From Candidatus Hydrogenedentota bacterium (GTDB lineage Bacteria; Hydrogenedentota; Hydrogenedentia; Hydrogenedentales; JAEUWI01): a stretch of DNA of 57,759 nucleotides. The stretch covers positions 1-57,759 of the forward strand of contig JAHBVV010000038.1 in assembly GCA_019637335.1 (NCBI GenBank), written 5' to 3'. A program made the position numbers and the translations under genes. Shown here in pieces: positions 1 through 57,759 of the stretch (within the stretch, counting starts at the first letter, position 1; the number at the start of each line of letters is the position of its first letter). Under the pieces are notes generated by a model. That model was not told the origin of the DNA. It did not search any database and was given only the letters and a program-made list of their open reading frames with translations.

Positions 1-2086
<2,086 letters not shown>

Positions 2087-2142
2087 GGATCGTGTTCCTC
2101 GTTCGAACCCCTGGGTTGACGCTGCCCGCGCACACTGTCAAC

Positions 2143-2170
2143 AGTATACCACACAAAAGCCGAATCACAA
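2143..2170 (-). promoter_or_regulatory. Sigma70-like promoter of the DUF4382 lipoprotein gene
   Basis: On the minus strand, TTGTGA (2165-2170) and TATACT (2143-2148) are separated by 16 bp. They lie about 57 nt upstream of the ATG. Confidence 0.5.
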
Positions 2171-2211
2171 ACCCAACTTTTCGAGTTTTTGGCGCGAACT
2201 ATACGGACCGC

Positions 2212-2532
2212 CTACTCCGCAATCTCCAGCCGCATCTCCAGAAGCGCCTGCCCCAGCGCCTTCCCCTGCGCATCCACGCGAAGGCTCCGGCTACCCCCAT
2301 CCCCCAGCACCGACGGCAACACAAAATTCAAAGCGTGCAGCTTCGGCAGCTCATAACGCTCCACCTCGCCCGGCTCCAGGGCCGCAAAAAAACGCGCCAC
2401 GCGCTCCGCGGTAAGGTATTCGCGCAGGAACGCGTAGTCCGCCGCGCTATTCGCCAGCACGCCAATATTCGCGCCGCGCCCCTTGTCCCCCGACCGCGCC
2501 CGGGCAATGTCTCGCAGGTATCTTGTCGCCAT
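2212..2532 (-). CDS. Small AtuA-type ferredoxin-fold partner protein of DUF1446
   Basis: A 106-residue protein with the segments YLRDIARARSGDKGRGANIG and YELPKLHALNFVLP, which resemble the small C-terminal domain that is fused to, or encoded beside, DUF1446/AtuA proteins. In the acyclic terpene utilisation locus this family is linked to acyl-CoA or terpene degradation; the exact reaction is not established. The DUF1446 gene lies on the same strand (3603-4970). The two are separated by about 1.07 kb that holds an IS remnant and a PIN module in the opposite orientation, so the pair was probably adjacent once. The start codon follows a purine-rich stretch (AGAGATAGCAAAG). Confidence 0.8.
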   Translation of the reverse strand: MATRYLRDIARARSGDKGRGANIGVLANSAADYAFLREYLTAERVARFFAALEPGEVERYELPKLHALNFVLPSVLGDGGSRSLRVDAQGKALGQALLEMRLEIAE

Positions 2533-2550
2533 CTTTGCTATCTCTCTTGG

Positions 2551-2577
2551 ACAGGATGTACAGGATTAACGGGATTT
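2551..2577. repeat. Degenerate 9-bp-period repeat (three units)
   Basis: Three consecutive units (ACAGGATGT, ACAGGATTA, ACGGGATTT) lie just upstream of the small AtuA-type gene. The same arithmetic, three degenerate 9-mers, recurs at 42864-42890, 42959-42985 and near 57524-57600. Confidence 0.6.
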
Positions 2578-2677
2578 CGACCGCGCGAATTCAATTCTAG
2601 TCGTTGGGACTGTTTTGTTCCAGTTGGAATCGGAGTCACGAGTCTGTAAGTCAGTCAAAACCTGCGGAGGATTCACA

Positions 2678-2869
2678 GTGAAACGGCAACGGAAACAGTT
2701 TAGCGGCGCGGAGAAAGTGACGGTACTTGGCCGTCACTTTTTGGAGGGGGTTGCGGTATCGGCGCTTTGCGGCGAGCTGGGCCTGGCGCCGGCGGTGCTC
2801 CACCGCTGGCGGAAGGAGTTTTTCGAGAACGGGGCGTTAAGAGCGGAAATCGACGCGTATAGTGATTAG
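2678..2869 (+). pseudogene. IS3-type transposase orfA remnant (HTH_Tnp_1 part)
   Basis: A 63-codon frame with a GTG start 7 nt after GCGGAGG. The segment KVTVLGRHFLEGVAVSALCG and the following HRWRKEFFENG match the N-terminal helix-turn-helix of IS3/IS911-type OrfA. It stops after the HTH; no coiled coil, OrfB (DDE) part or obvious terminal repeat follows. I read it as a truncated insertion-sequence relic, although a free-standing HTH protein cannot be excluded. It lies directly before the PIN module and may mark how this block entered between the two AtuA-type genes. Confidence 0.65.
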
Positions 2870-2939
2870 AATACACGACCAACCATGCGTCAGCGATTGA
2901 GCGATGCAGGCGCATTCCGAAACAACCGAAGGGCCACCC

Positions 2940-3422
2940 ATGAAACCCAAGGTATACCTGGAAACTTCGGTCATCAGCTATCTCGCCGCACGGCCCAGCC
3001 GGGATGTTATAATTGCAGGGAGACAGGCCGCGACCCTGGATTGGTGGGAGAACCACCGAAGTCGATTCGAAGTCTTCATTTCGGCACTCGTCGAGCTGGA
3101 GATTGATCGTGGCGATCCAGATCAGGCCCGAAGAAGACGGGAAATGGTCGAGAAAATCGAAAGCGTAGCGGTCTCCTCGACGGCGGCTGCCATCTCGGAT
3201 TTGCTGCTCTCAAGTTCAGCTGTTCCGAGTCACTGCGAGGACGACGCGCTTCATATCGGCATTGCGACGGCGCAGGGCGCCGACTACCTGCTGACGTGGA
3301 ATTTCAAACATATTAACAACCCCAGAAAAGTTGGGGAAATCACGCGGGTGGTTGAATCACTTGGGTACAGCGCACCGAAGATATGTACGCCGGACGGGCT
3401 GGGAGGCGACACAAATGATTGA
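2940..3422 (+). CDS. PIN-domain ribonuclease toxin (VapC-like), type II TA
   Basis: A 160-residue PIN-fold protein, probably an Mg2+-dependent RNase. The N-terminal motif is YLETSVISYL, in which the usual first Asp is Glu, as in one common PIN subfamily. Further acidic residues are in LVELEI, EDDALHIG and the TWNFKHI segment near the C-terminus. I chose the ATG at 2940 because AAGGG lies 8 nt upstream and the PIN fold starts there; an in-frame ATG at 2904 would add 12 residues. Its stop overlaps the start of the next gene by 8 bp, so the two are translationally coupled with the toxin first, the reverse of the usual antitoxin-toxin order. Confidence 0.85.
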   Translation: MKPKVYLETSVISYLAARPSRDVIIAGRQAATLDWWENHRSRFEVFISALVELEIDRGDPDQARRRREMVEKIESVAVSSTAAAISDLLLSSSAVPSHCEDDALHIGIATAQGADYLLTWNFKHINNPRKVGEITRVVESLGYSAPKICTPDGLGGDTND

Positions 3423-3621
3423 CGATCCCATCGTAGATGAGATACACCGCTTCCGAAAGGAACATGCGGCGAAGTACGGCAACGACCTGAAGAGGATCGT
3501 CGAGGCGCTGCAGGAATTTGAGCGCACCTCCGGGCGCGAATACGTCAATTTCGAGCCCAGGCGGATTCCGGTCCCGAAAGCGTCGGAATCAGAAGAACCG
3601 TATCAGGCGCGGGGTGACTGA
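3415..3621 (+). CDS. Small protein paired with PIN toxin (putative antitoxin)
   Basis: A 68-residue charged protein beginning MIDDPIVDEIHRFRKEHAAK. The N-terminal pattern, a helix followed by KYGNDL, resembles small proteins commonly found beside PIN genes, so an antitoxin role is inferred from context. The ATG follows GGGAGG by 9 nt and overlaps the toxin stop (ATGATTGA). The C-terminus is convergent with, and overlaps by 19 bp, the 3' end of the DUF1446 gene, so the module is packed tightly against it. Confidence 0.65.
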   Translation: MIDDPIVDEIHRFRKEHAAKYGNDLKRIVEALQEFERTSGREYVNFEPRRIPVPKASESEEPYQARGD

Positions 3622-4970
3622 CGCGATAGGCATACATCGATTTCCAGCCTGTCCCGCGCTATGAGGCAGGGCCAGTAGGCGAAGACCGGCGTCGGTTTCG
3701 GGCGGCCACCGGCGTAGCCCGTCGTTCCCTGGGGGCCACTCGTCACCAGCGGCGCGATCTCGCGGGCGAACCGCTCCACGGCCGCCTTGTCCGGATGCGC
3801 GGCGCTCACGCGGAGCACGGTCTCCAGCAGTTCCGGCGCGGAGAGCACGTCGGGCGCGCACGCATTCGCGCCAAGGCACTCGATCTGCTTCCGGGGGTAT
3901 TCATACCCCGCCTCGCGCAGGCGCTCGAAGATAATCTCCCCGCAGCGCCGGGCCTTCGCCACCGCGTCGCGACCGAAGATCGTCAGTGTGCCCGACGCCC
4001 GGTAACCGTCCCCATAGGTGGCGCTCACTTTGTAAAATTCCGTCGGGGCGGCGCCGCGCGCCCCGCTTACCCGAACGCGATCCCGGCCGATTTTCTCCAC
4101 CGACAGCCCGCTGAAATCGGCCCGGCAATCGGGGCTGAGGTAGTTCTTCGGATCGCCGATCTCGTAGAGGAGTTGCTCCTTGACCGTCCACGTGCTGACC
4201 TCGCCCCCGGTCCCTGCGGGCTTGGTGACCACCAGGGACGCGTCGTCCCCCAGCTCGACGACGGGAAAGCCCATGTTCGCGGGGTCCGGCAGATCAAGCC
4301 AGTGCGTGGAGATACCGCCGCAGGCCTGCGTGCCGCATTCGAGGATGTGCCCCGCGACGGTGGCGGTGGCGAGCCGGTCGTAATCGGCGGCCTCCCAGCC
4401 GAATTCGTGCATGGCGATGCCCACGGCCAGGCTCGGGTCGGCCACCCGCCCGGTCACCACGATGTCCGCGCCCCGCGCGAGCGCCTCCGCGACGGGTCCC
4501 GCGCCGATGTAGGCGTTGGCCGTGACCAGGCGGTCCAGGACGCTGGGTAATGGCGCGCCGGTCTCCCCGTTCCGGAAGGTTTCGCAGTCCGGATCGGCCT
4601 GCAACAGGGGAAGCACATCGTCGCCCGTCACAATGCCAATGCGCTTCTCGACCCCCGCTTCGCGCAGCACCGCCGCGCACGTCGCCGCGCACCCCTCGGG
4701 ATTCAGGCCGCCCGCGTTGCAGACCACGCGTGCCGGATGCCCCGCCCGCCACAACGGCGCCAACTGCCGCAAAACTTCCAGGAAATCCCGCGCATACCCC
4801 GCCTCCGGCTCCCGCGAACGCTGCAACGCCAGGATGCTCAGCGACACCTCCGCCAGATAGTCCAGCGTAAGGTAGTCCAGGTCCGGCTGTTGGCGCAACA
4901 ACCGCGCCGGCGCATCCACACTATCCCCCCAGAACCCCTGGGCATTCCCAATACGAATCACGCGCGGCAT
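3603..4970 (-). CDS. DUF1446 family protein (AtuA-like)
   Basis: A 455-residue cytosolic protein starting MPRVIRIGNAQGFWGDS. Typical DUF1446 blocks are the early GNAQGFWGD, LTLDYLAEVSLSIL, VVCNAGGLNP, IVVTGRVADPSL, ILECGTQACGG and GTGGEVSTWTVKEQLLYEI. AtuA belongs to the acyclic terpene (citronellol) utilisation cluster of Pseudomonas, but its biochemistry is unclear and many homologues lie in other catabolic loci. I chose ATG 4970 because AGGA lies 7 nt upstream; longer in-frame extensions would translate a 7-bp tandem repeat and are not credible. Its natural partner is at 2212-2532. Confidence 0.85.
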   Translation of the reverse strand: MPRVIRIGNAQGFWGDSVDAPARLLRQQPDLDYLTLDYLAEVSLSILALQRSREPEAGYARDFLEVLRQLAPLWRAGHPARVVCNAGGLNPEGCAATCAAVLREAGVEKRIGIVTGDDVLPLLQADPDCETFRNGETGAPLPSVLDRLVTANAYIGAGPVAEALARGADIVVTGRVADPSLAVGIAMHEFGWEAADYDRLATATVAGHILECGTQACGGISTHWLDLPDPANMGFPVVELGDDASLVVTKPAGTGGEVSTWTVKEQLLYEIGDPKNYLSPDCRADFSGLSVEKIGRDRVRVSGARGAAPTEFYKVSATYGDGYRASGTLTIFGRDAVAKARRCGEIIFERLREAGYEYPRKQIECLGANACAPDVLSAPELLETVLRVSAAHPDKAAVERFAREIAPLVTSGPQGTTGYAGGRPKPTPVFAYWPCLIARDRLEIDVCLSRQSPRA

Positions 4971-4981
4971 ATACGAGTCCT

Positions 4982-5072
4982 GGAGGCTGTAGGCTGTAGG
5001 CTGTAGATTGTAGGCTGTAGATTGTAGGCTGTAGATTGTAGGCTGGAGGCTGTAGGCTGGAGGCGTCACCGC
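4982..5072. repeat. 7-bp-period tandem repeat, core CTGTAGG
   Basis: Eleven or more degenerate heptamers (CTGTAGG, CTGTAGA, TTGTAGG, CTGGAGG) in tandem lie immediately upstream of the DUF1446 ribosome-binding site. Translated, they give a spurious repeat (AYSLQPT). Confidence 0.9.
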
Positions 5073-5113
5073 CAGAGGTAACGCCGCGACGCCAACAACG
5101 GCAGAAGGCGTTG

Positions 5114-5183
5114 TCAACCATCAACTATCAACTGTCAACTGTCAACTGTCAACTGTCAACTGTCAACTGTCAACTGTCAACTG
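5114..5183. repeat. 7-bp-period tandem repeat, core TCAACTG
   Basis: Ten tandem heptamers (TCAACCA, TCAACTA, then eight TCAACTG). A short palindrome (GTTCCGC, TCA loop, GCGGAAC) follows near 5197-5213. The gap 4971-5274 otherwise holds nothing recognisable. Confidence 0.95.
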
Positions 5184-5274
5184 AGTTTTGCATTCCGTTC
5201 CGCTCAGCGGAACAACCCCCGCAAGCTCCAGCCAACCCTTCACCCTTTCCGCCTGCGGCGGACGCTCCGCGCCG

Positions 5275-5949
5275 TCAATCAATCAACACCACCGCATTCT
5301 CCAGCTCGTCCACGTCATCCTCTGCCCGCGGCAGCGGCCCGGACAAGATCTCCCCGAGCGATGCGATCGTCTCCACGAGCCCGTCCGCCGGGGCCGTCTT
5401 CATTTTCGCGGTCAACGCCGCGCAGAGCCGATCAACTTCGCCCTCGGGCAGCACCTTCATGACGGACGCATCCGCCAGAATACACACGGTGCGCTCGAAA
5501 AGCGACACATAGACGAGCACCCCCGTGGCGCCCGCCGTGTGGTGGATACGCTGGTCGAAGAAGGCCTCCCGCGCGCGGCGCCGCACCTCCTCCGTCATCT
5601 CGCGCTTCGGCGTGACGAGCCGGCGCAGCCAGCCAGTCCGCGACGCGATCACGGCGCCGCCCACGAAGCCCGCGATCAGCGCGACCAGCCAGAGGACATA
5701 GGCCAGGGGAAACAATCCTCCGCCCCAGTCACCCGGATCGCGCTCGGGCGCGGGCCAGATCTGCCACGCGACCACCATCAGCACGGCGCCCAGCCACAGC
5801 CCCACGAGATCCTCGGCGCGATCGTAGCGGCCGGACGCCGCCGCGATGACCGGCACGATCTCCACGGAGGTCTTTTTCTCCGCGTCCACCACCGCCGCCT
5901 CGACCCGCCCCAACGCCTCTTTGCTCAAATAGGTGCTTGCCTTCTGCAT
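5275..5949 (-). CDS. TPM-domain inner-membrane protein (COG3762-like)
   Basis: A 224-residue protein with no signal peptide. The TPM fold appears split: an N-terminal part (KKTSVEIVPVI), two membrane segments (about residues 45-60 and 75-95), then the C-terminal part with GVLVYVSLFERTVCILAD. This is the layout of the second, membrane-embedded TPM protein often found beside YgcG-like TPM genes. The ATG at 5949 has a strong GGGAGGAG upstream. It is the last gene of a four-gene TPM run, 13 bp after the previous stop. Function is unknown; TPM domains have been linked to phosphatase activity and photosystem repair in plants. Confidence 0.8.
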   Translation of the reverse strand: MQKASTYLSKEALGRVEAAVVDAEKKTSVEIVPVIAAASGRYDRAEDLVGLWLGAVLMVVAWQIWPAPERDPGDWGGGLFPLAYVLWLVALIAGFVGGAVIASRTGWLRRLVTPKREMTEEVRRRAREAFFDQRIHHTAGATGVLVYVSLFERTVCILADASVMKVLPEGEVDRLCAALTAKMKTAPADGLVETIASLGEILSGPLPRAEDDVDELENAVVLID

Positions 5950-5962
5950 ACCGTTCTCCTCC

Positions 5963-6754
5963 CTACCACGAACCCGTTGCGCCGCCGCCACCGCCAAAGC
6001 CGCCGCCAAAACTGCCGCCGCTGAAGCCGCCACCACCGCCGCTCGCGCTGGCCCGCAGGGCATTGATCAAGATAAAGCCGAGAATTCCGAAGATCACGGC
6101 CCACAGCAACCAGGCCCAGCCGCTCGCGCCGCTCCGGAAGAGCGAGACCGCGGTGAAGATCGCCAGCGCGACACCGCCGATCACCACGGGCCAGAACCAG
6201 GCCGGCCGCACCGGCGCGGGCAACGCCAGGCCGCGCGCCATCTTGTCCAGCGCCTCGACCCCCGCCAGGATACCCGTCGAGAACTGCCCCTGCTTGAAAT
6301 TCGGGATAATCTGCCCGTCCATGATCTCCCGGCACGTCGCATCGTACTCCCCGGCCCAATCCGCGCCGAGTTCAATGCGCGCCTTCCGGTCGTCCCGCGA
6401 CACCAGCAGCAGGATGCCCCGGTTCCACGGCTCGCCCTCGATGGTTTCGTATCCGATGCCCCACTGATCGAACAACACGCGCGCGAACGTCTCAATCCGC
6501 CAGTTCGCCCCACCGTGCTGCGCCATCGACTCGATCGTCACCACAATAATCGGGATGCGCATCTCCGTCAGAAGCGCGTCGCCAAGTTCACGGATCGCCA
6601 GCACATCATCCGGCGCCACCATTCGCGCCAGGTCCTGCACAAAGGCCCGCTCGCCCGGCGGTTCGATGTTGATTTGCTGCGCCGCCGCCGGCCAGGGCGC
6701 CCATAACGGTAACGCCACGATCAAAAGCGCGACCGCGCCATTCCTGTATCGCAT
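5963..6754 (-). CDS. Secreted TPM-domain protein, paralogue 1
   Basis: A 263-residue protein with a signal peptide ending WPAAAQ, then QINIEPPGERAFVQDLARMV at the head of a TPM domain (about residues 30-165; conserved IIVVTIESM and RDDRKARIELG). Two membrane segments follow (around 180-235) and then a Gly/Ser-rich tail ending GGGGATGSW. The ATG at 6754 lies about 10 nt after GGGAG. It is the third of four co-directional TPM genes. TPM proteins with a Gly-rich tail ending in SW are a known YgcG-type design; their role is unproven, possibly envelope-associated. Confidence 0.85.
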   Translation of the reverse strand: MRYRNGAVALLIVALPLWAPWPAAAQQINIEPPGERAFVQDLARMVAPDDVLAIRELGDALLTEMRIPIIVVTIESMAQHGGANWRIETFARVLFDQWGIGYETIEGEPWNRGILLLVSRDDRKARIELGADWAGEYDATCREIMDGQIIPNFKQGQFSTGILAGVEALDKMARGLALPAPVRPAWFWPVVIGGVALAIFTAVSLFRSGASGWAWLLWAVIFGILGFILINALRASASGGGGGFSGGSFGGGFGGGGGATGSW

Positions 6755-6869
6755 GAATAAATTCTCCCTTCTCGTCGCCCCCAGTCTACCCCCTGGCGCC
6801 CTCAAATGCGAACCGCCGCAGCCTGTGCATTGCTACAGCGACGCCCCGCCGTTTATTCGTCCTGGCGCA

Positions 6870-7679
6870 TCACCACGACCCCGTGGCGCCACCGCCGCCG
6901 CCAAAGCCCCCGCCGCCATGAGCCCCGTGTCTGTCAACAACGTCGCTTTTTCTTCCTCGGTGTTCGCGTCTTGCGGCGGCCTGGGTTCCTTGCAGCTGCG
7001 CTATCTTGCGCTCGGCATTGTCGACGGGATCGCGTCCCTTATCCAGCCATTTCTTGCCGTAAATGCCCACTACGACGATTGCGGGAAGTACGACCATGAA
7101 CATAACAAGGGCCAGGAGGCTCTTCCAGAGGGGAATTGGCAATTCTACGCCCTGGCACATCCCCACCAGCCCCGCAACGCCCCTGTAAATACCGCTGGAT
7201 AGGTGGTCCTCCTTAAACTCCGGGATCATGAACCGGTCCATGATGCGCTGGCATTGCTCGTCGTACCGCCCCTCCCAATCCGGGCCCAACTCGATGCGCG
7301 CCTTGCGGTCCCCGTTGGACACGACCAGCAAGATTCCCCGACGCCACGACGCCGAGTACGCAAAATCCGGCTCCCGCCCCCATTGTTCAAAGAGGGTTCT
7401 CGCGAAGGATTCAATGGAGCCCCGCGGCCAGCCCGAAGCGGCCATGGAATTGATGGTGACCACTACCAGCGGAATCTTCTTTTCCGCCCACAGGGTTTCA
7501 CCCATTTCGCGGATGACTTGCTTATCCTTCTCCGTGATAAGTCCAGCGGAATCCTGGATGCAATCCCCCGGGGCCAGGGGCGAGAGGTGGATCCGGGCGG
7601 CGTTCGCCACATCAACCGTCGGCCCACCGAGAATACCGAGCATCAATATCAGCCCGAAAGTTGCCCGAAAACGTTTCAT
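6870..7679 (-). CDS. Secreted TPM-domain protein, paralogue 2
   Basis: A 269-residue protein with a signal peptide ending around VANA, then a TPM domain (VVVTINSM, NGDRKARIELGPDW), one membrane segment (LLALVMFMVVLPAIVVVGI) and a basic cytosolic-looking stretch before the tail GGGGATGSW. The ATG at 7679 follows GGGAGAG by about 7 nt. Unlike the other two paralogues, the post-membrane part is rich in Arg, Lys and Gln (ERKIAQLQGTQAAARREH). No LemA gene, a frequent companion of YgcG-type TPM genes, is present in the window. Confidence 0.83.
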   Translation of the reverse strand: MKRFRATFGLILMLGILGGPTVDVANAARIHLSPLAPGDCIQDSAGLITEKDKQVIREMGETLWAEKKIPLVVVTINSMAASGWPRGSIESFARTLFEQWGREPDFAYSASWRRGILLVVSNGDRKARIELGPDWEGRYDEQCQRIMDRFMIPEFKEDHLSSGIYRGVAGLVGMCQGVELPIPLWKSLLALVMFMVVLPAIVVVGIYGKKWLDKGRDPVDNAERKIAQLQGTQAAARREHRGRKSDVVDRHGAHGGGGFGGGGGATGSW

Positions 7680-7702
7680 ATGCTGCTCTCCCTGCCCACA
7701 GC

Positions 7703-8524
7703 CTACCACGATCCTGTGGCGCCACCGCCGCCGCCAAAGCCCCCGCCGCCGCCGCCGCCGCCGCCAAAACCGCCACCGACGTCGTAGTGGCCGGTCCAGC
7801 TCGTTCCGCCGCCGTACTCATTGGGACCCCAGTCGATGTGATCAAAACCGTCACCAATGTGCCGACGCTTCCGGGGGGGATTGAATCGCTCCAGCAGCCG
7901 CGCGATGCACCAGATGATAAGAAATGCGCCCGCAAGCCCGGCGCAAAAGAGCAGGATGAACTTCCAATCCTCCATGTCGCCGCTCTCCGGCGCCGCTCCA
8001 CCCCGGGCCATGTCGTGCAGCGCCTCGACACCCGCCACGATGCCCGAGGAATATTCGCCATCCCGGAACGCCGGTACCATGATCTCGGACATGATCAGCT
8101 CAGAGTGGCCGTCGTAGGCGCCGCCCCAATCCGCGCCCAGTTCGATGCGGGCCTTTCGGTCGTTTCGCGAGACGACGATCAAGATTCCCTGCCGCCACAA
8201 CGCCCGCGCGTCGAACGCGGGATGTTTCCCCCACTGCTCGAAAAGATTTCTGGCGAAGCCTTCGATCGAATCCCGCCGCCAGCCCACACCCGCCATGGAC
8301 TCGATCGTCACCACGAAAATCGGGATGGGCGTCTCCGCCAGGAGCGCGTCGCCAATCTCCTGGATCGCCAGCGCATCATCCGGCGCCACCAGGTGCGCCA
8401 AGTCCACCACCACGGCCCGCCCGTCCGGCGGCGCGATGTTGATTTGCTGCGCTACCGCGATGCCGGAACACAGCACCGAAAGCGCCAGCCCCGCGCGGTA
8501 TAGCGATGAGACTTTGATTCGCAA
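7703..8524 (-). CDS. Secreted TPM-domain protein, paralogue 3 (TTG start)
   Basis: A 273-residue protein with a signal peptide ending GIAVAQ, then QINIAPPDGRAVVVDLAHLV, very like paralogue 1. The TPM domain (FVVTIESM, RNDRKARIELGADWG) is followed by one membrane segment and a long Gly tract (GGGFGGGGGGGGGFGGGGG) ending ATGSW. I chose a TTG start at 8524 because GGAGGGAG sits just upstream and the signal peptide begins there. The in-frame ATG at 8575 would add 17 uncharacteristic residues and has no ribosome-binding site. It is the first gene of the TPM run; the next begins 23 bp downstream. Confidence 0.8.
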   Translation of the reverse strand: MRIKVSSLYRAGLALSVLCSGIAVAQQINIAPPDGRAVVVDLAHLVAPDDALAIQEIGDALLAETPIPIFVVTIESMAGVGWRRDSIEGFARNLFEQWGKHPAFDARALWRQGILIVVSRNDRKARIELGADWGGAYDGHSELIMSEIMVPAFRDGEYSSGIVAGVEALHDMARGGAAPESGDMEDWKFILLFCAGLAGAFLIIWCIARLLERFNPPRKRRHIGDGFDHIDWGPNEYGGGTSWTGHYDVGGGFGGGGGGGGGFGGGGGATGSW

Positions 8525-8731
8525 GAATCTCCCTCCGTACGGCGCCAGTGTAACAAAGCACGCTGCGGGCGCCAAACGCTATACAACCACCGTGCGGCGC
8601 CTATTCGATATGTCGAAGAAGTGCTGGGATGAAGGGGCCCGCGGCTATTACTTCGAGTCGCCGCAGTATGGTACGCTGCCATGGTAGACTGGTCGGGCGT
8701 TTCCGTTACCGGTCGCCATGAGGCATTTCAC

Positions 8732-9865
8732 ATGAATCACACATTTACGATCCGTTCACGTGTTTGGGCGCCGGAGGGGGCGTGGAATGGGGGGATAAGA
8801 TTCTGCTGGCGACGGTGTTCGTGGAAAACGCATCTCATCCCCGTCGCGCTGTTGGCCCTACTGTTGGCGTTAACCGCCGCGACGGAAAACCTCGACCTGC
8901 CTTTTCCAGCGAATGTGCTGGCAATGACCTTTCCCGAGCCGCCCGCGTTGAGCCGGGAATTCCCGGAAAGCGGCCATCCCGATTTCCCGGAGTCGGACGC
9001 GAATGAAGTCACCCGTTTCTGGAAGCTGCTGCGGGACGATTTCAGCGCCATGTACCGAGCGGGTGACCCGGGCGCTTCCGTGGAACGGCTGGAGGGCTAC
9101 CTTCAAGTGCGGGATGCCTGGCTCGAAAGCGGGAGCCTGACGAAGTGTATCCTGGCGGCAACGATTACCATGGCCATCGACGAGTATCTGACCATCCTCA
9201 TCCAGCCAGGACGTGGACTTTCCGAGCCGGACTTCGACGCATTGAATTCTATCGCCACGCGAAATGACCTGCCGCCGGCAACCTTGCTCGCAGCCTTCGA
9301 CGCCGCATGGCCGCCTGATGACGAAGACCGATTGAGCTTTGCGGATGTGTGCGCTCAGACCGGCGACAGGGACTTCTATATCTGTTGGGAGAAGTATTTG
9401 GAGGGGCTCGGGTATCAGTACCAGCTTCTGGATTGGTCGGAGGGTGTATCTGCGCGTTTCATTATTCGAAAGCCTGATCTTACGGATCGAGAGAGGGCAG
9501 GCAAGGCCATCATCGAGCAATTTGTGGCCGGCGGAATGAACGGATGGCGACCCGTGTACGCACTTCACTCGAACGACGACTTCTGGATGCTACTATTCTT
9601 GGCCTACGTGCTGGACGAGCAGCAAGTGAGGCAGTCGTTTTGGAGCGTCGCAGTGCCTGTTGTCGAAAAGGGTAGGATTTTGCGAATTGGGAATGAGAAG
9701 AGCGCTGTGGCGGCGTTCAACGAAACGGGGCGGCGGTGGCTCTCCATACAGAGTTTACATGATGAAACAAAAGATGACGGCCAGTATTTTAACCGACAGA
9801 CGAATTACGAGTCGCGGCGGGGAGGTTTTTTCGACGCGAGCGATAGCGCGACCTTGAATCAGTAA
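8732..9865 (+). CDS. Unrecognised membrane-anchored protein
   Basis: A 377-residue protein I do not recognise. A basic N-terminal stretch of about 33 residues precedes a single hydrophobic segment (LIPVALLALLLALTAA), so it is probably anchored by an uncleaved signal with the rest outside the cytoplasm. The remainder is soluble, acidic in its first half, with scattered Trp and Cys and no repeat. The ATG at 8732 has GAGG 8 nt upstream. It is divergent from the TPM run, with about 200 bp between, and might share a regulatory region with it. Confidence 0.7.
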   Translation: MNHTFTIRSRVWAPEGAWNGGIRFCWRRCSWKTHLIPVALLALLLALTAATENLDLPFPANVLAMTFPEPPALSREFPESGHPDFPESDANEVTRFWKLLRDDFSAMYRAGDPGASVERLEGYLQVRDAWLESGSLTKCILAATITMAIDEYLTILIQPGRGLSEPDFDALNSIATRNDLPPATLLAAFDAAWPPDDEDRLSFADVCAQTGDRDFYICWEKYLEGLGYQYQLLDWSEGVSARFIIRKPDLTDRERAGKAIIEQFVAGGMNGWRPVYALHSNDDFWMLLFLAYVLDEQQVRQSFWSVAVPVVEKGRILRIGNEKSAVAAFNETGRRWLSIQSLHDETKDDGQYFNRQTNYESRRGGFFDASDSATLNQ

Positions 9866-9869
9866 GAGC

Positions 9870-10275
9870 GTGAGCCCGTTTCTGTCGTGGCTGGCGCCGG
9901 GGACCCTGATCGACGGGAGCGGGGAGCCGGAGGAGACGTTCACGGTGACGGGGGCGGTGACGGTAGCGGCGAACGAGAAGCCGGCGCTGGCGCTGTATAT
10001 CCACGACGGGATCGGGACGCCGTCGGTGTTGGCCGCGCGGATGAACGAGCCGGTGATGCTCGCGGGGGGGGCGAGCTGGCAGGGGAACTGGGGGCCGGGG
10101 CTGGGCGGCGGAACGCACGAGACGCTGGCGTCGCCGGCGCGGGTGTGGCCGAGCCATTCGGGGCCGCTGCTCCGGGGCTCGGGCGCGGCCTATTTCCCGC
10201 AGGGGCGCCTGCGGCACGTGGACAGGTCGAGCGGGGGCGGGCACGTGGCGATGGGGCACGAATGTCCGCGATCCT
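9870..10275 (+). pseudogene. Probable gene remnant with strong coding bias
   Basis: Codons from the GTG at 9870 end almost always in G or C, which is real coding behaviour for this genome (for example the segments SGEPEETFTVTG and VAANEKPALALYIHDG). The bias collapses after about 10275, where the frame runs on into the 3' end of cysH. No convincing ribosome-binding site precedes it and no domain is recognisable. I read it as a truncated fragment of an exported or structural protein, possibly the scar of a deletion. Confidence 0.35.
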
Positions 10276-10365
10276 TTTTGGGCACCCATTCAATCTCGTC
10301 GGCTACTGCCACTTTCACCCGCGTGTGCAGCCAGCATCAATGCCCTTTCGGGCCATTTCAGCCCG

Positions 10366-11112
10366 CTAGATCCCGCTACCGCCGATGTGGATCCCGCATT
10401 CCTTGTTCTCGCCATCCCCGAGCGCGTTGAACCAGCGCCAGCGGCCCGCGCGTTTATCCTCGTGCGGCAGGGTGGGGGTCGAGCAGATAATGCAGCCGAT
10501 ACTCGTGTAGCCCTGGTCGTACAGCGCGTTCTTCGGCACGTCGTTCTCTTCAAGATACGCGTCCACCTGCGCCTGGCTCCAGTCGGCGAGGGGCGCGATC
10601 TTCAGGATCTCGCGCCCGCCCCGGTCCACGAACTGGGCCTTTGGCGTGTCCACGCGGAACTCCGAATGATCCCGCCGCAGGCCAGTAAACCACACATCCA
10701 CCGTCTCCAGCGCGCGCTGGTTCGGCTCGGTCTTGCGGATGGTGCAGCAGTACTCCTGCTTCGGCTTGCTGTCGAAAAACAGGTATTCGCCGTGCTGCGC
10801 GATCATCTTCTTCAGGCGCGCGGGATCCGGCGTGAACCGCTCGATCGCTCCGTAGCGCGCTTCCATCGCGTCCATGTGCGCGTAGGTCTCCGGGTGCAGC
10901 CGCAGCGTATCCACGGTAACGATCCGCATGCCCGGCGCGGCCTTCGCCATGATATCGATCATGGCGCAGCCCGTGTCCTGGAAACTGGTGATGATCGCCG
11001 CGCGATCCCCGTGCGTCTCCAGCGCCCACTGGAACAATTCCTCGGGCGGCATCGCGTTCAGCCGCGCCAGCAGCGCTTCCCGCGTTTCTTCCAGGACCGT
11101 CGAACTACCCAT
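10366..11112 (-). CDS. cysH: Adenylyl-sulfate (APS) reductase, [4Fe-4S] type
   Basis: A 248-residue cytosolic enzyme that reduces adenylyl sulfate to sulfite with thioredoxin in assimilatory sulfate reduction. The PAPS-reductase fold includes ITSFQDTG. The Cys pair C122-C123 and C207/C210 form the CC...CxxC cluster signature that separates APS reductases from PAPS-specific CysH. Catalytic Cys239 is in the C-terminal KECGIH. The ATG at 11112 has AGGTGA 5 nt upstream and lies only 11 bp after the sulfite reductase stop, so the two are one operon. Longer in-frame starts overlap the sulfite reductase gene and are less likely. Confidence 0.93.
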   Translation of the reverse strand: MGSSTVLEETREALLARLNAMPPEELFQWALETHGDRAAIITSFQDTGCAMIDIMAKAAPGMRIVTVDTLRLHPETYAHMDAMEARYGAIERFTPDPARLKKMIAQHGEYLFFDSKPKQEYCCTIRKTEPNQRALETVDVWFTGLRRDHSEFRVDTPKAQFVDRGGREILKIAPLADWSQAQVDAYLEENDVPKNALYDQGYTSIGCIICSTPTLPHEDKRAGRWRWFNALGDGENKECGIHIGGSGI

Positions 11113-11123
11113 GCAATCACCTG

Positions 11124-12890
11124 TTACGCTTTCGCGCCCAGTTGCGTTTCCAGCATTTCGCGCAGTGAATCCACGCCCACCTTTTTGGACCAGTCGCCGA
11201 AGCGCTCGCCCTCGGCGCGCTGCGCCTTCCACAGGTCCAGCAGCCCGGCCAGGTTCGGGATCACGTCCTCCTCCTTCACCACGGGAAGGAGAATTTCATT
11301 GATCCGCGTGCCGTTGTAGCAGCCGCCCGTGTGAATCACGTAGCGGCCCGGGCCCTTGCCCACGAGCCCGATCTCGGAACTCGTCGATCGCGCGCAGCCG
11401 TTCGGGCAGCCGGTCATGCGGATGATCACGTCCGCGTCGCCGTGGCCCGCCGCTTCCAGGCCTTCCATGACCTTGGGGAAATACCGCTCCGCCTCCGAAA
11501 GCGCCAGCCCGCAGAGCGGCAGCGCCGGGCACGCCATCTCCAGCCGCCGCACCGTCGAGATGCCCTGGTCCGTCGGCAGCATGTACTCATCCAGCATCGC
11601 CTGCACCGCGTCCACGTCGGCATCCGGGATATTCGCCAGCACCAGGTTGTGGTGCGCCGTTACCCGGACCGCCGTCTTGAATCGCTCCACCACCGCGCGC
11701 AGCCCGGACTTGAACTGGAAGCTGCCGGGAAAATCCTTCACGCGCCCATTCTCCACCCAGACGCCCACGTAGTTCAGGCCGGGCTGGATCTGCTTGTGCC
11801 AGCCCAGATAGTCCGGCTGGTCCCAGGGCTTCACGTTGCGCGCCGGCGCAAAAGTCTTGCCAGCGTATTCGTATATCTTCTCGATGAACGCGTCCACCCC
11901 CATCCGGTCGATCGTGTACTTCAGGCGCGCCTGCTTCCGGTCCGTGCGGTCGCCGTAATCCCGCTGGACCTTCACGATCGCCAGCACAATGTCGAGCACC
12001 TCGTCCTGCGACACAAACGCCACGTGCGAGCCTGCGCGCGCGTAGGTGTTCGCCTTGGTGTGCGAATAGCCCAGGCCGCCGCCCGCCAGAATCTCGTAGC
12101 CGGCGATGCGCCCGTTTTCCGTGACGCCCATAATGCCTACGTCCTGCGTGTACAGGTCCGAGCTGTTGTCGAAGTCCACGCCGACGCCGATCTTGAACTT
12201 CCGCGGCAGGTACTGCTTGCCATAAAGCTCGTCCGGGACTTCCTCGCGCAGGTTCTCCACAAACTGCACCGTGCCGTCCGGCATCACCGTCGCCTTTTCA
12301 TCGTTGAGCCACAGGTCGTAATACGCCTTGCTCTTTGGCAGCGTCGCCGTCGCAATGTCGTGCGCCATCTTGATCAGGTCCGCGCCGCAGTCCTTGTAGC
12401 GCAGGTCGATGTCCGCCACCGGATTCGCCATCGTATTGCGCACCACATCGCCGCATCCGCCGACCGTCGTGATCTTCGCCAGCTTGTTCAGATCGGCAAT
12501 CAGCGGACGGAAATTCTTCTTGATCACCCCGTGGAACTGGAAGTCCTGGCGCGACGTCACGCGGAAGTCGTCCTGGCCATATTTCGCGGCCATGTCCAGG
12601 CAGAAGAGGAACTGCTCCGCCGTCAGGTCGCCCCCGGGAAACTTGGTGCGGAGCATCATGTAATACTCCTTATCCAAACCTTCCTTCTGCCGCGCCTTGC
12701 GCGTGTCCCGGTTGTCCTGCTGGTACGACCCATGGTGCTTGAGGATCTGCACGCTCTCTTCGGAAAAGTGGTCCGCGGGCGACGCCAGGTCCTCCGCAAT
12801 GGGGCCGTACAGGCCGCCGCTGCGCGCCTTGAAGGTCTCGGTGCCGGACAATTGCTCCAGGTCGCCCTGGCTTTCGATAAGATTGGCCAT
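11124..12890 (-). CDS. cysI: Assimilatory sulfite reductase, siroheme/[4Fe-4S] hemoprotein
   Basis: A 588-residue protein with two ferredoxin-like half domains and the siroheme-[4Fe-4S] ligands C454, C460, C495 and C499 (CPALPLC and TGCPNGC), followed by GKGPGRYVIHTGG. It reduces sulfite to sulfide. It could be the NADPH-linked CysI type or a ferredoxin-linked Sir; no flavoprotein CysJ lies nearby, so the electron donor is open. It is upstream of and coupled to cysH. The siroheme supply gene (cobA-hemD) lies about 600 bp upstream on the same strand. The ATG at 12890 has AGAGGA about 11 nt upstream. Confidence 0.93.
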   Translation of the reverse strand: MANLIESQGDLEQLSGTETFKARSGGLYGPIAEDLASPADHFSEESVQILKHHGSYQQDNRDTRKARQKEGLDKEYYMMLRTKFPGGDLTAEQFLFCLDMAAKYGQDDFRVTSRQDFQFHGVIKKNFRPLIADLNKLAKITTVGGCGDVVRNTMANPVADIDLRYKDCGADLIKMAHDIATATLPKSKAYYDLWLNDEKATVMPDGTVQFVENLREEVPDELYGKQYLPRKFKIGVGVDFDNSSDLYTQDVGIMGVTENGRIAGYEILAGGGLGYSHTKANTYARAGSHVAFVSQDEVLDIVLAIVKVQRDYGDRTDRKQARLKYTIDRMGVDAFIEKIYEYAGKTFAPARNVKPWDQPDYLGWHKQIQPGLNYVGVWVENGRVKDFPGSFQFKSGLRAVVERFKTAVRVTAHHNLVLANIPDADVDAVQAMLDEYMLPTDQGISTVRRLEMACPALPLCGLALSEAERYFPKVMEGLEAAGHGDADVIIRMTGCPNGCARSTSSEIGLVGKGPGRYVIHTGGCYNGTRINEILLPVVKEEDVIPNLAGLLDLWKAQRAEGERFGDWSKKVGVDSLREMLETQLGAKA

Positions 12891-13039
12891 TGGTCGGAAA
12901 TTCCTCTACTACGGGGGGATCTGCGGGGGCCGCTGCACGGCCAGCCCGGAAATGGGCCGGTGGCGCGGGAGGCGGGATTGTACACCATTTCGCCCGCCGC
13001 ACACGAATACAGCACGCCCGCGCGACGTCCACCACACCA

Positions 13040-13068
13040 ATTATTACATACCTTATCAATTAAGTCAA
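13040..13068 (-). promoter_or_regulatory. Sigma70-like promoter of the sulfite reductase-cysH operon
   Basis: On the minus strand, TTGACT (13063-13068) and TAATAA/AATAAT (13040-13046) are separated by 16-17 bp in an unusually AT-rich patch. The predicted leader is about 145 nt, long enough for a regulator site or structured element, though I recognise no riboswitch in it. Confidence 0.6.
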
Positions 13069-13205
13069 GTATGCGCATCCTGCCCCCCACCATGCCGCCC
13101 GATCACCATCGGATGGCCGTCTACCCGGGCCGCCAGGCACACGCAATTCCGCCGAAGCGGAAGTGTTGCGTTACCACAGAGGACCGTGGTAAAGAGGCAA
13201 TTTCA

Positions 13206-13492
13206 CCCCCGGACTCGTTCCCACGGTCCCCCGTGGGAATGCAGATCCTGCCGCTCCCGCGGCAACGCCCAAGCCACGTAAACGAAGTGACAAAGCGTGA
13301 TGGTCTCCCCGTATTCCCTTCCCCCTTCACCCTTCACCCTTCACCCTTCACCCCCGGACTCGTTCCCACGGTCCCCCGTGGGAATGCAGATTCCGCCGCT
13401 CCCGCAGCAACGCCCCAGCCGCGTAAACGAAGTGACAAAGAGCGACCGACTCCCCCTTCACCCTTCACCCTTCACCCTTCACCCTTCACCCT
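13206..13492. repeat. Two copies of a palindromic repeat, each followed by a TTCACCC heptamer array
   Basis: Unit 1 starts at 13206 and unit 2 at 13352. Each has a 9-bp perfect stem (TTCCCACGG/CCGTGGGAA, loop TCCC; 13218-13239 and 13363-13384), then a conserved stretch ending GTAAACGAAGTGACAAAG, then tandem TTCACCC heptamers (about 13324-13354 and 13455-13492). The rest of 12891-13205 holds the operon promoter and leader and nothing else recognisable. Confidence 0.85.
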
Positions 13493-14997
13493 TCCTTCCC
13501 ACTCCACCAACCACAAACCGCCTCGACCAAATGCGCCACATCATGCAGCCCCGGCTCCACCGCCACGCGGAACCCCGCCGCCTCCGCCGCGCGGCTCGTC
13601 ACCGGCCCGATCGACGCCACCGCGGCCTCCCGCGTTAGCGCCGCCATCTCTTCCGCCGAAAGCAGCTCACTCAAATTCCGCACGGCCGCCGCGTTCGTAA
13701 AGACCACCAGTCCCGGCTTGAATTCCACCAGCCCCGACATCGCCCCCGCCGCGCCAGCCGGTAGCTCCATGTGGTACGCCACCGTCTCCGTCACCGCCGC
13801 GCCCCGGGCTTCCAGCGCGCCCGCCAGCGACGCCCGCGCGACGTCCGCCCGGGGAATCAGCACCCGCGACCCCGCCAGCGAGCCCAGCGCCTCCATCGCA
13901 GCCACTGCGGCTTCGGGCGTATAATTCCCGGGCGTCGCATCGGCCCGCAGATACCGCTGTTCCAATGCCGCGAGCGTCGAGGCCCCCACCGCGCAAATCT
14001 TCACCCCGCCAAGATATCGCGCGTCGCGCCCCGCCGCGTCCAGCGCCGCGAACACGCTCCGCGCGGCGTTCGCGCTCGCCAGCACGATCCAGTCATATCC
14101 CCCCAGTTCCTCGATCCCCTCGGGCCTCGACTCCTGCTGCACCTCCACCGTCGGACACACAAACACATCCGCCCCCAGCGCCCGCAGGCGCCCCTCCAGC
14201 GATTCGTTCCCGCGCGAGGAGTGCGTCACCGCCACGCGAAGCTCAAACAGCGGCCGCGACTCGAACCACGCGAGCTTTTCGCGCAGGCCCGCCACCGCCC
14301 CCGCGATAATCACAGCCGGCGCCTCGATCCCGGCCTCCGCGACCCGGCGCTCGATGTCCGCCAGTGTCCCGGAAACGGTGCGCTGCCGCGCGTACGTGCC
14401 CCACTCCACCACCGCGCAGGGCGTGTCATCCCGCCAGCCATTCGCCCGCAGCCCCTCGCGGATGCGCGGCAGCGCCGCCACGCCCATGTAAAAAACCAGT
14501 GTGTTTCCGGGACTCAGCCGCGCGAAATCAATATCCAGCGCCTTCTCCTCGCCGGACAGGTGGCCTGTAACCAGCGTCACGCCCGCCGCCAGCCCGCGAT
14601 GGGTCACCGGAATGCCCGCATAGGCCGCCGCCGCCAGCCCCGCCGTGATGCCTGGAACCACTTCGAAGGGAATTCCCGCCGCCACCAAGGCCAGCGCCTC
14701 CTCCCCGCCCCGCCCGAACACAAACGGATCCCCGCCCTTCAGGCGCACCACGTTGAGCCCGCGGCGCGCGTAATCCACCAGTATCCGCTGGATTTCCGCC
14801 TGCGGCAGGCTGTGCCGGTCGGATTTCTTCCCCACATACACCCGCTCCGCCCGGGGAGCATGATCCAGCAGAACCGGATTCACCAGCGCGTCATACACGA
14901 CCGCGTCGGCCACGTCCAGGCACTGGCGGCCGCGCAGGGTCAACAATCCGGGATCGCCGGGACCGGCGCCCACAAGATACACTTTTCCAGAAGACAT
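13486..14997 (-). CDS. cobA-hemD: Fused uroporphyrinogen-III C-methyltransferase / uroporphyrinogen-III synthase
   Basis: A 503-residue fusion. Residues 1 to about 245 are a SUMT methylase (VYLVGAGPGDPGLLTLRG, VVRLKGGDPFVFGRGGEE, PGITAGLAAAAYAGIPVTHR), which makes precorrin-2 for siroheme. The rest is a HemD synthase domain (VLASANAARSVF, GSRVLIPRADVAR, VVFTNAAAVRNL), which closes the tetrapyrrole ring. The product feeds siroheme to the sulfite reductase downstream. I chose ATG 14997 by homology; an ATG at 15012 is also in frame and neither has a clear ribosome-binding site. The stop codon lies inside a TTCACCC heptamer array, so the extreme C-terminus (SGKEG) is set by repeat sequence. Confidence 0.92.
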   Translation of the reverse strand: MSSGKVYLVGAGPGDPGLLTLRGRQCLDVADAVVYDALVNPVLLDHAPRAERVYVGKKSDRHSLPQAEIQRILVDYARRGLNVVRLKGGDPFVFGRGGEEALALVAAGIPFEVVPGITAGLAAAAYAGIPVTHRGLAAGVTLVTGHLSGEEKALDIDFARLSPGNTLVFYMGVAALPRIREGLRANGWRDDTPCAVVEWGTYARQRTVSGTLADIERRVAEAGIEAPAVIIAGAVAGLREKLAWFESRPLFELRVAVTHSSRGNESLEGRLRALGADVFVCPTVEVQQESRPEGIEELGGYDWIVLASANAARSVFAALDAAGRDARYLGGVKICAVGASTLAALEQRYLRADATPGNYTPEAAVAAMEALGSLAGSRVLIPRADVARASLAGALEARGAAVTETVAYHMELPAGAAGAMSGLVEFKPGLVVFTNAAAVRNLSELLSAEEMAALTREAAVASIGPVTSRAAEAAGFRVAVEPGLHDVAHLVEAVCGWWSGKEG

Positions 14998-15206
14998 GGG
15001 ATGGGGTTCCATCGGATACGAAGGGGTTTTGCCCCATTATACGCCCCGAGGACCCGCCGCGCGCACGCCGGCGAAAAGAATTGAACCCCGGGGCGGGTTC
15101 CGGCGTAACACCATTGGCGCCCGCTTGCGCCACGGGTAGACAGATCGCCGATGATTTGGCAGAATAGCGACAGGAAGCAGCGGTAACAACAAAAAGGGGA
15201 TGCCTC

Positions 15207-18200
15207 ATGACACTCGTCACATTCTCCGGCCTTTCATTTACGCTCGCGTTTGTGTTCGCGGCAACGGCGCCAGAAAACGGCGCGATCGAAATCCATCGCG
15301 CGCCACTCGTGCTGGATTCCGCCGCGGAGCCGGTCACCCTCTCCGGCGTCGTGGCCGACGGCTCTGGCGCCCCCCTGGCGGGCGCGGCGGTGCGCTGGTG
15401 GGAGTACGAGCGCCCGGAAGGCCTCCGCAACCTCGATCAGCGCCCGGCAGCGGAAGCGCGGGAGGATGGGAGCTTCTCCGTGACTCTCCCGCGCGCCGAT
15501 ATCCGCTACATGGTGCAGTTCGACGCGCCCGGCTTCGAAACGGCCACGGTTTCCCACTTCGGGCCGCCCGCGACCGTTCGCGCGACGCTGCAACCACGGC
15601 CGGGGGATCCTGAACGTGTCTCTCGCGTCACGGGCCAAATCAGTCTGGATGGCGCACCGACCGCCGGGACAGTAATCCTCCGAACGCGGGCAGATGCGCA
15701 CGATCGCTCGATTGCATCCGATTCTACGGGTTCTTTCCAGTTCGACGTTCCCTTCCAACGAGATCCGCGCGCCGTGGTTCACGCGGCCGCGGCAGGCCTG
15801 GTATCGGCCTACCGCAATCCAATGCCCGGCGCAAAGCCTATGGCGCTGGAACTTGGGGACCCGGGCGTCCTCCAAGGCCAGGTGGTGGACGTTGGTGAAG
15901 ATGCACCGATCCCGGGATGCCAGGTTCTTTTGATCACGGGCTACGCGGGCGTCCCGTTTCGCACCACCGAAAGTGATGGCGAAGGCCGTTTCCGCGTGGA
16001 AGGGCTGCCCCCGGGGCCGTATCGCGTACGCATCACCCATCCGCGATACTACGATTCTACCAGCAATGGCAAGACCCGTCTCGAGCCTTCGCTTGACGTG
16101 GAGGCTGGTAAGAGCACGGCCTACCGCGCCACGCTGACGCCCAAGACGGAAATCTCCGGCGTCGTGCTGGACGCCAGCGGACGCCCGGTCGCCGGCGCCT
16201 GGGTGGGGATGGAACCGCGCATTTCGATCCGTTCGGACGGGCACAATCCGCTAGAACGCGTGGTCGAGTTGCCCGCGGCCGTCGTGAAATCGGATGAGGC
16301 GGGGCGCTTCTCGCTCTACACCCACCGAAACGCCATCACCAGCGCGATCGAGGCCTACCATCCGCTCGCGGGTATCGCGCGGGAGTCCATCCAGATCCCC
16401 GGCGCCGGCGGGAGCATCCAGAATGCCGAAGTACAGCTCTCCGGCGTCTTCCGGCTCCGCGGATTCGTGGCGGGTGATTCTGGCGAACCGATTCCGGGCG
16501 TCCGAATGGGCGCGATGACGTCCGGCGAAGACGGCCAGTTCGATTCCGGCATAGTCGCCGTGCCGGATCTGGAGGATGGCGCGTTGCCGCTCAACGTGGT
16601 CGCGCCGCGACCGGCGCCCGATCAGTCGACCGGCGCGCGAACCGCTTCAACCGAGACGTACTACCTGCACCGCACTCTGTCGCTCCAGCCGGCGCCTGGC
16701 GAACAGCTCGCCATTGAAGTCGCCTTGCGACCGACCCGTACCCTGGCGTTGCATGGCGTTGTCACCGACGCCGACGGCAACCCCGTAACGGATGCGGAGC
16801 TCTCCGTGAAGCCCTGGGATACCCACTCGTATGGCTGGATACCCCGGGACGGCGCGAGCCGCTCAATCCTCACGGGATCCGCGCCCCACGGCTTCCCGGA
16901 TCCCACACCGAGCCTCGGCTACCGGACGCGCTCGGACCGCGACGGCGCATGGCGTCTGCTGTTTCCGCTGGAGACCCCAATCAGCCTTCTGGCATCGCAC
17001 GCGCGGCAGGGAGGCGGGCCGGAAGGGCGCGCTAACATGTCCCTGCTGCTTGCACAACGGGGCGTGGAAGCCACGCTCCGCGCGGCGCACCGGGAACGCG
17101 GGCTGGAAATCACCACCTACCTGCGCGACCTGGCCACCGTGCCCGACAAGTACGAAATCGCGCTGAATTTCGATGCTCCGCAGGCCCAGCCGGAGTCATT
17201 CATCCGAGCGCGGGTCGTTGACGACAAAAACGACCCGATAGAGGGCGTCGAATGGTCCACGCCTGCCCGCGGAGGCACGGAAACCGTTCGAACCGGTCCA
17301 GACGGAATGCTGGTCCTGGAACGCCAGCGGCAAAACCGCATTACATTGCAAACCGAAGGCTGGACGATCATCTCGCCCGAACCCGCCCCCCCCGCAATGA
17401 TCGACTTCAAGTTCGTGGAGGGGCCGCAGCCTCACACCATCGTCCTCGCGCGGCTGGGCGGCGTCGAGTTTCATTTCCACCACCCGGGCGGAGCGCCGGC
17501 GGACGCGTATGTGACGCTGGGCGGGGAACGCGCGGATAGCGACCGCGACAGGGATACGGGTGTTGTACGCGCCCGCGGGTTGCACGCGGGCCAGCACAAG
17601 TTCACCATCACCACCCGGGAGGGATTCCGCATAGACCACACCACCGTCGTACCTCCGGGCAAGACGGTGACGGAGCGTATCGAGATTCCAGAGGCTGACT
17701 GCACGGTCGTCTGCCAACTCCGCGGGCCGGACGGCGCGCCACAGCCCGGTCTGAGCGTCGAACTGACGGGGCCAGACTACGTGACGAGCGAGCGCAGCGA
17801 CGCCGATGGCCGCGTCACGTTTCACGCGCCGCCGGGCATCTACGCGCTGACCGCCATGCGCGACGGGATCCCGTGCGTCGCCAGTGGCCACGGCGTGGCC
17901 GTCGAAGTGGCGCGCGGCCAGCGCGAACTGTCGGTGGAACTGCCCGTCACCCCGCCACCGCCCGGCGACGCGAACTCCGATCACGGCCGTCCCGCGTGCC
18001 TCACGGTTCAACTTGCCGCACAGAACACCGCTATGGCCGCGGGCATCCTGCTTACGCTCAAATCGCGGGCGGAGGCCCAGGTCAAATGGACCGGCGTCAC
18101 CGACCAAACGGGATACCACACCTTCGAAAACATCCTGCCGGGGACCTACGAACTCAGCTTCGAACCTGGCGGAGCATTGATCGAGGAGTGGGTATATACC

Positions 18201-18515
18201 CTCCCCGTGGAGCCGGAGTCCAGACGCATCCACCGCATTCCCCTCAACGAGGGCCACACGGTCCAGGGTTACGCGCGCGGCATTATTCCCGACAATGACA
18301 CATCCATTATGCTTGTTTCCCACGTGGCCGGCTTGACCGTGCGCGCGAAACCCGGGGCGGACGGCGGCTTCTGGTTCGACCACGTCCCGGCGGGCCCCGC
18401 GACCCTCTTCGTGCACCACAATGCAACCAGCCAGCGGCTGACCCGCGCGATCAACGTGGGGCCGGCTCTGCCGCCGCTCCACATCGATCGCCCGGAAATC
18501 GCGCGACGCGAGTAG
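15207..18515 (+). CDS. Large secreted protein with multiple carboxypeptidase-regulatory-like domains
   Basis: A 1102-residue exported protein. The signal peptide (MTLVTFSGLSFTLAFVFAAT) is followed by at least six beta-sandwich repeats of the CarboxypepD_reg type. Each has a GVV-x-D-x-G-x-P-(V/L)-x-(G/D)A core (SGVVADGSGAPLAGA, SGVVLDASGRPVAGA, HGVVTDADGNPVTDA), a DGRF or DGAW turn and a PPGPYRVRI-type strand. Such repeats act as surface or adhesion modules or as stalks; no catalytic domain is visible. The ATG at 15207 has AAGGGGA about 8 nt upstream. It is convergent with the M48 gene and probably monocistronic. Confidence 0.85.
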   Translation: MTLVTFSGLSFTLAFVFAATAPENGAIEIHRAPLVLDSAAEPVTLSGVVADGSGAPLAGAAVRWWEYERPEGLRNLDQRPAAEAREDGSFSVTLPRADIRYMVQFDAPGFETATVSHFGPPATVRATLQPRPGDPERVSRVTGQISLDGAPTAGTVILRTRADAHDRSIASDSTGSFQFDVPFQRDPRAVVHAAAAGLVSAYRNPMPGAKPMALELGDPGVLQGQVVDVGEDAPIPGCQVLLITGYAGVPFRTTESDGEGRFRVEGLPPGPYRVRITHPRYYDSTSNGKTRLEPSLDVEAGKSTAYRATLTPKTEISGVVLDASGRPVAGAWVGMEPRISIRSDGHNPLERVVELPAAVVKSDEAGRFSLYTHRNAITSAIEAYHPLAGIARESIQIPGAGGSIQNAEVQLSGVFRLRGFVAGDSGEPIPGVRMGAMTSGEDGQFDSGIVAVPDLEDGALPLNVVAPRPAPDQSTGARTASTETYYLHRTLSLQPAPGEQLAIEVALRPTRTLALHGVVTDADGNPVTDAELSVKPWDTHSYGWIPRDGASRSILTGSAPHGFPDPTPSLGYRTRSDRDGAWRLLFPLETPISLLASHARQGGGPEGRANMSLLLAQRGVEATLRAAHRERGLEITTYLRDLATVPDKYEIALNFDAPQAQPESFIRARVVDDKNDPIEGVEWSTPARGGTETVRTGPDGMLVLERQRQNRITLQTEGWTIISPEPAPPAMIDFKFVEGPQPHTIVLARLGGVEFHFHHPGGAPADAYVTLGGERADSDRDRDTGVVRARGLHAGQHKFTITTREGFRIDHTTVVPPGKTVTERIEIPEADCTVVCQLRGPDGAPQPGLSVELTGPDYVTSERSDADGRVTFHAPPGIYALTAMRDGIPCVASGHGVAVEVARGQRELSVELPVTPPPPGDANSDHGRPACLTVQLAAQNTAMAAGILLTLKSRAEAQVKWTGVTDQTGYHTFENILPGTYELSFEPGGALIEEWVYTLPVEPESRRIHRIPLNEGHTVQGYARGIIPDNDTSIMLVSHVAGLTVRAKPGADGGFWFDHVPAGPATLFVHHNATSQRLTRAINVGPALPPLHIDRPEIARRE

Positions 18516-18548
18516 CCAGCCGTATCGCGAACATTACCGACAGCCCAC

Positions 18549-19847
18549 CTACTCCTCGCGGTCGAAATACGCCCCGTACCGCAACGGCGCGCCCGTCTCC
18601 CAGGGCCGGTAGGTGTTGAAGAACTCAATCCGCTGCGCGATGCTCGGGTGGCTGCTCCGCCACAGCATGAAGAACCAGCCGGGGTTCGGGTTGGCCAGGT
18701 TTTCCTTTTGCAAGGTCACGAAACCGGTCGCGGCGGGCCGGTTCAGGCGGGTCAGCTCGATGCCGAAGCGATCGGCCTCGCGTTCGTGGTAGCGCGTGAT
18801 GCCGAAGAGCACCGGCATCACCACCAACGTGAACGCGGTCATCATGAACAGTATCAGCGGCAGCGACGCGATGTCGGAGAGCTCGTGCACGCCCCAGCGA
18901 TCACCGAAGCGGCGCAAGAGCGCGCCCGACAGCCGGTGTATCAGGTAGAGCGCGGCGAACGTGGCGAAAAAAGCGAGCACGATGAAACGCGCCACGTGGT
19001 TCAGCACGTAGTGCCCCATCTCGTGGCCCATGACAAAGAGCAGCTCGTCTTCCGCAAGCTTTTCGATCGCGGTGTCCCACAGCACGATGCGCTTACTCCC
19101 CATGAACCCGGTCACGTACGCGTTCACCGCCTTGGTGTCCTCGCTCTTCTCCACCTCAAACACGTTCGCCCCGTCTATGCCCGCGCGCGACGCCAGCGCG
19201 AGAATCTTCTCTTCCAGCGCCTGATCCTTCATCGGGCCGAAGGTGTTGAACAGCGGCGCGATCCAGATCGGCGTAATGAACACCTGGAAGATTAGAAAGG
19301 GAAGCAGCAGCAGCCCCGTATACAACCACCAGCGCTTCGGGCTTTTCTTCAACAGCAAGAAAGGAATCCAGATAAACGCAAGACCGGTAACGCTCCCAAG
19401 CCCAATCGAGATGGCCGTGTCCTTGATCCATTTACCAAGGGTCTGATTCGAGAGCCCATACGCGTGCTCACGCACATACTCTACATAGAAAGACCACGGC
19501 AAGCACAGAATTGAAATCGCCAAGTTGAACAGGACGAAATAGATGACAACGATAAAGAACCACTTCCGCCCCCAGCGCGCCGCTACATTCCGCAGCCCCA
19601 TCGACCACCCCGCAAACAAAAACAACAGCGGCAGCCCCAAGCCAATCGCCTGGTTCACGGCCCACACCACATTGCCCGATCGGTAGCGCCGCATCGTGAG
19701 TTCGTCGGCCTCCGGAACGGGCACGGGCTCGTGCGCCCCCGCCTCGGCGGCAACGCCCTCCACCGCCGGCGCGGCCTCCTGCGCGGCGGAAGGCAAACCG
19801 GCCAGCACGCCAACGGCAACGCATAGAAACAATACCCAGTTTTTCAT
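18549..19847 (-). CDS. Ste24/HtpX-like M48 zinc metalloprotease (CAAX prenyl protease type)
   Basis: A 432-residue membrane protein. A signal-like N-terminus is followed by an Ala/Glu-rich linker, several membrane segments, the zinc motif HEMGH with downstream HEREADRFG, and further membrane segments between them. This is the Ste24p/CAAX-protease layout; in bacteria such proteins act in membrane protein quality control. I chose ATG 19847 because AGGA lies 8 nt upstream; the ATG three codons earlier lies almost on the SD. A MITE-like element begins 15 bp upstream of the start codon (19862), so the promoter is either inside that element or has been separated from the gene by it. Confidence 0.9.
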   Translation of the reverse strand: MKNWVLFLCVAVGVLAGLPSAAQEAAPAVEGVAAEAGAHEPVPVPEADELTMRRYRSGNVVWAVNQAIGLGLPLLFLFAGWSMGLRNVAARWGRKWFFIVVIYFVLFNLAISILCLPWSFYVEYVREHAYGLSNQTLGKWIKDTAISIGLGSVTGLAFIWIPFLLLKKSPKRWWLYTGLLLLPFLIFQVFITPIWIAPLFNTFGPMKDQALEEKILALASRAGIDGANVFEVEKSEDTKAVNAYVTGFMGSKRIVLWDTAIEKLAEDELLFVMGHEMGHYVLNHVARFIVLAFFATFAALYLIHRLSGALLRRFGDRWGVHELSDIASLPLILFMMTAFTLVVMPVLFGITRYHEREADRFGIELTRLNRPAATGFVTLQKENLANPNPGWFFMLWRSSHPSIAQRIEFFNTYRPWETGAPLRYGAYFDREE

Positions 19848-19861
19848 CGTGTTCATCCTGT

Positions 19862-20293
19862 GTATTTCTTTAGCCGTGTGAAGTAGTCACCCTCGTCCCA
19901 CCCAACGGTGGCGGCTTTCGGTGATCGAACACCGTCATCCCCACGAAAGTGGCTGTCGATTGACTTAACTCACCCTACACTATGGAAGAAATGAGCAGAT
20001 CCGTCATCCCCGCGAACGCGGGGATCCAGCAACGCGATCGCACAAACCTCCGAATTCCACTGGATTCCCGCGTGCGCGGGAATGACGCCTCAGGTCAATA
20101 ACACAGAATTGTAGGTTCTGAGGCGTCCTCACCAGTTAAACCGGCAGCCCCGAATGTGGGGATCCAGAGACCATACAACGTTAACCTCGCATACCCTCTG
20201 GATTCCCGCCTTCGCGGGAATGACGAATACTTTCAATGTAAGTGAGGCATCTCATATCGGGGAACGCCTTACTTCATACAGCTAAAGTATTAC
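19862..20293. mobile_element. IS66-type MITE candidate, copy 1 (~430 bp)
   Basis: The left end (minor variant GTATTTCTTTAGCCGTG) and right end (reverse complement GTAATACTTTAGCTGTATG) form imperfect terminal inverted repeats. They are flanked by CATCCTGT (19854-19861) and CTTCCTGT (20294-20301), an 8-bp target duplication with one mismatch. The inside carries several REP-like hairpins of the form ATTCCCGCGNNNGCGGGAAT and no frame. An inverted, closely related copy lies at 44890-45321. GTAA ends and 8-bp duplications are known traits of the IS66 family. Confidence 0.75.
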
Positions 20294-20323
20294 CTTCCTG
20301 TTATGGCCCCGCGCGGCGCGCGC

Positions 20324-23083
20324 CTACTCCGCCGCCCTCGGCGCGTGGCCCTTTTTCCCGGAATGGCCGTATTCATCCGTATCCAGAAACTCCTGGTGGT
20401 CCATCGGCACAAAATCATTCAGCGCTTCCCAGTTGAACTCGCGATCAAAGGGGTCGAAGGCCTTTTGCGGGTCGAAAATCTCCGTGTTCACCGGAAGCGC
20501 ATTGTACGGCTCGGCGTTGCGCGGCGCCATCGTAAACATGTCGCCCAAATCCGACGCAAAGGCGTCGTACTGGTTCAGCGGCGGCAGCCCGAAAACCGCG
20601 AAGGCGGTCTTCAGCATGCTCCCGATGCTCGTGTGCGTGTGGGAGACATAGCCCGCGCGCGCGTAGGGGCTGATCACCATGCAGATCGACCGGTGCGCGT
20701 CCACCGAGTCCACATAGCCCTGCGCGTCGTCCTCCGTCACCATAATCACCGTCTCCGACCAGAAGGGGCTGTGGCTAATCAGTTCCACCAGCCGCCCCAG
20801 CGCCAGGTCGTTGTCGCTCATGTACGATCCCCAGAAGGGGTAGCCGTCGTCCGGGCGCTCGCCCGCGCCATGATCGTTCGGCAACATCACGCTGACGAAC
20901 TGCGGGAACGGCTCCTTCCCCGACAGCCACTTCTCCTTGAATTCCTCCTCGAACATATCCATGCGGAACTGGTCGGGGATGTTGGTGTTGTACGTCGCAA
21001 ACTTGCGCGAGGTCCGCTCGAAGAGCGACTGCGGCATCGGATAGTTAATCGGCAGCCGGATCCCCGTGTACCGGTACTCCTGCTCTTCGTCCTGCGGCTT
21101 GAACTCGAAGCCCAGCCCGAAGTTGTAGAAACTCACGCCGTTCCGTTCGAAATGCTCCCAGATCGCGCCGCCCTCGTTGTAATCCTCGGGGTAGATTGCC
21201 CCGGACGACCCGATAAACGCGAAATTGCCCGGCCCATCGCCCTGCGACGACTCCCCAATGCGCGCTTCCATGAATTCGTTGGGGTAGGTCCCCACGAGCC
21301 AGCGGTGCCCGTCCACGCTGTGATCGGAATCGCAGTAGAAGTTGTCGTTCACCGCAAATCGCTTCGCCAGCGCCACGTGATTCGGCATCAGCAGCACGTC
21401 CTTGACCGTGCGCGACCCGTCCTTGTTGCTGACGTCGATCGGCTTGCCCAGCCGGCAGAACTCGGGATTGCCCCGGCCGCCCGGCAGCGCGCCGAACACC
21501 TCGTCGTAGGTCCGGTTCTCCTTGCAGACGTAGATCACGTGCTTGATGGGGCTCTTCCACGCCCCGGACGGCGCCGGAACCGGGTGGCCCGGCTCGCGCG
21601 TCATCTCGGGCGCGTCAAACCGGACATTGTTCCGCACGACCCGCGCCGTCGCCTCGGCGAGCGCGTCCTCGCCCTGGGGAATCGGGATCACGTTGATGTA
21701 GCCGCGCATCAGCGCGCCGATCCCCGTGGGATCGCCCGGCGTGTGGCCGGGACCCGCGTTCGGGCCGGATCCGATCCCTTTCGCGCACGCCACATACAGC
21801 CGTTTCCCGTCCGGCGACACCGCCAGCTTGCTCGGGAACCACGCCGTGGGGATATGTCCCAGCACCTTTCGGTCGGAAAGCCGGATCACGCCAATCGCGT
21901 TGATCCCGGCCTCCGCCACATACAGGATTTCCTGATCGGGCGACAGCGCCACGCCAAACGGGATCATCCCGCGGAATTTGTCCGCCCGCGGATCGAGGGC
22001 GAGGTCGATATCCGGCTCGCGCTCGCCCGTCGCCGTGTTGATAACGGTGATGCTGTCGTTGCTCCCGTTCGAAACATACACATGATCGCCCGTCGCCGCC
22101 ATGCTGTTCGGGCTGCTGCCGCCCACCGCCGGAAAGTCCTCCAGCTGCTCGCCCACCAGATGGCCCGTCTTGTGCTTCGCCGTCACCATGGGCGTCGCGC
22201 CGTCCAGCGCCACGGTCCACACCGACATGGCGCGGATATCATTCGGATCGCCCAGCGCCGGCGCGATCACGCCATCGACAGTCACCCCTTCCTCGGCCTC
22301 CTTCGACGGCACGCCAAAGGGCGGGAAGGGCAGCTTCGCCGGATTGCCCGCCTCATCCTTCATATAGGCGTACTCGAACATCCCCACGTTCGCGACATAC
22401 GCCGACGACTCATCGGGCGAAAGCGCGATCCCGAAGGGATAGCGCCCCACCGCCACGGACGCCGCCACCGCGCGCGCCTCCACATCGATGGCGAGCATCC
22501 GGAAATTCGACTGATCCACGCCGTACAGATATTTTCCGTCCGATCGCAGCCGGATATCCCCGATATACCCGTGCGTGAAGTCGCCATCGTCGGTCTGGTG
22601 CGCGCAGTCAATTTCGAACAGCTTCTCCCGCGACGCCAGATCAAACGCGTACACCTTCCACGCCCGGCCGCCGGCCACATACAGCGTCTTGCTGTCCGCG
22701 CTGATCGCCAGCCCCATAAACGCCGCGTCCAGCACCCCCTCCCCCTCCGAGACATCCTCCGGAATATAAGACACCACCGGCGCCGCCGGATCCGCCAGAT
22801 CCAGAATCGAAAGCTGCGGCCCGTCGCTGCTCGCCGCCACCGCCCAGCGCCCGTCCGGGCTCATCGTCAGCCCGTAGGGATGCGGACGCACCCGGTGCAT
22901 CTGCCCCGACGGCGTAATCAGACGCCCGTTCGGCAGCACCGTCTCCCCCGTCTCGTTCCGCTCCACATAGCGCATTCCGGAAGGCGAAGACATGATGGGT
23001 TGTGCGTGGGCCGCGCCCGCCGCAAGAGCACAGGCCAGCAGCACGCCGGGCCGGAATCGAAAAAAAACACGGAAGCAATACAT
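20324..23083 (-). CDS. Exported YVTN beta-propeller plus phosphoesterase-domain protein
   Basis: A 919-residue exported protein with a signal peptide ending AGAAHAQ. The first half holds propeller repeats (LTMSPDGRWAVAAS, LAISADSKTLYVAGG, IALSPDESSAYVANVG, VALSPDQEILYVAEAG). The second half is a PF04185-type phosphoesterase related to phospholipase C and acid phosphatases (IKHVIYVCKENRTYDEVFG, FYCDSDHSVDGHRW, MLPNDHGAG, VTEDDAQGYVDSVDAHRS). This fusion is common in Planctomycetes-like and Acidobacterial genomes. It probably hydrolyses a phosphoester outside the cytoplasm; the substrate is unknown. I chose ATG 23083 because AAGGA lies 8 nt upstream and the signal peptide starts there. Confidence 0.88.
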   Translation of the reverse strand: MYCFRVFFRFRPGVLLACALAAGAAHAQPIMSSPSGMRYVERNETGETVLPNGRLITPSGQMHRVRPHPYGLTMSPDGRWAVAASSDGPQLSILDLADPAAPVVSYIPEDVSEGEGVLDAAFMGLAISADSKTLYVAGGRAWKVYAFDLASREKLFEIDCAHQTDDGDFTHGYIGDIRLRSDGKYLYGVDQSNFRMLAIDVEARAVAASVAVGRYPFGIALSPDESSAYVANVGMFEYAYMKDEAGNPAKLPFPPFGVPSKEAEEGVTVDGVIAPALGDPNDIRAMSVWTVALDGATPMVTAKHKTGHLVGEQLEDFPAVGGSSPNSMAATGDHVYVSNGSNDSITVINTATGEREPDIDLALDPRADKFRGMIPFGVALSPDQEILYVAEAGINAIGVIRLSDRKVLGHIPTAWFPSKLAVSPDGKRLYVACAKGIGSGPNAGPGHTPGDPTGIGALMRGYINVIPIPQGEDALAEATARVVRNNVRFDAPEMTREPGHPVPAPSGAWKSPIKHVIYVCKENRTYDEVFGALPGGRGNPEFCRLGKPIDVSNKDGSRTVKDVLLMPNHVALAKRFAVNDNFYCDSDHSVDGHRWLVGTYPNEFMEARIGESSQGDGPGNFAFIGSSGAIYPEDYNEGGAIWEHFERNGVSFYNFGLGFEFKPQDEEQEYRYTGIRLPINYPMPQSLFERTSRKFATYNTNIPDQFRMDMFEEEFKEKWLSGKEPFPQFVSVMLPNDHGAGERPDDGYPFWGSYMSDNDLALGRLVELISHSPFWSETVIMVTEDDAQGYVDSVDAHRSICMVISPYARAGYVSHTHTSIGSMLKTAFAVFGLPPLNQYDAFASDLGDMFTMAPRNAEPYNALPVNTEIFDPQKAFDPFDREFNWEALNDFVPMDHQEFLDTDEYGHSGKKGHAPRAAE

Positions 23084-23270
23084 CAAAACATCCTTCAAGG
23101 CTAACGCGCGCGAGACAATTGGAAGCATGCGCGTTATTCTACAGCGAACCGGCAGCCGATCACACGCCCCCGGGCAAGCTGCAAAGCCCTCTTTCCGAAA
23201 ACGTTGACGCCGACCCCTTTTGAGGGTACACTGTCTCAGTGCAGTCGTGAGTCGGTGAAGGGAGCGGATC

Positions 23271-23972
23271 ATGGCATGGGATAAAGAACACCCACCCGAA
23301 GAGTTCTGGGGATCGGACCTACACTTCGGCTGGGGACAATGGTTACTCTCTCAACGAATTTGGTTCGCCTGCGTAGCGGCCTTCGTGCTGTTAATCATCA
23401 GCCTTCTTACAGCGTTGTTACTTCTTGGAGCGAACGAGTTTTTTCCGGGATTACTTTTCGCGGGCGTCATGGCATTCGCCTTCGGTCAGCTCTATGCCCT
23501 TTCCAACGTTATTCAGCACTGTCACCAGCTCTACTACCTCTTCAAAGACAATTCCTTCCAAGTGCGCGTGGACTTTGCGGGACCAATTGCGTTTTGGAGG
23601 GTTCTTCTGAGACGCAAATCGGAAGGCACTACGCGATTTACTCAGGATGAAATCAGAATGGTGTCGATTTCGCAAGAGCAGAAGCTCTTTCCGCGCGAAA
23701 GGACGTCTGCGCGAGCGATTCGGCTCAAGTTCACCCTGTTCAACGGGGAAGAGTACCTCCACACCCAAATGCTCAACGTGGAACCCCACTTCGAACTTGT
23801 CGAAGACCTGCGCCAGTTCCACCGGTTGCTTGATCGGCTTGAGTCCGTACTTGGCCCGGATCGAATCGAGTCGCCCGAAAGTCTCGCAAGCGCGAGGTGT
23901 TCAATACAGCAAAGCCTGCGAGACGCTGGACTTCCATCGGAAAACAACGTCCCGCCTGTCCAAACGCCGTAA
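23271..23972 (+). CDS. Two-TM membrane protein with a cytosolic PH-like region
   Basis: A 233-residue protein with two adjacent membrane helices (about residues 28-53 and 56-78) and a soluble part that could be a PH-like beta domain, then a helix. I do not recognise a characterised family. GGGAG lies about 7 nt before the ATG at 23271. The codon use is less GC3-biased than its neighbours. Its last eight or so codons (NVPPVQTP) are encoded by the first copy of the dispersed repeat at 23948, so the natural C-terminus was probably altered when that repeat arrived. It is divergent from the phosphoesterase gene. Confidence 0.65.
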   Translation: MAWDKEHPPEEFWGSDLHFGWGQWLLSQRIWFACVAAFVLLIISLLTALLLLGANEFFPGLLFAGVMAFAFGQLYALSNVIQHCHQLYYLFKDNSFQVRVDFAGPIAFWRVLLRRKSEGTTRFTQDEIRMVSISQEQKLFPRERTSARAIRLKFTLFNGEEYLHTQMLNVEPHFELVEDLRQFHRLLDRLESVLGPDRIESPESLASARCSIQQSLRDAGLPSENNVPPVQTP

Positions 23973-24088
23973 GGCGCAAATGTAGGATAGGCGTCCCGCC
24001 TGTCCACCGCGCCGAAAGGCGCCAGAGTAGGCTGAAAGTCCGCCGCAGGCGGAATAGCCGTCCCGCCTGTCCACCGCGCCAACGGCGC
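23948..24088. repeat. Three copies of a ~30-bp repeat with GCGCC/GGCGC hairpin
   Basis: Copies at 23948-23977, 23992-24023 and 24059-24088 begin CGTCCCGCCTGTCCA and end in a small hairpin such as GCGCCGAAAGGCGC. A related CGTCCCGCCTGTGT occurs near 43480. Confidence 0.85.
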
Positions 24089-24143
24089 ACAAGGATCCCG
24101 GACATTTACGCCGCGGCAGGACAAGCGCAAGACTTCATGTGAT

Positions 24144-24293
24144 CGTTGCGCTTGTGAAATGGCCCCGGTCCCCATTGCGCTCCGGTGTTGTGGCAGGCAA
24201 ACACGCCTGCGCTCCCAGCCTGGCGCACTCTCGTCGTAGTATCGCGGCAAGCCAACAAAAAGTCTGACTCAACTTCATACGGCTAAAGAATTC
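24144..24293. mobile_element. Degenerate IS66-type MITE candidate, copy 4
   Basis: The right end (reverse complement GGAATTCTTTAGCCGTATG) matches the ends of copies 1-3. A perfect 8-bp direct repeat, CATGTGAT, lies at 24136-24143 and 24294-24301, but the left terminal repeat is barely recognisable. The inside holds a GCAGGC/GCCTGC hairpin. The remaining gap up to 24551 shows nothing else recognisable. Confidence 0.5.
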
Positions 24294-24551
24294 CATGTGA
24301 TGTTGGTCGCGGTCATTGCGTCAAACTCGACCCTTAATCGGCCTCCGGCGGACTTCCAGCCCACGCCGGCGACCGACGGCGGACCGGGGCTACCCCGACC
24401 GGAGGACGCACCCCCGCTTTGGGCCGCGTGCCGATTGAAAAGCGTGGCCTGTCTTGCGTGGAGATGGATTCTCCAGGATCGGGCGTATGTGCGCGGGTAC
24501 GTCTTTTGCCTGCGCTGGCGATTGCTTCAGCATGCTGGCCTTTTGGCCGGA

Positions 24552-26720
24552 TTATTGCCCCCCATCTTCGATGAAGCCATGGTATTTGCCCATGTAATAG
24601 GCGAGGAGGTAGTGAAATCCCGGGCGCAGGTTGGTCCCGTCGCCGCCGGCCGCGAGTTTCCAGGGGTCCCAGTCCCAGTAATTCTCCTGGCGCTCGTCGA
24701 TGGGGAAGGCGTAGCCGTCGATTCCGCCGCCGATCGTGGGTTCGTCGCCGCCGTGGGAAACGAAGGGGACCATGTCGGTGCGGTGGGCGTTGGAGATGGG
24801 CCATTCGACGAGATCGAGGGGGTACCGCTGGAGGGTGTCGACGGCGTCCGTGTAACACGCGGGTGGCGGCGATAGGTCGGTCGTGCGCCATTGATCCGTT
24901 CGGAACTGGCCGCGGGCGCAGGCGCCATAGATGAAATTGGTGAAGGCGTTTTTCTCGAGTTGCTCATATTCCCAGTGGATCCGGATGGCGTACTGGTACA
25001 TGCTGAGCAGGGTCAGATCGGTCTCGTAGCGGATGAGGTGGTAGTAATTCATGAAGGCCATGTTGTCGTCGGGCTGGTGGCCGGGGTAGTTGGGGCCGGG
25101 GAGCATCCTGGGCTGGGTCATGCCGTTCATGCCGTAGCCGTGGTCGAAGGCGAGCTTGCGGTATTCCTCCCGGTATTTGGGATCGCCGGTGATATGGTGG
25201 GCGATGGCGAGGTAGGTGAGGATGCTGTAGGAGTTAAGCCCGCGCTCGGCGTGCCAGTGGGGGTTTCGGTTGAGGTCGTCGGGCGAGAAGTGGCCCCAGC
25301 GGGTGGGCTTGCCGTCATAGTCGACGATGTTGTAGTCGTGGATGAGAACGTGGTCCATGATGCGGCGGACGACCGCGCGCACCGCCTCTTTTTCAGCCTC
25401 GCTCTCGCAGACACGGTCGTAGTAGATGGCGTATCCGAAGAAGTGGCCATCGAGTTCGTCGGAACTCGCGTCGCACTTCCAATACCACTGTCCCGTCTTA
25501 TCGGTGGGGACGCGGCGCTCCAGGATTTTCCAGAGCGCGTCGCGCTGATTCCGCCGGATGTCGTAGTCGCGGTCGTAGATTTCGTTGGGATCGGGATCGG
25601 TAATGGGAACGACGTTGCGGGCGATGAGGCCCTCGGGCCCGCCGTAGGGGCCCCCCTGCGTGACCTCGCTGAGGAAGGCCAGGGCGCGGAAGGCGTTGTG
25701 GGCGTACTGGCGGTATTTCTCCTCTTTTTCGGCGGCCCAGGCAAAGCTGACCGCGCCGAGGTAGAGCCCGGTGTTGAAGCCGTCGTTGTCGGAATAGCGA
25801 GGCGTGGCCGTGCTCTTATCGCCGGGCGTCGCCAGGGTGGCGGGGTTTACATAGCCGAATTCGGTGCGGCGGTGATACTTCTCAATCTCATCTTCGTAGA
25901 AGGCGGCTTTCTCGGCGAGCGTCATGGGCTCCTGGCGAATGCAGGAGACGCCGCGCGCGGTGGCGAACCAGGCGTTGCCCTCCTGGTCGATGGCGACGTC
26001 ATTCACATGGTTGTCCACCAGCCAGCGGCCTCCGTGGCGGAAGCGCCACTGCCCGTCGCGGTATTGGATGGCGCCGTTGGCGGTTCCGAACCATACCCCG
26101 CTCGCGCCGGCGGCGATGCGGGTGAAGTCGTTGTAGGGCAGGCCGTCCGCGCCGGTAAAGAGCCGCCAATCACCCTCCGCGATCCGGAACCCGACCCCCT
26201 GCGGCGCGGCGAACCAGAGGCGTCCTTCGGCGTCATAGGTCACGTCGCGCACATCGACCGGCGCCCAGCGCGTGTCGCCCTGGCGGGGCAGCACGTGCGC
26301 CCAGGACGCGCCGTCGAAGCGGAAGAGGCCGGCTTCCGCGGCCACCGCGATTTCGTCGCCGCGCCGGGCCACGCCGCGTATGCGGGAAATGTCCACGCCC
26401 AAGTCCTGGAGGCCGTCCCCGGCGGGGAGCGGGGCAATTCCAGGACCGAAAGAGGGAGCGTCTTCGTCAATGCCCCAGCGGTCGCCGCCGAGCAGGTAGA
26501 TGGCGCCCGATTCGTCCATGGCGCGCACCGCGCCACCGGCGTCGATCTGGATCCGCGCGATGTGCGCGCCGGGCAGCCCGCTTTCCGCGCCATAGGCGAC
26601 GTGGCGCTGTTGAATGTACGGGTGGTCGGTCAGCGGTAGTTCGGCCGCGGCCGCGGCCGCCAGGATGGCGACGGAAAATGCACGCAGGAACGGAGTGATC
26701 GGGGAGATTGAACGGAACAT
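24552..26720 (-). CDS. Exported protein: regulator-propeller repeats plus alpha-helical C-terminal domain
   Basis: A 722-residue protein with a signal peptide ending AAAAAAELP. Residues of about 40-280 hold beta-propeller blades like the two-component-regulator propeller (GRLWFAAPQGVGF, GVWFGTANGAIQYRDGQW, GNAWFATARGVSC). The remaining 430 or so residues are rich in Trp, Tyr and His and mainly helical in appearance, perhaps an alpha/alpha barrel as in glycan-active enzymes (HWHAERGLNSYSILTYLA, PGHQPDDNMAFMNYYHLIR). No assigned activity. The ATG at 26720 has AAGGA 8 nt upstream. It follows the recA-headed run after a 165-bp gap and may or may not be co-transcribed. Confidence 0.7.
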   Translation of the reverse strand: MFRSISPITPFLRAFSVAILAAAAAAELPLTDHPYIQQRHVAYGAESGLPGAHIARIQIDAGGAVRAMDESGAIYLLGGDRWGIDEDAPSFGPGIAPLPAGDGLQDLGVDISRIRGVARRGDEIAVAAEAGLFRFDGASWAHVLPRQGDTRWAPVDVRDVTYDAEGRLWFAAPQGVGFRIAEGDWRLFTGADGLPYNDFTRIAAGASGVWFGTANGAIQYRDGQWRFRHGGRWLVDNHVNDVAIDQEGNAWFATARGVSCIRQEPMTLAEKAAFYEDEIEKYHRRTEFGYVNPATLATPGDKSTATPRYSDNDGFNTGLYLGAVSFAWAAEKEEKYRQYAHNAFRALAFLSEVTQGGPYGGPEGLIARNVVPITDPDPNEIYDRDYDIRRNQRDALWKILERRVPTDKTGQWYWKCDASSDELDGHFFGYAIYYDRVCESEAEKEAVRAVVRRIMDHVLIHDYNIVDYDGKPTRWGHFSPDDLNRNPHWHAERGLNSYSILTYLAIAHHITGDPKYREEYRKLAFDHGYGMNGMTQPRMLPGPNYPGHQPDDNMAFMNYYHLIRYETDLTLLSMYQYAIRIHWEYEQLEKNAFTNFIYGACARGQFRTDQWRTTDLSPPPACYTDAVDTLQRYPLDLVEWPISNAHRTDMVPFVSHGGDEPTIGGGIDGYAFPIDERQENYWDWDPWKLAAGGDGTNLRPGFHYLLAYYMGKYHGFIEDGGQ

Positions 26721-26885
26721 GACTGCATTCCTTTACTTCGCAGGGCGTACTGCGCGTTACGATTCAGCGGTGAACGGTCACCCGCTCGCGCGCGGGTGCG
26801 CGGGTGCGCGCCGCCGGCCGGACACGGGCCGGTTGGACTCCGTTGAGCCAACCCGATGCCCCGGGATTAACGTCGTGGCAAGGGG

Positions 26886-27614
26886 TCAGCTTTCGACGGT
26901 TCCGGAGAATCCTGGCTGCGGATCACCCAATTCGGCTTCAATCTTCGCGTGTAACTCGTTCAGCGCGTCCTGTATACGCTGACGCCGGTCTTCGATCACC
27001 TCGCGGTCCATGGATTCGGCGGGCGGTATCGGCGGCGCGTAGGCGTGGATGACCCGCGAGAAGGGCCTGGGCACGGCCATGCGATCCCAGGTGCGCAAGC
27101 GCCAGCTACGGCTGACGGCGGCGGCCAGGGGCACGACGGGGACGCCGGTGCGCGCGGAGAGGATGGCGAGGCCGGGCTGCGCCTGGCGGCGTGGTCCCCG
27201 GGGGCCGTCCATGGTGAGGCCGACGCATTCCACGAGTTCGAGGGCCTTTTCGAGCTGGCGCAGCAGGCCGGCGCCGCCCCGGGAAGTGGAACCGCGGAGG
27301 CACTCGATGTCGAAGCCGGCGGTGAGGCGCGCGGCGAGTTCGCCGTCGAAGCTGAAGCTGGATGCGGAGTGAAAGTTGGAACCGCGGTGGAGATACAGCG
27401 CGTAGGTGGCGGTCTCGTGCCAGATGCCGACGATGGCGCGGCCGCGGGGCTCGCGGGTCTGGAGGAGGTATTGTTCACCACGGACTTCGTGGCGGCAGGT
27501 GTGGAGGATACCCTTCAGAAGATTGACAACGATGGGCGGGATGACGGCAAGCTGGGCCCGCTGCTTGCGGGAATACGCCACCGGCGAGCTGTATTGGAGG
27601 TCCGGCAGTTTCAC
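26886..27614 (-). CDS. DUF374 lysophospholipid acyltransferase family protein
   Basis: A 242-residue DUF374 protein related to the LpxL/PlsC superfamily. Family blocks are IVGIWHETATYAL (with the conserved HE), SFSFDGELAARL, LRGSTSRGGAGLLRQL, LTMDGPRGPRR and LSARTGVPVVPLAAA. It probably transfers an acyl chain to a lipid-A-like or other glycolipid at the inner membrane. The start is GTG at 27614, overlapping the ketopantoate reductase stop (GTGA), so translation is coupled. Confidence 0.85.
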   Translation of the reverse strand: MKLPDLQYSSPVAYSRKQRAQLAVIPPIVVNLLKGILHTCRHEVRGEQYLLQTREPRGRAIVGIWHETATYALYLHRGSNFHSASSFSFDGELAARLTAGFDIECLRGSTSRGGAGLLRQLEKALELVECVGLTMDGPRGPRRQAQPGLAILSARTGVPVVPLAAAVSRSWRLRTWDRMAVPRPFSRVIHAYAPPIPPAESMDREVIEDRRQRIQDALNELHAKIEAELGDPQPGFSGTVES

Positions 27615-28486
27615 CGCTGCTCGAGCGCCTTGATGATCTGGTAAATAACGCGCGTGCGCGGGGTGGGGAGCGAGGCCAGCTGGGCCCGGCGCAACACTTC
27701 GCCGCTGATGGCCTCGATCTCGGTACGCTTTCCGGCGCGTACATCCTGCAACATACTGGAAATGTTCTCTCGCGTCGCTTCACAGACGGATTCGGCCGTT
27801 TCCACGATACTGTGCTCGAATCGATACCCCTCCGTGGCGGCCACCTTGACGGCCTCGACGACGAGATCGCGCATGAGCTGGCGCGTATCCTTGAGATCGA
27901 GCAGGCGTCCGTTGGGGAGATCGAGTATGGCGGTAAGCGGATTGATTCCGGCGCAAATCGCAAGCTTCTCCCAGAGCAGCTGCCCGGGCGACTCGGTGAC
28001 CCGGGTGTTGAAACCGGCGGAATTGAGCAACAGCGCGGCGGCATGCGGGTCGCACGAGGTCCAGGCCCCGATACTGGTGAGACCCTCGGCGACGTGGCGC
28101 GTGTGGCCCTCGGCGATGAGCGTGGCGGCTTCCGAGGTGGCGCCGGCGAGCACACGGGCGCTGCCCGCGAGCGCGCAGAGCATCTCCACATTGCCGAGGC
28201 CGTTTTGCAGGGTGAGCACGGGCCCGTCGGGCGGAAGCTTGAGCTGGCCCGTACAGTGGGACTTGGTCAACACAACGATCAAATCCTGGCCGGCGGGGAT
28301 CCGGGCCGTCACGGCGACGTTCACCGCGCGCGGCTCGCCGGCATGCTCGATCACGATCCCGTTTCGCGCGAGGCGGTCCGCGCGTCTCGGGTCGTGATCG
28401 ACGAGCACGGTCCGGACACCGCTCTCCGCCAGTCGCCCGGCAAAGAGACAGCCCAGCGCACCCGGTCCTACGACGGCTACCTTCAT
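27611..28486 (-). CDS. panE: 2-dehydropantoate 2-reductase (ketopantoate reductase)
   Basis: A 291-residue cytosolic enzyme converting 2-dehydropantoate to pantoate with NADPH for coenzyme A synthesis. The Rossmann motif is VAVVGPGALGCLFAGRLAESG. Conserved blocks are VLTKSH, LTLQNGLGNVE, WEKLAICAGINPLTAI with the catalytic Lys, and SSMLQDVRAGKRTEIEAI near the C-terminus. It lies between the SPOR protein gene (75 bp upstream) and the DUF374 gene (4-bp overlap). The family is broad, so another 2-oxo acid substrate is possible. Confidence 0.9.
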   Translation of the reverse strand: MKVAVVGPGALGCLFAGRLAESGVRTVLVDHDPRRADRLARNGIVIEHAGEPRAVNVAVTARIPAGQDLIVVLTKSHCTGQLKLPPDGPVLTLQNGLGNVEMLCALAGSARVLAGATSEAATLIAEGHTRHVAEGLTSIGAWTSCDPHAAALLLNSAGFNTRVTESPGQLLWEKLAICAGINPLTAILDLPNGRLLDLKDTRQLMRDLVVEAVKVAATEGYRFEHSIVETAESVCEATRENISSMLQDVRAGKRTEIEAISGEVLRRAQLASLPTPRTRVIYQIIKALEQR

Positions 28487-28561
28487 TACTCAGCTCCACA
28501 CCGTGTCCGTCGTTCGCAACACGGCAACGAAATTCAGATTAACCCCCCCGCGCCACGCACT

Positions 28562-29482
28562 TCACGGAAGGCGAATGACCCACGCGCCGTCGTAGCCCGG
28601 CTTCGCCTTGACCTTATCACATTGGGCGCGGGCCGCGTCTCGCGTGGCGAAGCCCGTGATTACAACCTTCTCGAAGGCGCCATCGGGCGAAGTCACGATG
28701 TCGGCATCCAGCCCGGTGGCGGACTTCAGTTTGCGGCGGGCCTCCTGGGCCTGGGCGGCGCGCTGCGGGCCGTTGAACGCCGCGACCTGCACGCCATAGG
28801 AGCCGCGGGTGACCGTGGGCGCCTGCGGCGCCGGCGAAGGGCTCGCGGCCGCCGTTGTGGTCGTGGTGGTGGTTGTGGTGGTTGCCGCAGGCGTGGCGGG
28901 AGCCGGAGCCGGAACAGGCCGGGGCGCTGGAGCGCTCGCGGTCGTGTCCGCGGGCTTCTGGGGCGCCGCGGGCGGCGTACTGACGGTTTCGGCCGGCGGC
29001 GTGATATCCGGAAGGCTGGCGCCGGCGGTCGGGGTCGCCGCATCCTGGGACCCCTGGGCCGGGAGCGTATTGATGTCAATGGGGGTCTTGACCATGGTGG
29101 TCGGGCGGCCGGGATCGGGCAGGGGCGCGACATCCGGCTTTCGCGCCGGATCGGCGGCGCGGGACGGGCTCACCGGCGTACCGGCGGGCGGATTGGCCGC
29201 CGTGCGCGGCGCGCCTGCCGCGGGCGCGGACGGCGGCGTATTGGCGGGCGGGGTCACTGCCGCGTTGGCGCCGCTCGGGGAGGGGCGGGGACTATCCGAA
29301 GCAATGGTGATCTGGGCCGGGTCAATCGGGCGGTCCACGTTGGCCACGACATAGCCAAGCATAAAACACACGATCCCGAAGATGAGCGCGACGGCAATTC
29401 CGATACCGAGCTGGCCCGAACTCCACTCCACACTGGCGGATTCGACGGCGCCCCGGCTGCGGTAAGTGCTATGCCTGGGCAT
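28562..29482 (-). CDS. SPOR-domain membrane protein
   Basis: A 306-residue protein. A short cytosolic N-terminus leads to one membrane helix (LGIGIAVALIFGIVCFMLGYVV), a long Pro/Ala/Thr-rich linker that includes a run of ten Thr, then a C-terminal SPOR domain (GSYGVQVAAFNGPQRAAQAQ to the end), which binds denuded peptidoglycan glycans at division sites. I chose ATG 29482 because GGGGAGG lies 7 nt upstream. It overlaps the end of the zinc-ribbon gene by 14 bp. A role in cell division or envelope remodelling is inferred from the family. Confidence 0.88.
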   Translation of the reverse strand: MPRHSTYRSRGAVESASVEWSSGQLGIGIAVALIFGIVCFMLGYVVANVDRPIDPAQITIASDSPRPSPSGANAAVTPPANTPPSAPAAGAPRTAANPPAGTPVSPSRAADPARKPDVAPLPDPGRPTTMVKTPIDINTLPAQGSQDAATPTAGASLPDITPPAETVSTPPAAPQKPADTTASAPAPRPVPAPAPATPAATTTTTTTTTTAAASPSPAPQAPTVTRGSYGVQVAAFNGPQRAAQAQEARRKLKSATGLDADIVTSPDGAFEKVVITGFATRDAARAQCDKVKAKPGYDGAWVIRLP

Positions 29483-30161
29483 GGAGCACCTCCCCGACGG
29501 GTTCCACGCCCGGTTCATCGCCCGTTTCGATCTCTTCGTCCACGCCGGTTTCGGACTCGCCCTCCGCCACAACCACCTCGGCCGGTTTGGCCTCCTCGCC
29601 CCGGGCATCCCGGGCAGGCTGGGGCGCGGCCCCGCCGCCGTCGCTCTCGGACGCCTCCGCGGCCGCCTCCAACTCCTGCAGGCGTTCCAAAAGGCGGACG
29701 CGCGCGGTCTCGAGCTCCGCATAGGTGAAATCGGGATCCGGCACTTCGATGAGCCGGTTCCCGATTCGGTCCGTATACAGGGTGACGCGGACGCTTCCGT
29801 CGGCTTCGTCGGACTCCTTGATGAGCCGGAAAACCTTCTGGCGCCGGAGCAGGCCGGCGGCCAGGAATGCGCGCGCCATGTCCACGCGCGACTCTTCCTC
29901 CACGGCCTCGTAAAACAACTGGCGGAGCGGCGAAAAGACCTCCGGAGCCGCTTCGGATTCGTGCTTCGGATCGTGGTAGATCATATTCCAAACGGAATAG
30001 GCGGCCCGGTTGCGCTCGCTATCCCAGCACGCCCCGCAGAAGTCCTCGCGGTGCAGGGCGCCCTCCCACTTCTTGACCGTGGACGTAATATTGGCGCCGT
30101 GCTGAAAATCGTTGCCGCAGGCGGCGCACGCGTGGGCGTTCTTGCTGATCTTGATGTTCAT
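29469..30161 (-). CDS. Zinc-ribbon-like protein of unknown function
   Basis: A 230-residue cytosolic protein. Residues 10-50 hold two CxxC pairs (CAACGNDF and CGACWDS), a probable zinc ribbon. The middle contains charged helices (LRQLFYEAVEEESRVDMARAFLAAG) and the C-terminal 70 residues are acidic and low in complexity. It is possibly a regulator or scaffold. It is 46 bp downstream of the AsmA-like gene and overlaps the SPOR gene, so it is very probably in the same transcript. Confidence 0.75.
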   Translation of the reverse strand: MNIKISKNAHACAACGNDFQHGANITSTVKKWEGALHREDFCGACWDSERNRAAYSVWNMIYHDPKHESEAAPEVFSPLRQLFYEAVEEESRVDMARAFLAAGLLRRQKVFRLIKESDEADGSVRVTLYTDRIGNRLIEVPDPDFTYAELETARVRLLERLQELEAAAEASESDGGGAAPQPARDARGEEAKPAEVVVAEGESETGVDEEIETGDEPGVEPVGEVLHAQA

Positions 30162-30207
30162 TATCGAAGGTACTGCTCAAATCAGGGTTGGGACACAACT
30201 GCCCGCA

Positions 30208-33200
30208 TTACTCACCGGCGGAACGCTTTCCCCCGGCGCCGACTATTCCGCCCCCAATCTTAAACAGATCGAGGAGGATTTGTCTAGGCAGATCGACCAC
30301 TTTCATGACATCGGCGGTCACTTCGACCGCGCCGCTGAGAATGGTATCGCCGACGGAAGGCATCCCATCGAGCGCGACCGTTGGATTGTGGCGCGATCCA
30401 TGCACGCGAAACGCCAGCTTGAGGTTGTTCTGGCTGTGGCGGAGACCTTCGAGATTGAAATAGGTGCGGAGCGCGGGAATGCCCTGCGCGGTGGCGGGTG
30501 GCAACTCAATCCGCAGATGATAGTCAATATCGCCATCGACGACGAACCGCCCTTCGCCATTAATCGTGACGGCGTCGGAAACGAGTCTCATATTATTGGT
30601 GCGGACGACATCGCCTTGAAGCTCGACGTCGGATGTAAAATGTTCGAATTTCAAGGAAGGCGGGAGCGTGATCGCGCCCCCCTCAATCTGGCGGGCAAAC
30701 TGAGCGAATAGGAAGTCGGCGCTGAACTGGCCGTCGGCTACGTCAAAATAACCGTTTCCCCGAAGCGTGCCGCGATCATCCCGATCAATGATGTACTTGA
30801 TGCCGCCGGTCATCGTCCCGGTGAAGACGGGCGGTAGCTTCAGATGATCGAGCAGGAAGCGGGCGGGAACCCGCTCCCAGTGGAAGTCCGATTCCTGGAG
30901 GTTTTCCGGCTTGGCGAGGCTGTACATCCCGCCGATATTGCCGCCGCCCACCTGGGCCGAAAACGACTCAAAGCCGCTTTCCCCGTCGTGCTGAAAAGCG
31001 GTTCCGGTGAATTCGGCGCCCTCCCACGGGGGATAAGTCAATTCATCGGCCTTCAGGGTGTAGGTCCAGCGGCGGTCCAGCGGCGGAAATCGATCCATAC
31101 TGGGATCATCATCCTCGCGCAGCGGGAGCATCCAGGGCGATCCGACGGGTGGCAAATCGGCGCTGGCGACGTCGAGCGTGAGCTCGCCGGTTCTTTCGTC
31201 GCCCCGCTTTCGAACGGTGGTGTCCACCCGGATGTCTTTCCCGGAGATCCGGTCGCGGAGGCCGGCCGGTTGCAGGGTCAGGTCGTCGATATGGCCGCCA
31301 ATCCGCATTTCGGAGTTGCCGGAATCGCCCGGGAGCCGGGTCCATTGGAGCGTGGCGCCGGTCCCGGTTCCGCCACCGATCGCGTAGGGAATGTTCAGAA
31401 GCTTGTTCGCCGTGGCCATGGAGACCTTGGACGAGCTTGCGGCTGCTTCGAGCGGCAGCCACTTGTCCGCACGCCGCGCGAAGCTGATTTCCGCGGCGAT
31501 TTCGGTGGTGTCAATGGCGGCGGAGAACGCGAGGCTGGCGGTCTTTCCGGTCGCAATCTCGGCGCGGACGTCCTCCAGCCGGGCGCCGATGCCGGGGGCC
31601 TTCGCAATCCACCATTCCCATTCGATGCCGGCCCGGGTCAGATCGATGGTGGCGTCCAGGGTCAGCGTGCCGGGTACGTAGCTCCCGGACATGCGCTCGA
31701 TGGACGCTGCCCCGTACATCGCCAGTGCTGGGTTGTCTTTCACGAAGGCAAGTTCCTCAAGCGCGCCTATCGATCCGGAAAGGTCAAACTTCACGGCTTT
31801 CCTCGCCAGATCGTAGCGAAGGCTTCCCATGATTGTATTGCCCGCAACCTGAGCCACAGCCGGGTCGATTACGATCCCGTCGCCGGAAAAGGTCAGATTG
31901 CCGGACAGATTCTCCGCGACGATTGCGGTGGCCGGATGACGAACCGCGCCCCCGGCAAGGGCGAGGCTGCCGCGCGGGAACTCCGCGTCGGAATCCCAGG
32001 ATAGGCTGAGCAGGCTGAACTTGAGATCCGCGCTGGGATTGGCGGCGGCGGCGGGGGCGAAGCGCAGCCCCCCATTGGCCATTTGCACCTCGACGCCCAC
32101 GCGGGGTTCCTCGGCGTTGCCGCGCAAGGTGACGAAAAACTTGTACGGTTCCGGCGTTTCAATTTCGAGGCTGCCATACTCCGCCAGCCATTTTCCGGAT
32201 ACCATTTCCATCACCCGAGCGACGGGAAGCTGCTGCACTTCGAGACGCAGGTCGAATTCGGGTAGGGGCTGGGCCATGTCAATGGTCCCCTCCACGCGTC
32301 CTTCAAACTCGGGGGCGATGGTCCTCGCGCTATTGAGCGTGAACAGGCGGCTGGCCAGGTCGTAGCTTGCAAGCCCCGTCAACACACCTTCCGGCGGAAC
32401 GGGGTAGGTTGCGGCGTCCTGAAATTGCAGGCCCTTGAACGGCAGCTCAAGGGCGACAACCATCGCGCGGCGCGGATAGCCCGAAAGGCGAATGCTCGGC
32501 GCCAGCCGCCCCGCGGCGAGGATGTCCGACGCCTGGGGGAAGAAGACGGCAATGTCCGATGGGGACAGGCCGTCGCTCTGGAAGCGGAGATCGAAGTCCT
32601 CAAGCGTTGCATAGCGGGCGAATACGGCGAACGCCTGCCCCTCGTCTCCGCCGAGTCTCCCGGTGATGTTCGCGATGATGTGGGGAGAGCCGGAGAGGCG
32701 ATTCAGGTCGAAGTCGAGACCGCCGATTTCGAGCCGGCTGTTGCCGACGGCGCCCTCGATCTCCAGGGTGCAATCCTCCCCGACCACCCTAAAGGACGCA
32801 CCCCCGCCAAGCCCCGATGGGAGGGCGACATCGCTGGCAAGCCAGGCGTTTTCAGGCGGCCTGGCGAGACGGATCCGGGCGTGGTCAAGTTCGAGGCGGT
32901 CCAGCGCAATGCGGCCCTGGATAAGCTCGATCAGGCTCACATGGAGGAAGGCCCGGGGGACAAACAAATCCGCCTTCGGGCCGGATTCGGTATCCACCTC
33001 GACGTGCAACTGGTCGAGGCGGATCCCGGTTAACCCGTGCACCTGGAGACGCTCCACGCGAATCAGAAGCCCAGTGCGCGCCTGAATCTCGGCGTAAATG
33101 GACCCCCGGAGGCGTTCAAGCTGGTATTTCACGAGCAGCATGCCCGCGGCCGCGGCCGCGGCAAGCACAAGCAGGGCCAGAAGCCACATGCGCGCCATGC

Positions 33201-33258
33201 GGCTCGGGCCCGTGCCTGAATGCCGTTGTTCTATGTCCAGGGTGCTACTCGGCGCCAC
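30208..33258 (-). CDS. AsmA-like inner-membrane-anchored protein
   Basis: A 1016-residue protein with one N-terminal membrane helix ([18 protein letters not shown]) and a long periplasmic part. It opens with an AsmA/TamB-type strand region ([20 protein letters not shown]) and closes with an AsmA C-terminal-like region ([26 protein letters not shown]). AsmA-like proteins form a periplasmic bridge that moves phospholipids to the outer membrane. I chose the GTG at 33258 (AGGA 5-6 nt upstream), which overlaps the recA 3' end by 14 bp; a later start at Met21 (MARMWLL) is possible. The overlap makes co-transcription with recA very likely. Confidence 0.8.
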
Positions 33259-34312
33259 TCGCTTCCTGCATTACGTCCGCGCTGTCCTGCGAGGCGCCCG
33301 CCCACGGAAGGCCCTTGATCTGGATAATCTGCTGGCGGATCGACTCGGTCACGTCGGGGTTGTCTTTGAGAAACTGCCGGGTCGCTTCGCGGCCCTGGCC
33401 CAGATTTTCGCCGTTCATGGAGAACCAGGCGCCGCTCTTGCGTATGATCTTCTCCTCCACCGCCAGATCGAGGATGTTGCCTTCCTTCGAAATGCCCTCG
33501 TTGAACAGGATCTCGAACTCCGCTGTGCGGAACGGGGCGCCCAGCTTGTTTTTGACCACCTTCACCTTCACGCGGTTGCCGACGTTCTCCTCTTTTTCCT
33601 TGAGGGAGGCTATCCGGCGAATATCGAGGCGGATACTCGAGTAGAACTTGAGCGCGCGGCCGCCGGTCGTGGTCTCGGGGCTGCCAAACATGACGCCGAT
33701 CTTCTCGCGGATCTGGTTGATAAAAATCACCAGGGTGTTGGAGCGGCTGATAATGGCCGTGAGCTTGCGCAGGGCCTGGGACATCAGGCGCGCCTGGAGG
33801 CCCATGTGGCTATCGCCCATCTCGCCCTCCACTTCGGCCTTGGGAACGAGCGCGGCGACGGAGTCGATCACGATCACATTGACGGCGTTGCTGCGCACGA
33901 GGCTTTCGCAGATTTCGAGCGCCTGTTCCGCCGTATCCGGCTGGGAAACCAGCAGATTATCAATATCCACGCCGATCTTGGACGCGAACTGCGGGTCGAG
34001 GGCGTGTTCCGCGTCGATGAAGCACGCGATGCCGCCCGCCCGCTGGGCATTGGCCACCACGTGGAGCGCGAGCGTGGTTTTACCGGAGGATTCCGGGCCG
34101 AAGATTTCGACCACGCGGCCGACGGGCAAGCCGCCGATACCGGTGGCGATATCCAGGGTCAGGCTGCCCGTGGAAATGGCCTCCACCCGCTGATTCATGC
34201 TGTCATCGCCCAGGCGCACCAGCGTGCCCCGCCCAAATTGTTTCTCAAGCTGGGCCAGCGCAATATCCAGCGCCTTGCCCTTTTCACTGTCCGCTGTCGG
34301 TTTGGCAGCCAT
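33245..34312 (-). CDS. recA: RecA recombinase
   Basis: A 355-residue protein that forms filaments on single-stranded DNA, drives homologous pairing and triggers LexA self-cleavage. The Walker A motif GPESSGKTT is at residues 72-80; [19 protein letters not shown] (Walker B), [16 protein letters not shown] and [11 protein letters not shown] are standard RecA blocks. I chose ATG 34312 because GGAGGAAAGACG directly precedes it; an upstream ATG adding nine residues is unlikely. Candidate LexA-type boxes lie at its promoter. The C-terminal acidic tail is short (VMQEASGAE). Confidence 0.98.
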
Positions 34313-34333
34313 CGTCTTTCCTCCGGTTTTACT

Positions 34334-34345
34334 GAACAAACATTC
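34334..34345. promoter_or_regulatory. Candidate LexA box A (GAACAAACATTC)
   Basis: One mismatch from the GAAC-N4-GTTC SOS box known in Firmicutes and several other phyla. It lies just downstream of the predicted recA transcription start, between the promoter and the ribosome-binding site. Confidence 0.5.
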
Positions 34346-34356
34346 ACCTGAGGCCT

Positions 34357-34385
34357 ATCTTGCCAAAACACTGAACGAATGTCAA
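34357..34385 (-). promoter_or_regulatory. Sigma70-like promoter of the recA operon
   Basis: On the minus strand, TTGACA (34380-34385) and CAAGAT (34357-34362) are separated by exactly 17 bp. The leader is about 38 nt. Confidence 0.65.
34373..34384. promoter_or_regulatory. Candidate LexA box B (GAACGAATGTCA), overlapping the -35
   Basis: It matches GAAC-N4-GT at the core with a weaker 3' half. Its centre is about 39 bp from box A, so the pair brackets the promoter. Confidence 0.35.
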
Positions 34386-34505
34386 GTAAAAAATCGCCTC
34401 GCACGGATTACCACGCAAGTTTACGACTTTCCAACACGGATTGCACATCTTCCCGGGGCGCCGGCCCGACCACACAGGCGTGGACGGCGTTTCCCCGGCC
34501 GCGCG

Positions 34506-35798
34506 TCACAGGGACCATCCGTTGTGCATGGGGCGCTCAAGCATGGCGTTGGCGGCGTCGTTGCCGGTAAATCGTTCCGCCTTCGGGTCCCAGTGCAGGG
34601 TTTGCCCGAGGCGTGCGGCGATGTCCGCCAGCATGCCCTGGTACGATGCGACGTGCGCGGCGTCGACGTTGGACACGGGGTCGGTGCGCGTCCGGATACA
34701 GTCGGCCAGATTTCGACCGTGGTGGGTCGAGTCCGTAAGCCGTTCGTCCGTATCCTTGAACTGGACCGTCAACAGGGATCCCGGTTCCGCCCAGATGCCG
34801 GCCCGGTCCACGTGCACCCAGCCCTCGTCGCCGATGAAACGGCAGCCGAGTTTCTGTCCTGTCTCGTCGGTAAAACGCATGATCAGGCCGTCTTCATACG
34901 TAAACGTGGCGTCCCACGAGTCGATGTTGTTGGTGAAGCCCTCATTCCGGTAGGTCGCCTTGCAGGCCACCGCGAAGGGCGTGGTTCCCACCCGCGGACA
35001 GCCCCAATTGGCGATGTCCAGGTGGTGCACGCCCCAATTGCAGATGAAGCCCGCGCAGTAGTCCCAAATCAGATACCAGTCTGGCCAGGCGACGCGGCCG
35101 GGGTTGTAGGGTTCATCGGGGGCCGGACCGCGCCACATGGCCCAGTCGAACCCTTCGGGGACGGGCTGCGGATCGAGGGATCCGGCGTATTTGGGACGGT
35201 AGCGGGGGCCCTCCGCCGCCACTTCCACCCGCGTGATAGTCCCCAGGTAGCCGTTTCGGGCCAGGGTGCATGCGTGCTGGAAATCGGCCAGCGACCGCTG
35301 CCACGTGCCGGTCTGGAAAACGCGTTTGGTTTCGCGCACGGTGTCGCGAATGATCCGCGACTCTTGAACAGAAACGCCCAGGGGCTTCTCGCAATAGAGG
35401 TCCTTGCCGGCTTTTGCGGCTTCCGTGGCCATGAGGGCGTGCCAGTGATCCTGCGCGGCGATCATGACCGCGTCAATATCCTCGCGGGCAAGCAGTTCCC
35501 GGTAATCGCCGTACATGGCGCAACCGGCGTCGCCATACTTCGCGTCGACAATGGATTTCGCATTCTCGCGGCGATCGGCGTAGGCGTCGCACACGGCGAC
35601 CACCCGCACCTCCTCCAGATCGAGGAAGTTCTTCATGTTGCTGACGCCCATGCTGCCGACGCCGACGCAGCCCAGGGCGATCTTGTTGTTGGCGGAGGTA
35701 TCGCCGGCGGCGGCCCGTCCTCCGGGCGTCAGCCCGAGCGCGGCGCCGGTAACAAGCGAACGGTGCAGGAATTGACGGCGGTTCAGGTGGGCGCGCAT
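34506..35798 (-). CDS. Exported Gfo/Idh/MocA family oxidoreductase
   Basis: A 430-residue protein with a Tat-like signal (NRRQFLHRSLVTGAALGL). The Rossmann fold (LGCVGVGSMGVSNMKNF) is followed by the family motif CEKPLG (with the conserved Lys) and the C-terminal substrate domain (CNWGVHHLDIANWG). Such enzymes use tightly bound NAD(P) to oxidise sugars, inositols or sugar acids. Tat export of a folded, cofactor-loaded member is common in PVC-type bacteria. I chose ATG 35798 because GGGGAG lies about 9 nt upstream and the RR signal starts there. It lies upstream of recA on the same strand, but recA has its own promoter. Confidence 0.9.
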   Translation of the reverse strand: MRAHLNRRQFLHRSLVTGAALGLTPGGRAAAGDTSANNKIALGCVGVGSMGVSNMKNFLDLEEVRVVAVCDAYADRRENAKSIVDAKYGDAGCAMYGDYRELLAREDIDAVMIAAQDHWHALMATEAAKAGKDLYCEKPLGVSVQESRIIRDTVRETKRVFQTGTWQRSLADFQHACTLARNGYLGTITRVEVAAEGPRYRPKYAGSLDPQPVPEGFDWAMWRGPAPDEPYNPGRVAWPDWYLIWDYCAGFICNWGVHHLDIANWGCPRVGTTPFAVACKATYRNEGFTNNIDSWDATFTYEDGLIMRFTDETGQKLGCRFIGDEGWVHVDRAGIWAEPGSLLTVQFKDTDERLTDSTHHGRNLADCIRTRTDPVSNVDAAHVASYQGMLADIAARLGQTLHWDPKAERFTGNDAANAMLERPMHNGWSL

Positions 35799-36034
35799 GG
35801 AAACATTCTCCCCGAAATCAGCCGCATATAGCGGCGCCGCCCCCGTATGAAGTCTAATCCATTCTCGCACAACGCGCGCGCGGTAGCAACGTTCCCGGCG
35901 CTCTCCGCGGAGTTCTCACGCCTGCCGACCGCAATTTCGCCGGGCGGCTTCTATCACCTCGACGGTTTTTGCTACTGTGCCCGTATAACACACGATAGCC
36001 AGTTCATTTTTCAGCACACCCCGAGGAGCCCGTG

Positions 36035-37153
36035 ATGCCGTACTATGCCACCCTGCTAATCCTGCTTGCCCTTCCACTCCACGCCGCGGCCGGGCCCCAG
36101 GGCGCGCCGGTTGACGCCGACAGCGAAAGCGGGGCCGAGATCTATCGCCTGGGCGCGGACCCGCGTCCGGCGGACAACATCTACGGCGAGCAGCCCTATG
36201 GCGATGCCTCGGGGACGCGGATCGCGGTTCGTTACTATTCAACCGACGCGCACCCGGGCGGCATCAACATCCTCGATTTGGAAGACGGGAGCAACCACGA
36301 GATTCTCTCCGGCAGCCCGCCCTTCCCCGCGTTCCACGGCTGGGGCGAGTGGCTGTATTACGCGGAGACCGTGGACGGCGTGAAAATGCTGCGGCGCTGC
36401 AATTACCAGACGCTCGCCGTGGAGAACGTGGCCGAACTCCCGGAAGATCGCGGCCTCTACAGCTACGGGACGGTGTCGCGCGACCACCGGTACTACGCCG
36501 TGGCCGTGCGGCCGCTGGAGGGCGGGCCCGCGAAGGTACACCTGCTGGACATCGCGGCGAACACGTGGAGCATGCTGCTGGACAAGCCGGGATACCACGC
36601 GAAGCACGAGCAGTTCTCGAGCGACGGGCGGAACCGGGTGCTGATCCAGCTGAACCAGGAACCCGATGTGAAGATGGTGTTGCTCAGCGAACTGGAGATC
36701 GGCGGCGGCGAAACGCGCTTTCCGGCGGACCAGCCGTATACCCTTCGCCCGACGGGCCACGAGGCCTGGATCGGCACGACCAGCGAGATCCTTTTTTCGA
36801 CGGCGACGGACGACAGGACCCCGGGCAACCTGTGGCGCGGGAAAGTGGGCGACGCCTCCCCCACGCTGGTTTATGAAGGCAAGCGCTTTAACCATGTGAG
36901 CGTGTCGAAGGATGGCCGGTACTGGATTGGCGACACGAGCGAGGAGGGGGTGCCGATCTACATCGGCAACTTCGAGACCGGCGAGGCCCGGCGGGCGGTC
37001 TTTTCCCGAACGGAAAGCGATGGCAAACAATGGAGCCACACCCACCCGTACCTGACGGCGGACAACCAATGGCTCATCTTCGGCGCGCGGCGCGACGGGC
37101 ATCCCCAGGTCTACGGCGCGAAGCTGAAGGCGGGGTGGCTGGGGTCGTTTTGA
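36035..37153 (+). CDS. Secreted beta-propeller protein, oligogalacturonate-lyase-like
   Basis: A 372-residue protein with a signal peptide ending LHAAAG. The propeller blades (INILDLEDGSNHEIL, RLGADPRPADNIYG) end with the block HTHPYLTADNQWLIFGARRDG, which resembles the oligogalacturonate lyase (PL22) and TolB propeller families. The activity is not certain: PL22 enzymes use His ligands for Mn2+ and I can identify only some (HGW, HTHPY). GAGGAG lies 6 nt before the ATG at 36035. It is divergent from the oxidoreductase gene. Confidence 0.65.
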   Translation: MPYYATLLILLALPLHAAAGPQGAPVDADSESGAEIYRLGADPRPADNIYGEQPYGDASGTRIAVRYYSTDAHPGGINILDLEDGSNHEILSGSPPFPAFHGWGEWLYYAETVDGVKMLRRCNYQTLAVENVAELPEDRGLYSYGTVSRDHRYYAVAVRPLEGGPAKVHLLDIAANTWSMLLDKPGYHAKHEQFSSDGRNRVLIQLNQEPDVKMVLLSELEIGGGETRFPADQPYTLRPTGHEAWIGTTSEILFSTATDDRTPGNLWRGKVGDASPTLVYEGKRFNHVSVSKDGRYWIGDTSEEGVPIYIGNFETGEARRAVFSRTESDGKQWSHTHPYLTADNQWLIFGARRDGHPQVYGAKLKAGWLGSF

Positions 37154-37172
37154 TCGGGTTGCGCGGCGGCGA

Positions 37173-37201
37173 TTGACTGCGGCAACCTCCCGTGGGATAA
37201 T
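37173..37201 (+). promoter_or_regulatory. Sigma70-like promoter of the VapBC pair; transcript predicted leaderless
   Basis: TTGACT (37173-37178), a 17-bp spacer and GATAAT (37196-37201). Seven bases downstream is the A of the antitoxin ATG (37208), so the expected start of transcription coincides with the start codon. No ribosome-binding site is visible. Confidence 0.6.
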
Positions 37202-37207
37202 TGCGCC

Positions 37208-37441
37208 ATGAGTACGTCACGCGTGGATCACAAACATCGAATCGAGCTCCCTGGTAGCCAGCCGGGGGACGTGTTCGAGGTGCAACGGCAGGCAGATGGA
37301 GGGTATGTCCTGGTACACCTTCATGAGCCTCCAACCGAGAGGCGAAAAACCCGCGACGAAATCCTCGAGGCCATCGATGCCAATCCGCTCAAGTTGTCGA
37401 TGACCTGGGAAGAGATTCGAAAGGCTACGCGGGACCTGTGA
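37208..37441 (+). CDS. VapB-like antitoxin (AbrB-type)
   Basis: A 77-residue protein. Residues 5-45 (HRIELPGSQPGDVFEVQRQADGGYVLVHL) look like a swapped-hairpin AbrB/SpoVT DNA-binding fold; the rest is a helical toxin-binding tail (WEEIRKATRDL). It probably represses its own promoter and neutralises the PIN toxin. Its stop overlaps the toxin GTG start by 4 bp (GTGA). No ribosome-binding site is seen, in agreement with a leaderless message. Confidence 0.8.
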   Translation: MSTSRVDHKHRIELPGSQPGDVFEVQRQADGGYVLVHLHEPPTERRKTRDEILEAIDANPLKLSMTWEEIRKATRDL

Positions 37442-37869
37442 TTCTGCTGGATACCAACGTATTGGTCTACGCGGACGATCGCCATTCAACCTTCTTCAAC
37501 TGGTCGAGACAGATCATTGCCGACGCATCATCAGTTGAGTCCGCTGTGACCAATCCTATCGTGATCGCCGAGCTTTGTGTTGGAGAAACGGACCCTGCCC
37601 CTATCCCCGCGCGTATTGAGGCGTGGGGTGTGATTCTCATCGATCTTCCGGTCGCCGCGTCGCTGTTGTGCGCGAACGCGTACAGGCTTTACCGTCAACG
37701 AAGACTGGCGGACTCCGGCAGGCCGGCCCCCGATGTGCCCCTTCCAGATTTTTTCATCGGAGCGCATGCCGCCATCATGGGGTGGGAATTGGCCACGGCT
37801 GATCCCGGGCGTTTCAAGACGTACTTCCCCGAAGTAACGCTTCTGCTGCCAGAGCAAACGGGCACGTAA
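37438..37869 (+). CDS. VapC-like PIN-domain toxin
   Basis: A 143-residue PIN endoribonuclease. The catalytic Asp is in ILLDTNVLVY, an acidic residue in VIAELCVGE, and the last acidic group in LPDFFIGAHAAIMGWELATAD. The GTG start overlaps the antitoxin stop, so synthesis depends on translation of the antitoxin. Downstream (37870-37977) is a short convergent gap to the secretin gene with no clear terminator. Confidence 0.88.
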   Translation: MILLDTNVLVYADDRHSTFFNWSRQIIADASSVESAVTNPIVIAELCVGETDPAPIPARIEAWGVILIDLPVAASLLCANAYRLYRQRRLADSGRPAPDVPLPDFFIGAHAAIMGWELATADPGRFKTYFPEVTLLLPEQTGT

Positions 37870-37977
37870 CGGAGCCTCCGTAGGCCGGCAGATCCCAGAA
37901 CCTATCGCGGCGCCGCCCGCGCTCCCAGCCTTGATCACGCTTGTCGCTGTGCCAGGCGCCCGGGGGCGCCCCGCTTG

Positions 37978-40713
37978 TCAGGGCTCCGCGGGGGCGGAGG
38001 GGTTGAGCGGCGCCGTATCCCCTTCCCCGCCGGGTACATCCCGGTAGCGCGGGACGAGCGGGGTCAGGTCGTCGTCAACGATCAGATCGCGCTCGAGCTC
38101 CATGGCGAGGTCCATCACGGCGGTCACCCGGGCCTCGGGCGCGCGGGGATGGCGCCGAAGCACAACGCGGACCTGCGCGGGCGCCTCGGTGAAGAGGCCG
38201 CGCAAATCGTCAAGGCTCGCCCGCTCTCCCCCGGCGTGAATATCGCCGCTCTGCCCGACGGCGACCGCGATTTCGTTCTTGCCGGCGGATACGGTGTTCG
38301 CCAGCCGGCCCCAGAGCGATTTCTGGTTGTGGCGGTGCGCGCTGGAAATCGATTCCTCGGCGCGCGCGAGCATGGCGGCGTGCGGGTCGGTGAACTCATC
38401 AACGATGGTGGGGGTAATGAAAATCAGCAGCGAGCTCTTCTGGGACTGCTTGTTCGGGTAACGGAACAGGCGGCCGATACCCGGCAGATCGCCCAGGAAC
38501 GGGGTGCGGGTCTCCGTGGTCCCGGCGCGGTCGCGGCGGAGGCCGCCGAGGACCACCGTGTCACCGGACTGGATCCGGAGCTGGGTTTCGGCGCGGCGGA
38601 CGGTCTTCTGCGGAACGGTGGAGGCCTGATCGCTGGCGAGGACGCGCACTTCCACGAAGGTGCTGTCCTCGGCGCTGATGTCGAGGAGAATGTTTTCCTT
38701 CGACGTGATGCGCGGGAGGACCTTGAGAATCGTCCCCACGTCAATGAACTCGACGCGGTTGGTGTTGTTCACGGCGCCGAGGTTGTTGAAGCTGGTGTTG
38801 AAGAAGGTGGTCGCGGAAACGAAGGGCACCTGGGTGGCGTTCTCGAAGATGGCCTCCTCCCCATCCTGCACGGCGACCCGCGGCGAGGAGAGAACCGTCG
38901 CCTTATTCTTGCGATCAAGGTATTCGAGTGTCACGGCAAGGTTGGCGCCCTCAATGCGGTCCACCACGTTTTCGCCGTCGATATTGGTCACGATCGGGCG
39001 CACGATACGACCGGCGCCGTCCAATTGAAGCGCGCCGTAGAGCGGCACGGCGTAGGGCAACTGGCCGACGTTGAGGTTGCCTTCCTCCGGATTGAAGCCG
39101 CTGCCGCCGTCGAAAAAGATGGGCGAGCGCCCGCTGGAACCGAAGTAGGACCAGTTGATGTTGAATTCCCGCTCCACATCGGATCCGACTTCAACAATAA
39201 AGGCCTCGATCTGCACCTGCTTGCGCTGCACGTCGGAGGTGGCGATAAATCGGTCGATTTCCTCGAGCTTGGCCGCGATGGCGGTGACGGTGATCTGGTG
39301 CACGTCCTTGTTCACCACGATCTCGCCCATCTCCGGGGGCACCCGGGCCTCGATGGCGTCCGCCAGGAAATCGAGGTCGGCGTAATCGACGATCCACGTG
39401 CGCGATTCCAGGGCACGATCGAGCACCGCGATCAGATCCGCGATCTCCTCGACCCGCCCGGGCACGTCCTTTACCGTCACCGAATTGTTGCGCGGGTCGA
39501 CATGCATGACGCCGCGATCGGAGAGGGCGACTTCGAGGTAGTCGAGGGTGTCGAGCGCGAAAACATGATCCAGATGAAAAGTCCGCGCGTCCAGCGGCGT
39601 ATCCACGGCGCGCAGGGCCTCGGCCATGCGATCGAGCACAGCGGGCTGGTCCCAGGCGATGAGGGTATTGGTCCGGCTGTCGGGCAGGAGGCTGCCGGCG
39701 GGGCTGAGCATGCCGGCAAGCGCGGCCTGCACATCGGCAAAGGCGGCGTGGGCGACCCGGAATTCACGGCTCTTCATCGGCGCGTCCAGATCGGCGAGCA
39801 ATTCCTCAACAATCCGGAGGTTGTCCGGCGTATCCCAGACGTGCAGCTGGCGCGACGGCGCGTCGGCGACCAGCCGCCCCTTACTGGAAAGAAGCCGGGC
39901 GACGACGGGCTCGACAGCGCGGGTATCCGTGTGCTGGAGGGCGAAGCGGCGCGACTCCAGCTTGCCGAACTCGCGGCGCTGCCACTCTGCAACCGTCATG
40001 ACGTAGAGATACCCTTTTCCCGCGTCATACTCGTAGTAAATGTCATGGAACTTCAGGATTTCCATGGCCTGCTGCGGCGTGGCTTCGGTAATCCAGAATT
40101 CCAGCGTCTTGCCGCGGGCCTCCTCCGAGACGAGGATATTCCAAAGCGTGGCCAGCCGGATATCGTCGAGGAATTCGGCGACCGTTCGGGGGCCCATCAG
40201 GTCGATGAGAACCTCGCCTCCTTCCGGGAGCGGGCCGTATTCGACCTCGCGGTCGAGTATTACCTCAAAAGGCTGTGCGGCGGCCCCCGATTGGGCGGGC
40301 GGCGCCGCGCTCCATTCCGGCAATACGCCGGTTGCGGACTGCGGCGGCGCGGCGGCGCCGGTGATCAGCCCGGGTTGCATCGCCGCGCCGTCGCCGCGGC
40401 CCGTTACGGTCCGCACCGGCGGGCCCGCACTGGCGGGAGGCTGCTCGCCCGCTTCCTGGCGCTGGCGGGAATCGGCGTCCCCGGTCGCGGCGCGGTCCGG
40501 TTCGGCGGCGGGCTGTGCGAAACGCCCGTTTCCGGAAAAGCGCGTGGGCGTTTCGCGTCCGGGATCGCCGCCCGTGCCGAGGCCGGGGTCGATGAGATCG
40601 GGAATGCCGGGACGCGGGCGCGGCGAGGTGGGCGACTGCCCCTGCGCCATGGCGAGGGCGGCGACGGCCATGGCGGCCAGCACGGCGGCAATTAGTGCAC
40701 GAGCATTGCGCAT
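37978..40713 (-). CDS. Secretin (GspD/PilQ family outer-membrane channel)
   Basis: A 911-residue protein with a signal peptide ending ALAMAQG and a long disordered N-terminal linker (to about residue 145). N-domains follow (LIDLMGPRTVAEFLDDIRLATLWN, then several NolW-like repeats). The secretin core has VVLGGLRRDRAG, TPFLGDLPGIGRLF and SSLLIFITPTIV. It then continues for about 160 residues, longer than most. It forms the outer-membrane pore for type II secretion or type IV pili. No other secretion or pilus assembly genes adjoin it; the pilin-like protein lies 10 kb away. GGGAAG lies 5 nt before the ATG at 40713. Confidence 0.92.
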   Translation of the reverse strand: MRNARALIAAVLAAMAVAALAMAQGQSPTSPRPRPGIPDLIDPGLGTGGDPGRETPTRFSGNGRFAQPAAEPDRAATGDADSRQRQEAGEQPPASAGPPVRTVTGRGDGAAMQPGLITGAAAPPQSATGVLPEWSAAPPAQSGAAAQPFEVILDREVEYGPLPEGGEVLIDLMGPRTVAEFLDDIRLATLWNILVSEEARGKTLEFWITEATPQQAMEILKFHDIYYEYDAGKGYLYVMTVAEWQRREFGKLESRRFALQHTDTRAVEPVVARLLSSKGRLVADAPSRQLHVWDTPDNLRIVEELLADLDAPMKSREFRVAHAAFADVQAALAGMLSPAGSLLPDSRTNTLIAWDQPAVLDRMAEALRAVDTPLDARTFHLDHVFALDTLDYLEVALSDRGVMHVDPRNNSVTVKDVPGRVEEIADLIAVLDRALESRTWIVDYADLDFLADAIEARVPPEMGEIVVNKDVHQITVTAIAAKLEEIDRFIATSDVQRKQVQIEAFIVEVGSDVEREFNINWSYFGSSGRSPIFFDGGSGFNPEEGNLNVGQLPYAVPLYGALQLDGAGRIVRPIVTNIDGENVVDRIEGANLAVTLEYLDRKNKATVLSSPRVAVQDGEEAIFENATQVPFVSATTFFNTSFNNLGAVNNTNRVEFIDVGTILKVLPRITSKENILLDISAEDSTFVEVRVLASDQASTVPQKTVRRAETQLRIQSGDTVVLGGLRRDRAGTTETRTPFLGDLPGIGRLFRYPNKQSQKSSLLIFITPTIVDEFTDPHAAMLARAEESISSAHRHNQKSLWGRLANTVSAGKNEIAVAVGQSGDIHAGGERASLDDLRGLFTEAPAQVRVVLRRHPRAPEARVTAVMDLAMELERDLIVDDDLTPLVPRYRDVPGGEGDTAPLNPSAPAEP

Positions 40714-40830
40714 ACGCTTCCCAACCCGAGACGGGGCGCGGGGATAAGGGCCCGACCGCTGGTCTCCGGTTCCCGTTTGACTCCGGGCGCTATGATACCC
40801 GCCCGCGCATGGCGAATAGCAAACTGGCGT

Positions 40831-42063
40831 TCATCGCGGGGGCCGGCGCTTGAGGAGGGCGAGCGCTTCGACGTGCGGCGTGTGCGGGAACAGGTCGAAG
40901 GCTTCGAGCGCGGCGAGGTCGTAGGCCTCCGCGAGAACGGCCATTTCGCGGGCGAGCAGCTTGGGATTGCAGGAAACGTAGAGGATGTGTTCCGGCAGAA
41001 ACTCCAACAGGCGCTTGATGACCTTGGGATGCAACGCCGAGCGCGGCGGATCGAGAATGACCATGGCGCCCGCCGCGAAGCTTCCGGCTTCGCGCTGCGC
41101 GTTCAGGTAGCGCTCGGTCCGCGCGGTGATAAAGGCAACGTTATCGATGCCGTTTACCCGCGCGTTGTGGCGCCCGTCCTCGGAGGCGGGTTCCACCTCC
41201 TCCACGGACCACACGTGACTGACCAGATCGCTGCACGCGAAGGCGATGCCGCCGGCCCCGCCGTAGAGGTCGTAAAGCGAGTCCGGGGCCACGGCGCGAA
41301 CGTGGTTGCGGATGGCCGCGTAGAGGTTCTCGGTCGCCAGGGGATTCGTCTGGAAAAAGCTGAGGGGCGAAATCCGGAAGTCCAGCCGCCGCGTCGCTTC
41401 GCCATCCGGCAGCAGGAGCGTCTCGGTAATGTGCGGCGCGCCCGCCAGCAGCTCCAGGCGTTCCGCCGTGGCCACATCGCTCCGGCCCGTGAAATAGCCG
41501 CGGTATACACTCGTGGCGCCGTAGACCGACTGCGCAAGGTCCACGAAGGGGCCGCAATCCAATTCGCCTTCGTGCGTGATGAGCACCACCATTTTCTCGC
41601 CGGAGCGCTTGCCGTCACGCACCAGGAGATAGCGCAGGACGCCGTCCGTCGTGCGGTTGTCCCACGCGCGGATGTCCTTCTCGCGGTACCACTGGCGGGT
41701 GGCCCGGAGCAGCGCGCCGGCGCCCTCGGGGCCGATGTGGCACGCGTCGATGTCCAGCGGCCAGTACCACTGCCCCTTCTTCTTGAAACCCAGAACGGTC
41801 TCGCGCACAAAATCTTTCGGGGGCGGCTCGGGGTAGCGCATGCGATCAAACGCGGGATCGATCTTATTGCGGTAGTGCCAGATCACGGGCGAGGGCGTGA
41901 CCGGGACCGGCGCGGTCCAGTAATCCTGGAAGAGGGCGCCGAGCATTTCGGATTTCTCGGCCACCTGACGCGCATAGGGCACATCCTGGCTCTTGCATCC
42001 ACCACACTCCCCGAAATGAGGACAGCGTACGTCGGTCGAGGCGGCTGGGGTGGTGTCTGACAT
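40831..42063 (-). CDS. TrmA/RlmD-type RNA (uracil-C5) methyltransferase
   Basis: A 410-residue SAM-dependent enzyme. It has the Fe-S ligands C14, C20 and C23 (CPHFGECGGC) and C108 (DIDACHI), the SAM-binding stretch YDLYGGAGGIAFACSD, the ILDPPRSALHPK motif and the catalytic Cys in LYVSCNP. There is no N-terminal TRAM domain, so it resembles the short RlmCD/RlmD-like branch. The target is probably a uracil in 23S rRNA (or tRNA); the exact position cannot be told from sequence. ATG 42063 has only a weak AGG upstream. Confidence 0.88.
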   Translation of the reverse strand: MSDTTPAASTDVRCPHFGECGGCKSQDVPYARQVAEKSEMLGALFQDYWTAPVPVTPSPVIWHYRNKIDPAFDRMRYPEPPPKDFVRETVLGFKKKGQWYWPLDIDACHIGPEGAGALLRATRQWYREKDIRAWDNRTTDGVLRYLLVRDGKRSGEKMVVLITHEGELDCGPFVDLAQSVYGATSVYRGYFTGRSDVATAERLELLAGAPHITETLLLPDGEATRRLDFRISPLSFFQTNPLATENLYAAIRNHVRAVAPDSLYDLYGGAGGIAFACSDLVSHVWSVEEVEPASEDGRHNARVNGIDNVAFITARTERYLNAQREAGSFAAGAMVILDPPRSALHPKVIKRLLEFLPEHILYVSCNPKLLAREMAVLAEAYDLAALEAFDLFPHTPHVEALALLKRRPPR

Positions 42064-42212
42064 GCGAAATGGACCTGGTGGGGTTGCGGGGGGAGGCGCC
42101 GAGGGGAAACGGCGCGAAGGCATAGGATACCGTCTGTTCGCGCGCGGCGCAAACCGGTCAGGCGGTAGCGGGTGCGGACCTGATATTACTGATGAATTGC
42201 GAGCGGCATGAA

Positions 42213-42398
42213 GCGGGCTTTCAGCCCTCATCGCCTTTTGGATCCCTTTGCCTGGACCGATGGCTCAGATTTGAAGCAGGCCTTCGGCGCTGAATACCTG
42301 AATATCGTTGCTTCAGCGCCGAAGGCGCCGGATCATATCAGCCTGGGCCGCAGGCCCAGGAAAAATGACGACGATTTCGGACAGGGCTGAAAGCCCGT
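42213..42398. repeat. Multi-hairpin intergenic element
   Basis: It is bounded by a 16-bp inverted repeat (GCGGGCTTTCAGCCCT at 42213 and its near-complement at 42383-42398). Inside are a 14-bp perfect stem (CCTTCGGCGCTGAA, 42281-42294 with 42312-42325) and an 8-bp stem with a GCA loop (CCTGGGCC, 42342-42360). There is no reading frame. It could be transcribed downstream of nothing in particular, or be another non-autonomous element. Confidence 0.75.
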
Positions 42399-42431
42399 AT
42401 CATACTGGGTTGCCGTCGAACCCAAAAAACG

Positions 42432-42611
42432 GTAACACTTTAGCGGTCTGAAGTGCGGATCAGTATGTGTTTTTGTTTATGGAGCCGGTGTGCATGGAGC
42501 GCCGGCGGCGCAATCTGCCGGCGGGCCGCCGGCGCTCCATGGTTGCGCGTAGCCTTTATTCAGCAAGTCGCTCTGGTTTGGCCACTGTACTTCGATCGGC
42601 TAAAGTGATAC
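42432..42611. mobile_element. IS66-type MITE candidate, copy 3 (~180 bp) with a 17-bp hairpin
   Basis: The ends GTAACACTTTAGC and (reverse complement) GTATCACTTTAGC form a terminal inverted repeat. They are flanked by CAAAAAACG (42423-42431) and CAAAAATCG (42612-42620), an 8-9 bp duplication with one mismatch. The inside has a perfect 17-bp stem (42493-42509 with 42525-42541; left arm CATGGAGCGCCGGCGGC) unrelated to the inside of copies 1 and 2. Confidence 0.7.
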
Positions 42612-42612
42612 C

Positions 42613-43586
42613 AAAAATCGAGACTTTTCTGGTTCATCCGGTTTTGGCGTACTTGGAACGACGATTAACGTCTGGCCGAACGAAGATAACCCCAGTCTCT
42701 ACATGGGCGGCCAACGTGGGTTAGCCTTCCAGGCTGACGCAGCGCGAGCGGCGCCTTCGAACGGCCCATCAACGCCACAAAACGCAGCCCCGGACTCCCA
42801 AGGCGATACGATACTTCCCTCATTCGTGACCAATCGCGGTTGAACTCATCGAATTCCTTCTTTATCCGTGCAATCCGTGTTATCCGTGGTCAAGAATCCA
42901 GATCGCGGCCAAACGCCGCGCTGAGTCCATTCGCGCTCACTTCCAGTTCAAACAAATCTTTTGTGTTCTCTGTGCCCTTTGTGGCTCCTGATCCAATCCC
43001 CCCGCGCATCAACCCCGCATCCCGACCCGGATCCATTCCATACACTTTGGCGTGGCCCCCTTCAAAGACTTCTTCTCTTCGCGCCCTTGTGGTGATCCCT
43101 TCTTCGGTCGCGGCCAGCGGTTGCTCAAAGGAATCCGCGCCACGCTCCATTAACGTCCCGACCGCCGGACAACAATTCCCGGTCACTTTCGACAGAGCCG
43201 CCGTGGATCCAAAATCTCCGCAATCCTTCAACGCCCGCCGACGTGGCTTGGCCTTCCAGGCGGACGCGGGGCGCCGCCCGGATCCGGCGAGGCTCGTCGG
43301 GCCTGAAATCGCTCGCCGTGAATTTCCCCTGCGCCACCCGTTAAGGATGAAAGGCCGGCTGCTTCGCAACCGGTACACAGCCGGGACGGCTGTGCCACGT
43401 TCTTTGCACGCTTCACCTGGGTTTCTAAGAGTACCTTTCAAGGAATGTGGCACAGGTCGACGACGCGCCGTGGTGGGCGTCCCGCCTGTGTGTATTTTCG
43501 GCGCAGCCTGGAGGCTGGTCTGGCGGGCGGCGGGGGTGCTATAAGTGGCGGTATCGACTGAACATCATTTACTGGAGCGCGAATCC
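42613..43586. other. Gene-free repeat-derived spacer
   Basis: Two degenerate 9-bp-period triplets (ATCCGTG-based at 42864-42890, TTTGTG-based at 42959-42985), a CACAGCC/GGCTGTG hairpin near 43376-43393, and a CGTCCCGCCTGTGT fragment near 43480. Frames here give spurious repeat translations (FFIRAIRVIRG) and no protein signature. Confidence 0.6.
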
Positions 43587-44768
43587 ATGCTGAACGGGCT
43601 GCTTTCGTTACTTTTACTCGCCCCATTCTCCGGGGCGGGAATCGAGATTCATGCGGACTATCCGGGAGCGAATATTGCCGTGGCGCGCCACGAGGACGAT
43701 ACCGTTTACCTGTCCCAGGAATTGCGGGACACGTCCGGGTGGTGGTTCTACTGGAATTTCGGCGCGGATGGCGCGCCGGGCGAGACCGTAACGTTCCGCT
43801 TCACCGACGGGAACGTCATCGGGACCCGGGGGCCGGCGATCAGCACGGACGCGGGGGCCACGTGGCGCTGGCTCGGCACGGACACGGTGGAAAAGACCGA
43901 GGACGGCGTGTTGTTCCGCTACACGTTCGATGGGACCGCGCCGTCCGTCCGGTTCGCGTTTGCGCCGCCCTACCAGGCCGCCGATCTCGATCGCTTTCTC
44001 GCGCGGCAGGCGGCGGGCGCGCATCTCGCGGTGGAGACGCTGTGTGAAAGCGAGAAGGGGCGTCCCGTACCCCGGGTGCGCATCGGGCGCCTGGACGGCG
44101 GGGCCGAACACCGGCTCCTGCTGACGGCGCGGCACCACAGCTGCGAATCGATGGCGAGCTACGTGCTGGAAGGCCTGATGGCGGCCCTGCTCGGGGACGG
44201 CGAGGACGCGGCCTGGTTCCGGGCGAACGCCGAGGCCCTGGTAATACCGATGGTGGATATGGACGGCGTAGAGGACGGCGACCAAGGGAAGAACCGCATT
44301 CCCCGGGATCACGGGCGCGACTACCAGGGCGATAGCATCTACAAAAGCACGCGCGCGATCCGCGAGACGGCCCCGGGGTGGTCCGAGGGAAGGCTTCGAC
44401 TCGTGATGGACTTCCATTGTCCGCATATCCGCGGGGGCGATAACGAGCGGATCTACCAGGTGGGGCGTTCGGATCCGGCGCATTGGGCGGAACAGCAGCG
44501 TTTCGCGGGTCTTTTGGCCGGACAACCGAACCTGCCGCTCCCCTATGCGGCGTCCAACGACCTGCCGTTCGGGGAAAGCTGGAACCAACCGAGTAATTAT
44601 ACGGCGGGCGCGGGGATCTTTCAGTGGGCGGCGGGCCTGGACGGGGTACGCTGCGCGACGGCGTTCGAGATCCCGTATGCAAACGCGGGCGAGGCCACGA
44701 TCACGCCGGACAATGCGCGGGCCTTCGGCGCGGCGATGATCCCGGCGATTCGCGCGTGGCTGGAGTGA
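43587..44768 (+). CDS. Secreted M14-family zinc carboxypeptidase-like protein
   Basis: A 393-residue protein with a signal peptide (MLNGLLSLLLLAPFSGAG). A beta-sandwich N-terminal domain of about 125 residues (SGWWFYWNFG) precedes the M14 domain. The zinc ligands are probably His184 and Glu187 (RHHSCES) and His279 (MDFHCPH), with Glu363 (AFEIPY) as the general base. The family includes cytosolic-carboxypeptidase-like and succinylglutamate desuccinylase-like members, so the substrate may not be a peptide C-terminus. I chose ATG 43587 because GGAG lies 10 nt upstream and the signal starts there. Confidence 0.83.
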   Translation: MLNGLLSLLLLAPFSGAGIEIHADYPGANIAVARHEDDTVYLSQELRDTSGWWFYWNFGADGAPGETVTFRFTDGNVIGTRGPAISTDAGATWRWLGTDTVEKTEDGVLFRYTFDGTAPSVRFAFAPPYQAADLDRFLARQAAGAHLAVETLCESEKGRPVPRVRIGRLDGGAEHRLLLTARHHSCESMASYVLEGLMAALLGDGEDAAWFRANAEALVIPMVDMDGVEDGDQGKNRIPRDHGRDYQGDSIYKSTRAIRETAPGWSEGRLRLVMDFHCPHIRGGDNERIYQVGRSDPAHWAEQQRFAGLLAGQPNLPLPYAASNDLPFGESWNQPSNYTAGAGIFQWAAGLDGVRCATAFEIPYANAGEATITPDNARAFGAAMIPAIRAWLE

Positions 44769-44771
44769 GTT

Positions 44772-44799
44772 GGCTTCAGGCTGTAGGCTTTAGGGTGGA
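44772..44799. repeat. Degenerate 7-bp-period repeat (four units)
   Basis: Units GCTTCAG, GCTGTAG, GCTTTAG and GGTGGAG lie just after the M14 stop. They share the core of the CTGTAGG array at 4982-5072. Confidence 0.6.
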
Positions 44800-44889
44800 G
44801 ACTATGGGTTGGCGATTGTTTGGGGGTTGGGGCGATTGTGGCGTGTGGATGCGGTATACTCTCGGCTTGTGATTGTCGTTTCAGAAAAC

Positions 44890-45321
44890 GCAATACTTCA
44901 GCCGTCTGAAGTAAGGCGTTCGCCGATACGAGATGCCTTCATTACACCGGATGTATTCGTCATTCCCGCGAAGGCGGGAATCCAGAGGGTTTGCGAGGGT
45001 AGCGTTGCAAGGTCTCTGGATCCCCACTTTCGGGGCTGTCGGTTTAACTGATGCGGACGCCTCAAAACCTACAAGTTTGTGCTACTGTCTTACAGCGTCA
45101 TTCCCGCGAAAGCGGGAATCCAGTGGAATTCGGAGGTTTGTGCGATCGCGTTGCTGGATCCCCGCGTTCGCGGGGATGACGGATCGGCTCATTCCTTCCA
45201 TAGTGTAGGGTGAGTTAAGTAAACCGACAGCCCCTTTCGTGGGGATGACGGTTTTCGAGCACGGAGAGCCGCCACCGTCGGGTGCGACGAGGGTGACTAC
45301 TTCAGACGGCTAAAGAATTAC
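44890..45321. mobile_element. IS66-type MITE candidate, copy 2 (~430 bp, inverted relative to copy 1)
   Basis: The ends GCAATACTTCAGCCGTCTG and (reverse complement) GTAATTCTTTAGCCGTCTG form terminal inverted repeats. They are flanked by a perfect 8-bp duplication, CAGAAAAC (44882-44889 and 45322-45329). The inside matches copy 1 in reverse order, including the ATTCCCGCG/CGCGGGAAT hairpins. It sits 25 bp upstream of the penicillin acylase family start codon. Confidence 0.8.
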
Positions 45322-45346
45322 CAGAAAACCAACCTGTTGAGGCTCC

Positions 45347-47548
45347 ATGAAATTCCGCTGGATGCATATACTGATCGGCGCGGTAGCCGCCGCGTTGCTG
45401 GTGGCGATCGCCACGCAGCTCCCGTATATCGAGTTCAATCCGCCGACGCGCTCGCTGATTCCGCCGAAGGGCAAATACGATGTCCGCATTCTGCGCGACA
45501 CCTACGGCGTGCCGCATATCTACGGTAAGACGGACGCGGATTGCGCGTACGGGCTGGCGTACGCGCACGCGGAAGACGATTTCGCAACGATCCAGGAGGC
45601 CCTCTACCTGTCGCGGGGGAAACTCGCCCTCTTGCAGGGCCGGGAGTCCGCGCCGATGGATTACCTGGTGCAGTTGTTCCGCCACCGCGAAATCGTGGCG
45701 GAAAAGTATGCGACCGACCTGAGCCCAGAGGTGCGGGCGCTTTGCGAGGCCTACGCGGACGGTTTCAACCACTACGCGGCGCTGCACCCGGAGGAGGTCG
45801 TTCCAGGCATCCTCCCGGCCACCGGGCTGGATATCGTGGCGGGCTTCGTGATCAAGGTTCCGTTCTTCTTCGGTCTCGACCGCGAGTTGGAACGTATCTA
45901 CGAGACCCGGCGCCATTCGCCGGTTTCGGAGCGTGTGGCGCGCGCGGAAGATGCGGATTTCAGCCTGACGAACGGGCTCCCCACGGGTTCGAACGCCTTT
46001 GCCATCGCGCCGGGCCGGACACCGGACGGAAAGACGCACCTGGCGATCAACTCACACCAGCCGTGGACCGGCCCGGTGTCCTGGTACGAGGCGCGCCTGA
46101 AGAGCGAGGAGGGCCTGGACATCACCGGCGGCGTGTTTCCCGGCACCCCGGTCATCCTGCACGGGCACAACCGCGATCTGGGCTGGGCGCACACCGTGAA
46201 CAGCCCGGACCTTGTGGACGTGTACGTGCTGGAGATGAATCCGGACAATCCGAACGAATACCGCTTCGATGGCGAATGGCGGGAACTGGAAGCAGCCACC
46301 GCCGTGCTGCCCGTGAATCTGTTCGGCGGCTTCGTGTGGAAGGTGACACGCGAGATGCTCTATTCCGTGCACGGGCCGGTGGTGCGGCGTCCGCACGGGG
46401 TATACGCGGTGCGCTACGCGGGCCACGGCGACATCCGCCAGGTGGAGCAGTGGTTCCGGATGGGCAAGGCGCGCAATCTGGAGGAATTCGAATCGGCCAT
46501 GGCGATGCAGGCGCTCCCGTCGTTCAACGTGGCGTACGCGGATCGCGCGGGAAACATCCAGTACCGCTACAACGCGCGTATACCGAAGCGAACGCCGGGC
46601 TACGATTACCAACAGTACCTGCCCGGGAATACGTCCGAGACGCTCTGGGAGGACTACCTGCCCTTCGAACAATTGCCGGTGGTGTTGAATCCGGCGGCGG
46701 GCTTCGTGGCGAATGCAAACGGGACGCCGTTCCGCGCAACCCTCGATCCGGACAACCCGGACCCCGCGAGCGTCCCGGAGACGGCGGGCATCGAGGGCGT
46801 GGATGAGATTACCCACCGCCAGATCCGGCTGCTGGAACTGCTGGGCGGCGACGATTCAATCACGGAAGAGGAGTTTTTCGCGTACAAGTTCGACCAGGCC
46901 TACCCGCGGGATTCCCGGGTGAGCGCCATCCTCGGCCAGGTGTTTGCCGAACCCGAGCCCTCGGATCCGCTCCTTAAGGAGGCGGTGGCCGTGCTGAAGC
47001 GCTGGGACTACAACACGAACGCCGAAAACACCAGCGCGGCGATCGCCTGTCTCTTTCTGCGGGACACGGCGGGCCTCCAGGCGCCGGAACGAAGCGGTGC
47101 GGAGTTGCTGGAAATCCTCGGCGAAAAGGCCGCGATGCTGCACGGGGCTTTCGGTCGGCTCGACCCGGCGTGGTCGGAGGTGAACCGCCTCGTGCGCGGG
47201 GAGGTCAACCTGGGGCTTGGCGGCGGTCCCGACGTGCTCAACGCGGTGGAGGGCCGCTGGAATGGCCGGCGCCTGGAAGGCCGAGCGGGCGATTGCTACC
47301 TGCTGATGGTCACGTGGGACCCGGATGGCCAGGTGCGATCGCGCAGCCTGCACCAGTTCGGCACGGCCAGCACGCGCCCGGACTCGCCGCACTACGCGGA
47401 CCAGGCGCCGCTCTTCGCCGCGCGCGAGACCAAGCCGGTGTGGCTGGACGAAGCGGAGCTGCGGCGGAACCTGTCGCGCGAGTACGCGCCCGGCTACGAG
47501 CCGCGTCAGATTGAAGGGAGCGCGCCGCGGATGGAGGATTTTGAGTAG
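45347..47548 (+). CDS. Penicillin acylase family N-terminal nucleophile hydrolase
   Basis: A 733-residue exported amidase with an N-terminal membrane or signal segment (ILIGAVAAALLVAIA). The alpha-chain motif is DTYGVPHIYGKTDADCAYGLAYAHAEDDF. The autoprocessing site is probably at Gly214-Ser215 (PTGSNAFAI), where Ser215 becomes the nucleophile of the beta chain; INSHQPW and HTVNSPDLVDVYV follow as in the family. Members cleave penicillins, acyl-homoserine lactones or other acylamides; the natural substrate here is unknown. GAGG lies about 5 nt before the ATG at 45347. The MITE-like copy 2 lies directly upstream, so its promoter may be inside that element. Confidence 0.9.
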   Translation: MKFRWMHILIGAVAAALLVAIATQLPYIEFNPPTRSLIPPKGKYDVRILRDTYGVPHIYGKTDADCAYGLAYAHAEDDFATIQEALYLSRGKLALLQGRESAPMDYLVQLFRHREIVAEKYATDLSPEVRALCEAYADGFNHYAALHPEEVVPGILPATGLDIVAGFVIKVPFFFGLDRELERIYETRRHSPVSERVARAEDADFSLTNGLPTGSNAFAIAPGRTPDGKTHLAINSHQPWTGPVSWYEARLKSEEGLDITGGVFPGTPVILHGHNRDLGWAHTVNSPDLVDVYVLEMNPDNPNEYRFDGEWRELEAATAVLPVNLFGGFVWKVTREMLYSVHGPVVRRPHGVYAVRYAGHGDIRQVEQWFRMGKARNLEEFESAMAMQALPSFNVAYADRAGNIQYRYNARIPKRTPGYDYQQYLPGNTSETLWEDYLPFEQLPVVLNPAAGFVANANGTPFRATLDPDNPDPASVPETAGIEGVDEITHRQIRLLELLGGDDSITEEEFFAYKFDQAYPRDSRVSAILGQVFAEPEPSDPLLKEAVAVLKRWDYNTNAENTSAAIACLFLRDTAGLQAPERSGAELLEILGEKAAMLHGAFGRLDPAWSEVNRLVRGEVNLGLGGGPDVLNAVEGRWNGRRLEGRAGDCYLLMVTWDPDGQVRSRSLHQFGTASTRPDSPHYADQAPLFAARETKPVWLDEAELRRNLSREYAPGYEPRQIEGSAPRMEDFE

Positions 47549-47647
47549 TGACCGGTTCAAGTCCACGAACGCGGTCATCCCGATGGGGATTTGTGAGGCG
47601 CGCAGTTGCTATACTGGGATTGCAGGTTGCGAATCGGAGCGAATACG

Positions 47648-47884
47648 ATGGGCTATAGCGGACATGTGGAATCCGGCAAGGTGGTTTTTGACGAGCCAAC
47701 CGAGCTTGCCGACGGAACCCGCGTGCGGATCGAGATCGTTGCGGGCTCCACGAGCGAGGCGTTCGGGGATGCCTGCCCGTCACTCGCGGATCAGTTGAGC
47801 GCATTCATCGGTCGGGCCGAGAATCTACCCGAGGATTGGGCCGAAAACCACGATGCCTACCTCAGGAACGAGCATTCCTCGTGA
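47648..47884 (+). CDS. Putative antitoxin of the third PIN module
   Basis: A 78-residue protein. The first half (MGYSGHVESGKVVFDEP) resembles the short beta-rich start of small antitoxins encoded before PIN toxins; the second half is an acidic helix. GGAG lies about 8 nt before the ATG at 47648. A TATACT box at 47610-47615 could be its -10. The stop overlaps the toxin GTG (GTGA). Confidence 0.75.
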   Translation: MGYSGHVESGKVVFDEPTELADGTRVRIEIVAGSTSEAFGDACPSLADQLSAFIGRAENLPEDWAENHDAYLRNEHSS

Positions 47885-48276
47885 ATCCTGTCTTCGTGGA
47901 CACGTCGTTCTATCAGGCCATTCTAAACCCGCGCGACCACTGGCACGCGCTCGCGCTTGAGCGGTCCAGACAATACAAGGGACCCACGATTACGTCGGAA
48001 TACGTTCTCTGTGAACTCGGCGCCCTCATGTCAGCGCCCCCACTCCGCCGCCTGTTCGCCGAGTTCGTTCAAGCGCTCCATTCATCAGAGCACGTCGAGA
48101 TCGTTCCGGCTTCCTCGCGGGAATTCAGCGCCGGATTTGCCCTGTTTTCGTCGCGCCTGGACAAGCACTGGTCCCTGACGGACTGCATCTCGTTCGCCAT
48201 CATGGAGGAACGAAAGATACACGCGGCACTGACATTTGACCGCCATTTCGAGCAGGCCGGATTTCGCCTCGCCTGA
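47881..48276 (+). CDS. PIN-domain toxin (VapC-like)
   Basis: A 131-residue PIN protein. Acidic active-site residues are in VFVDTSFYQAI, YVLCELGAL, SLTDCISF and LTFDRHFEQAG. The GTG start at 47881 overlaps the antitoxin stop by 4 bp, the same coupling as in the pair at 37208-37869. An upstream in-frame ATG at 47836 would lie inside the antitoxin gene and is unlikely. Confidence 0.85.
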   Translation: MNPVFVDTSFYQAILNPRDHWHALALERSRQYKGPTITSEYVLCELGALMSAPPLRRLFAEFVQALHSSEHVEIVPASSREFSAGFALFSSRLDKHWSLTDCISFAIMEERKIHAALTFDRHFEQAGFRLA

Positions 48277-48299
48277 CCCATCAGCCGATTGCCGAACGA

Positions 48300-49118
48300 T
48301 CATCTCACGCGGTACCCGCCGGTGTAATGCTGCATGGCTTCCGGAATGTGGCGCTGGATGTCCGCGATGCGGGTTTCGCCGGAGGGGTGGGTCGACAGGA
48401 ATTCCGGCGCCTTCTTGCCCGCCCCGCTGAAGCGCTCCCAGAACTCCACCGCCTTGCGCGGGTCGTAGCCGGCTTTGGCCATCAGCGTAAGCCCGATGCG
48501 ATCCGCCTCGGATTCGCGGGCGCGGTTGAACGGCAGGGCGACGCCCAGGTTCGTCGTGAGCCCGAAGGCCTGGCCCGCGAGCTCCCGCGTTCGCGCGGGC
48601 TGGGTCGCCATGGCTTCCGACAACGTGGCCGCGCCCAGTTCCAGCAGCAACATCTGGCTCACCCGCTCATTCGAGTGGCGCGCGATGGCGTGGGCAATTT
48701 CGTGGCCCATTACCGTCGCGATGCCGTCCTCGTCCTTCGTGTACTCGAAAATCCCGCTGTAAAAAACGATCTTCCCCCCCGGGAGGCAGGTCGCGTTCGC
48801 GATCTCGTCGTTGTCGATGACGCTGAACTCCCACTGGTACACGTCGGTGGGCAAGTTATTGGCCCGGAGGAAATCCATCGTCGCCGCGGCCAGCCGCTCG
48901 CCAACACGGCGCACCGGCTCCACATCGCCGGGCTTCGTGCTGAGGGGGTATTCCTTCAACTGCTCCTGGTAGGCCTGCTGGCCCAGCTGCACCATCTGCG
49001 ATTCCGGCAGGAAATTGATCTGCGTGCGGTTCGTCAGCGGGACGGTGGCGCAGGAGGCGAGACCAAGACCAGACGCCGCCAGGCATAACCCGATCGCGAG
49101 ACGCCGAAGTGAATTCAT
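48300..49118 (-). CDS. M48 metallopeptidase lipoprotein (BepA/LoiP-like)
   Basis: A 272-residue lipoprotein with a lipobox ending LASC at about Cys22. The M48 motif is GHEIAHAIARHSNE and the third ligand is in ESEADRIGLTLMAKAGYDP; the C-terminal THPSGETRIADIQRH is typical of the periplasmic M48C group that checks outer-membrane proteins. It has no TPR region, so it is closer to LoiP/YcaL than to full-length BepA. I chose ATG 49118 because AAGG lies about 10 nt upstream. It is convergent with the PIN toxin, 23 bp apart. Confidence 0.9.
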   Translation of the reverse strand: MNSLRRLAIGLCLAASGLGLASCATVPLTNRTQINFLPESQMVQLGQQAYQEQLKEYPLSTKPGDVEPVRRVGERLAAATMDFLRANNLPTDVYQWEFSVIDNDEIANATCLPGGKIVFYSGIFEYTKDEDGIATVMGHEIAHAIARHSNERVSQMLLLELGAATLSEAMATQPARTRELAGQAFGLTTNLGVALPFNRARESEADRIGLTLMAKAGYDPRKAVEFWERFSGAGKKAPEFLSTHPSGETRIADIQRHIPEAMQHYTGGYRVR

Positions 49119-49356
49119 GTGAAACATGCCTTAAGACTCCATATCGGTGTGGCCGGCGCCCCGGAGCGGGCCGATCCGCAATTCATCACCGTGACGCCGC
49201 CTGGTTGCGCGGCAACAGTCCGCCCGGGCGGACACGATACTGGACGTTATATTGCGCGCCCTTATTCTACCGGGTTTCACCCGAGTTGTCATGCCGGGCC
49301 GCCGAACGCCCAAACGCGCTCCCGCCAATCAGCGTGGATCGCGCGGTTTGTCCGCT

Positions 49357-50211
49357 TCAGTCGAACACGATGGTGCGCTCGCGGTAGACCATGATCCGGG
49401 AATCGAGGTGGGCCTTTACGGCGGCGGCGAGGACCTGCTTCTCGATGTCCCGGCCCATGGTGACGAGGTCGGCGACGCTGTGGCTGTGGTTCACGGGGAT
49501 GCTGGCCTGTTCGATGATGGGGCCCATGTCGAGGTCGGCGGTGACGTAGTGGCTCGTGGCGCCGATGAGCTTCACGCCGCGCGCGTAGGCCTGGTGGTAG
49601 GGGCGCGCGCCCTGGAAGGCCGGTAGGAAGCCGTGGTGCACGTTGATGATGCGGTTCTTGAACGGGTCCACCAGGGCCGGCGTCAGGACTTGCATGTAGC
49701 GCGCGAGCACCACCAGGTCGATACCGCGATCGCGGAAGATGTCCAGGATATTCGCTTCAGCTTCGGCCTTGCGGTCCTTTTCGACGGGGACGTGGGCAAA
49801 GGGGACGCCGAAATGTTCCGCGGCGCCCTGTAGATCGGGATGGTTGCTGATGACGATTTCGATATCCCCGGCGAGCTCACTGTACTGGTTGCGCAGGAGG
49901 AGGTCGTAGAGGCAATGATCGTAGCGGGAAACGAGGATGGCGACCTTTGCGCGCTCGGTTGCATAGCGGACGGCGCAGGTCATGTCGAAGGGTTTCGCGA
50001 GGTCGTTCAGGCGCGCGCGGAGATCCGATGGCGAGAGGGAGAGGTCCGCCGTATCGAAGTGGACCCGCATGAAAAAGCGGTTATCGATCTCCTCCCGGTG
50101 TTGCTGCGCGTCGATAATGTTGCCGCCGTTTTCGTAGATGAACCGGGAGACTTCATACACGATGCCCTTGGTGTCGGGGCAATGCAGCAGCAGGGTGGCG
50201 GTGACGTCCAT
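49357..50211 (-). CDS. purU: Formyltetrahydrofolate deformylase
   Basis: A 284-residue cytosolic enzyme that hydrolyses 10-formyl-THF to THF and formate, balancing one-carbon pools. An N-terminal ACT-like regulatory domain ([21 protein letters not shown]) precedes the formyltransferase-fold domain with [20 protein letters not shown] and the catalytic [17 protein letters not shown]. The length matches the family. GGAG lies 9 nt before the ATG at 50211. The gap on the 3' side (49119-49356) has no recognised feature. Confidence 0.93.
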
Positions 50212-50323
50212 GGGTACGGCTCCGAGTTCAGGCGCGAGTCTATACGAAAATCTCGAAAAAATCCGCTGTTTTGCAAACCAATTACCGGCGGCGCGGCGGA
50301 CGGAACTACCGGTAGAAAAGTCA

Positions 50324-50352
50324 TTGACAGATCGCCGCCCCTCCTCTATTCT
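50324..50352 (+). promoter_or_regulatory. Sigma70-like promoter of the pilin-like gene
   Basis: TTGACA (50324-50329), a 17-bp spacer and TATTCT (50347-50352); the leader is about 80 nt. Confidence 0.7.
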
Positions 50353-50437
50353 AAAGCATCTTGCGCAGCGGATTGGGCCGCGGCGCGGGCAGTGGTCGGC
50401 TTTTCGATATCATATCGCAATGGAGAGGCATCTTTAT

Positions 50438-51418
50438 ATGAAGCGCAAGGGATTCACATTGATTGAACTGCTGGTGGTCATCGCCATCATTGGCATCCTG
50501 GCGGCCATCCTGCTTCCGGCGCTCGCGCGGGCGCGCGAGGCGGCGCGGAGGGCGACCTGCCAGAACAACCTGAAGCAGATGGGGCTCATGTGCAAAATGT
50601 ACGCAAATGAGTCCCGGGGCGAAACCTTTCCTCCGAAATCGGTGGACTTCGGGAACTTCTTCTTCTCGATGGAAGCGATGTACCCGGAGTACCTGACCGA
50701 TCTGAGCGTCATCTTCTGCCCTTCGGACACCGAGAGCAATACGGACCGCTTCATCGGTCAAGGCGGGGAGTGGCGCGACCCGGCGGGCAACCTGGCGACG
50801 GAATTGATGGACGGGGATTGGTCAACGGGCATCTACACGCCCGGTATTCCCGGGGTGCAGCCCGCCTCGAACAGCACGTCGGACCGCTCCTATATCTACC
50901 TGGGCTACGCGATCAAGGACAACGCGGTCATCTCGCCGTTTACCGATGGGGGCGCGCGCGGCATCTTCGCATTCTTCACCACGGTAAACATCACCCCGTA
51001 CATCACGGCGTATCTTTCGGCGAATGTGGCGGGCTTGCAGGCGGTGAAGGATTCGCTCGAGCGGAACCACACGTTCCAGCACGTGGGCAACAGCAAGTAT
51101 GCGCCGGGCGAAATAGTGAACCTGTACCGCTTCCGCGAGGGCATCGAACGGTTCTTCATTACCGATATCAACAACCCGGGCGCCTCGGCAAAGGCGCAGT
51201 CGGAGCTGGCCACGATCTGGGACGTCGTGGGCGAGTCGGTCTCGATCTACAACCACGTGCCCGGCGGCGCCAATGTGCTGTTTATGGACGGACACGTAGA
51301 ATTTCAGTTGTACCGGGCGAACGGCGCGACGATCGCGAGCCCGATTGGCGCGGGCGGCGAGAATGACCAGTTCCCGACGAGCACGGCCTGGGCCAAGCTG
51401 ACGACCGCGGGCCAGTAA
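50438..51418 (+). CDS. Type IV pilin-like protein with H-X9-DG C-terminal signature (DUF1559-like)
   Basis: A 326-residue protein with a classical class III prepilin leader: MKRKG cut before [20 protein letters not shown], then a helix rich in Ala and Arg. The C-terminal part ends with [17 protein letters not shown], the H-X9-DG pattern that is greatly expanded in Planctomycetes, Lentisphaerae and similar genomes. These are pseudopilin-like proteins of uncertain role, exported through type II or IV machinery such as the secretin at 37978-40713. I chose ATG 50438 because GAGAGG lies 9 nt upstream. It has its own promoter and terminator, so it is monocistronic. Confidence 0.93.
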
Positions 51419-51445
51419 GAGCCGCAATTGATCCTCAAGGTAACC

Positions 51446-51483
51446 ACGCCCCCCGGCGAAATTGGCGGGGGGCGTTTCTTTTT
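51446..51483 (+). terminator. Rho-independent terminator after the pilin-like gene
   Basis: A 9-bp perfect stem ACGCCCCCC/GGGGGGCGT (51446-51454 and 51467-51475) is followed by TTTCTTTTT-type bases, 28 nt after the stop. Confidence 0.85.
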
Positions 51484-51605
51484 GCCCGCGAATACGGCGA
51501 AATGCCGATTCTGACGTGGGCCGCGCAGTACGGGTTTCCATCTTCCGCGCCGGGCGTGGAATAATACCGCCCTCTCGGCAATTCCCCCACCTTGAAAGGG
51601 CGATC

Positions 51606-52436
51606 ATGTCACGGCTGCTTCAGAATCAGGTTGCAATCATTACGGGCGCGGGCCGGGGCATTGGCGCGGCGGCCGCGCGGCTCCTGGCGGAACAGGGCGC
51701 CGCCGTGATCGCCAGCGATCGGGACGCGGGCCCGCTGGCGGAAACCGTGGCCGCTATCGAGGCGGCGGGCGGCGCGGCGCGTGCCGTCGCGGGCGACATC
51801 ACGGATCCCGCCTTTCCCGAGGCGCTGATCGGGGCGGCGCTGGAGGCGTTCGGCGGGCTGCACATTCTGGTGAACAACGCCGGATACACCTGGGACGGCA
51901 TGCTGCACAAAATGTCGGACAAGCAGTGGGAGGCCATGCTCGCGGTGCACAACACGGCGCCGTTTCGCCTCGTGCGCGCCGCCGCCCCGTTCATGCGGGA
52001 CGCCGCAAAACAGGAACAAGCCGCCGGGGAACGCCCTGCCCCCCGCTGTATCATCAATGTCTCATCCACCTCCGGGCTGCACGGCAACGTGGGGCAACTC
52101 AACTACGCCACGGCGAAGATGGGCCTGGTGGGGTTCACCAAGACGGTCGCGAAGGAATGGGGGCCGTTCAACATCCGGTGCAACGCGGTGGCGTTTGGCT
52201 ATATCGAGACCCGGCTCACGCAGGCGAAGGAGTCGGGCGACTCCATTACGGTCGATGGCGAGGCAATCCAACTCGGCGTGCCGGGGCACATGCACGATCT
52301 GGTCAAGATGCTGATTCCGATGGGGCGCACGGGGACGGTGGAGGAGGCGGCGGGCGGGATTCTCCTGCTGGCGTCACCGTGGGCCGGGTATATCAATGGA
52401 CACACGCTGGAAGTAACGGGCGGCATGGGCATATAG
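51606..52436 (+). CDS. Short-chain dehydrogenase/reductase (FabG-like)
   Basis: A 276-residue NAD(P)-dependent oxidoreductase with the cofactor motif TGAGRGIG (residues 14-21), NNAG, the catalytic Ser in INVSSTSG and the Tyr-Lys pair in YATAK. It resembles 3-oxoacyl-ACP reductase, but two features depart from a standard FabG (about 245 residues): an insertion before the active site (about 10 residues around AAKQEQAAGERPAP) and a long lid region. The substrate is therefore uncertain. GAAAGGG lies 6 nt before the ATG at 51606. It is convergent with the cytochrome gene, 54 bp apart. Confidence 0.85.
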   Translation: MSRLLQNQVAIITGAGRGIGAAAARLLAEQGAAVIASDRDAGPLAETVAAIEAAGGAARAVAGDITDPAFPEALIGAALEAFGGLHILVNNAGYTWDGMLHKMSDKQWEAMLAVHNTAPFRLVRAAAPFMRDAAKQEQAAGERPAPRCIINVSSTSGLHGNVGQLNYATAKMGLVGFTKTVAKEWGPFNIRCNAVAFGYIETRLTQAKESGDSITVDGEAIQLGVPGHMHDLVKMLIPMGRTGTVEEAAGGILLLASPWAGYINGHTLEVTGGMGI

Positions 52437-52490
52437 AGGCGCATGGGACGGCAGGCGCGGGATTTCCTGGGAATTTTTCCGCGCGCAAAA

Positions 52491-55400
52491 TCACCGCCCG
52501 GCGGCGAGGCGCAGGGTCACCCCGGTATCGGCGCCGCCGGCCAATTCCACGCGCAGCGGGCCGCTCGCCTCGTCATGGCGCACGAGAATCGCAATGGTCG
52601 ACGGGCCCTGCGGGAGTTCGAGCGCGCCCAGGGCGTCGGAAGAAACCAGCGCGCCATTGAGATAAACTTCGAGGCCCTCGGCGGACGGCAGGGTCAAACT
52701 GAGGGATCCGGCGCGGGTGGCCTCCAGGTGAAACCGAGCGGCGCTGTAGCCCTCGTTGTGCCAGTAGCGGTGGTTCAGGACGGGCATCTCCGATTCGGGC
52801 AGGTCGCCGGCGACCGTGCTGTAGGCGGGCATCCAGGTCAGGTCCTGGTGGTCCTTCGCGACGATCTCCGGGCCATCCTGATACAGGCGCTCGAGGCCCT
52901 CGGGCGTCAATTGGAGCACGTCCCACGCGCGGACGACCCGCCCGGCGCCGAGCGACCACTCGGGGACCCGGCCGAGCGCGGACATGAAGCTGACGAGGTC
53001 CGCGATCTCGCTTTCGAGGAGGCCATCGACAAGCCCGCCCGGCATCAGGGACTGACCCTCGGAAATGGAATCAATGTTGTCGCGGTAGATGGTGCGTTCG
53101 CCGGATACGTCGCGCAGCACGAGGGTGGTGTCGTTTTCGCTTACCTTCACGCCGCTGAACGTCTCGAAGTCGGCGGTCTCGACCACAATGGAGTGGTACC
53201 CCTCCTTGACGGCCTTGCCGGGAAACAGCAGCGACTCCACGAGGTAATCGGCCTGGGCGCTGCCGCCGATGCTGGAGAGGTCGGGGCCGAGGAGGCCGCC
53301 CGCGCCGCCGATCGCGTGGCATTGGGCGCAGGCCAGGTTGCGGTAGAGCGTTTCGCCCCGCGCGGGATCGCCGCTCTGCCGGGTGAGCTCCACCAGGCGC
53401 GCGACAGCGGCGGCGTCCCACGCTTCGGTCAGCGCGTCCAAATCACCGGCGGTGCGCACCGCCGCAATGAGTTCCTGCACCTGGCGCTGGGCGTCGGTGA
53501 GTTTTGCGGCATCCGGCGAGGCTTCATCGCCGCGCCAGGCGCTTTCGGATCCCGCGCGCCCGGAACCGCGAATGACGCGTTCGGCCTGCTTGGCGGTGTC
53601 TACGGTGAGGGTCTTGCCTTCGAGCGCGGCGGCCAGCGCGGGCACGGCCGGCTGCTGCTTCAACACCGCGTCGATGAGCGTATTCACTTCGTCGAGATCG
53701 GTGCTGGAGACAAGAATGGCCGCCAGGGGCGCGGCGGCATCCGCGGGCGCCAGGGCGACCAGCGCACGGAGCGCCTCCACGCGTGTGGCCCGGTTCGGGT
53801 GCGTTTCCGCGAGGGCGCGCAGGCGCGCCTGGCTCGCTTCCCCGCCGAGCCCACGCAGGGCGTTGATGGCCGCACTTCGTAGCGCCGGGGCGGTGTCCCC
53901 ATTGCCCAGCAGGCCGTCCAGCACGGGGCGGGCCTCCTCCACGCCCCAGGCGCCGGCCGCTTCGATGGCGCGCAGCTGAATATCACCGGTGGCCGACTGG
54001 GCAAGCGCCGCGACGCGATCGAGGCCGCTGGCGGGCTTCAGGCCCCGCGCGCGGCTTCCCTCGACGAGGGCCTGCCAGTGCGGCAGCGCGCCCGCATCGC
54101 CCTTTTCGAGGCGCGCGCACAGTTGCAGGGCCAGCGTGGCCGCCTGGGCGGCATCGCCGTGGGCGGCAACGAGGGCAACCGCCTGACCGGCCTGCTTTTC
54201 ATCGAACTGGCCGCGCGCGAGCGCGTGGAGCAGCGGCGGAACGACTTCCGGACTCGCCACGGCGTCGAGCGCAAAGAGCAGGCGATCGGCGTTTTGCGTG
54301 AAGGCCGGATTCTCGCGGGCGACCTCGGGCAGCCAGTGGGCTTTCAACTCGCGCAAGGTCACCAGGAGCGCGTAGTCGAGGTAGCGGTCGCGCTCCAGGT
54401 CCCAGATGCCCAGGGCGGACAGCGCGGCGGCGCCGTCCGGGATGGATCCCAGCAGACGAACGGCCTCCAGGCGCACGCGCGGGTGCGGGTCCTGTGCGAG
54501 GGCCAGCGCGCGGTCCCGCCAGGCGTCGGCGGGCTGAAGCCGGGAAAACCAATGCGCCATGACGCGCACGGCGGCGGCGCGTATGCGGCCATCCTCCGCG
54601 GTGAGGGCGGCCTCCAGAACATCGGGGCGGACGGTGTTGAGCGTCTGCCAGGTCCACAAGGCCTCGAGGAGGCGCGTTTCGCGATCGGCGTCGCCGACGG
54701 CGGCCAACCACGCGTCGACGCGCGGCGCCACGGCGTCAAGGGGATACTGCTTGAGTTGCTGGCGCGCGTTCAGCCTGGTCCACTCTTCTTCCTTCAGCAG
54801 CAGGCTCAGGAGCCCGTCGATGGACGCGCCAACGATCTGCGGGCGCGGCACGAGGGGGCGTCCCTTGGCGGTCACGCGCCAGATGCGGCCGTGCTCGTGG
54901 TCGCGGCGGGGGTCGCGAAAGGCGACTTCGCCGTGCTGAATGATGGGGTTGTACCAGTCGGCGATATAGATTGCGCCGTCGGGGCCCATTTTCACATCCA
55001 CCGGGCGGAAGGAGACATGCTGCGTCTTGATCAACTCGGGCTTTTCCTCGGCGGCGTAGGTCGAGCCGCTCTCGCTCACGACGAAGCGGCAGACGCGGTG
55101 GGCGCGGAAGTCATTGGTGATGTAGTTGCCGCGCAAGTCCTCGGGGAGGTGCTCACCGCTGAGGATTTCGAGGCCGCAGTGCTTGGGGCTGCCGGGGTTC
55201 ATCCCGCTGAGGAAAGGCGTGATCCCGGAGATGAGAAAGGCGCTGCCGGGGAAAACGTGGTTGACGCCTTCGTGGTAGGCGCCGTCCGTGGCGAAGGACT
55301 GGCCCCAGCGGTCCTGGTGGTGGCCCCAGGGATTGACGAAGCCGCGCGCGAATACATTCAGCTCCAGGGTCTGGGGGTTCCATTGCCAGATCCCGCCGCC

Positions 55401-56009
55401 ACCGAGGCGCTTGACGCCATAGGGCGTCTCAACGTGGCTGTGGATGTAGATCGACTGATTGATGTAGAGGAAGCCATCGACCCCCCAGCGCATGCTGTGG
55501 ATGGTCTGGTGCGTGTCTTCCGTGCCGAAGCCGGAGAGGACCTGGCGGCGCTGATCGGCCCGGCCATCGCCGTCGGTGTCGGCGAGGTGCAGGACCTCCG
55601 TGCTGTTGCAAACATAGACCCCGCCATCGCCGGGCAGAATGCCGGTCGGGATGAAGAGGCCCTCCGCGAAGACGGTCGAGGTGTCCGCGACGCCGTCGCC
55701 ATCCACATCTTCGAGGACGGTGATGGTGTCGGCCGGTTTCTCGCCCGGCGCGATGTGCGGATAGATGGAGCTGCCGGCGACCCAAAGGCGTCCCTGGGCG
55801 TCCCAGCTGATGGCGATCGGGTTGGCGACCATCGGCTCGGCGGCGAAGAGGTTCACTTCGAAGCCGTCGGCCACTTCGAATTGCGCGAGCTCTTCCTGGA
55901 CGTTGGGCGCGGGAATGTCGTAGAGCGCGTCCTGGTTCTGCGCGCCGGCGGGCATGGCGGCGGCGGCGAGCGCGGCAATGGCGAATCGGCTAAGCGTGCG
56001 AAATGGCAT
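52491..56009 (-). CDS. PVC-type haem-binding membrane-bound dehydrogenase-like protein
   Basis: A 1172-residue exported protein with a signal peptide ending AMPAGAQ. Residues 40 to about 400 form a sugar-dehydrogenase-like propeller (WDAQGRLWVAGSSIYP, PTGILPGDGGVYVC, IHSMRWGVDGFLYIN, DGAIYIADWYNPI). A HEAT-like helical repeat region follows (about 430-800). A c-type haem site CAQCH is at 894-898 with a probable Met ligand in SLMPGG, and a C-terminal galactose-binding-like domain closes the protein. This architecture is characteristic of Planctomycetes, Verrucomicrobia and Hydrogenedentes. It is probably a periplasmic sugar or alcohol oxidation system. The SGNH hydrolase gene lies directly upstream. 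Confidence 0.9.
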   Translation of the reverse strand: MPFRTLSRFAIAALAAAAMPAGAQNQDALYDIPAPNVQEELAQFEVADGFEVNLFAAEPMVANPIAISWDAQGRLWVAGSSIYPHIAPGEKPADTITVLEDVDGDGVADTSTVFAEGLFIPTGILPGDGGVYVCNSTEVLHLADTDGDGRADQRRQVLSGFGTEDTHQTIHSMRWGVDGFLYINQSIYIHSHVETPYGVKRLGGGGIWQWNPQTLELNVFARGFVNPWGHHQDRWGQSFATDGAYHEGVNHVFPGSAFLISGITPFLSGMNPGSPKHCGLEILSGEHLPEDLRGNYITNDFRAHRVCRFVVSESGSTYAAEEKPELIKTQHVSFRPVDVKMGPDGAIYIADWYNPIIQHGEVAFRDPRRDHEHGRIWRVTAKGRPLVPRPQIVGASIDGLLSLLLKEEEWTRLNARQQLKQYPLDAVAPRVDAWLAAVGDADRETRLLEALWTWQTLNTVRPDVLEAALTAEDGRIRAAAVRVMAHWFSRLQPADAWRDRALALAQDPHPRVRLEAVRLLGSIPDGAAALSALGIWDLERDRYLDYALLVTLRELKAHWLPEVARENPAFTQNADRLLFALDAVASPEVVPPLLHALARGQFDEKQAGQAVALVAAHGDAAQAATLALQLCARLEKGDAGALPHWQALVEGSRARGLKPASGLDRVAALAQSATGDIQLRAIEAAGAWGVEEARPVLDGLLGNGDTAPALRSAAINALRGLGGEASQARLRALAETHPNRATRVEALRALVALAPADAAAPLAAILVSSTDLDEVNTLIDAVLKQQPAVPALAAALEGKTLTVDTAKQAERVIRGSGRAGSESAWRGDEASPDAAKLTDAQRQVQELIAAVRTAGDLDALTEAWDAAAVARLVELTRQSGDPARGETLYRNLACAQCHAIGGAGGLLGPDLSSIGGSAQADYLVESLLFPGKAVKEGYHSIVVETADFETFSGVKVSENDTTLVLRDVSGERTIYRDNIDSISEGQSLMPGGLVDGLLESEIADLVSFMSALGRVPEWSLGAGRVVRAWDVLQLTPEGLERLYQDGPEIVAKDHQDLTWMPAYSTVAGDLPESEMPVLNHRYWHNEGYSAARFHLEATRAGSLSLTLPSAEGLEVYLNGALVSSDALGALELPQGPSTIAILVRHDEASGPLRVELAGGADTGVTLRLAAGR

Positions 56010-56135
56010 GGCGGCGCATGCTCCTGACTTGGTGATTTTGGCGGGGACAGGCATGGTTCCTGGACTCGGACTTTCGTTATTCGGGACGATCCGCCCCGGG
56101 TGGATTTGCGGTAGCATACGCGTGATCGGTTCGGC

Positions 56136-57314
56136 TCACGGGGTCTCCACAATGCGCACCATGGTGTACTGCGCGGTCGGGAGCTGGCTGAGCTCGGCGA
56201 TCTTCTTCTCCTCGGCTTCGATGAGCGGGTCGTACTGCGGAATTTCCGCGGCGTACTGGCCCTGCTCGTGCTTGCGGAACCCGAAGATGTAGGTCTCGTT
56301 CTGCGGGCGCCAACGGTTAAAGAAGAGCCGGTTCTTTTCCTTCACGACCGCGCGGAGTTCCTCGAAGCGGGCGACCTCCGGCAGACCGGCGAGCGGCACG
56401 CCGCGCTCCCACTGCTCCCGGGTGGCTTCGGCGACGATCTTCTCCCCCATCGCGAGACGGTAGCTCCCCACCTCCTGCGGGAAATAGCGGAGGACATGAA
56501 GGGATTCGGTGGCGGCAACCTCGGGTGCAATATCCGCCGGCAGCGGCGCGGTGAAAAAGACCTTCGGGTTCAACGTGAAGCCGGGCAGGCCTTCGGCCAT
56601 GAAACGCGGCGCGTGATTTCCCAGGCCTTCGAGCACGGCCTGGGCGAAGATCCAGTAGCCGTACGGCGTGAGGTGCATGCCGTTGAACGTAATCGGGGCC
56701 ACCGGGCGGACACCCGCAATGGCGGCGTCGAGATCGATATACCACCCCCCGCGATCGCCCGCGATCTCGGCGGCGGCGGCGGCGTAGCGCGCGATGTTGC
56801 GGTTCTGTTCGGCGGGATCCGGCAGCGGCGCGCCGAGCGCCTCGAGCTTCGCCGGCCCGAGGAAGACCAGCCGCGCCTCTGTATCCGCGATGGCGTCGAG
56901 GAGGCGGTTGTAGCCCGCCACGAAATCCGCCAGCCCGGCATCGCCCGCGAAGGACTCGTTCCGGCCGAATTCGAGCACGATGACGCCGGGTTTGGCGTCG
57001 CGCACCTGCTTCACGAGGCGCTCGAATCCCTCTTTCGCGGTGTCGAAGCCGGCGCGGGAATCGCCCCAGACCGTGTCGCCGCTCCAGGCCAGGTTGCGGA
57101 AGGTCAGGTTTTTGTCCGCAAAACGCGCGGTCAGCAGGGTTTCGAGGTAGCCGTCGTCCTGCTCCCTTTCGAGGAGCGTGGCGCCCAGGAACACCACGCG
57201 ATCCCCGGCGCGGAATTCGAAGGGCGCGACGCCCGCCTGGGCATCGAATGGCCCGTATACCAGCCCCAGAAAAACCAGCCAGGCGGCTGCGGGGAAATGT
57301 CGGCTTGAAAACAT
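56136..57314 (-). CDS. Secreted SGNH/GDSL hydrolase
   Basis: A 392-residue protein with a signal peptide ending FDAQAG. The block I motif is weak (GDRVVFLGATLLERE in place of GDS). Block III resembles FGRNES and the block V catalytic pair is in GMHLTPYGY (His in place). The family are esterases or deacetylases of glycans. The missing canonical block I Ser needs care: the activity may be altered, or the nucleophile may lie elsewhere. It is the first gene of a pair with the PVC-type cytochrome, a common association in PVC-type genomes, and suggests glycan deacetylation coupled to sugar oxidation. Confidence 0.8.
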   Translation of the reverse strand: MFSSRHFPAAAWLVFLGLVYGPFDAQAGVAPFEFRAGDRVVFLGATLLEREQDDGYLETLLTARFADKNLTFRNLAWSGDTVWGDSRAGFDTAKEGFERLVKQVRDAKPGVIVLEFGRNESFAGDAGLADFVAGYNRLLDAIADTEARLVFLGPAKLEALGAPLPDPAEQNRNIARYAAAAAEIAGDRGGWYIDLDAAIAGVRPVAPITFNGMHLTPYGYWIFAQAVLEGLGNHAPRFMAEGLPGFTLNPKVFFTAPLPADIAPEVAATESLHVLRYFPQEVGSYRLAMGEKIVAEATREQWERGVPLAGLPEVARFEELRAVVKEKNRLFFNRWRPQNETYIFGFRKHEQGQYAAEIPQYDPLIEAEEKKIAELSQLPTAQYTMVRIVETP

Positions 57315-57418
57315 GGTAATTGCGTCCCTACTGAGGTGAATTGCGTGAAATGGGCACGGCGCGACCGCGGTCCGTAGGAGGAGAAATGGCCGCGGCGGGG
57401 CTGCTCAACCCGAAAGAG

Positions 57419-57448
57419 GTTATAGTGTGCGGGCCGCCCGGGATGCAA
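57419..57448 (-). promoter_or_regulatory. Sigma70-like promoter of the SGNH hydrolase-cytochrome pair
   Basis: On the minus strand, TTGCAT (57443-57448) and TATAAC (57419-57424) are separated by 18 bp; the leader is about 100 nt. Confidence 0.5.
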
Positions 57449-57496
57449 GTTTTCAAGCCCTTCGGCGCCTGGGGGTGCAAAAACTGATGTGGCATC

Positions 57497-57600
57497 GCCG
57501 CAACCAAAGAATCGCGAACCGCAAATGGACACGAATGGACATAGTGCAGTCTCTGGCCGCAACCGAATAAACTTGAACCGCCAATGAACACGAATGAACG
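57497..57600. repeat. Imperfect direct repeat made of 9-bp-period units
   Basis: Two ~45-bp copies (57497-57541 and 57556-57600) each start GCCGCAACC and end in two degenerate nonamers (AAATGGACA-CGAATGGAC and CAATGAACA-CGAATGAAC). The rest of 57449-57759 has no recognised feature. Confidence 0.7.
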
Positions 57601-57759
57601 CGAATTGCGTGGTGGTTCAAGGCGCGGCGATGATGAATGTAGTGGGCTCGGGATTCCCGCTCTTCCGGCCCGAAGGGCCAATGCAGCTTCGAGCCCTGGG
57701 CAACGCCCCATAAGCGTTAACTTAAAAAGCTCCTTGCCCCAAGAGCGGTTTCAGCGCTT

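Follow-up and report, generated by a model that had tools for sequence, protein, structure and literature searches.

Background

Among bacterial MITEs, that of Cardinium has IS982-type ends (PMC9769881) and MITEPye1 has IS1182-type ends (PMC11578231), whereas TIMEs are miniature inverted-repeat elements that derive from Tn3 and build mosaic transposons (PMC4133298). ISDge4 of Deinococcus geothermalis, a member of the ISBst12 group, has one ORF, GTGACTACTCAGCA/GTAACTGCTCAGCA ends and an 8-bp repeat (PMC12898284). MITEs with IS66-type ends were not found in any report of the open literature that was searched, which included passages of PMC3189936, PMC10969869, PMC12888890, PMC6713103, PMC3281130, PMC9208149, PMC9769881, PMC11578231 and PMC12898284; subscription papers and ISfinder lay outside it. 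Bacterial MITEs whose parent IS resides in the same genome are known already, and here the parent family is IS66/ISBst12. The elements described below were seen in a window (the whole stretch of DNA that was analysed, 57,759 nt) from a Candidatus Hydrogenedentota genome; element and duplication coordinates in the window are given without strand.

Elements of the window

The original prediction placed four GTAA-ended elements in the window, three of which have both ends. The first (19862–20293, 432 bp) has two paired ends and, by its similarity to FAM1/FAM4, is of the FAM4 type. It has the 5′ end of an M48 peptidase gene (18549–19856, minus strand) on its left and the 3′ end of a phosphoesterase-domain gene (20324–23272, minus strand) on its right. 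Its left target duplication, CATCCTGT at 19854–19861, agrees at 7 of 8 positions with the right copy, CTTCCTGT at 20294–20301. A second FAM4-type element of 432 bp (44890–45321), with both ends and in the opposite orientation, is upstream of a penicillin-amidase gene (45347–47548, plus strand), 25 bp from its start, and lies between two identical copies (8/8) of CAGAAAAC, at 44882–44889 and 45322–45329. The third, a 180-bp FAM3-type element (42432–42611), also has both ends and is internally deleted, keeping FAM3 positions 1–78 and 177–289.

The remaining predicted element (24144–24293) did not stand as proposed. Its right part is a truncated MITE of subfamily FAM0, a right half with one unpaired end (24180–24293), and positions 24180–24292 are 81% identical to the FAM0 right half over 113 nt, whereas there is no real boundary at 24144. 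Instead, a FAM2-like interior sequence (24091–24184, 79% to FAM2 over 95 nt) continues through the claimed left end and the left CATGTGAT. The stretch is a chimera without a left end, so that the 8/8 match CATGTGAT/CATGTGAT does not represent the duplication of an intact element. No known RNA families were found in the window at gathering score, and no tRNAs.

End pairs and target duplications

In the window, a scan with the end pattern at up to three mismatches gave 6 matches, against none in 100 shuffles, and a shorter end pattern gave 10 at the same tolerance, where shuffles gave 0.75 on average and at most 7. Genome-wide, the end motif had 77+64 matches with a strict pattern and 108+95 with a looser one, while the reversed motif, run through the same scan as a control, had zero. 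In the DNA fetched around the listed matches, 272 ends formed 110 inverted pairs, far beyond four, and 52 ends had no partner. The high copy number of these elements was found in this genome only.

The 8 bp flanking a pair repeat exactly (8/8) in 43 of the 110 pairs and match at 7 or more of 8 positions in 64, against means of 0.06 and 0.26, respectively, over 1000 shuffles of the partners. The further paired copies and the excess of flanking repeats over chance that the original prediction implied are, therefore, both present, while its duplication length of 8–9 bp holds in the shorter value: the duplication of this family is 8 bp. An exact 9-bp repeat occurs in 0 of 110 pairs, and one with a single mismatch in 1, the element at 42432–42611, so that 9-bp duplications were rejected as a family property. 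The flanks of this element, which alone among the 110 pairs match at 8 of 9 positions, are likelier an 8-bp repeat, CAAAAAAC at 42423–42430 and CAAAAATC at 42612–42619 (7/8), plus a single additional G on the left, since the family has exact repeats of 8 bp and none of 9 bp. The 46 pairs whose flanks match at fewer than 7 of 8 positions and the unpaired ends probably reflect the age of copies, nested insertion, mispairing and the ends of contigs.

An uninterrupted paralogous target was found for 13 of 64 elements. These are short elements between terminal inverted repeats, with target-site duplications and many copies within a single genome, as is characteristic of MITEs.

Genomic placement

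The placement of the elements was assessed with a crude custom codon-based gene caller trained on the same stretches, and by this measure 61 of 62 scorable insertions are intergenic, compared with 86 of 310 random positions. Called genes flank 59 insertions on each side; of these, 34 are placed between tandem, 13 between convergent and 12 between divergent genes, and a placement mainly behind converging genes was not seen. The search for an empty orthologous site yielded no exact one. Orthologues of the penicillin-amidase gene occur in three other genomes (G001, G002 and G003); the 1.5 kb available upstream of those in G001 and G002 contains no match to the element, and the upstream neighbour is not conserved there either, while the G003 contig stops within the gene.

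The assembly consists of 55 contigs and is about 96% complete. Since 11 of the 272 ends lie at most 250 bp from a contig end, where about 1 would be expected under an even spread, elements with IS66 ends explain some of the intergenic repeats by which the assembly is interrupted.

The resident IS66 element

The full IS66 element with the same ends that had been predicted is present in this genome as one intact copy (C4:200366–201890). Its ends, GTAACACTTTAGCCGTCTGAAGCA and GTAACACTTTAGCGGACTGAAGTG, are of the GTAA type, and it has a single ORF, with no tnpA or tnpB; the 490-aa frame occupies 2411–3883 of the IS66 element at L035:2367–3891. The transposase matches NF033517 with 279.7 bits (cut-off 180) and PF03050 with 131.8 bits (cut-off 23.1), as well as zf-IS66. 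Residues D249, D299 and E420, which we take to be its DDE triad, are invariant across five proteins; no solved structure matching this transposase was found. From its protein and ends, this partner is best classed as an IS66-family element of the ISBst12 group, of the single-ORF type. No 8-bp duplication was seen at the intact copy, whose flanks AAAAAAAA/AAAGTGTC agree at only 3 of 8 positions, which lowers the support for an undisturbed insertion of this copy and leaves the family assignment as it was. A decayed second IS66 copy in C25 starts with the same right-end type.

Where the carrier is named, relatives of the transposase (TnpC) come mostly from Planctomycetota assemblies, some from archaea and others, and a single partial one from a Hydrogenedentota assembly. 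GTAA-type ends stand on either side of 8 of the 18 relatives scanned, 2 of which have GTAAC ends and perfect 8-bp repeats; the other 10 have no GTAA ends within 400 bp.

The presence of a single intact IS66 copy without a duplication, set against 110 pairs, in an assembly of 55 contigs that is incomplete, could indicate that another transposase, absent or extinct, drove the MITEs and that their ends merely resemble IS66; a driver may well be lost after a burst. We consider this unlikely, given that the IS66 and MITE ends agree over 22–29 bp on both sides, that the ISBst12 group makes 8-bp repeats (PMC12898284), and that the two TnpC relatives named above combine GTAAC ends with perfect 8-bp repeats. 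The other IS matching PF03050 in this genome, present as two identical 1437-bp copies (C6 and C26), has unrelated ends and was rejected as the driver.

Interiors and origin

Five clusters, with modal lengths of 225, 289, 307, 332 and 432 bp, take in 87 of the 110 pairs and comprise four largely unrelated interiors. Mosaics with the same ends reach 1.6 kb, and some carry perfect 8-bp duplications. The small elements and the IS66 element have their ends in common over the terminal 22–29 bp and no other similarity. As predicted, the elements are without a transposase gene: the five main clusters match IS66 at their ends and have no match to its interior, and in 13 longer mosaics no such gene was apparent when their open frames were inspected by eye.

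A usual idea for the origin of a MITE is internal deletion of the parent IS. That these MITEs arose in this way from full IS66 copies could be argued from FAM0, which retains at most 29 bp of the IS66 right end. Against this, at E ≤1e-3 the 110 pairs match IS66 at the end motif alone, except for the pair that contains the IS66 element, and, between the five consensus sequences and the interior of IS66, only short chance-level matches occur (E 0.28 or worse). Internal deletion is, therefore, not supported and seems to us an improbable origin, although a very old deletion whose interior was replaced later may have occurred.

FAM1 and FAM4 contain a palindrome, TCATTCCCGCGAANGCGGGAATCCAG, that recurs at other places in this genome (62+65 matches altogether), and elements of 432 and 570 bp differ by 138 bp, which is the spacing of the palindrome in arrays elsewhere. 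This palindrome, together with the strong single-strand folds of the interiors (z-scores of -7.66 for 44890–45321 and -5.06 for 42432–42611), would fit REP-like palindromes that do not move, or intergenic repeats dispersed through recombination, rather than transposons. However, recombination makes neither the exact 8-bp duplications that abut the ends nor uninterrupted targets, and on these two grounds we rule this explanation out as extremely improbable, unless the duplications came about by some other route.

At C17:137733/138072 and at C1:580692/580924, an insertion exactly abuts an older element, with the duplication in common. Likewise, the element at C25:39140 abuts the decayed IS66 copy, again with the duplication in common.

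Proposed mechanism

Common ends, 8-bp duplications, uninterrupted targets, the intergenic bias and a resident IS66 element with an intact frame support the reading of these elements as MITEs, very probably moved in trans by an IS66/ISBst12 transposase. Against this reading stand the flanks of the one intact IS66 copy, the pairs with poorer flank matches, the unpaired ends, the 10 relatives with no GTAA ends within 400 bp and the lack of an exact empty site. On each side, a single ISBst12-type transposase would recognise an imperfect end of 24 bp (its consensus close to GTAAYWCTTTAGCSGNMTGAAGYA), mobilise any DNA between two bound ends and insert it at cuts staggered by 8 bp, which would leave an 8-bp duplication at each insertion. 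Since only the terminal 22–29 bp are common with IS66, recognition probably needs little more, which would explain the unrelated interiors and the mosaics with the same ends. We infer that the C4 transposase, or a relative since lost that had these ends too, moved the elements and that their interiors are passive.

More tentatively, and in our view less likely than not, a single-gene IS66 transposase that needs ends of about 24 bp may have made the intergenic repeats of this genome a capture platform, in which the four largely unrelated interiors and the mosaics became transposons once the ends flanked them. Should the abutting of new insertions be inherent to the enzyme, it would offer a route to new MITE families and composite elements from unrelated repeats. 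Given about 100 pairs, more than one interior and a target preference that can be measured, the end bases needed by an ISBst12-type transposase would be tractable in this genome, which could also show whether the interior of a MITE matters.

Comparison with known systems

The family resembles ISDge4 and the ISBst12 group in its GTAAC..CTCAGC-type ends, its 8-bp duplication and the single transposase ORF of its resident partner, and differs in that the present elements are without a transposase and the ends agree in type, not letter for letter (PMC12898284). It is like the Cardinium MITE and MITEPye1 in consisting of short elements with no transposase, IS-type ends, many intergenic copies and foldback interiors, but unlike them in having IS66/ISBst12 as the parent family and four largely unrelated interiors with one set of ends (PMC9769881, PMC11578231). 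FAM1 and FAM4 share with REP-type sequences the presence of a palindrome; REPs, however, lack bounding IS ends and target duplications, whereas the elements here have both. Finally, as in TIMEs, ends alone confer mobility and mosaics of different sizes have the same ends, although TIMEs have the 38-bp ends and 5–6-bp duplications of the Tn3 family, whereas the present elements have IS66-type 24-bp ends and duplications of 8 bp (PMC4133298).

Paired ends and target duplications

Two end patterns exceeded chance expectation in the window, which is contig 38 of an assembly of 7.16 Mb in 55 contigs (prefix C below). Across this genome, the strict form of the GTAA end (≤3 mismatches) gave 77+64 matches, a looser form 108+95 and a variant with a GCA terminus 45+17, with none in the backwards-read control of each. 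For the collection of ends, 117 DNA stretches were taken, nearly all around pattern matches among the matches listed, and a weight matrix of 24 positions, trained on 244 matches, returned 280 hits at a score cut-off of 8, against 1 in shuffled and 4 in reversed sequence. Dropping 8 hits that overlapped a stronger one left at least 272 ends, a lower bound, as ends and pairs were counted among the matches listed for the strict and looser patterns. The further inverted pairs anticipated by the original prediction were indeed found: at least 110, no more than 1.7 kb apart, together with 52 unpaired ends in the collected stretches. These 110 include one mispair, in which a stray upstream end is joined to the right end of the IS66 element described below, and nesting or a composite structure is seen in some of the long pairs. 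The pairs among the matches listed sum to 45,528 bp, or 0.6% of the genome, nested DNA being counted more than once.

Among the matches listed, left and right flanks were identical over exactly 8 bp in 43 of the 110 pairs, over 7 bp in one, and over no stretch of 3–13 bp in 66; allowing one mismatch, 64 had an 8-bp flank repeat. In 1000 partner shuffles, the mean was 0.06 (maximum 2) for exact repeats and 0.26 (maximum 3) with one mismatch, so that flank repeats far exceed chance. Duplications of 8–9 bp had been proposed; the 8-bp length stands, whereas no pair among the matches listed had an exact 9-bp repeat. The 43 perfect targets show a weak symmetric preference immediately outside the duplication, with T at −2 in 31 and A at the second base past the right side in 29.

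Insertion sites

The joined flanks of the 64 elements with a duplication of ≥7/8 were compared with the collected stretches, in which an uninterrupted paralogue across the junction was found, by the set criteria, for 13. Counted by eye, ten of these paralogous targets retain ≥7/8 of the duplication bases and three retain 4–5. The clearest case is C3:7578, whose counterpart at C16:61767-61947 is identical over 28 nt round the junction. Two of the 64 insertions lay too close to an edge to be scored; a crude gene caller placed 61 of the remaining 62 between genes, compared with 86 of 310 random positions. Within the window, an M48 peptidase gene starts right beside one element, and another element ends 25 bp ahead of a penicillin-amidase gene.

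Elements of different subfamilies at C25:90624, C27:18444 and C21:68986 have nearly identical flanks (GCAATCGCATTT on the left; TCGCATTTAAAC or TAACATTTAAAC on the right). The C25 and C27 elements have 23 bp in common across the junction, as if both had inserted at one spot in a repeated target.

Subfamilies with common ends and several interiors

Five clusters, FAM0 to FAM4, include 87 of the 110 pairs among the matches listed; the other 23, in four groups of two or single, have 5 perfect duplications and 8 of ≥7/8. FAM0 has 26 members (modal length 307 bp; 11 perfect duplications, 15 of ≥7/8; median pairwise identity, computed here and below over the members used for each consensus, 0.84), FAM1 has 18 (225 bp; 7 and 15; 0.92), FAM2 has 16 (332 bp; 5 and 6; 0.66), FAM3 has 14 (289 bp; 8 and 9; 0.90) and FAM4 has 13 (432 bp; 7 and 11; 0.74). 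FAM4 is FAM1 with additional DNA containing a palindrome. The ends are common to FAM0, FAM1/4, FAM2 and FAM3, and past them the only sharing is a GC-rich stretch of ~40 bp in FAM0 and FAM3. As single strands, two elements of the window fold better than all their own shuffles (z-scores −7.66 and −5.06). The proposed intact element at 24144-24293 is instead a chimera: 24091-24184 matches the FAM2 interior unbroken at 24144, and 24180-24292 matches FAM0 over its right half.

Genome-wide, the palindrome TCATTCCCGCGAANGCGGGAATCCAG was matched 62+65 times, in many cases within FAM1/FAM4 elements; in the window it occurs at 44960-45123 and 20060-20223. Other copies form arrays spaced at 138 bp (e.g. 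C4:89009-89310 and C3:294360-294661), with no nearby end among the matches listed. Long GCA-ended mosaics, including C1:426306-427922, C1:913519-914733, C1:210818-211929 and C3:373420-374488, are packed with degenerate CACGAATG- and CACGAAGG-type repeats, and the 1617-bp mosaic has a perfect 8-bp duplication.

A candidate IS66 partner

A search of the genome for the PF03050 family gave four matches. The best lies within C4:200366-201890, a full IS66 element of the kind predicted, with the family ends on both sides and a single 490-aa frame whose stop falls inside the right end. Its transposase passes NF033517, PF03050 and zf-IS66, and D249, D299 and E420, which we take to be the IS66 catalytic triad, are invariant in five aligned proteins. 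Its flanks show no duplication (3/8 matching). A second, decayed copy, which starts at about C25:39370 with a right end of this same type, immediately follows a MITE and that MITE's duplication. The remaining two matches are identical copies of one 1437-bp IS (C6:80038-81474 and C26:75628-77064; 427-aa frame, weak PF03050 match), the ends of which (GATGGAG.../GTTGGTG...) differ from those of the MITEs. The MITEs therefore bear the ends of the IS66/ISBst12 group and behave like its members, with the C4 element as a candidate driver.

At three sites, elements lie side by side with a common 8-bp duplication between them: FAM2 adjoins FAM1 at C17:137733-138296, with GATTTTTG present three times; two MITEs at C1:580692-581229 surround CGAAAGTG, the boundary being off by one base; and a MITE adjoins the decayed IS66 copy from C25:39140 to ~39370.

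Distribution and comparison with known elements

End matches with ≤1 mismatch occurred in 4 of 68 genomes of the phylum: 140 in the present genome, two in G001, of the same genus, and one each in G015 and G051. Both matches in G001 are paired, one pair spanning 389 bp without matching flanks and the other 297 bp with 7/8. A transposase match at E ≤1e-20 was found in 5 of 40 relatives, the present genome included. Scanning named genomes for transposase relatives gave 28 loci, 18 of which were scanned for inverted ends within 400 bp. GTAA-type ends were present on both sides in eight, and in two of these, L157 (Rhodopirellula solitaria) and L164 (Aporhodopirellula aestuarii), the 8-bp repeats are perfect; none were seen within that distance in the other ten.

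With the corrections to duplication length and to the chimeric element, the original observation and its interpretation hold. MITEs descended from an IS were known before; what is new here is their probable IS66/ISBst12 parentage, the use of a single set of ends by several interiors, and insertions that abut one another. The published ISDge4, of the ISBst12 group, has the same kind of ends and an 8-bp repeat, as the MITEs do, and a single ORF like the C4 partner (PMC12898284).
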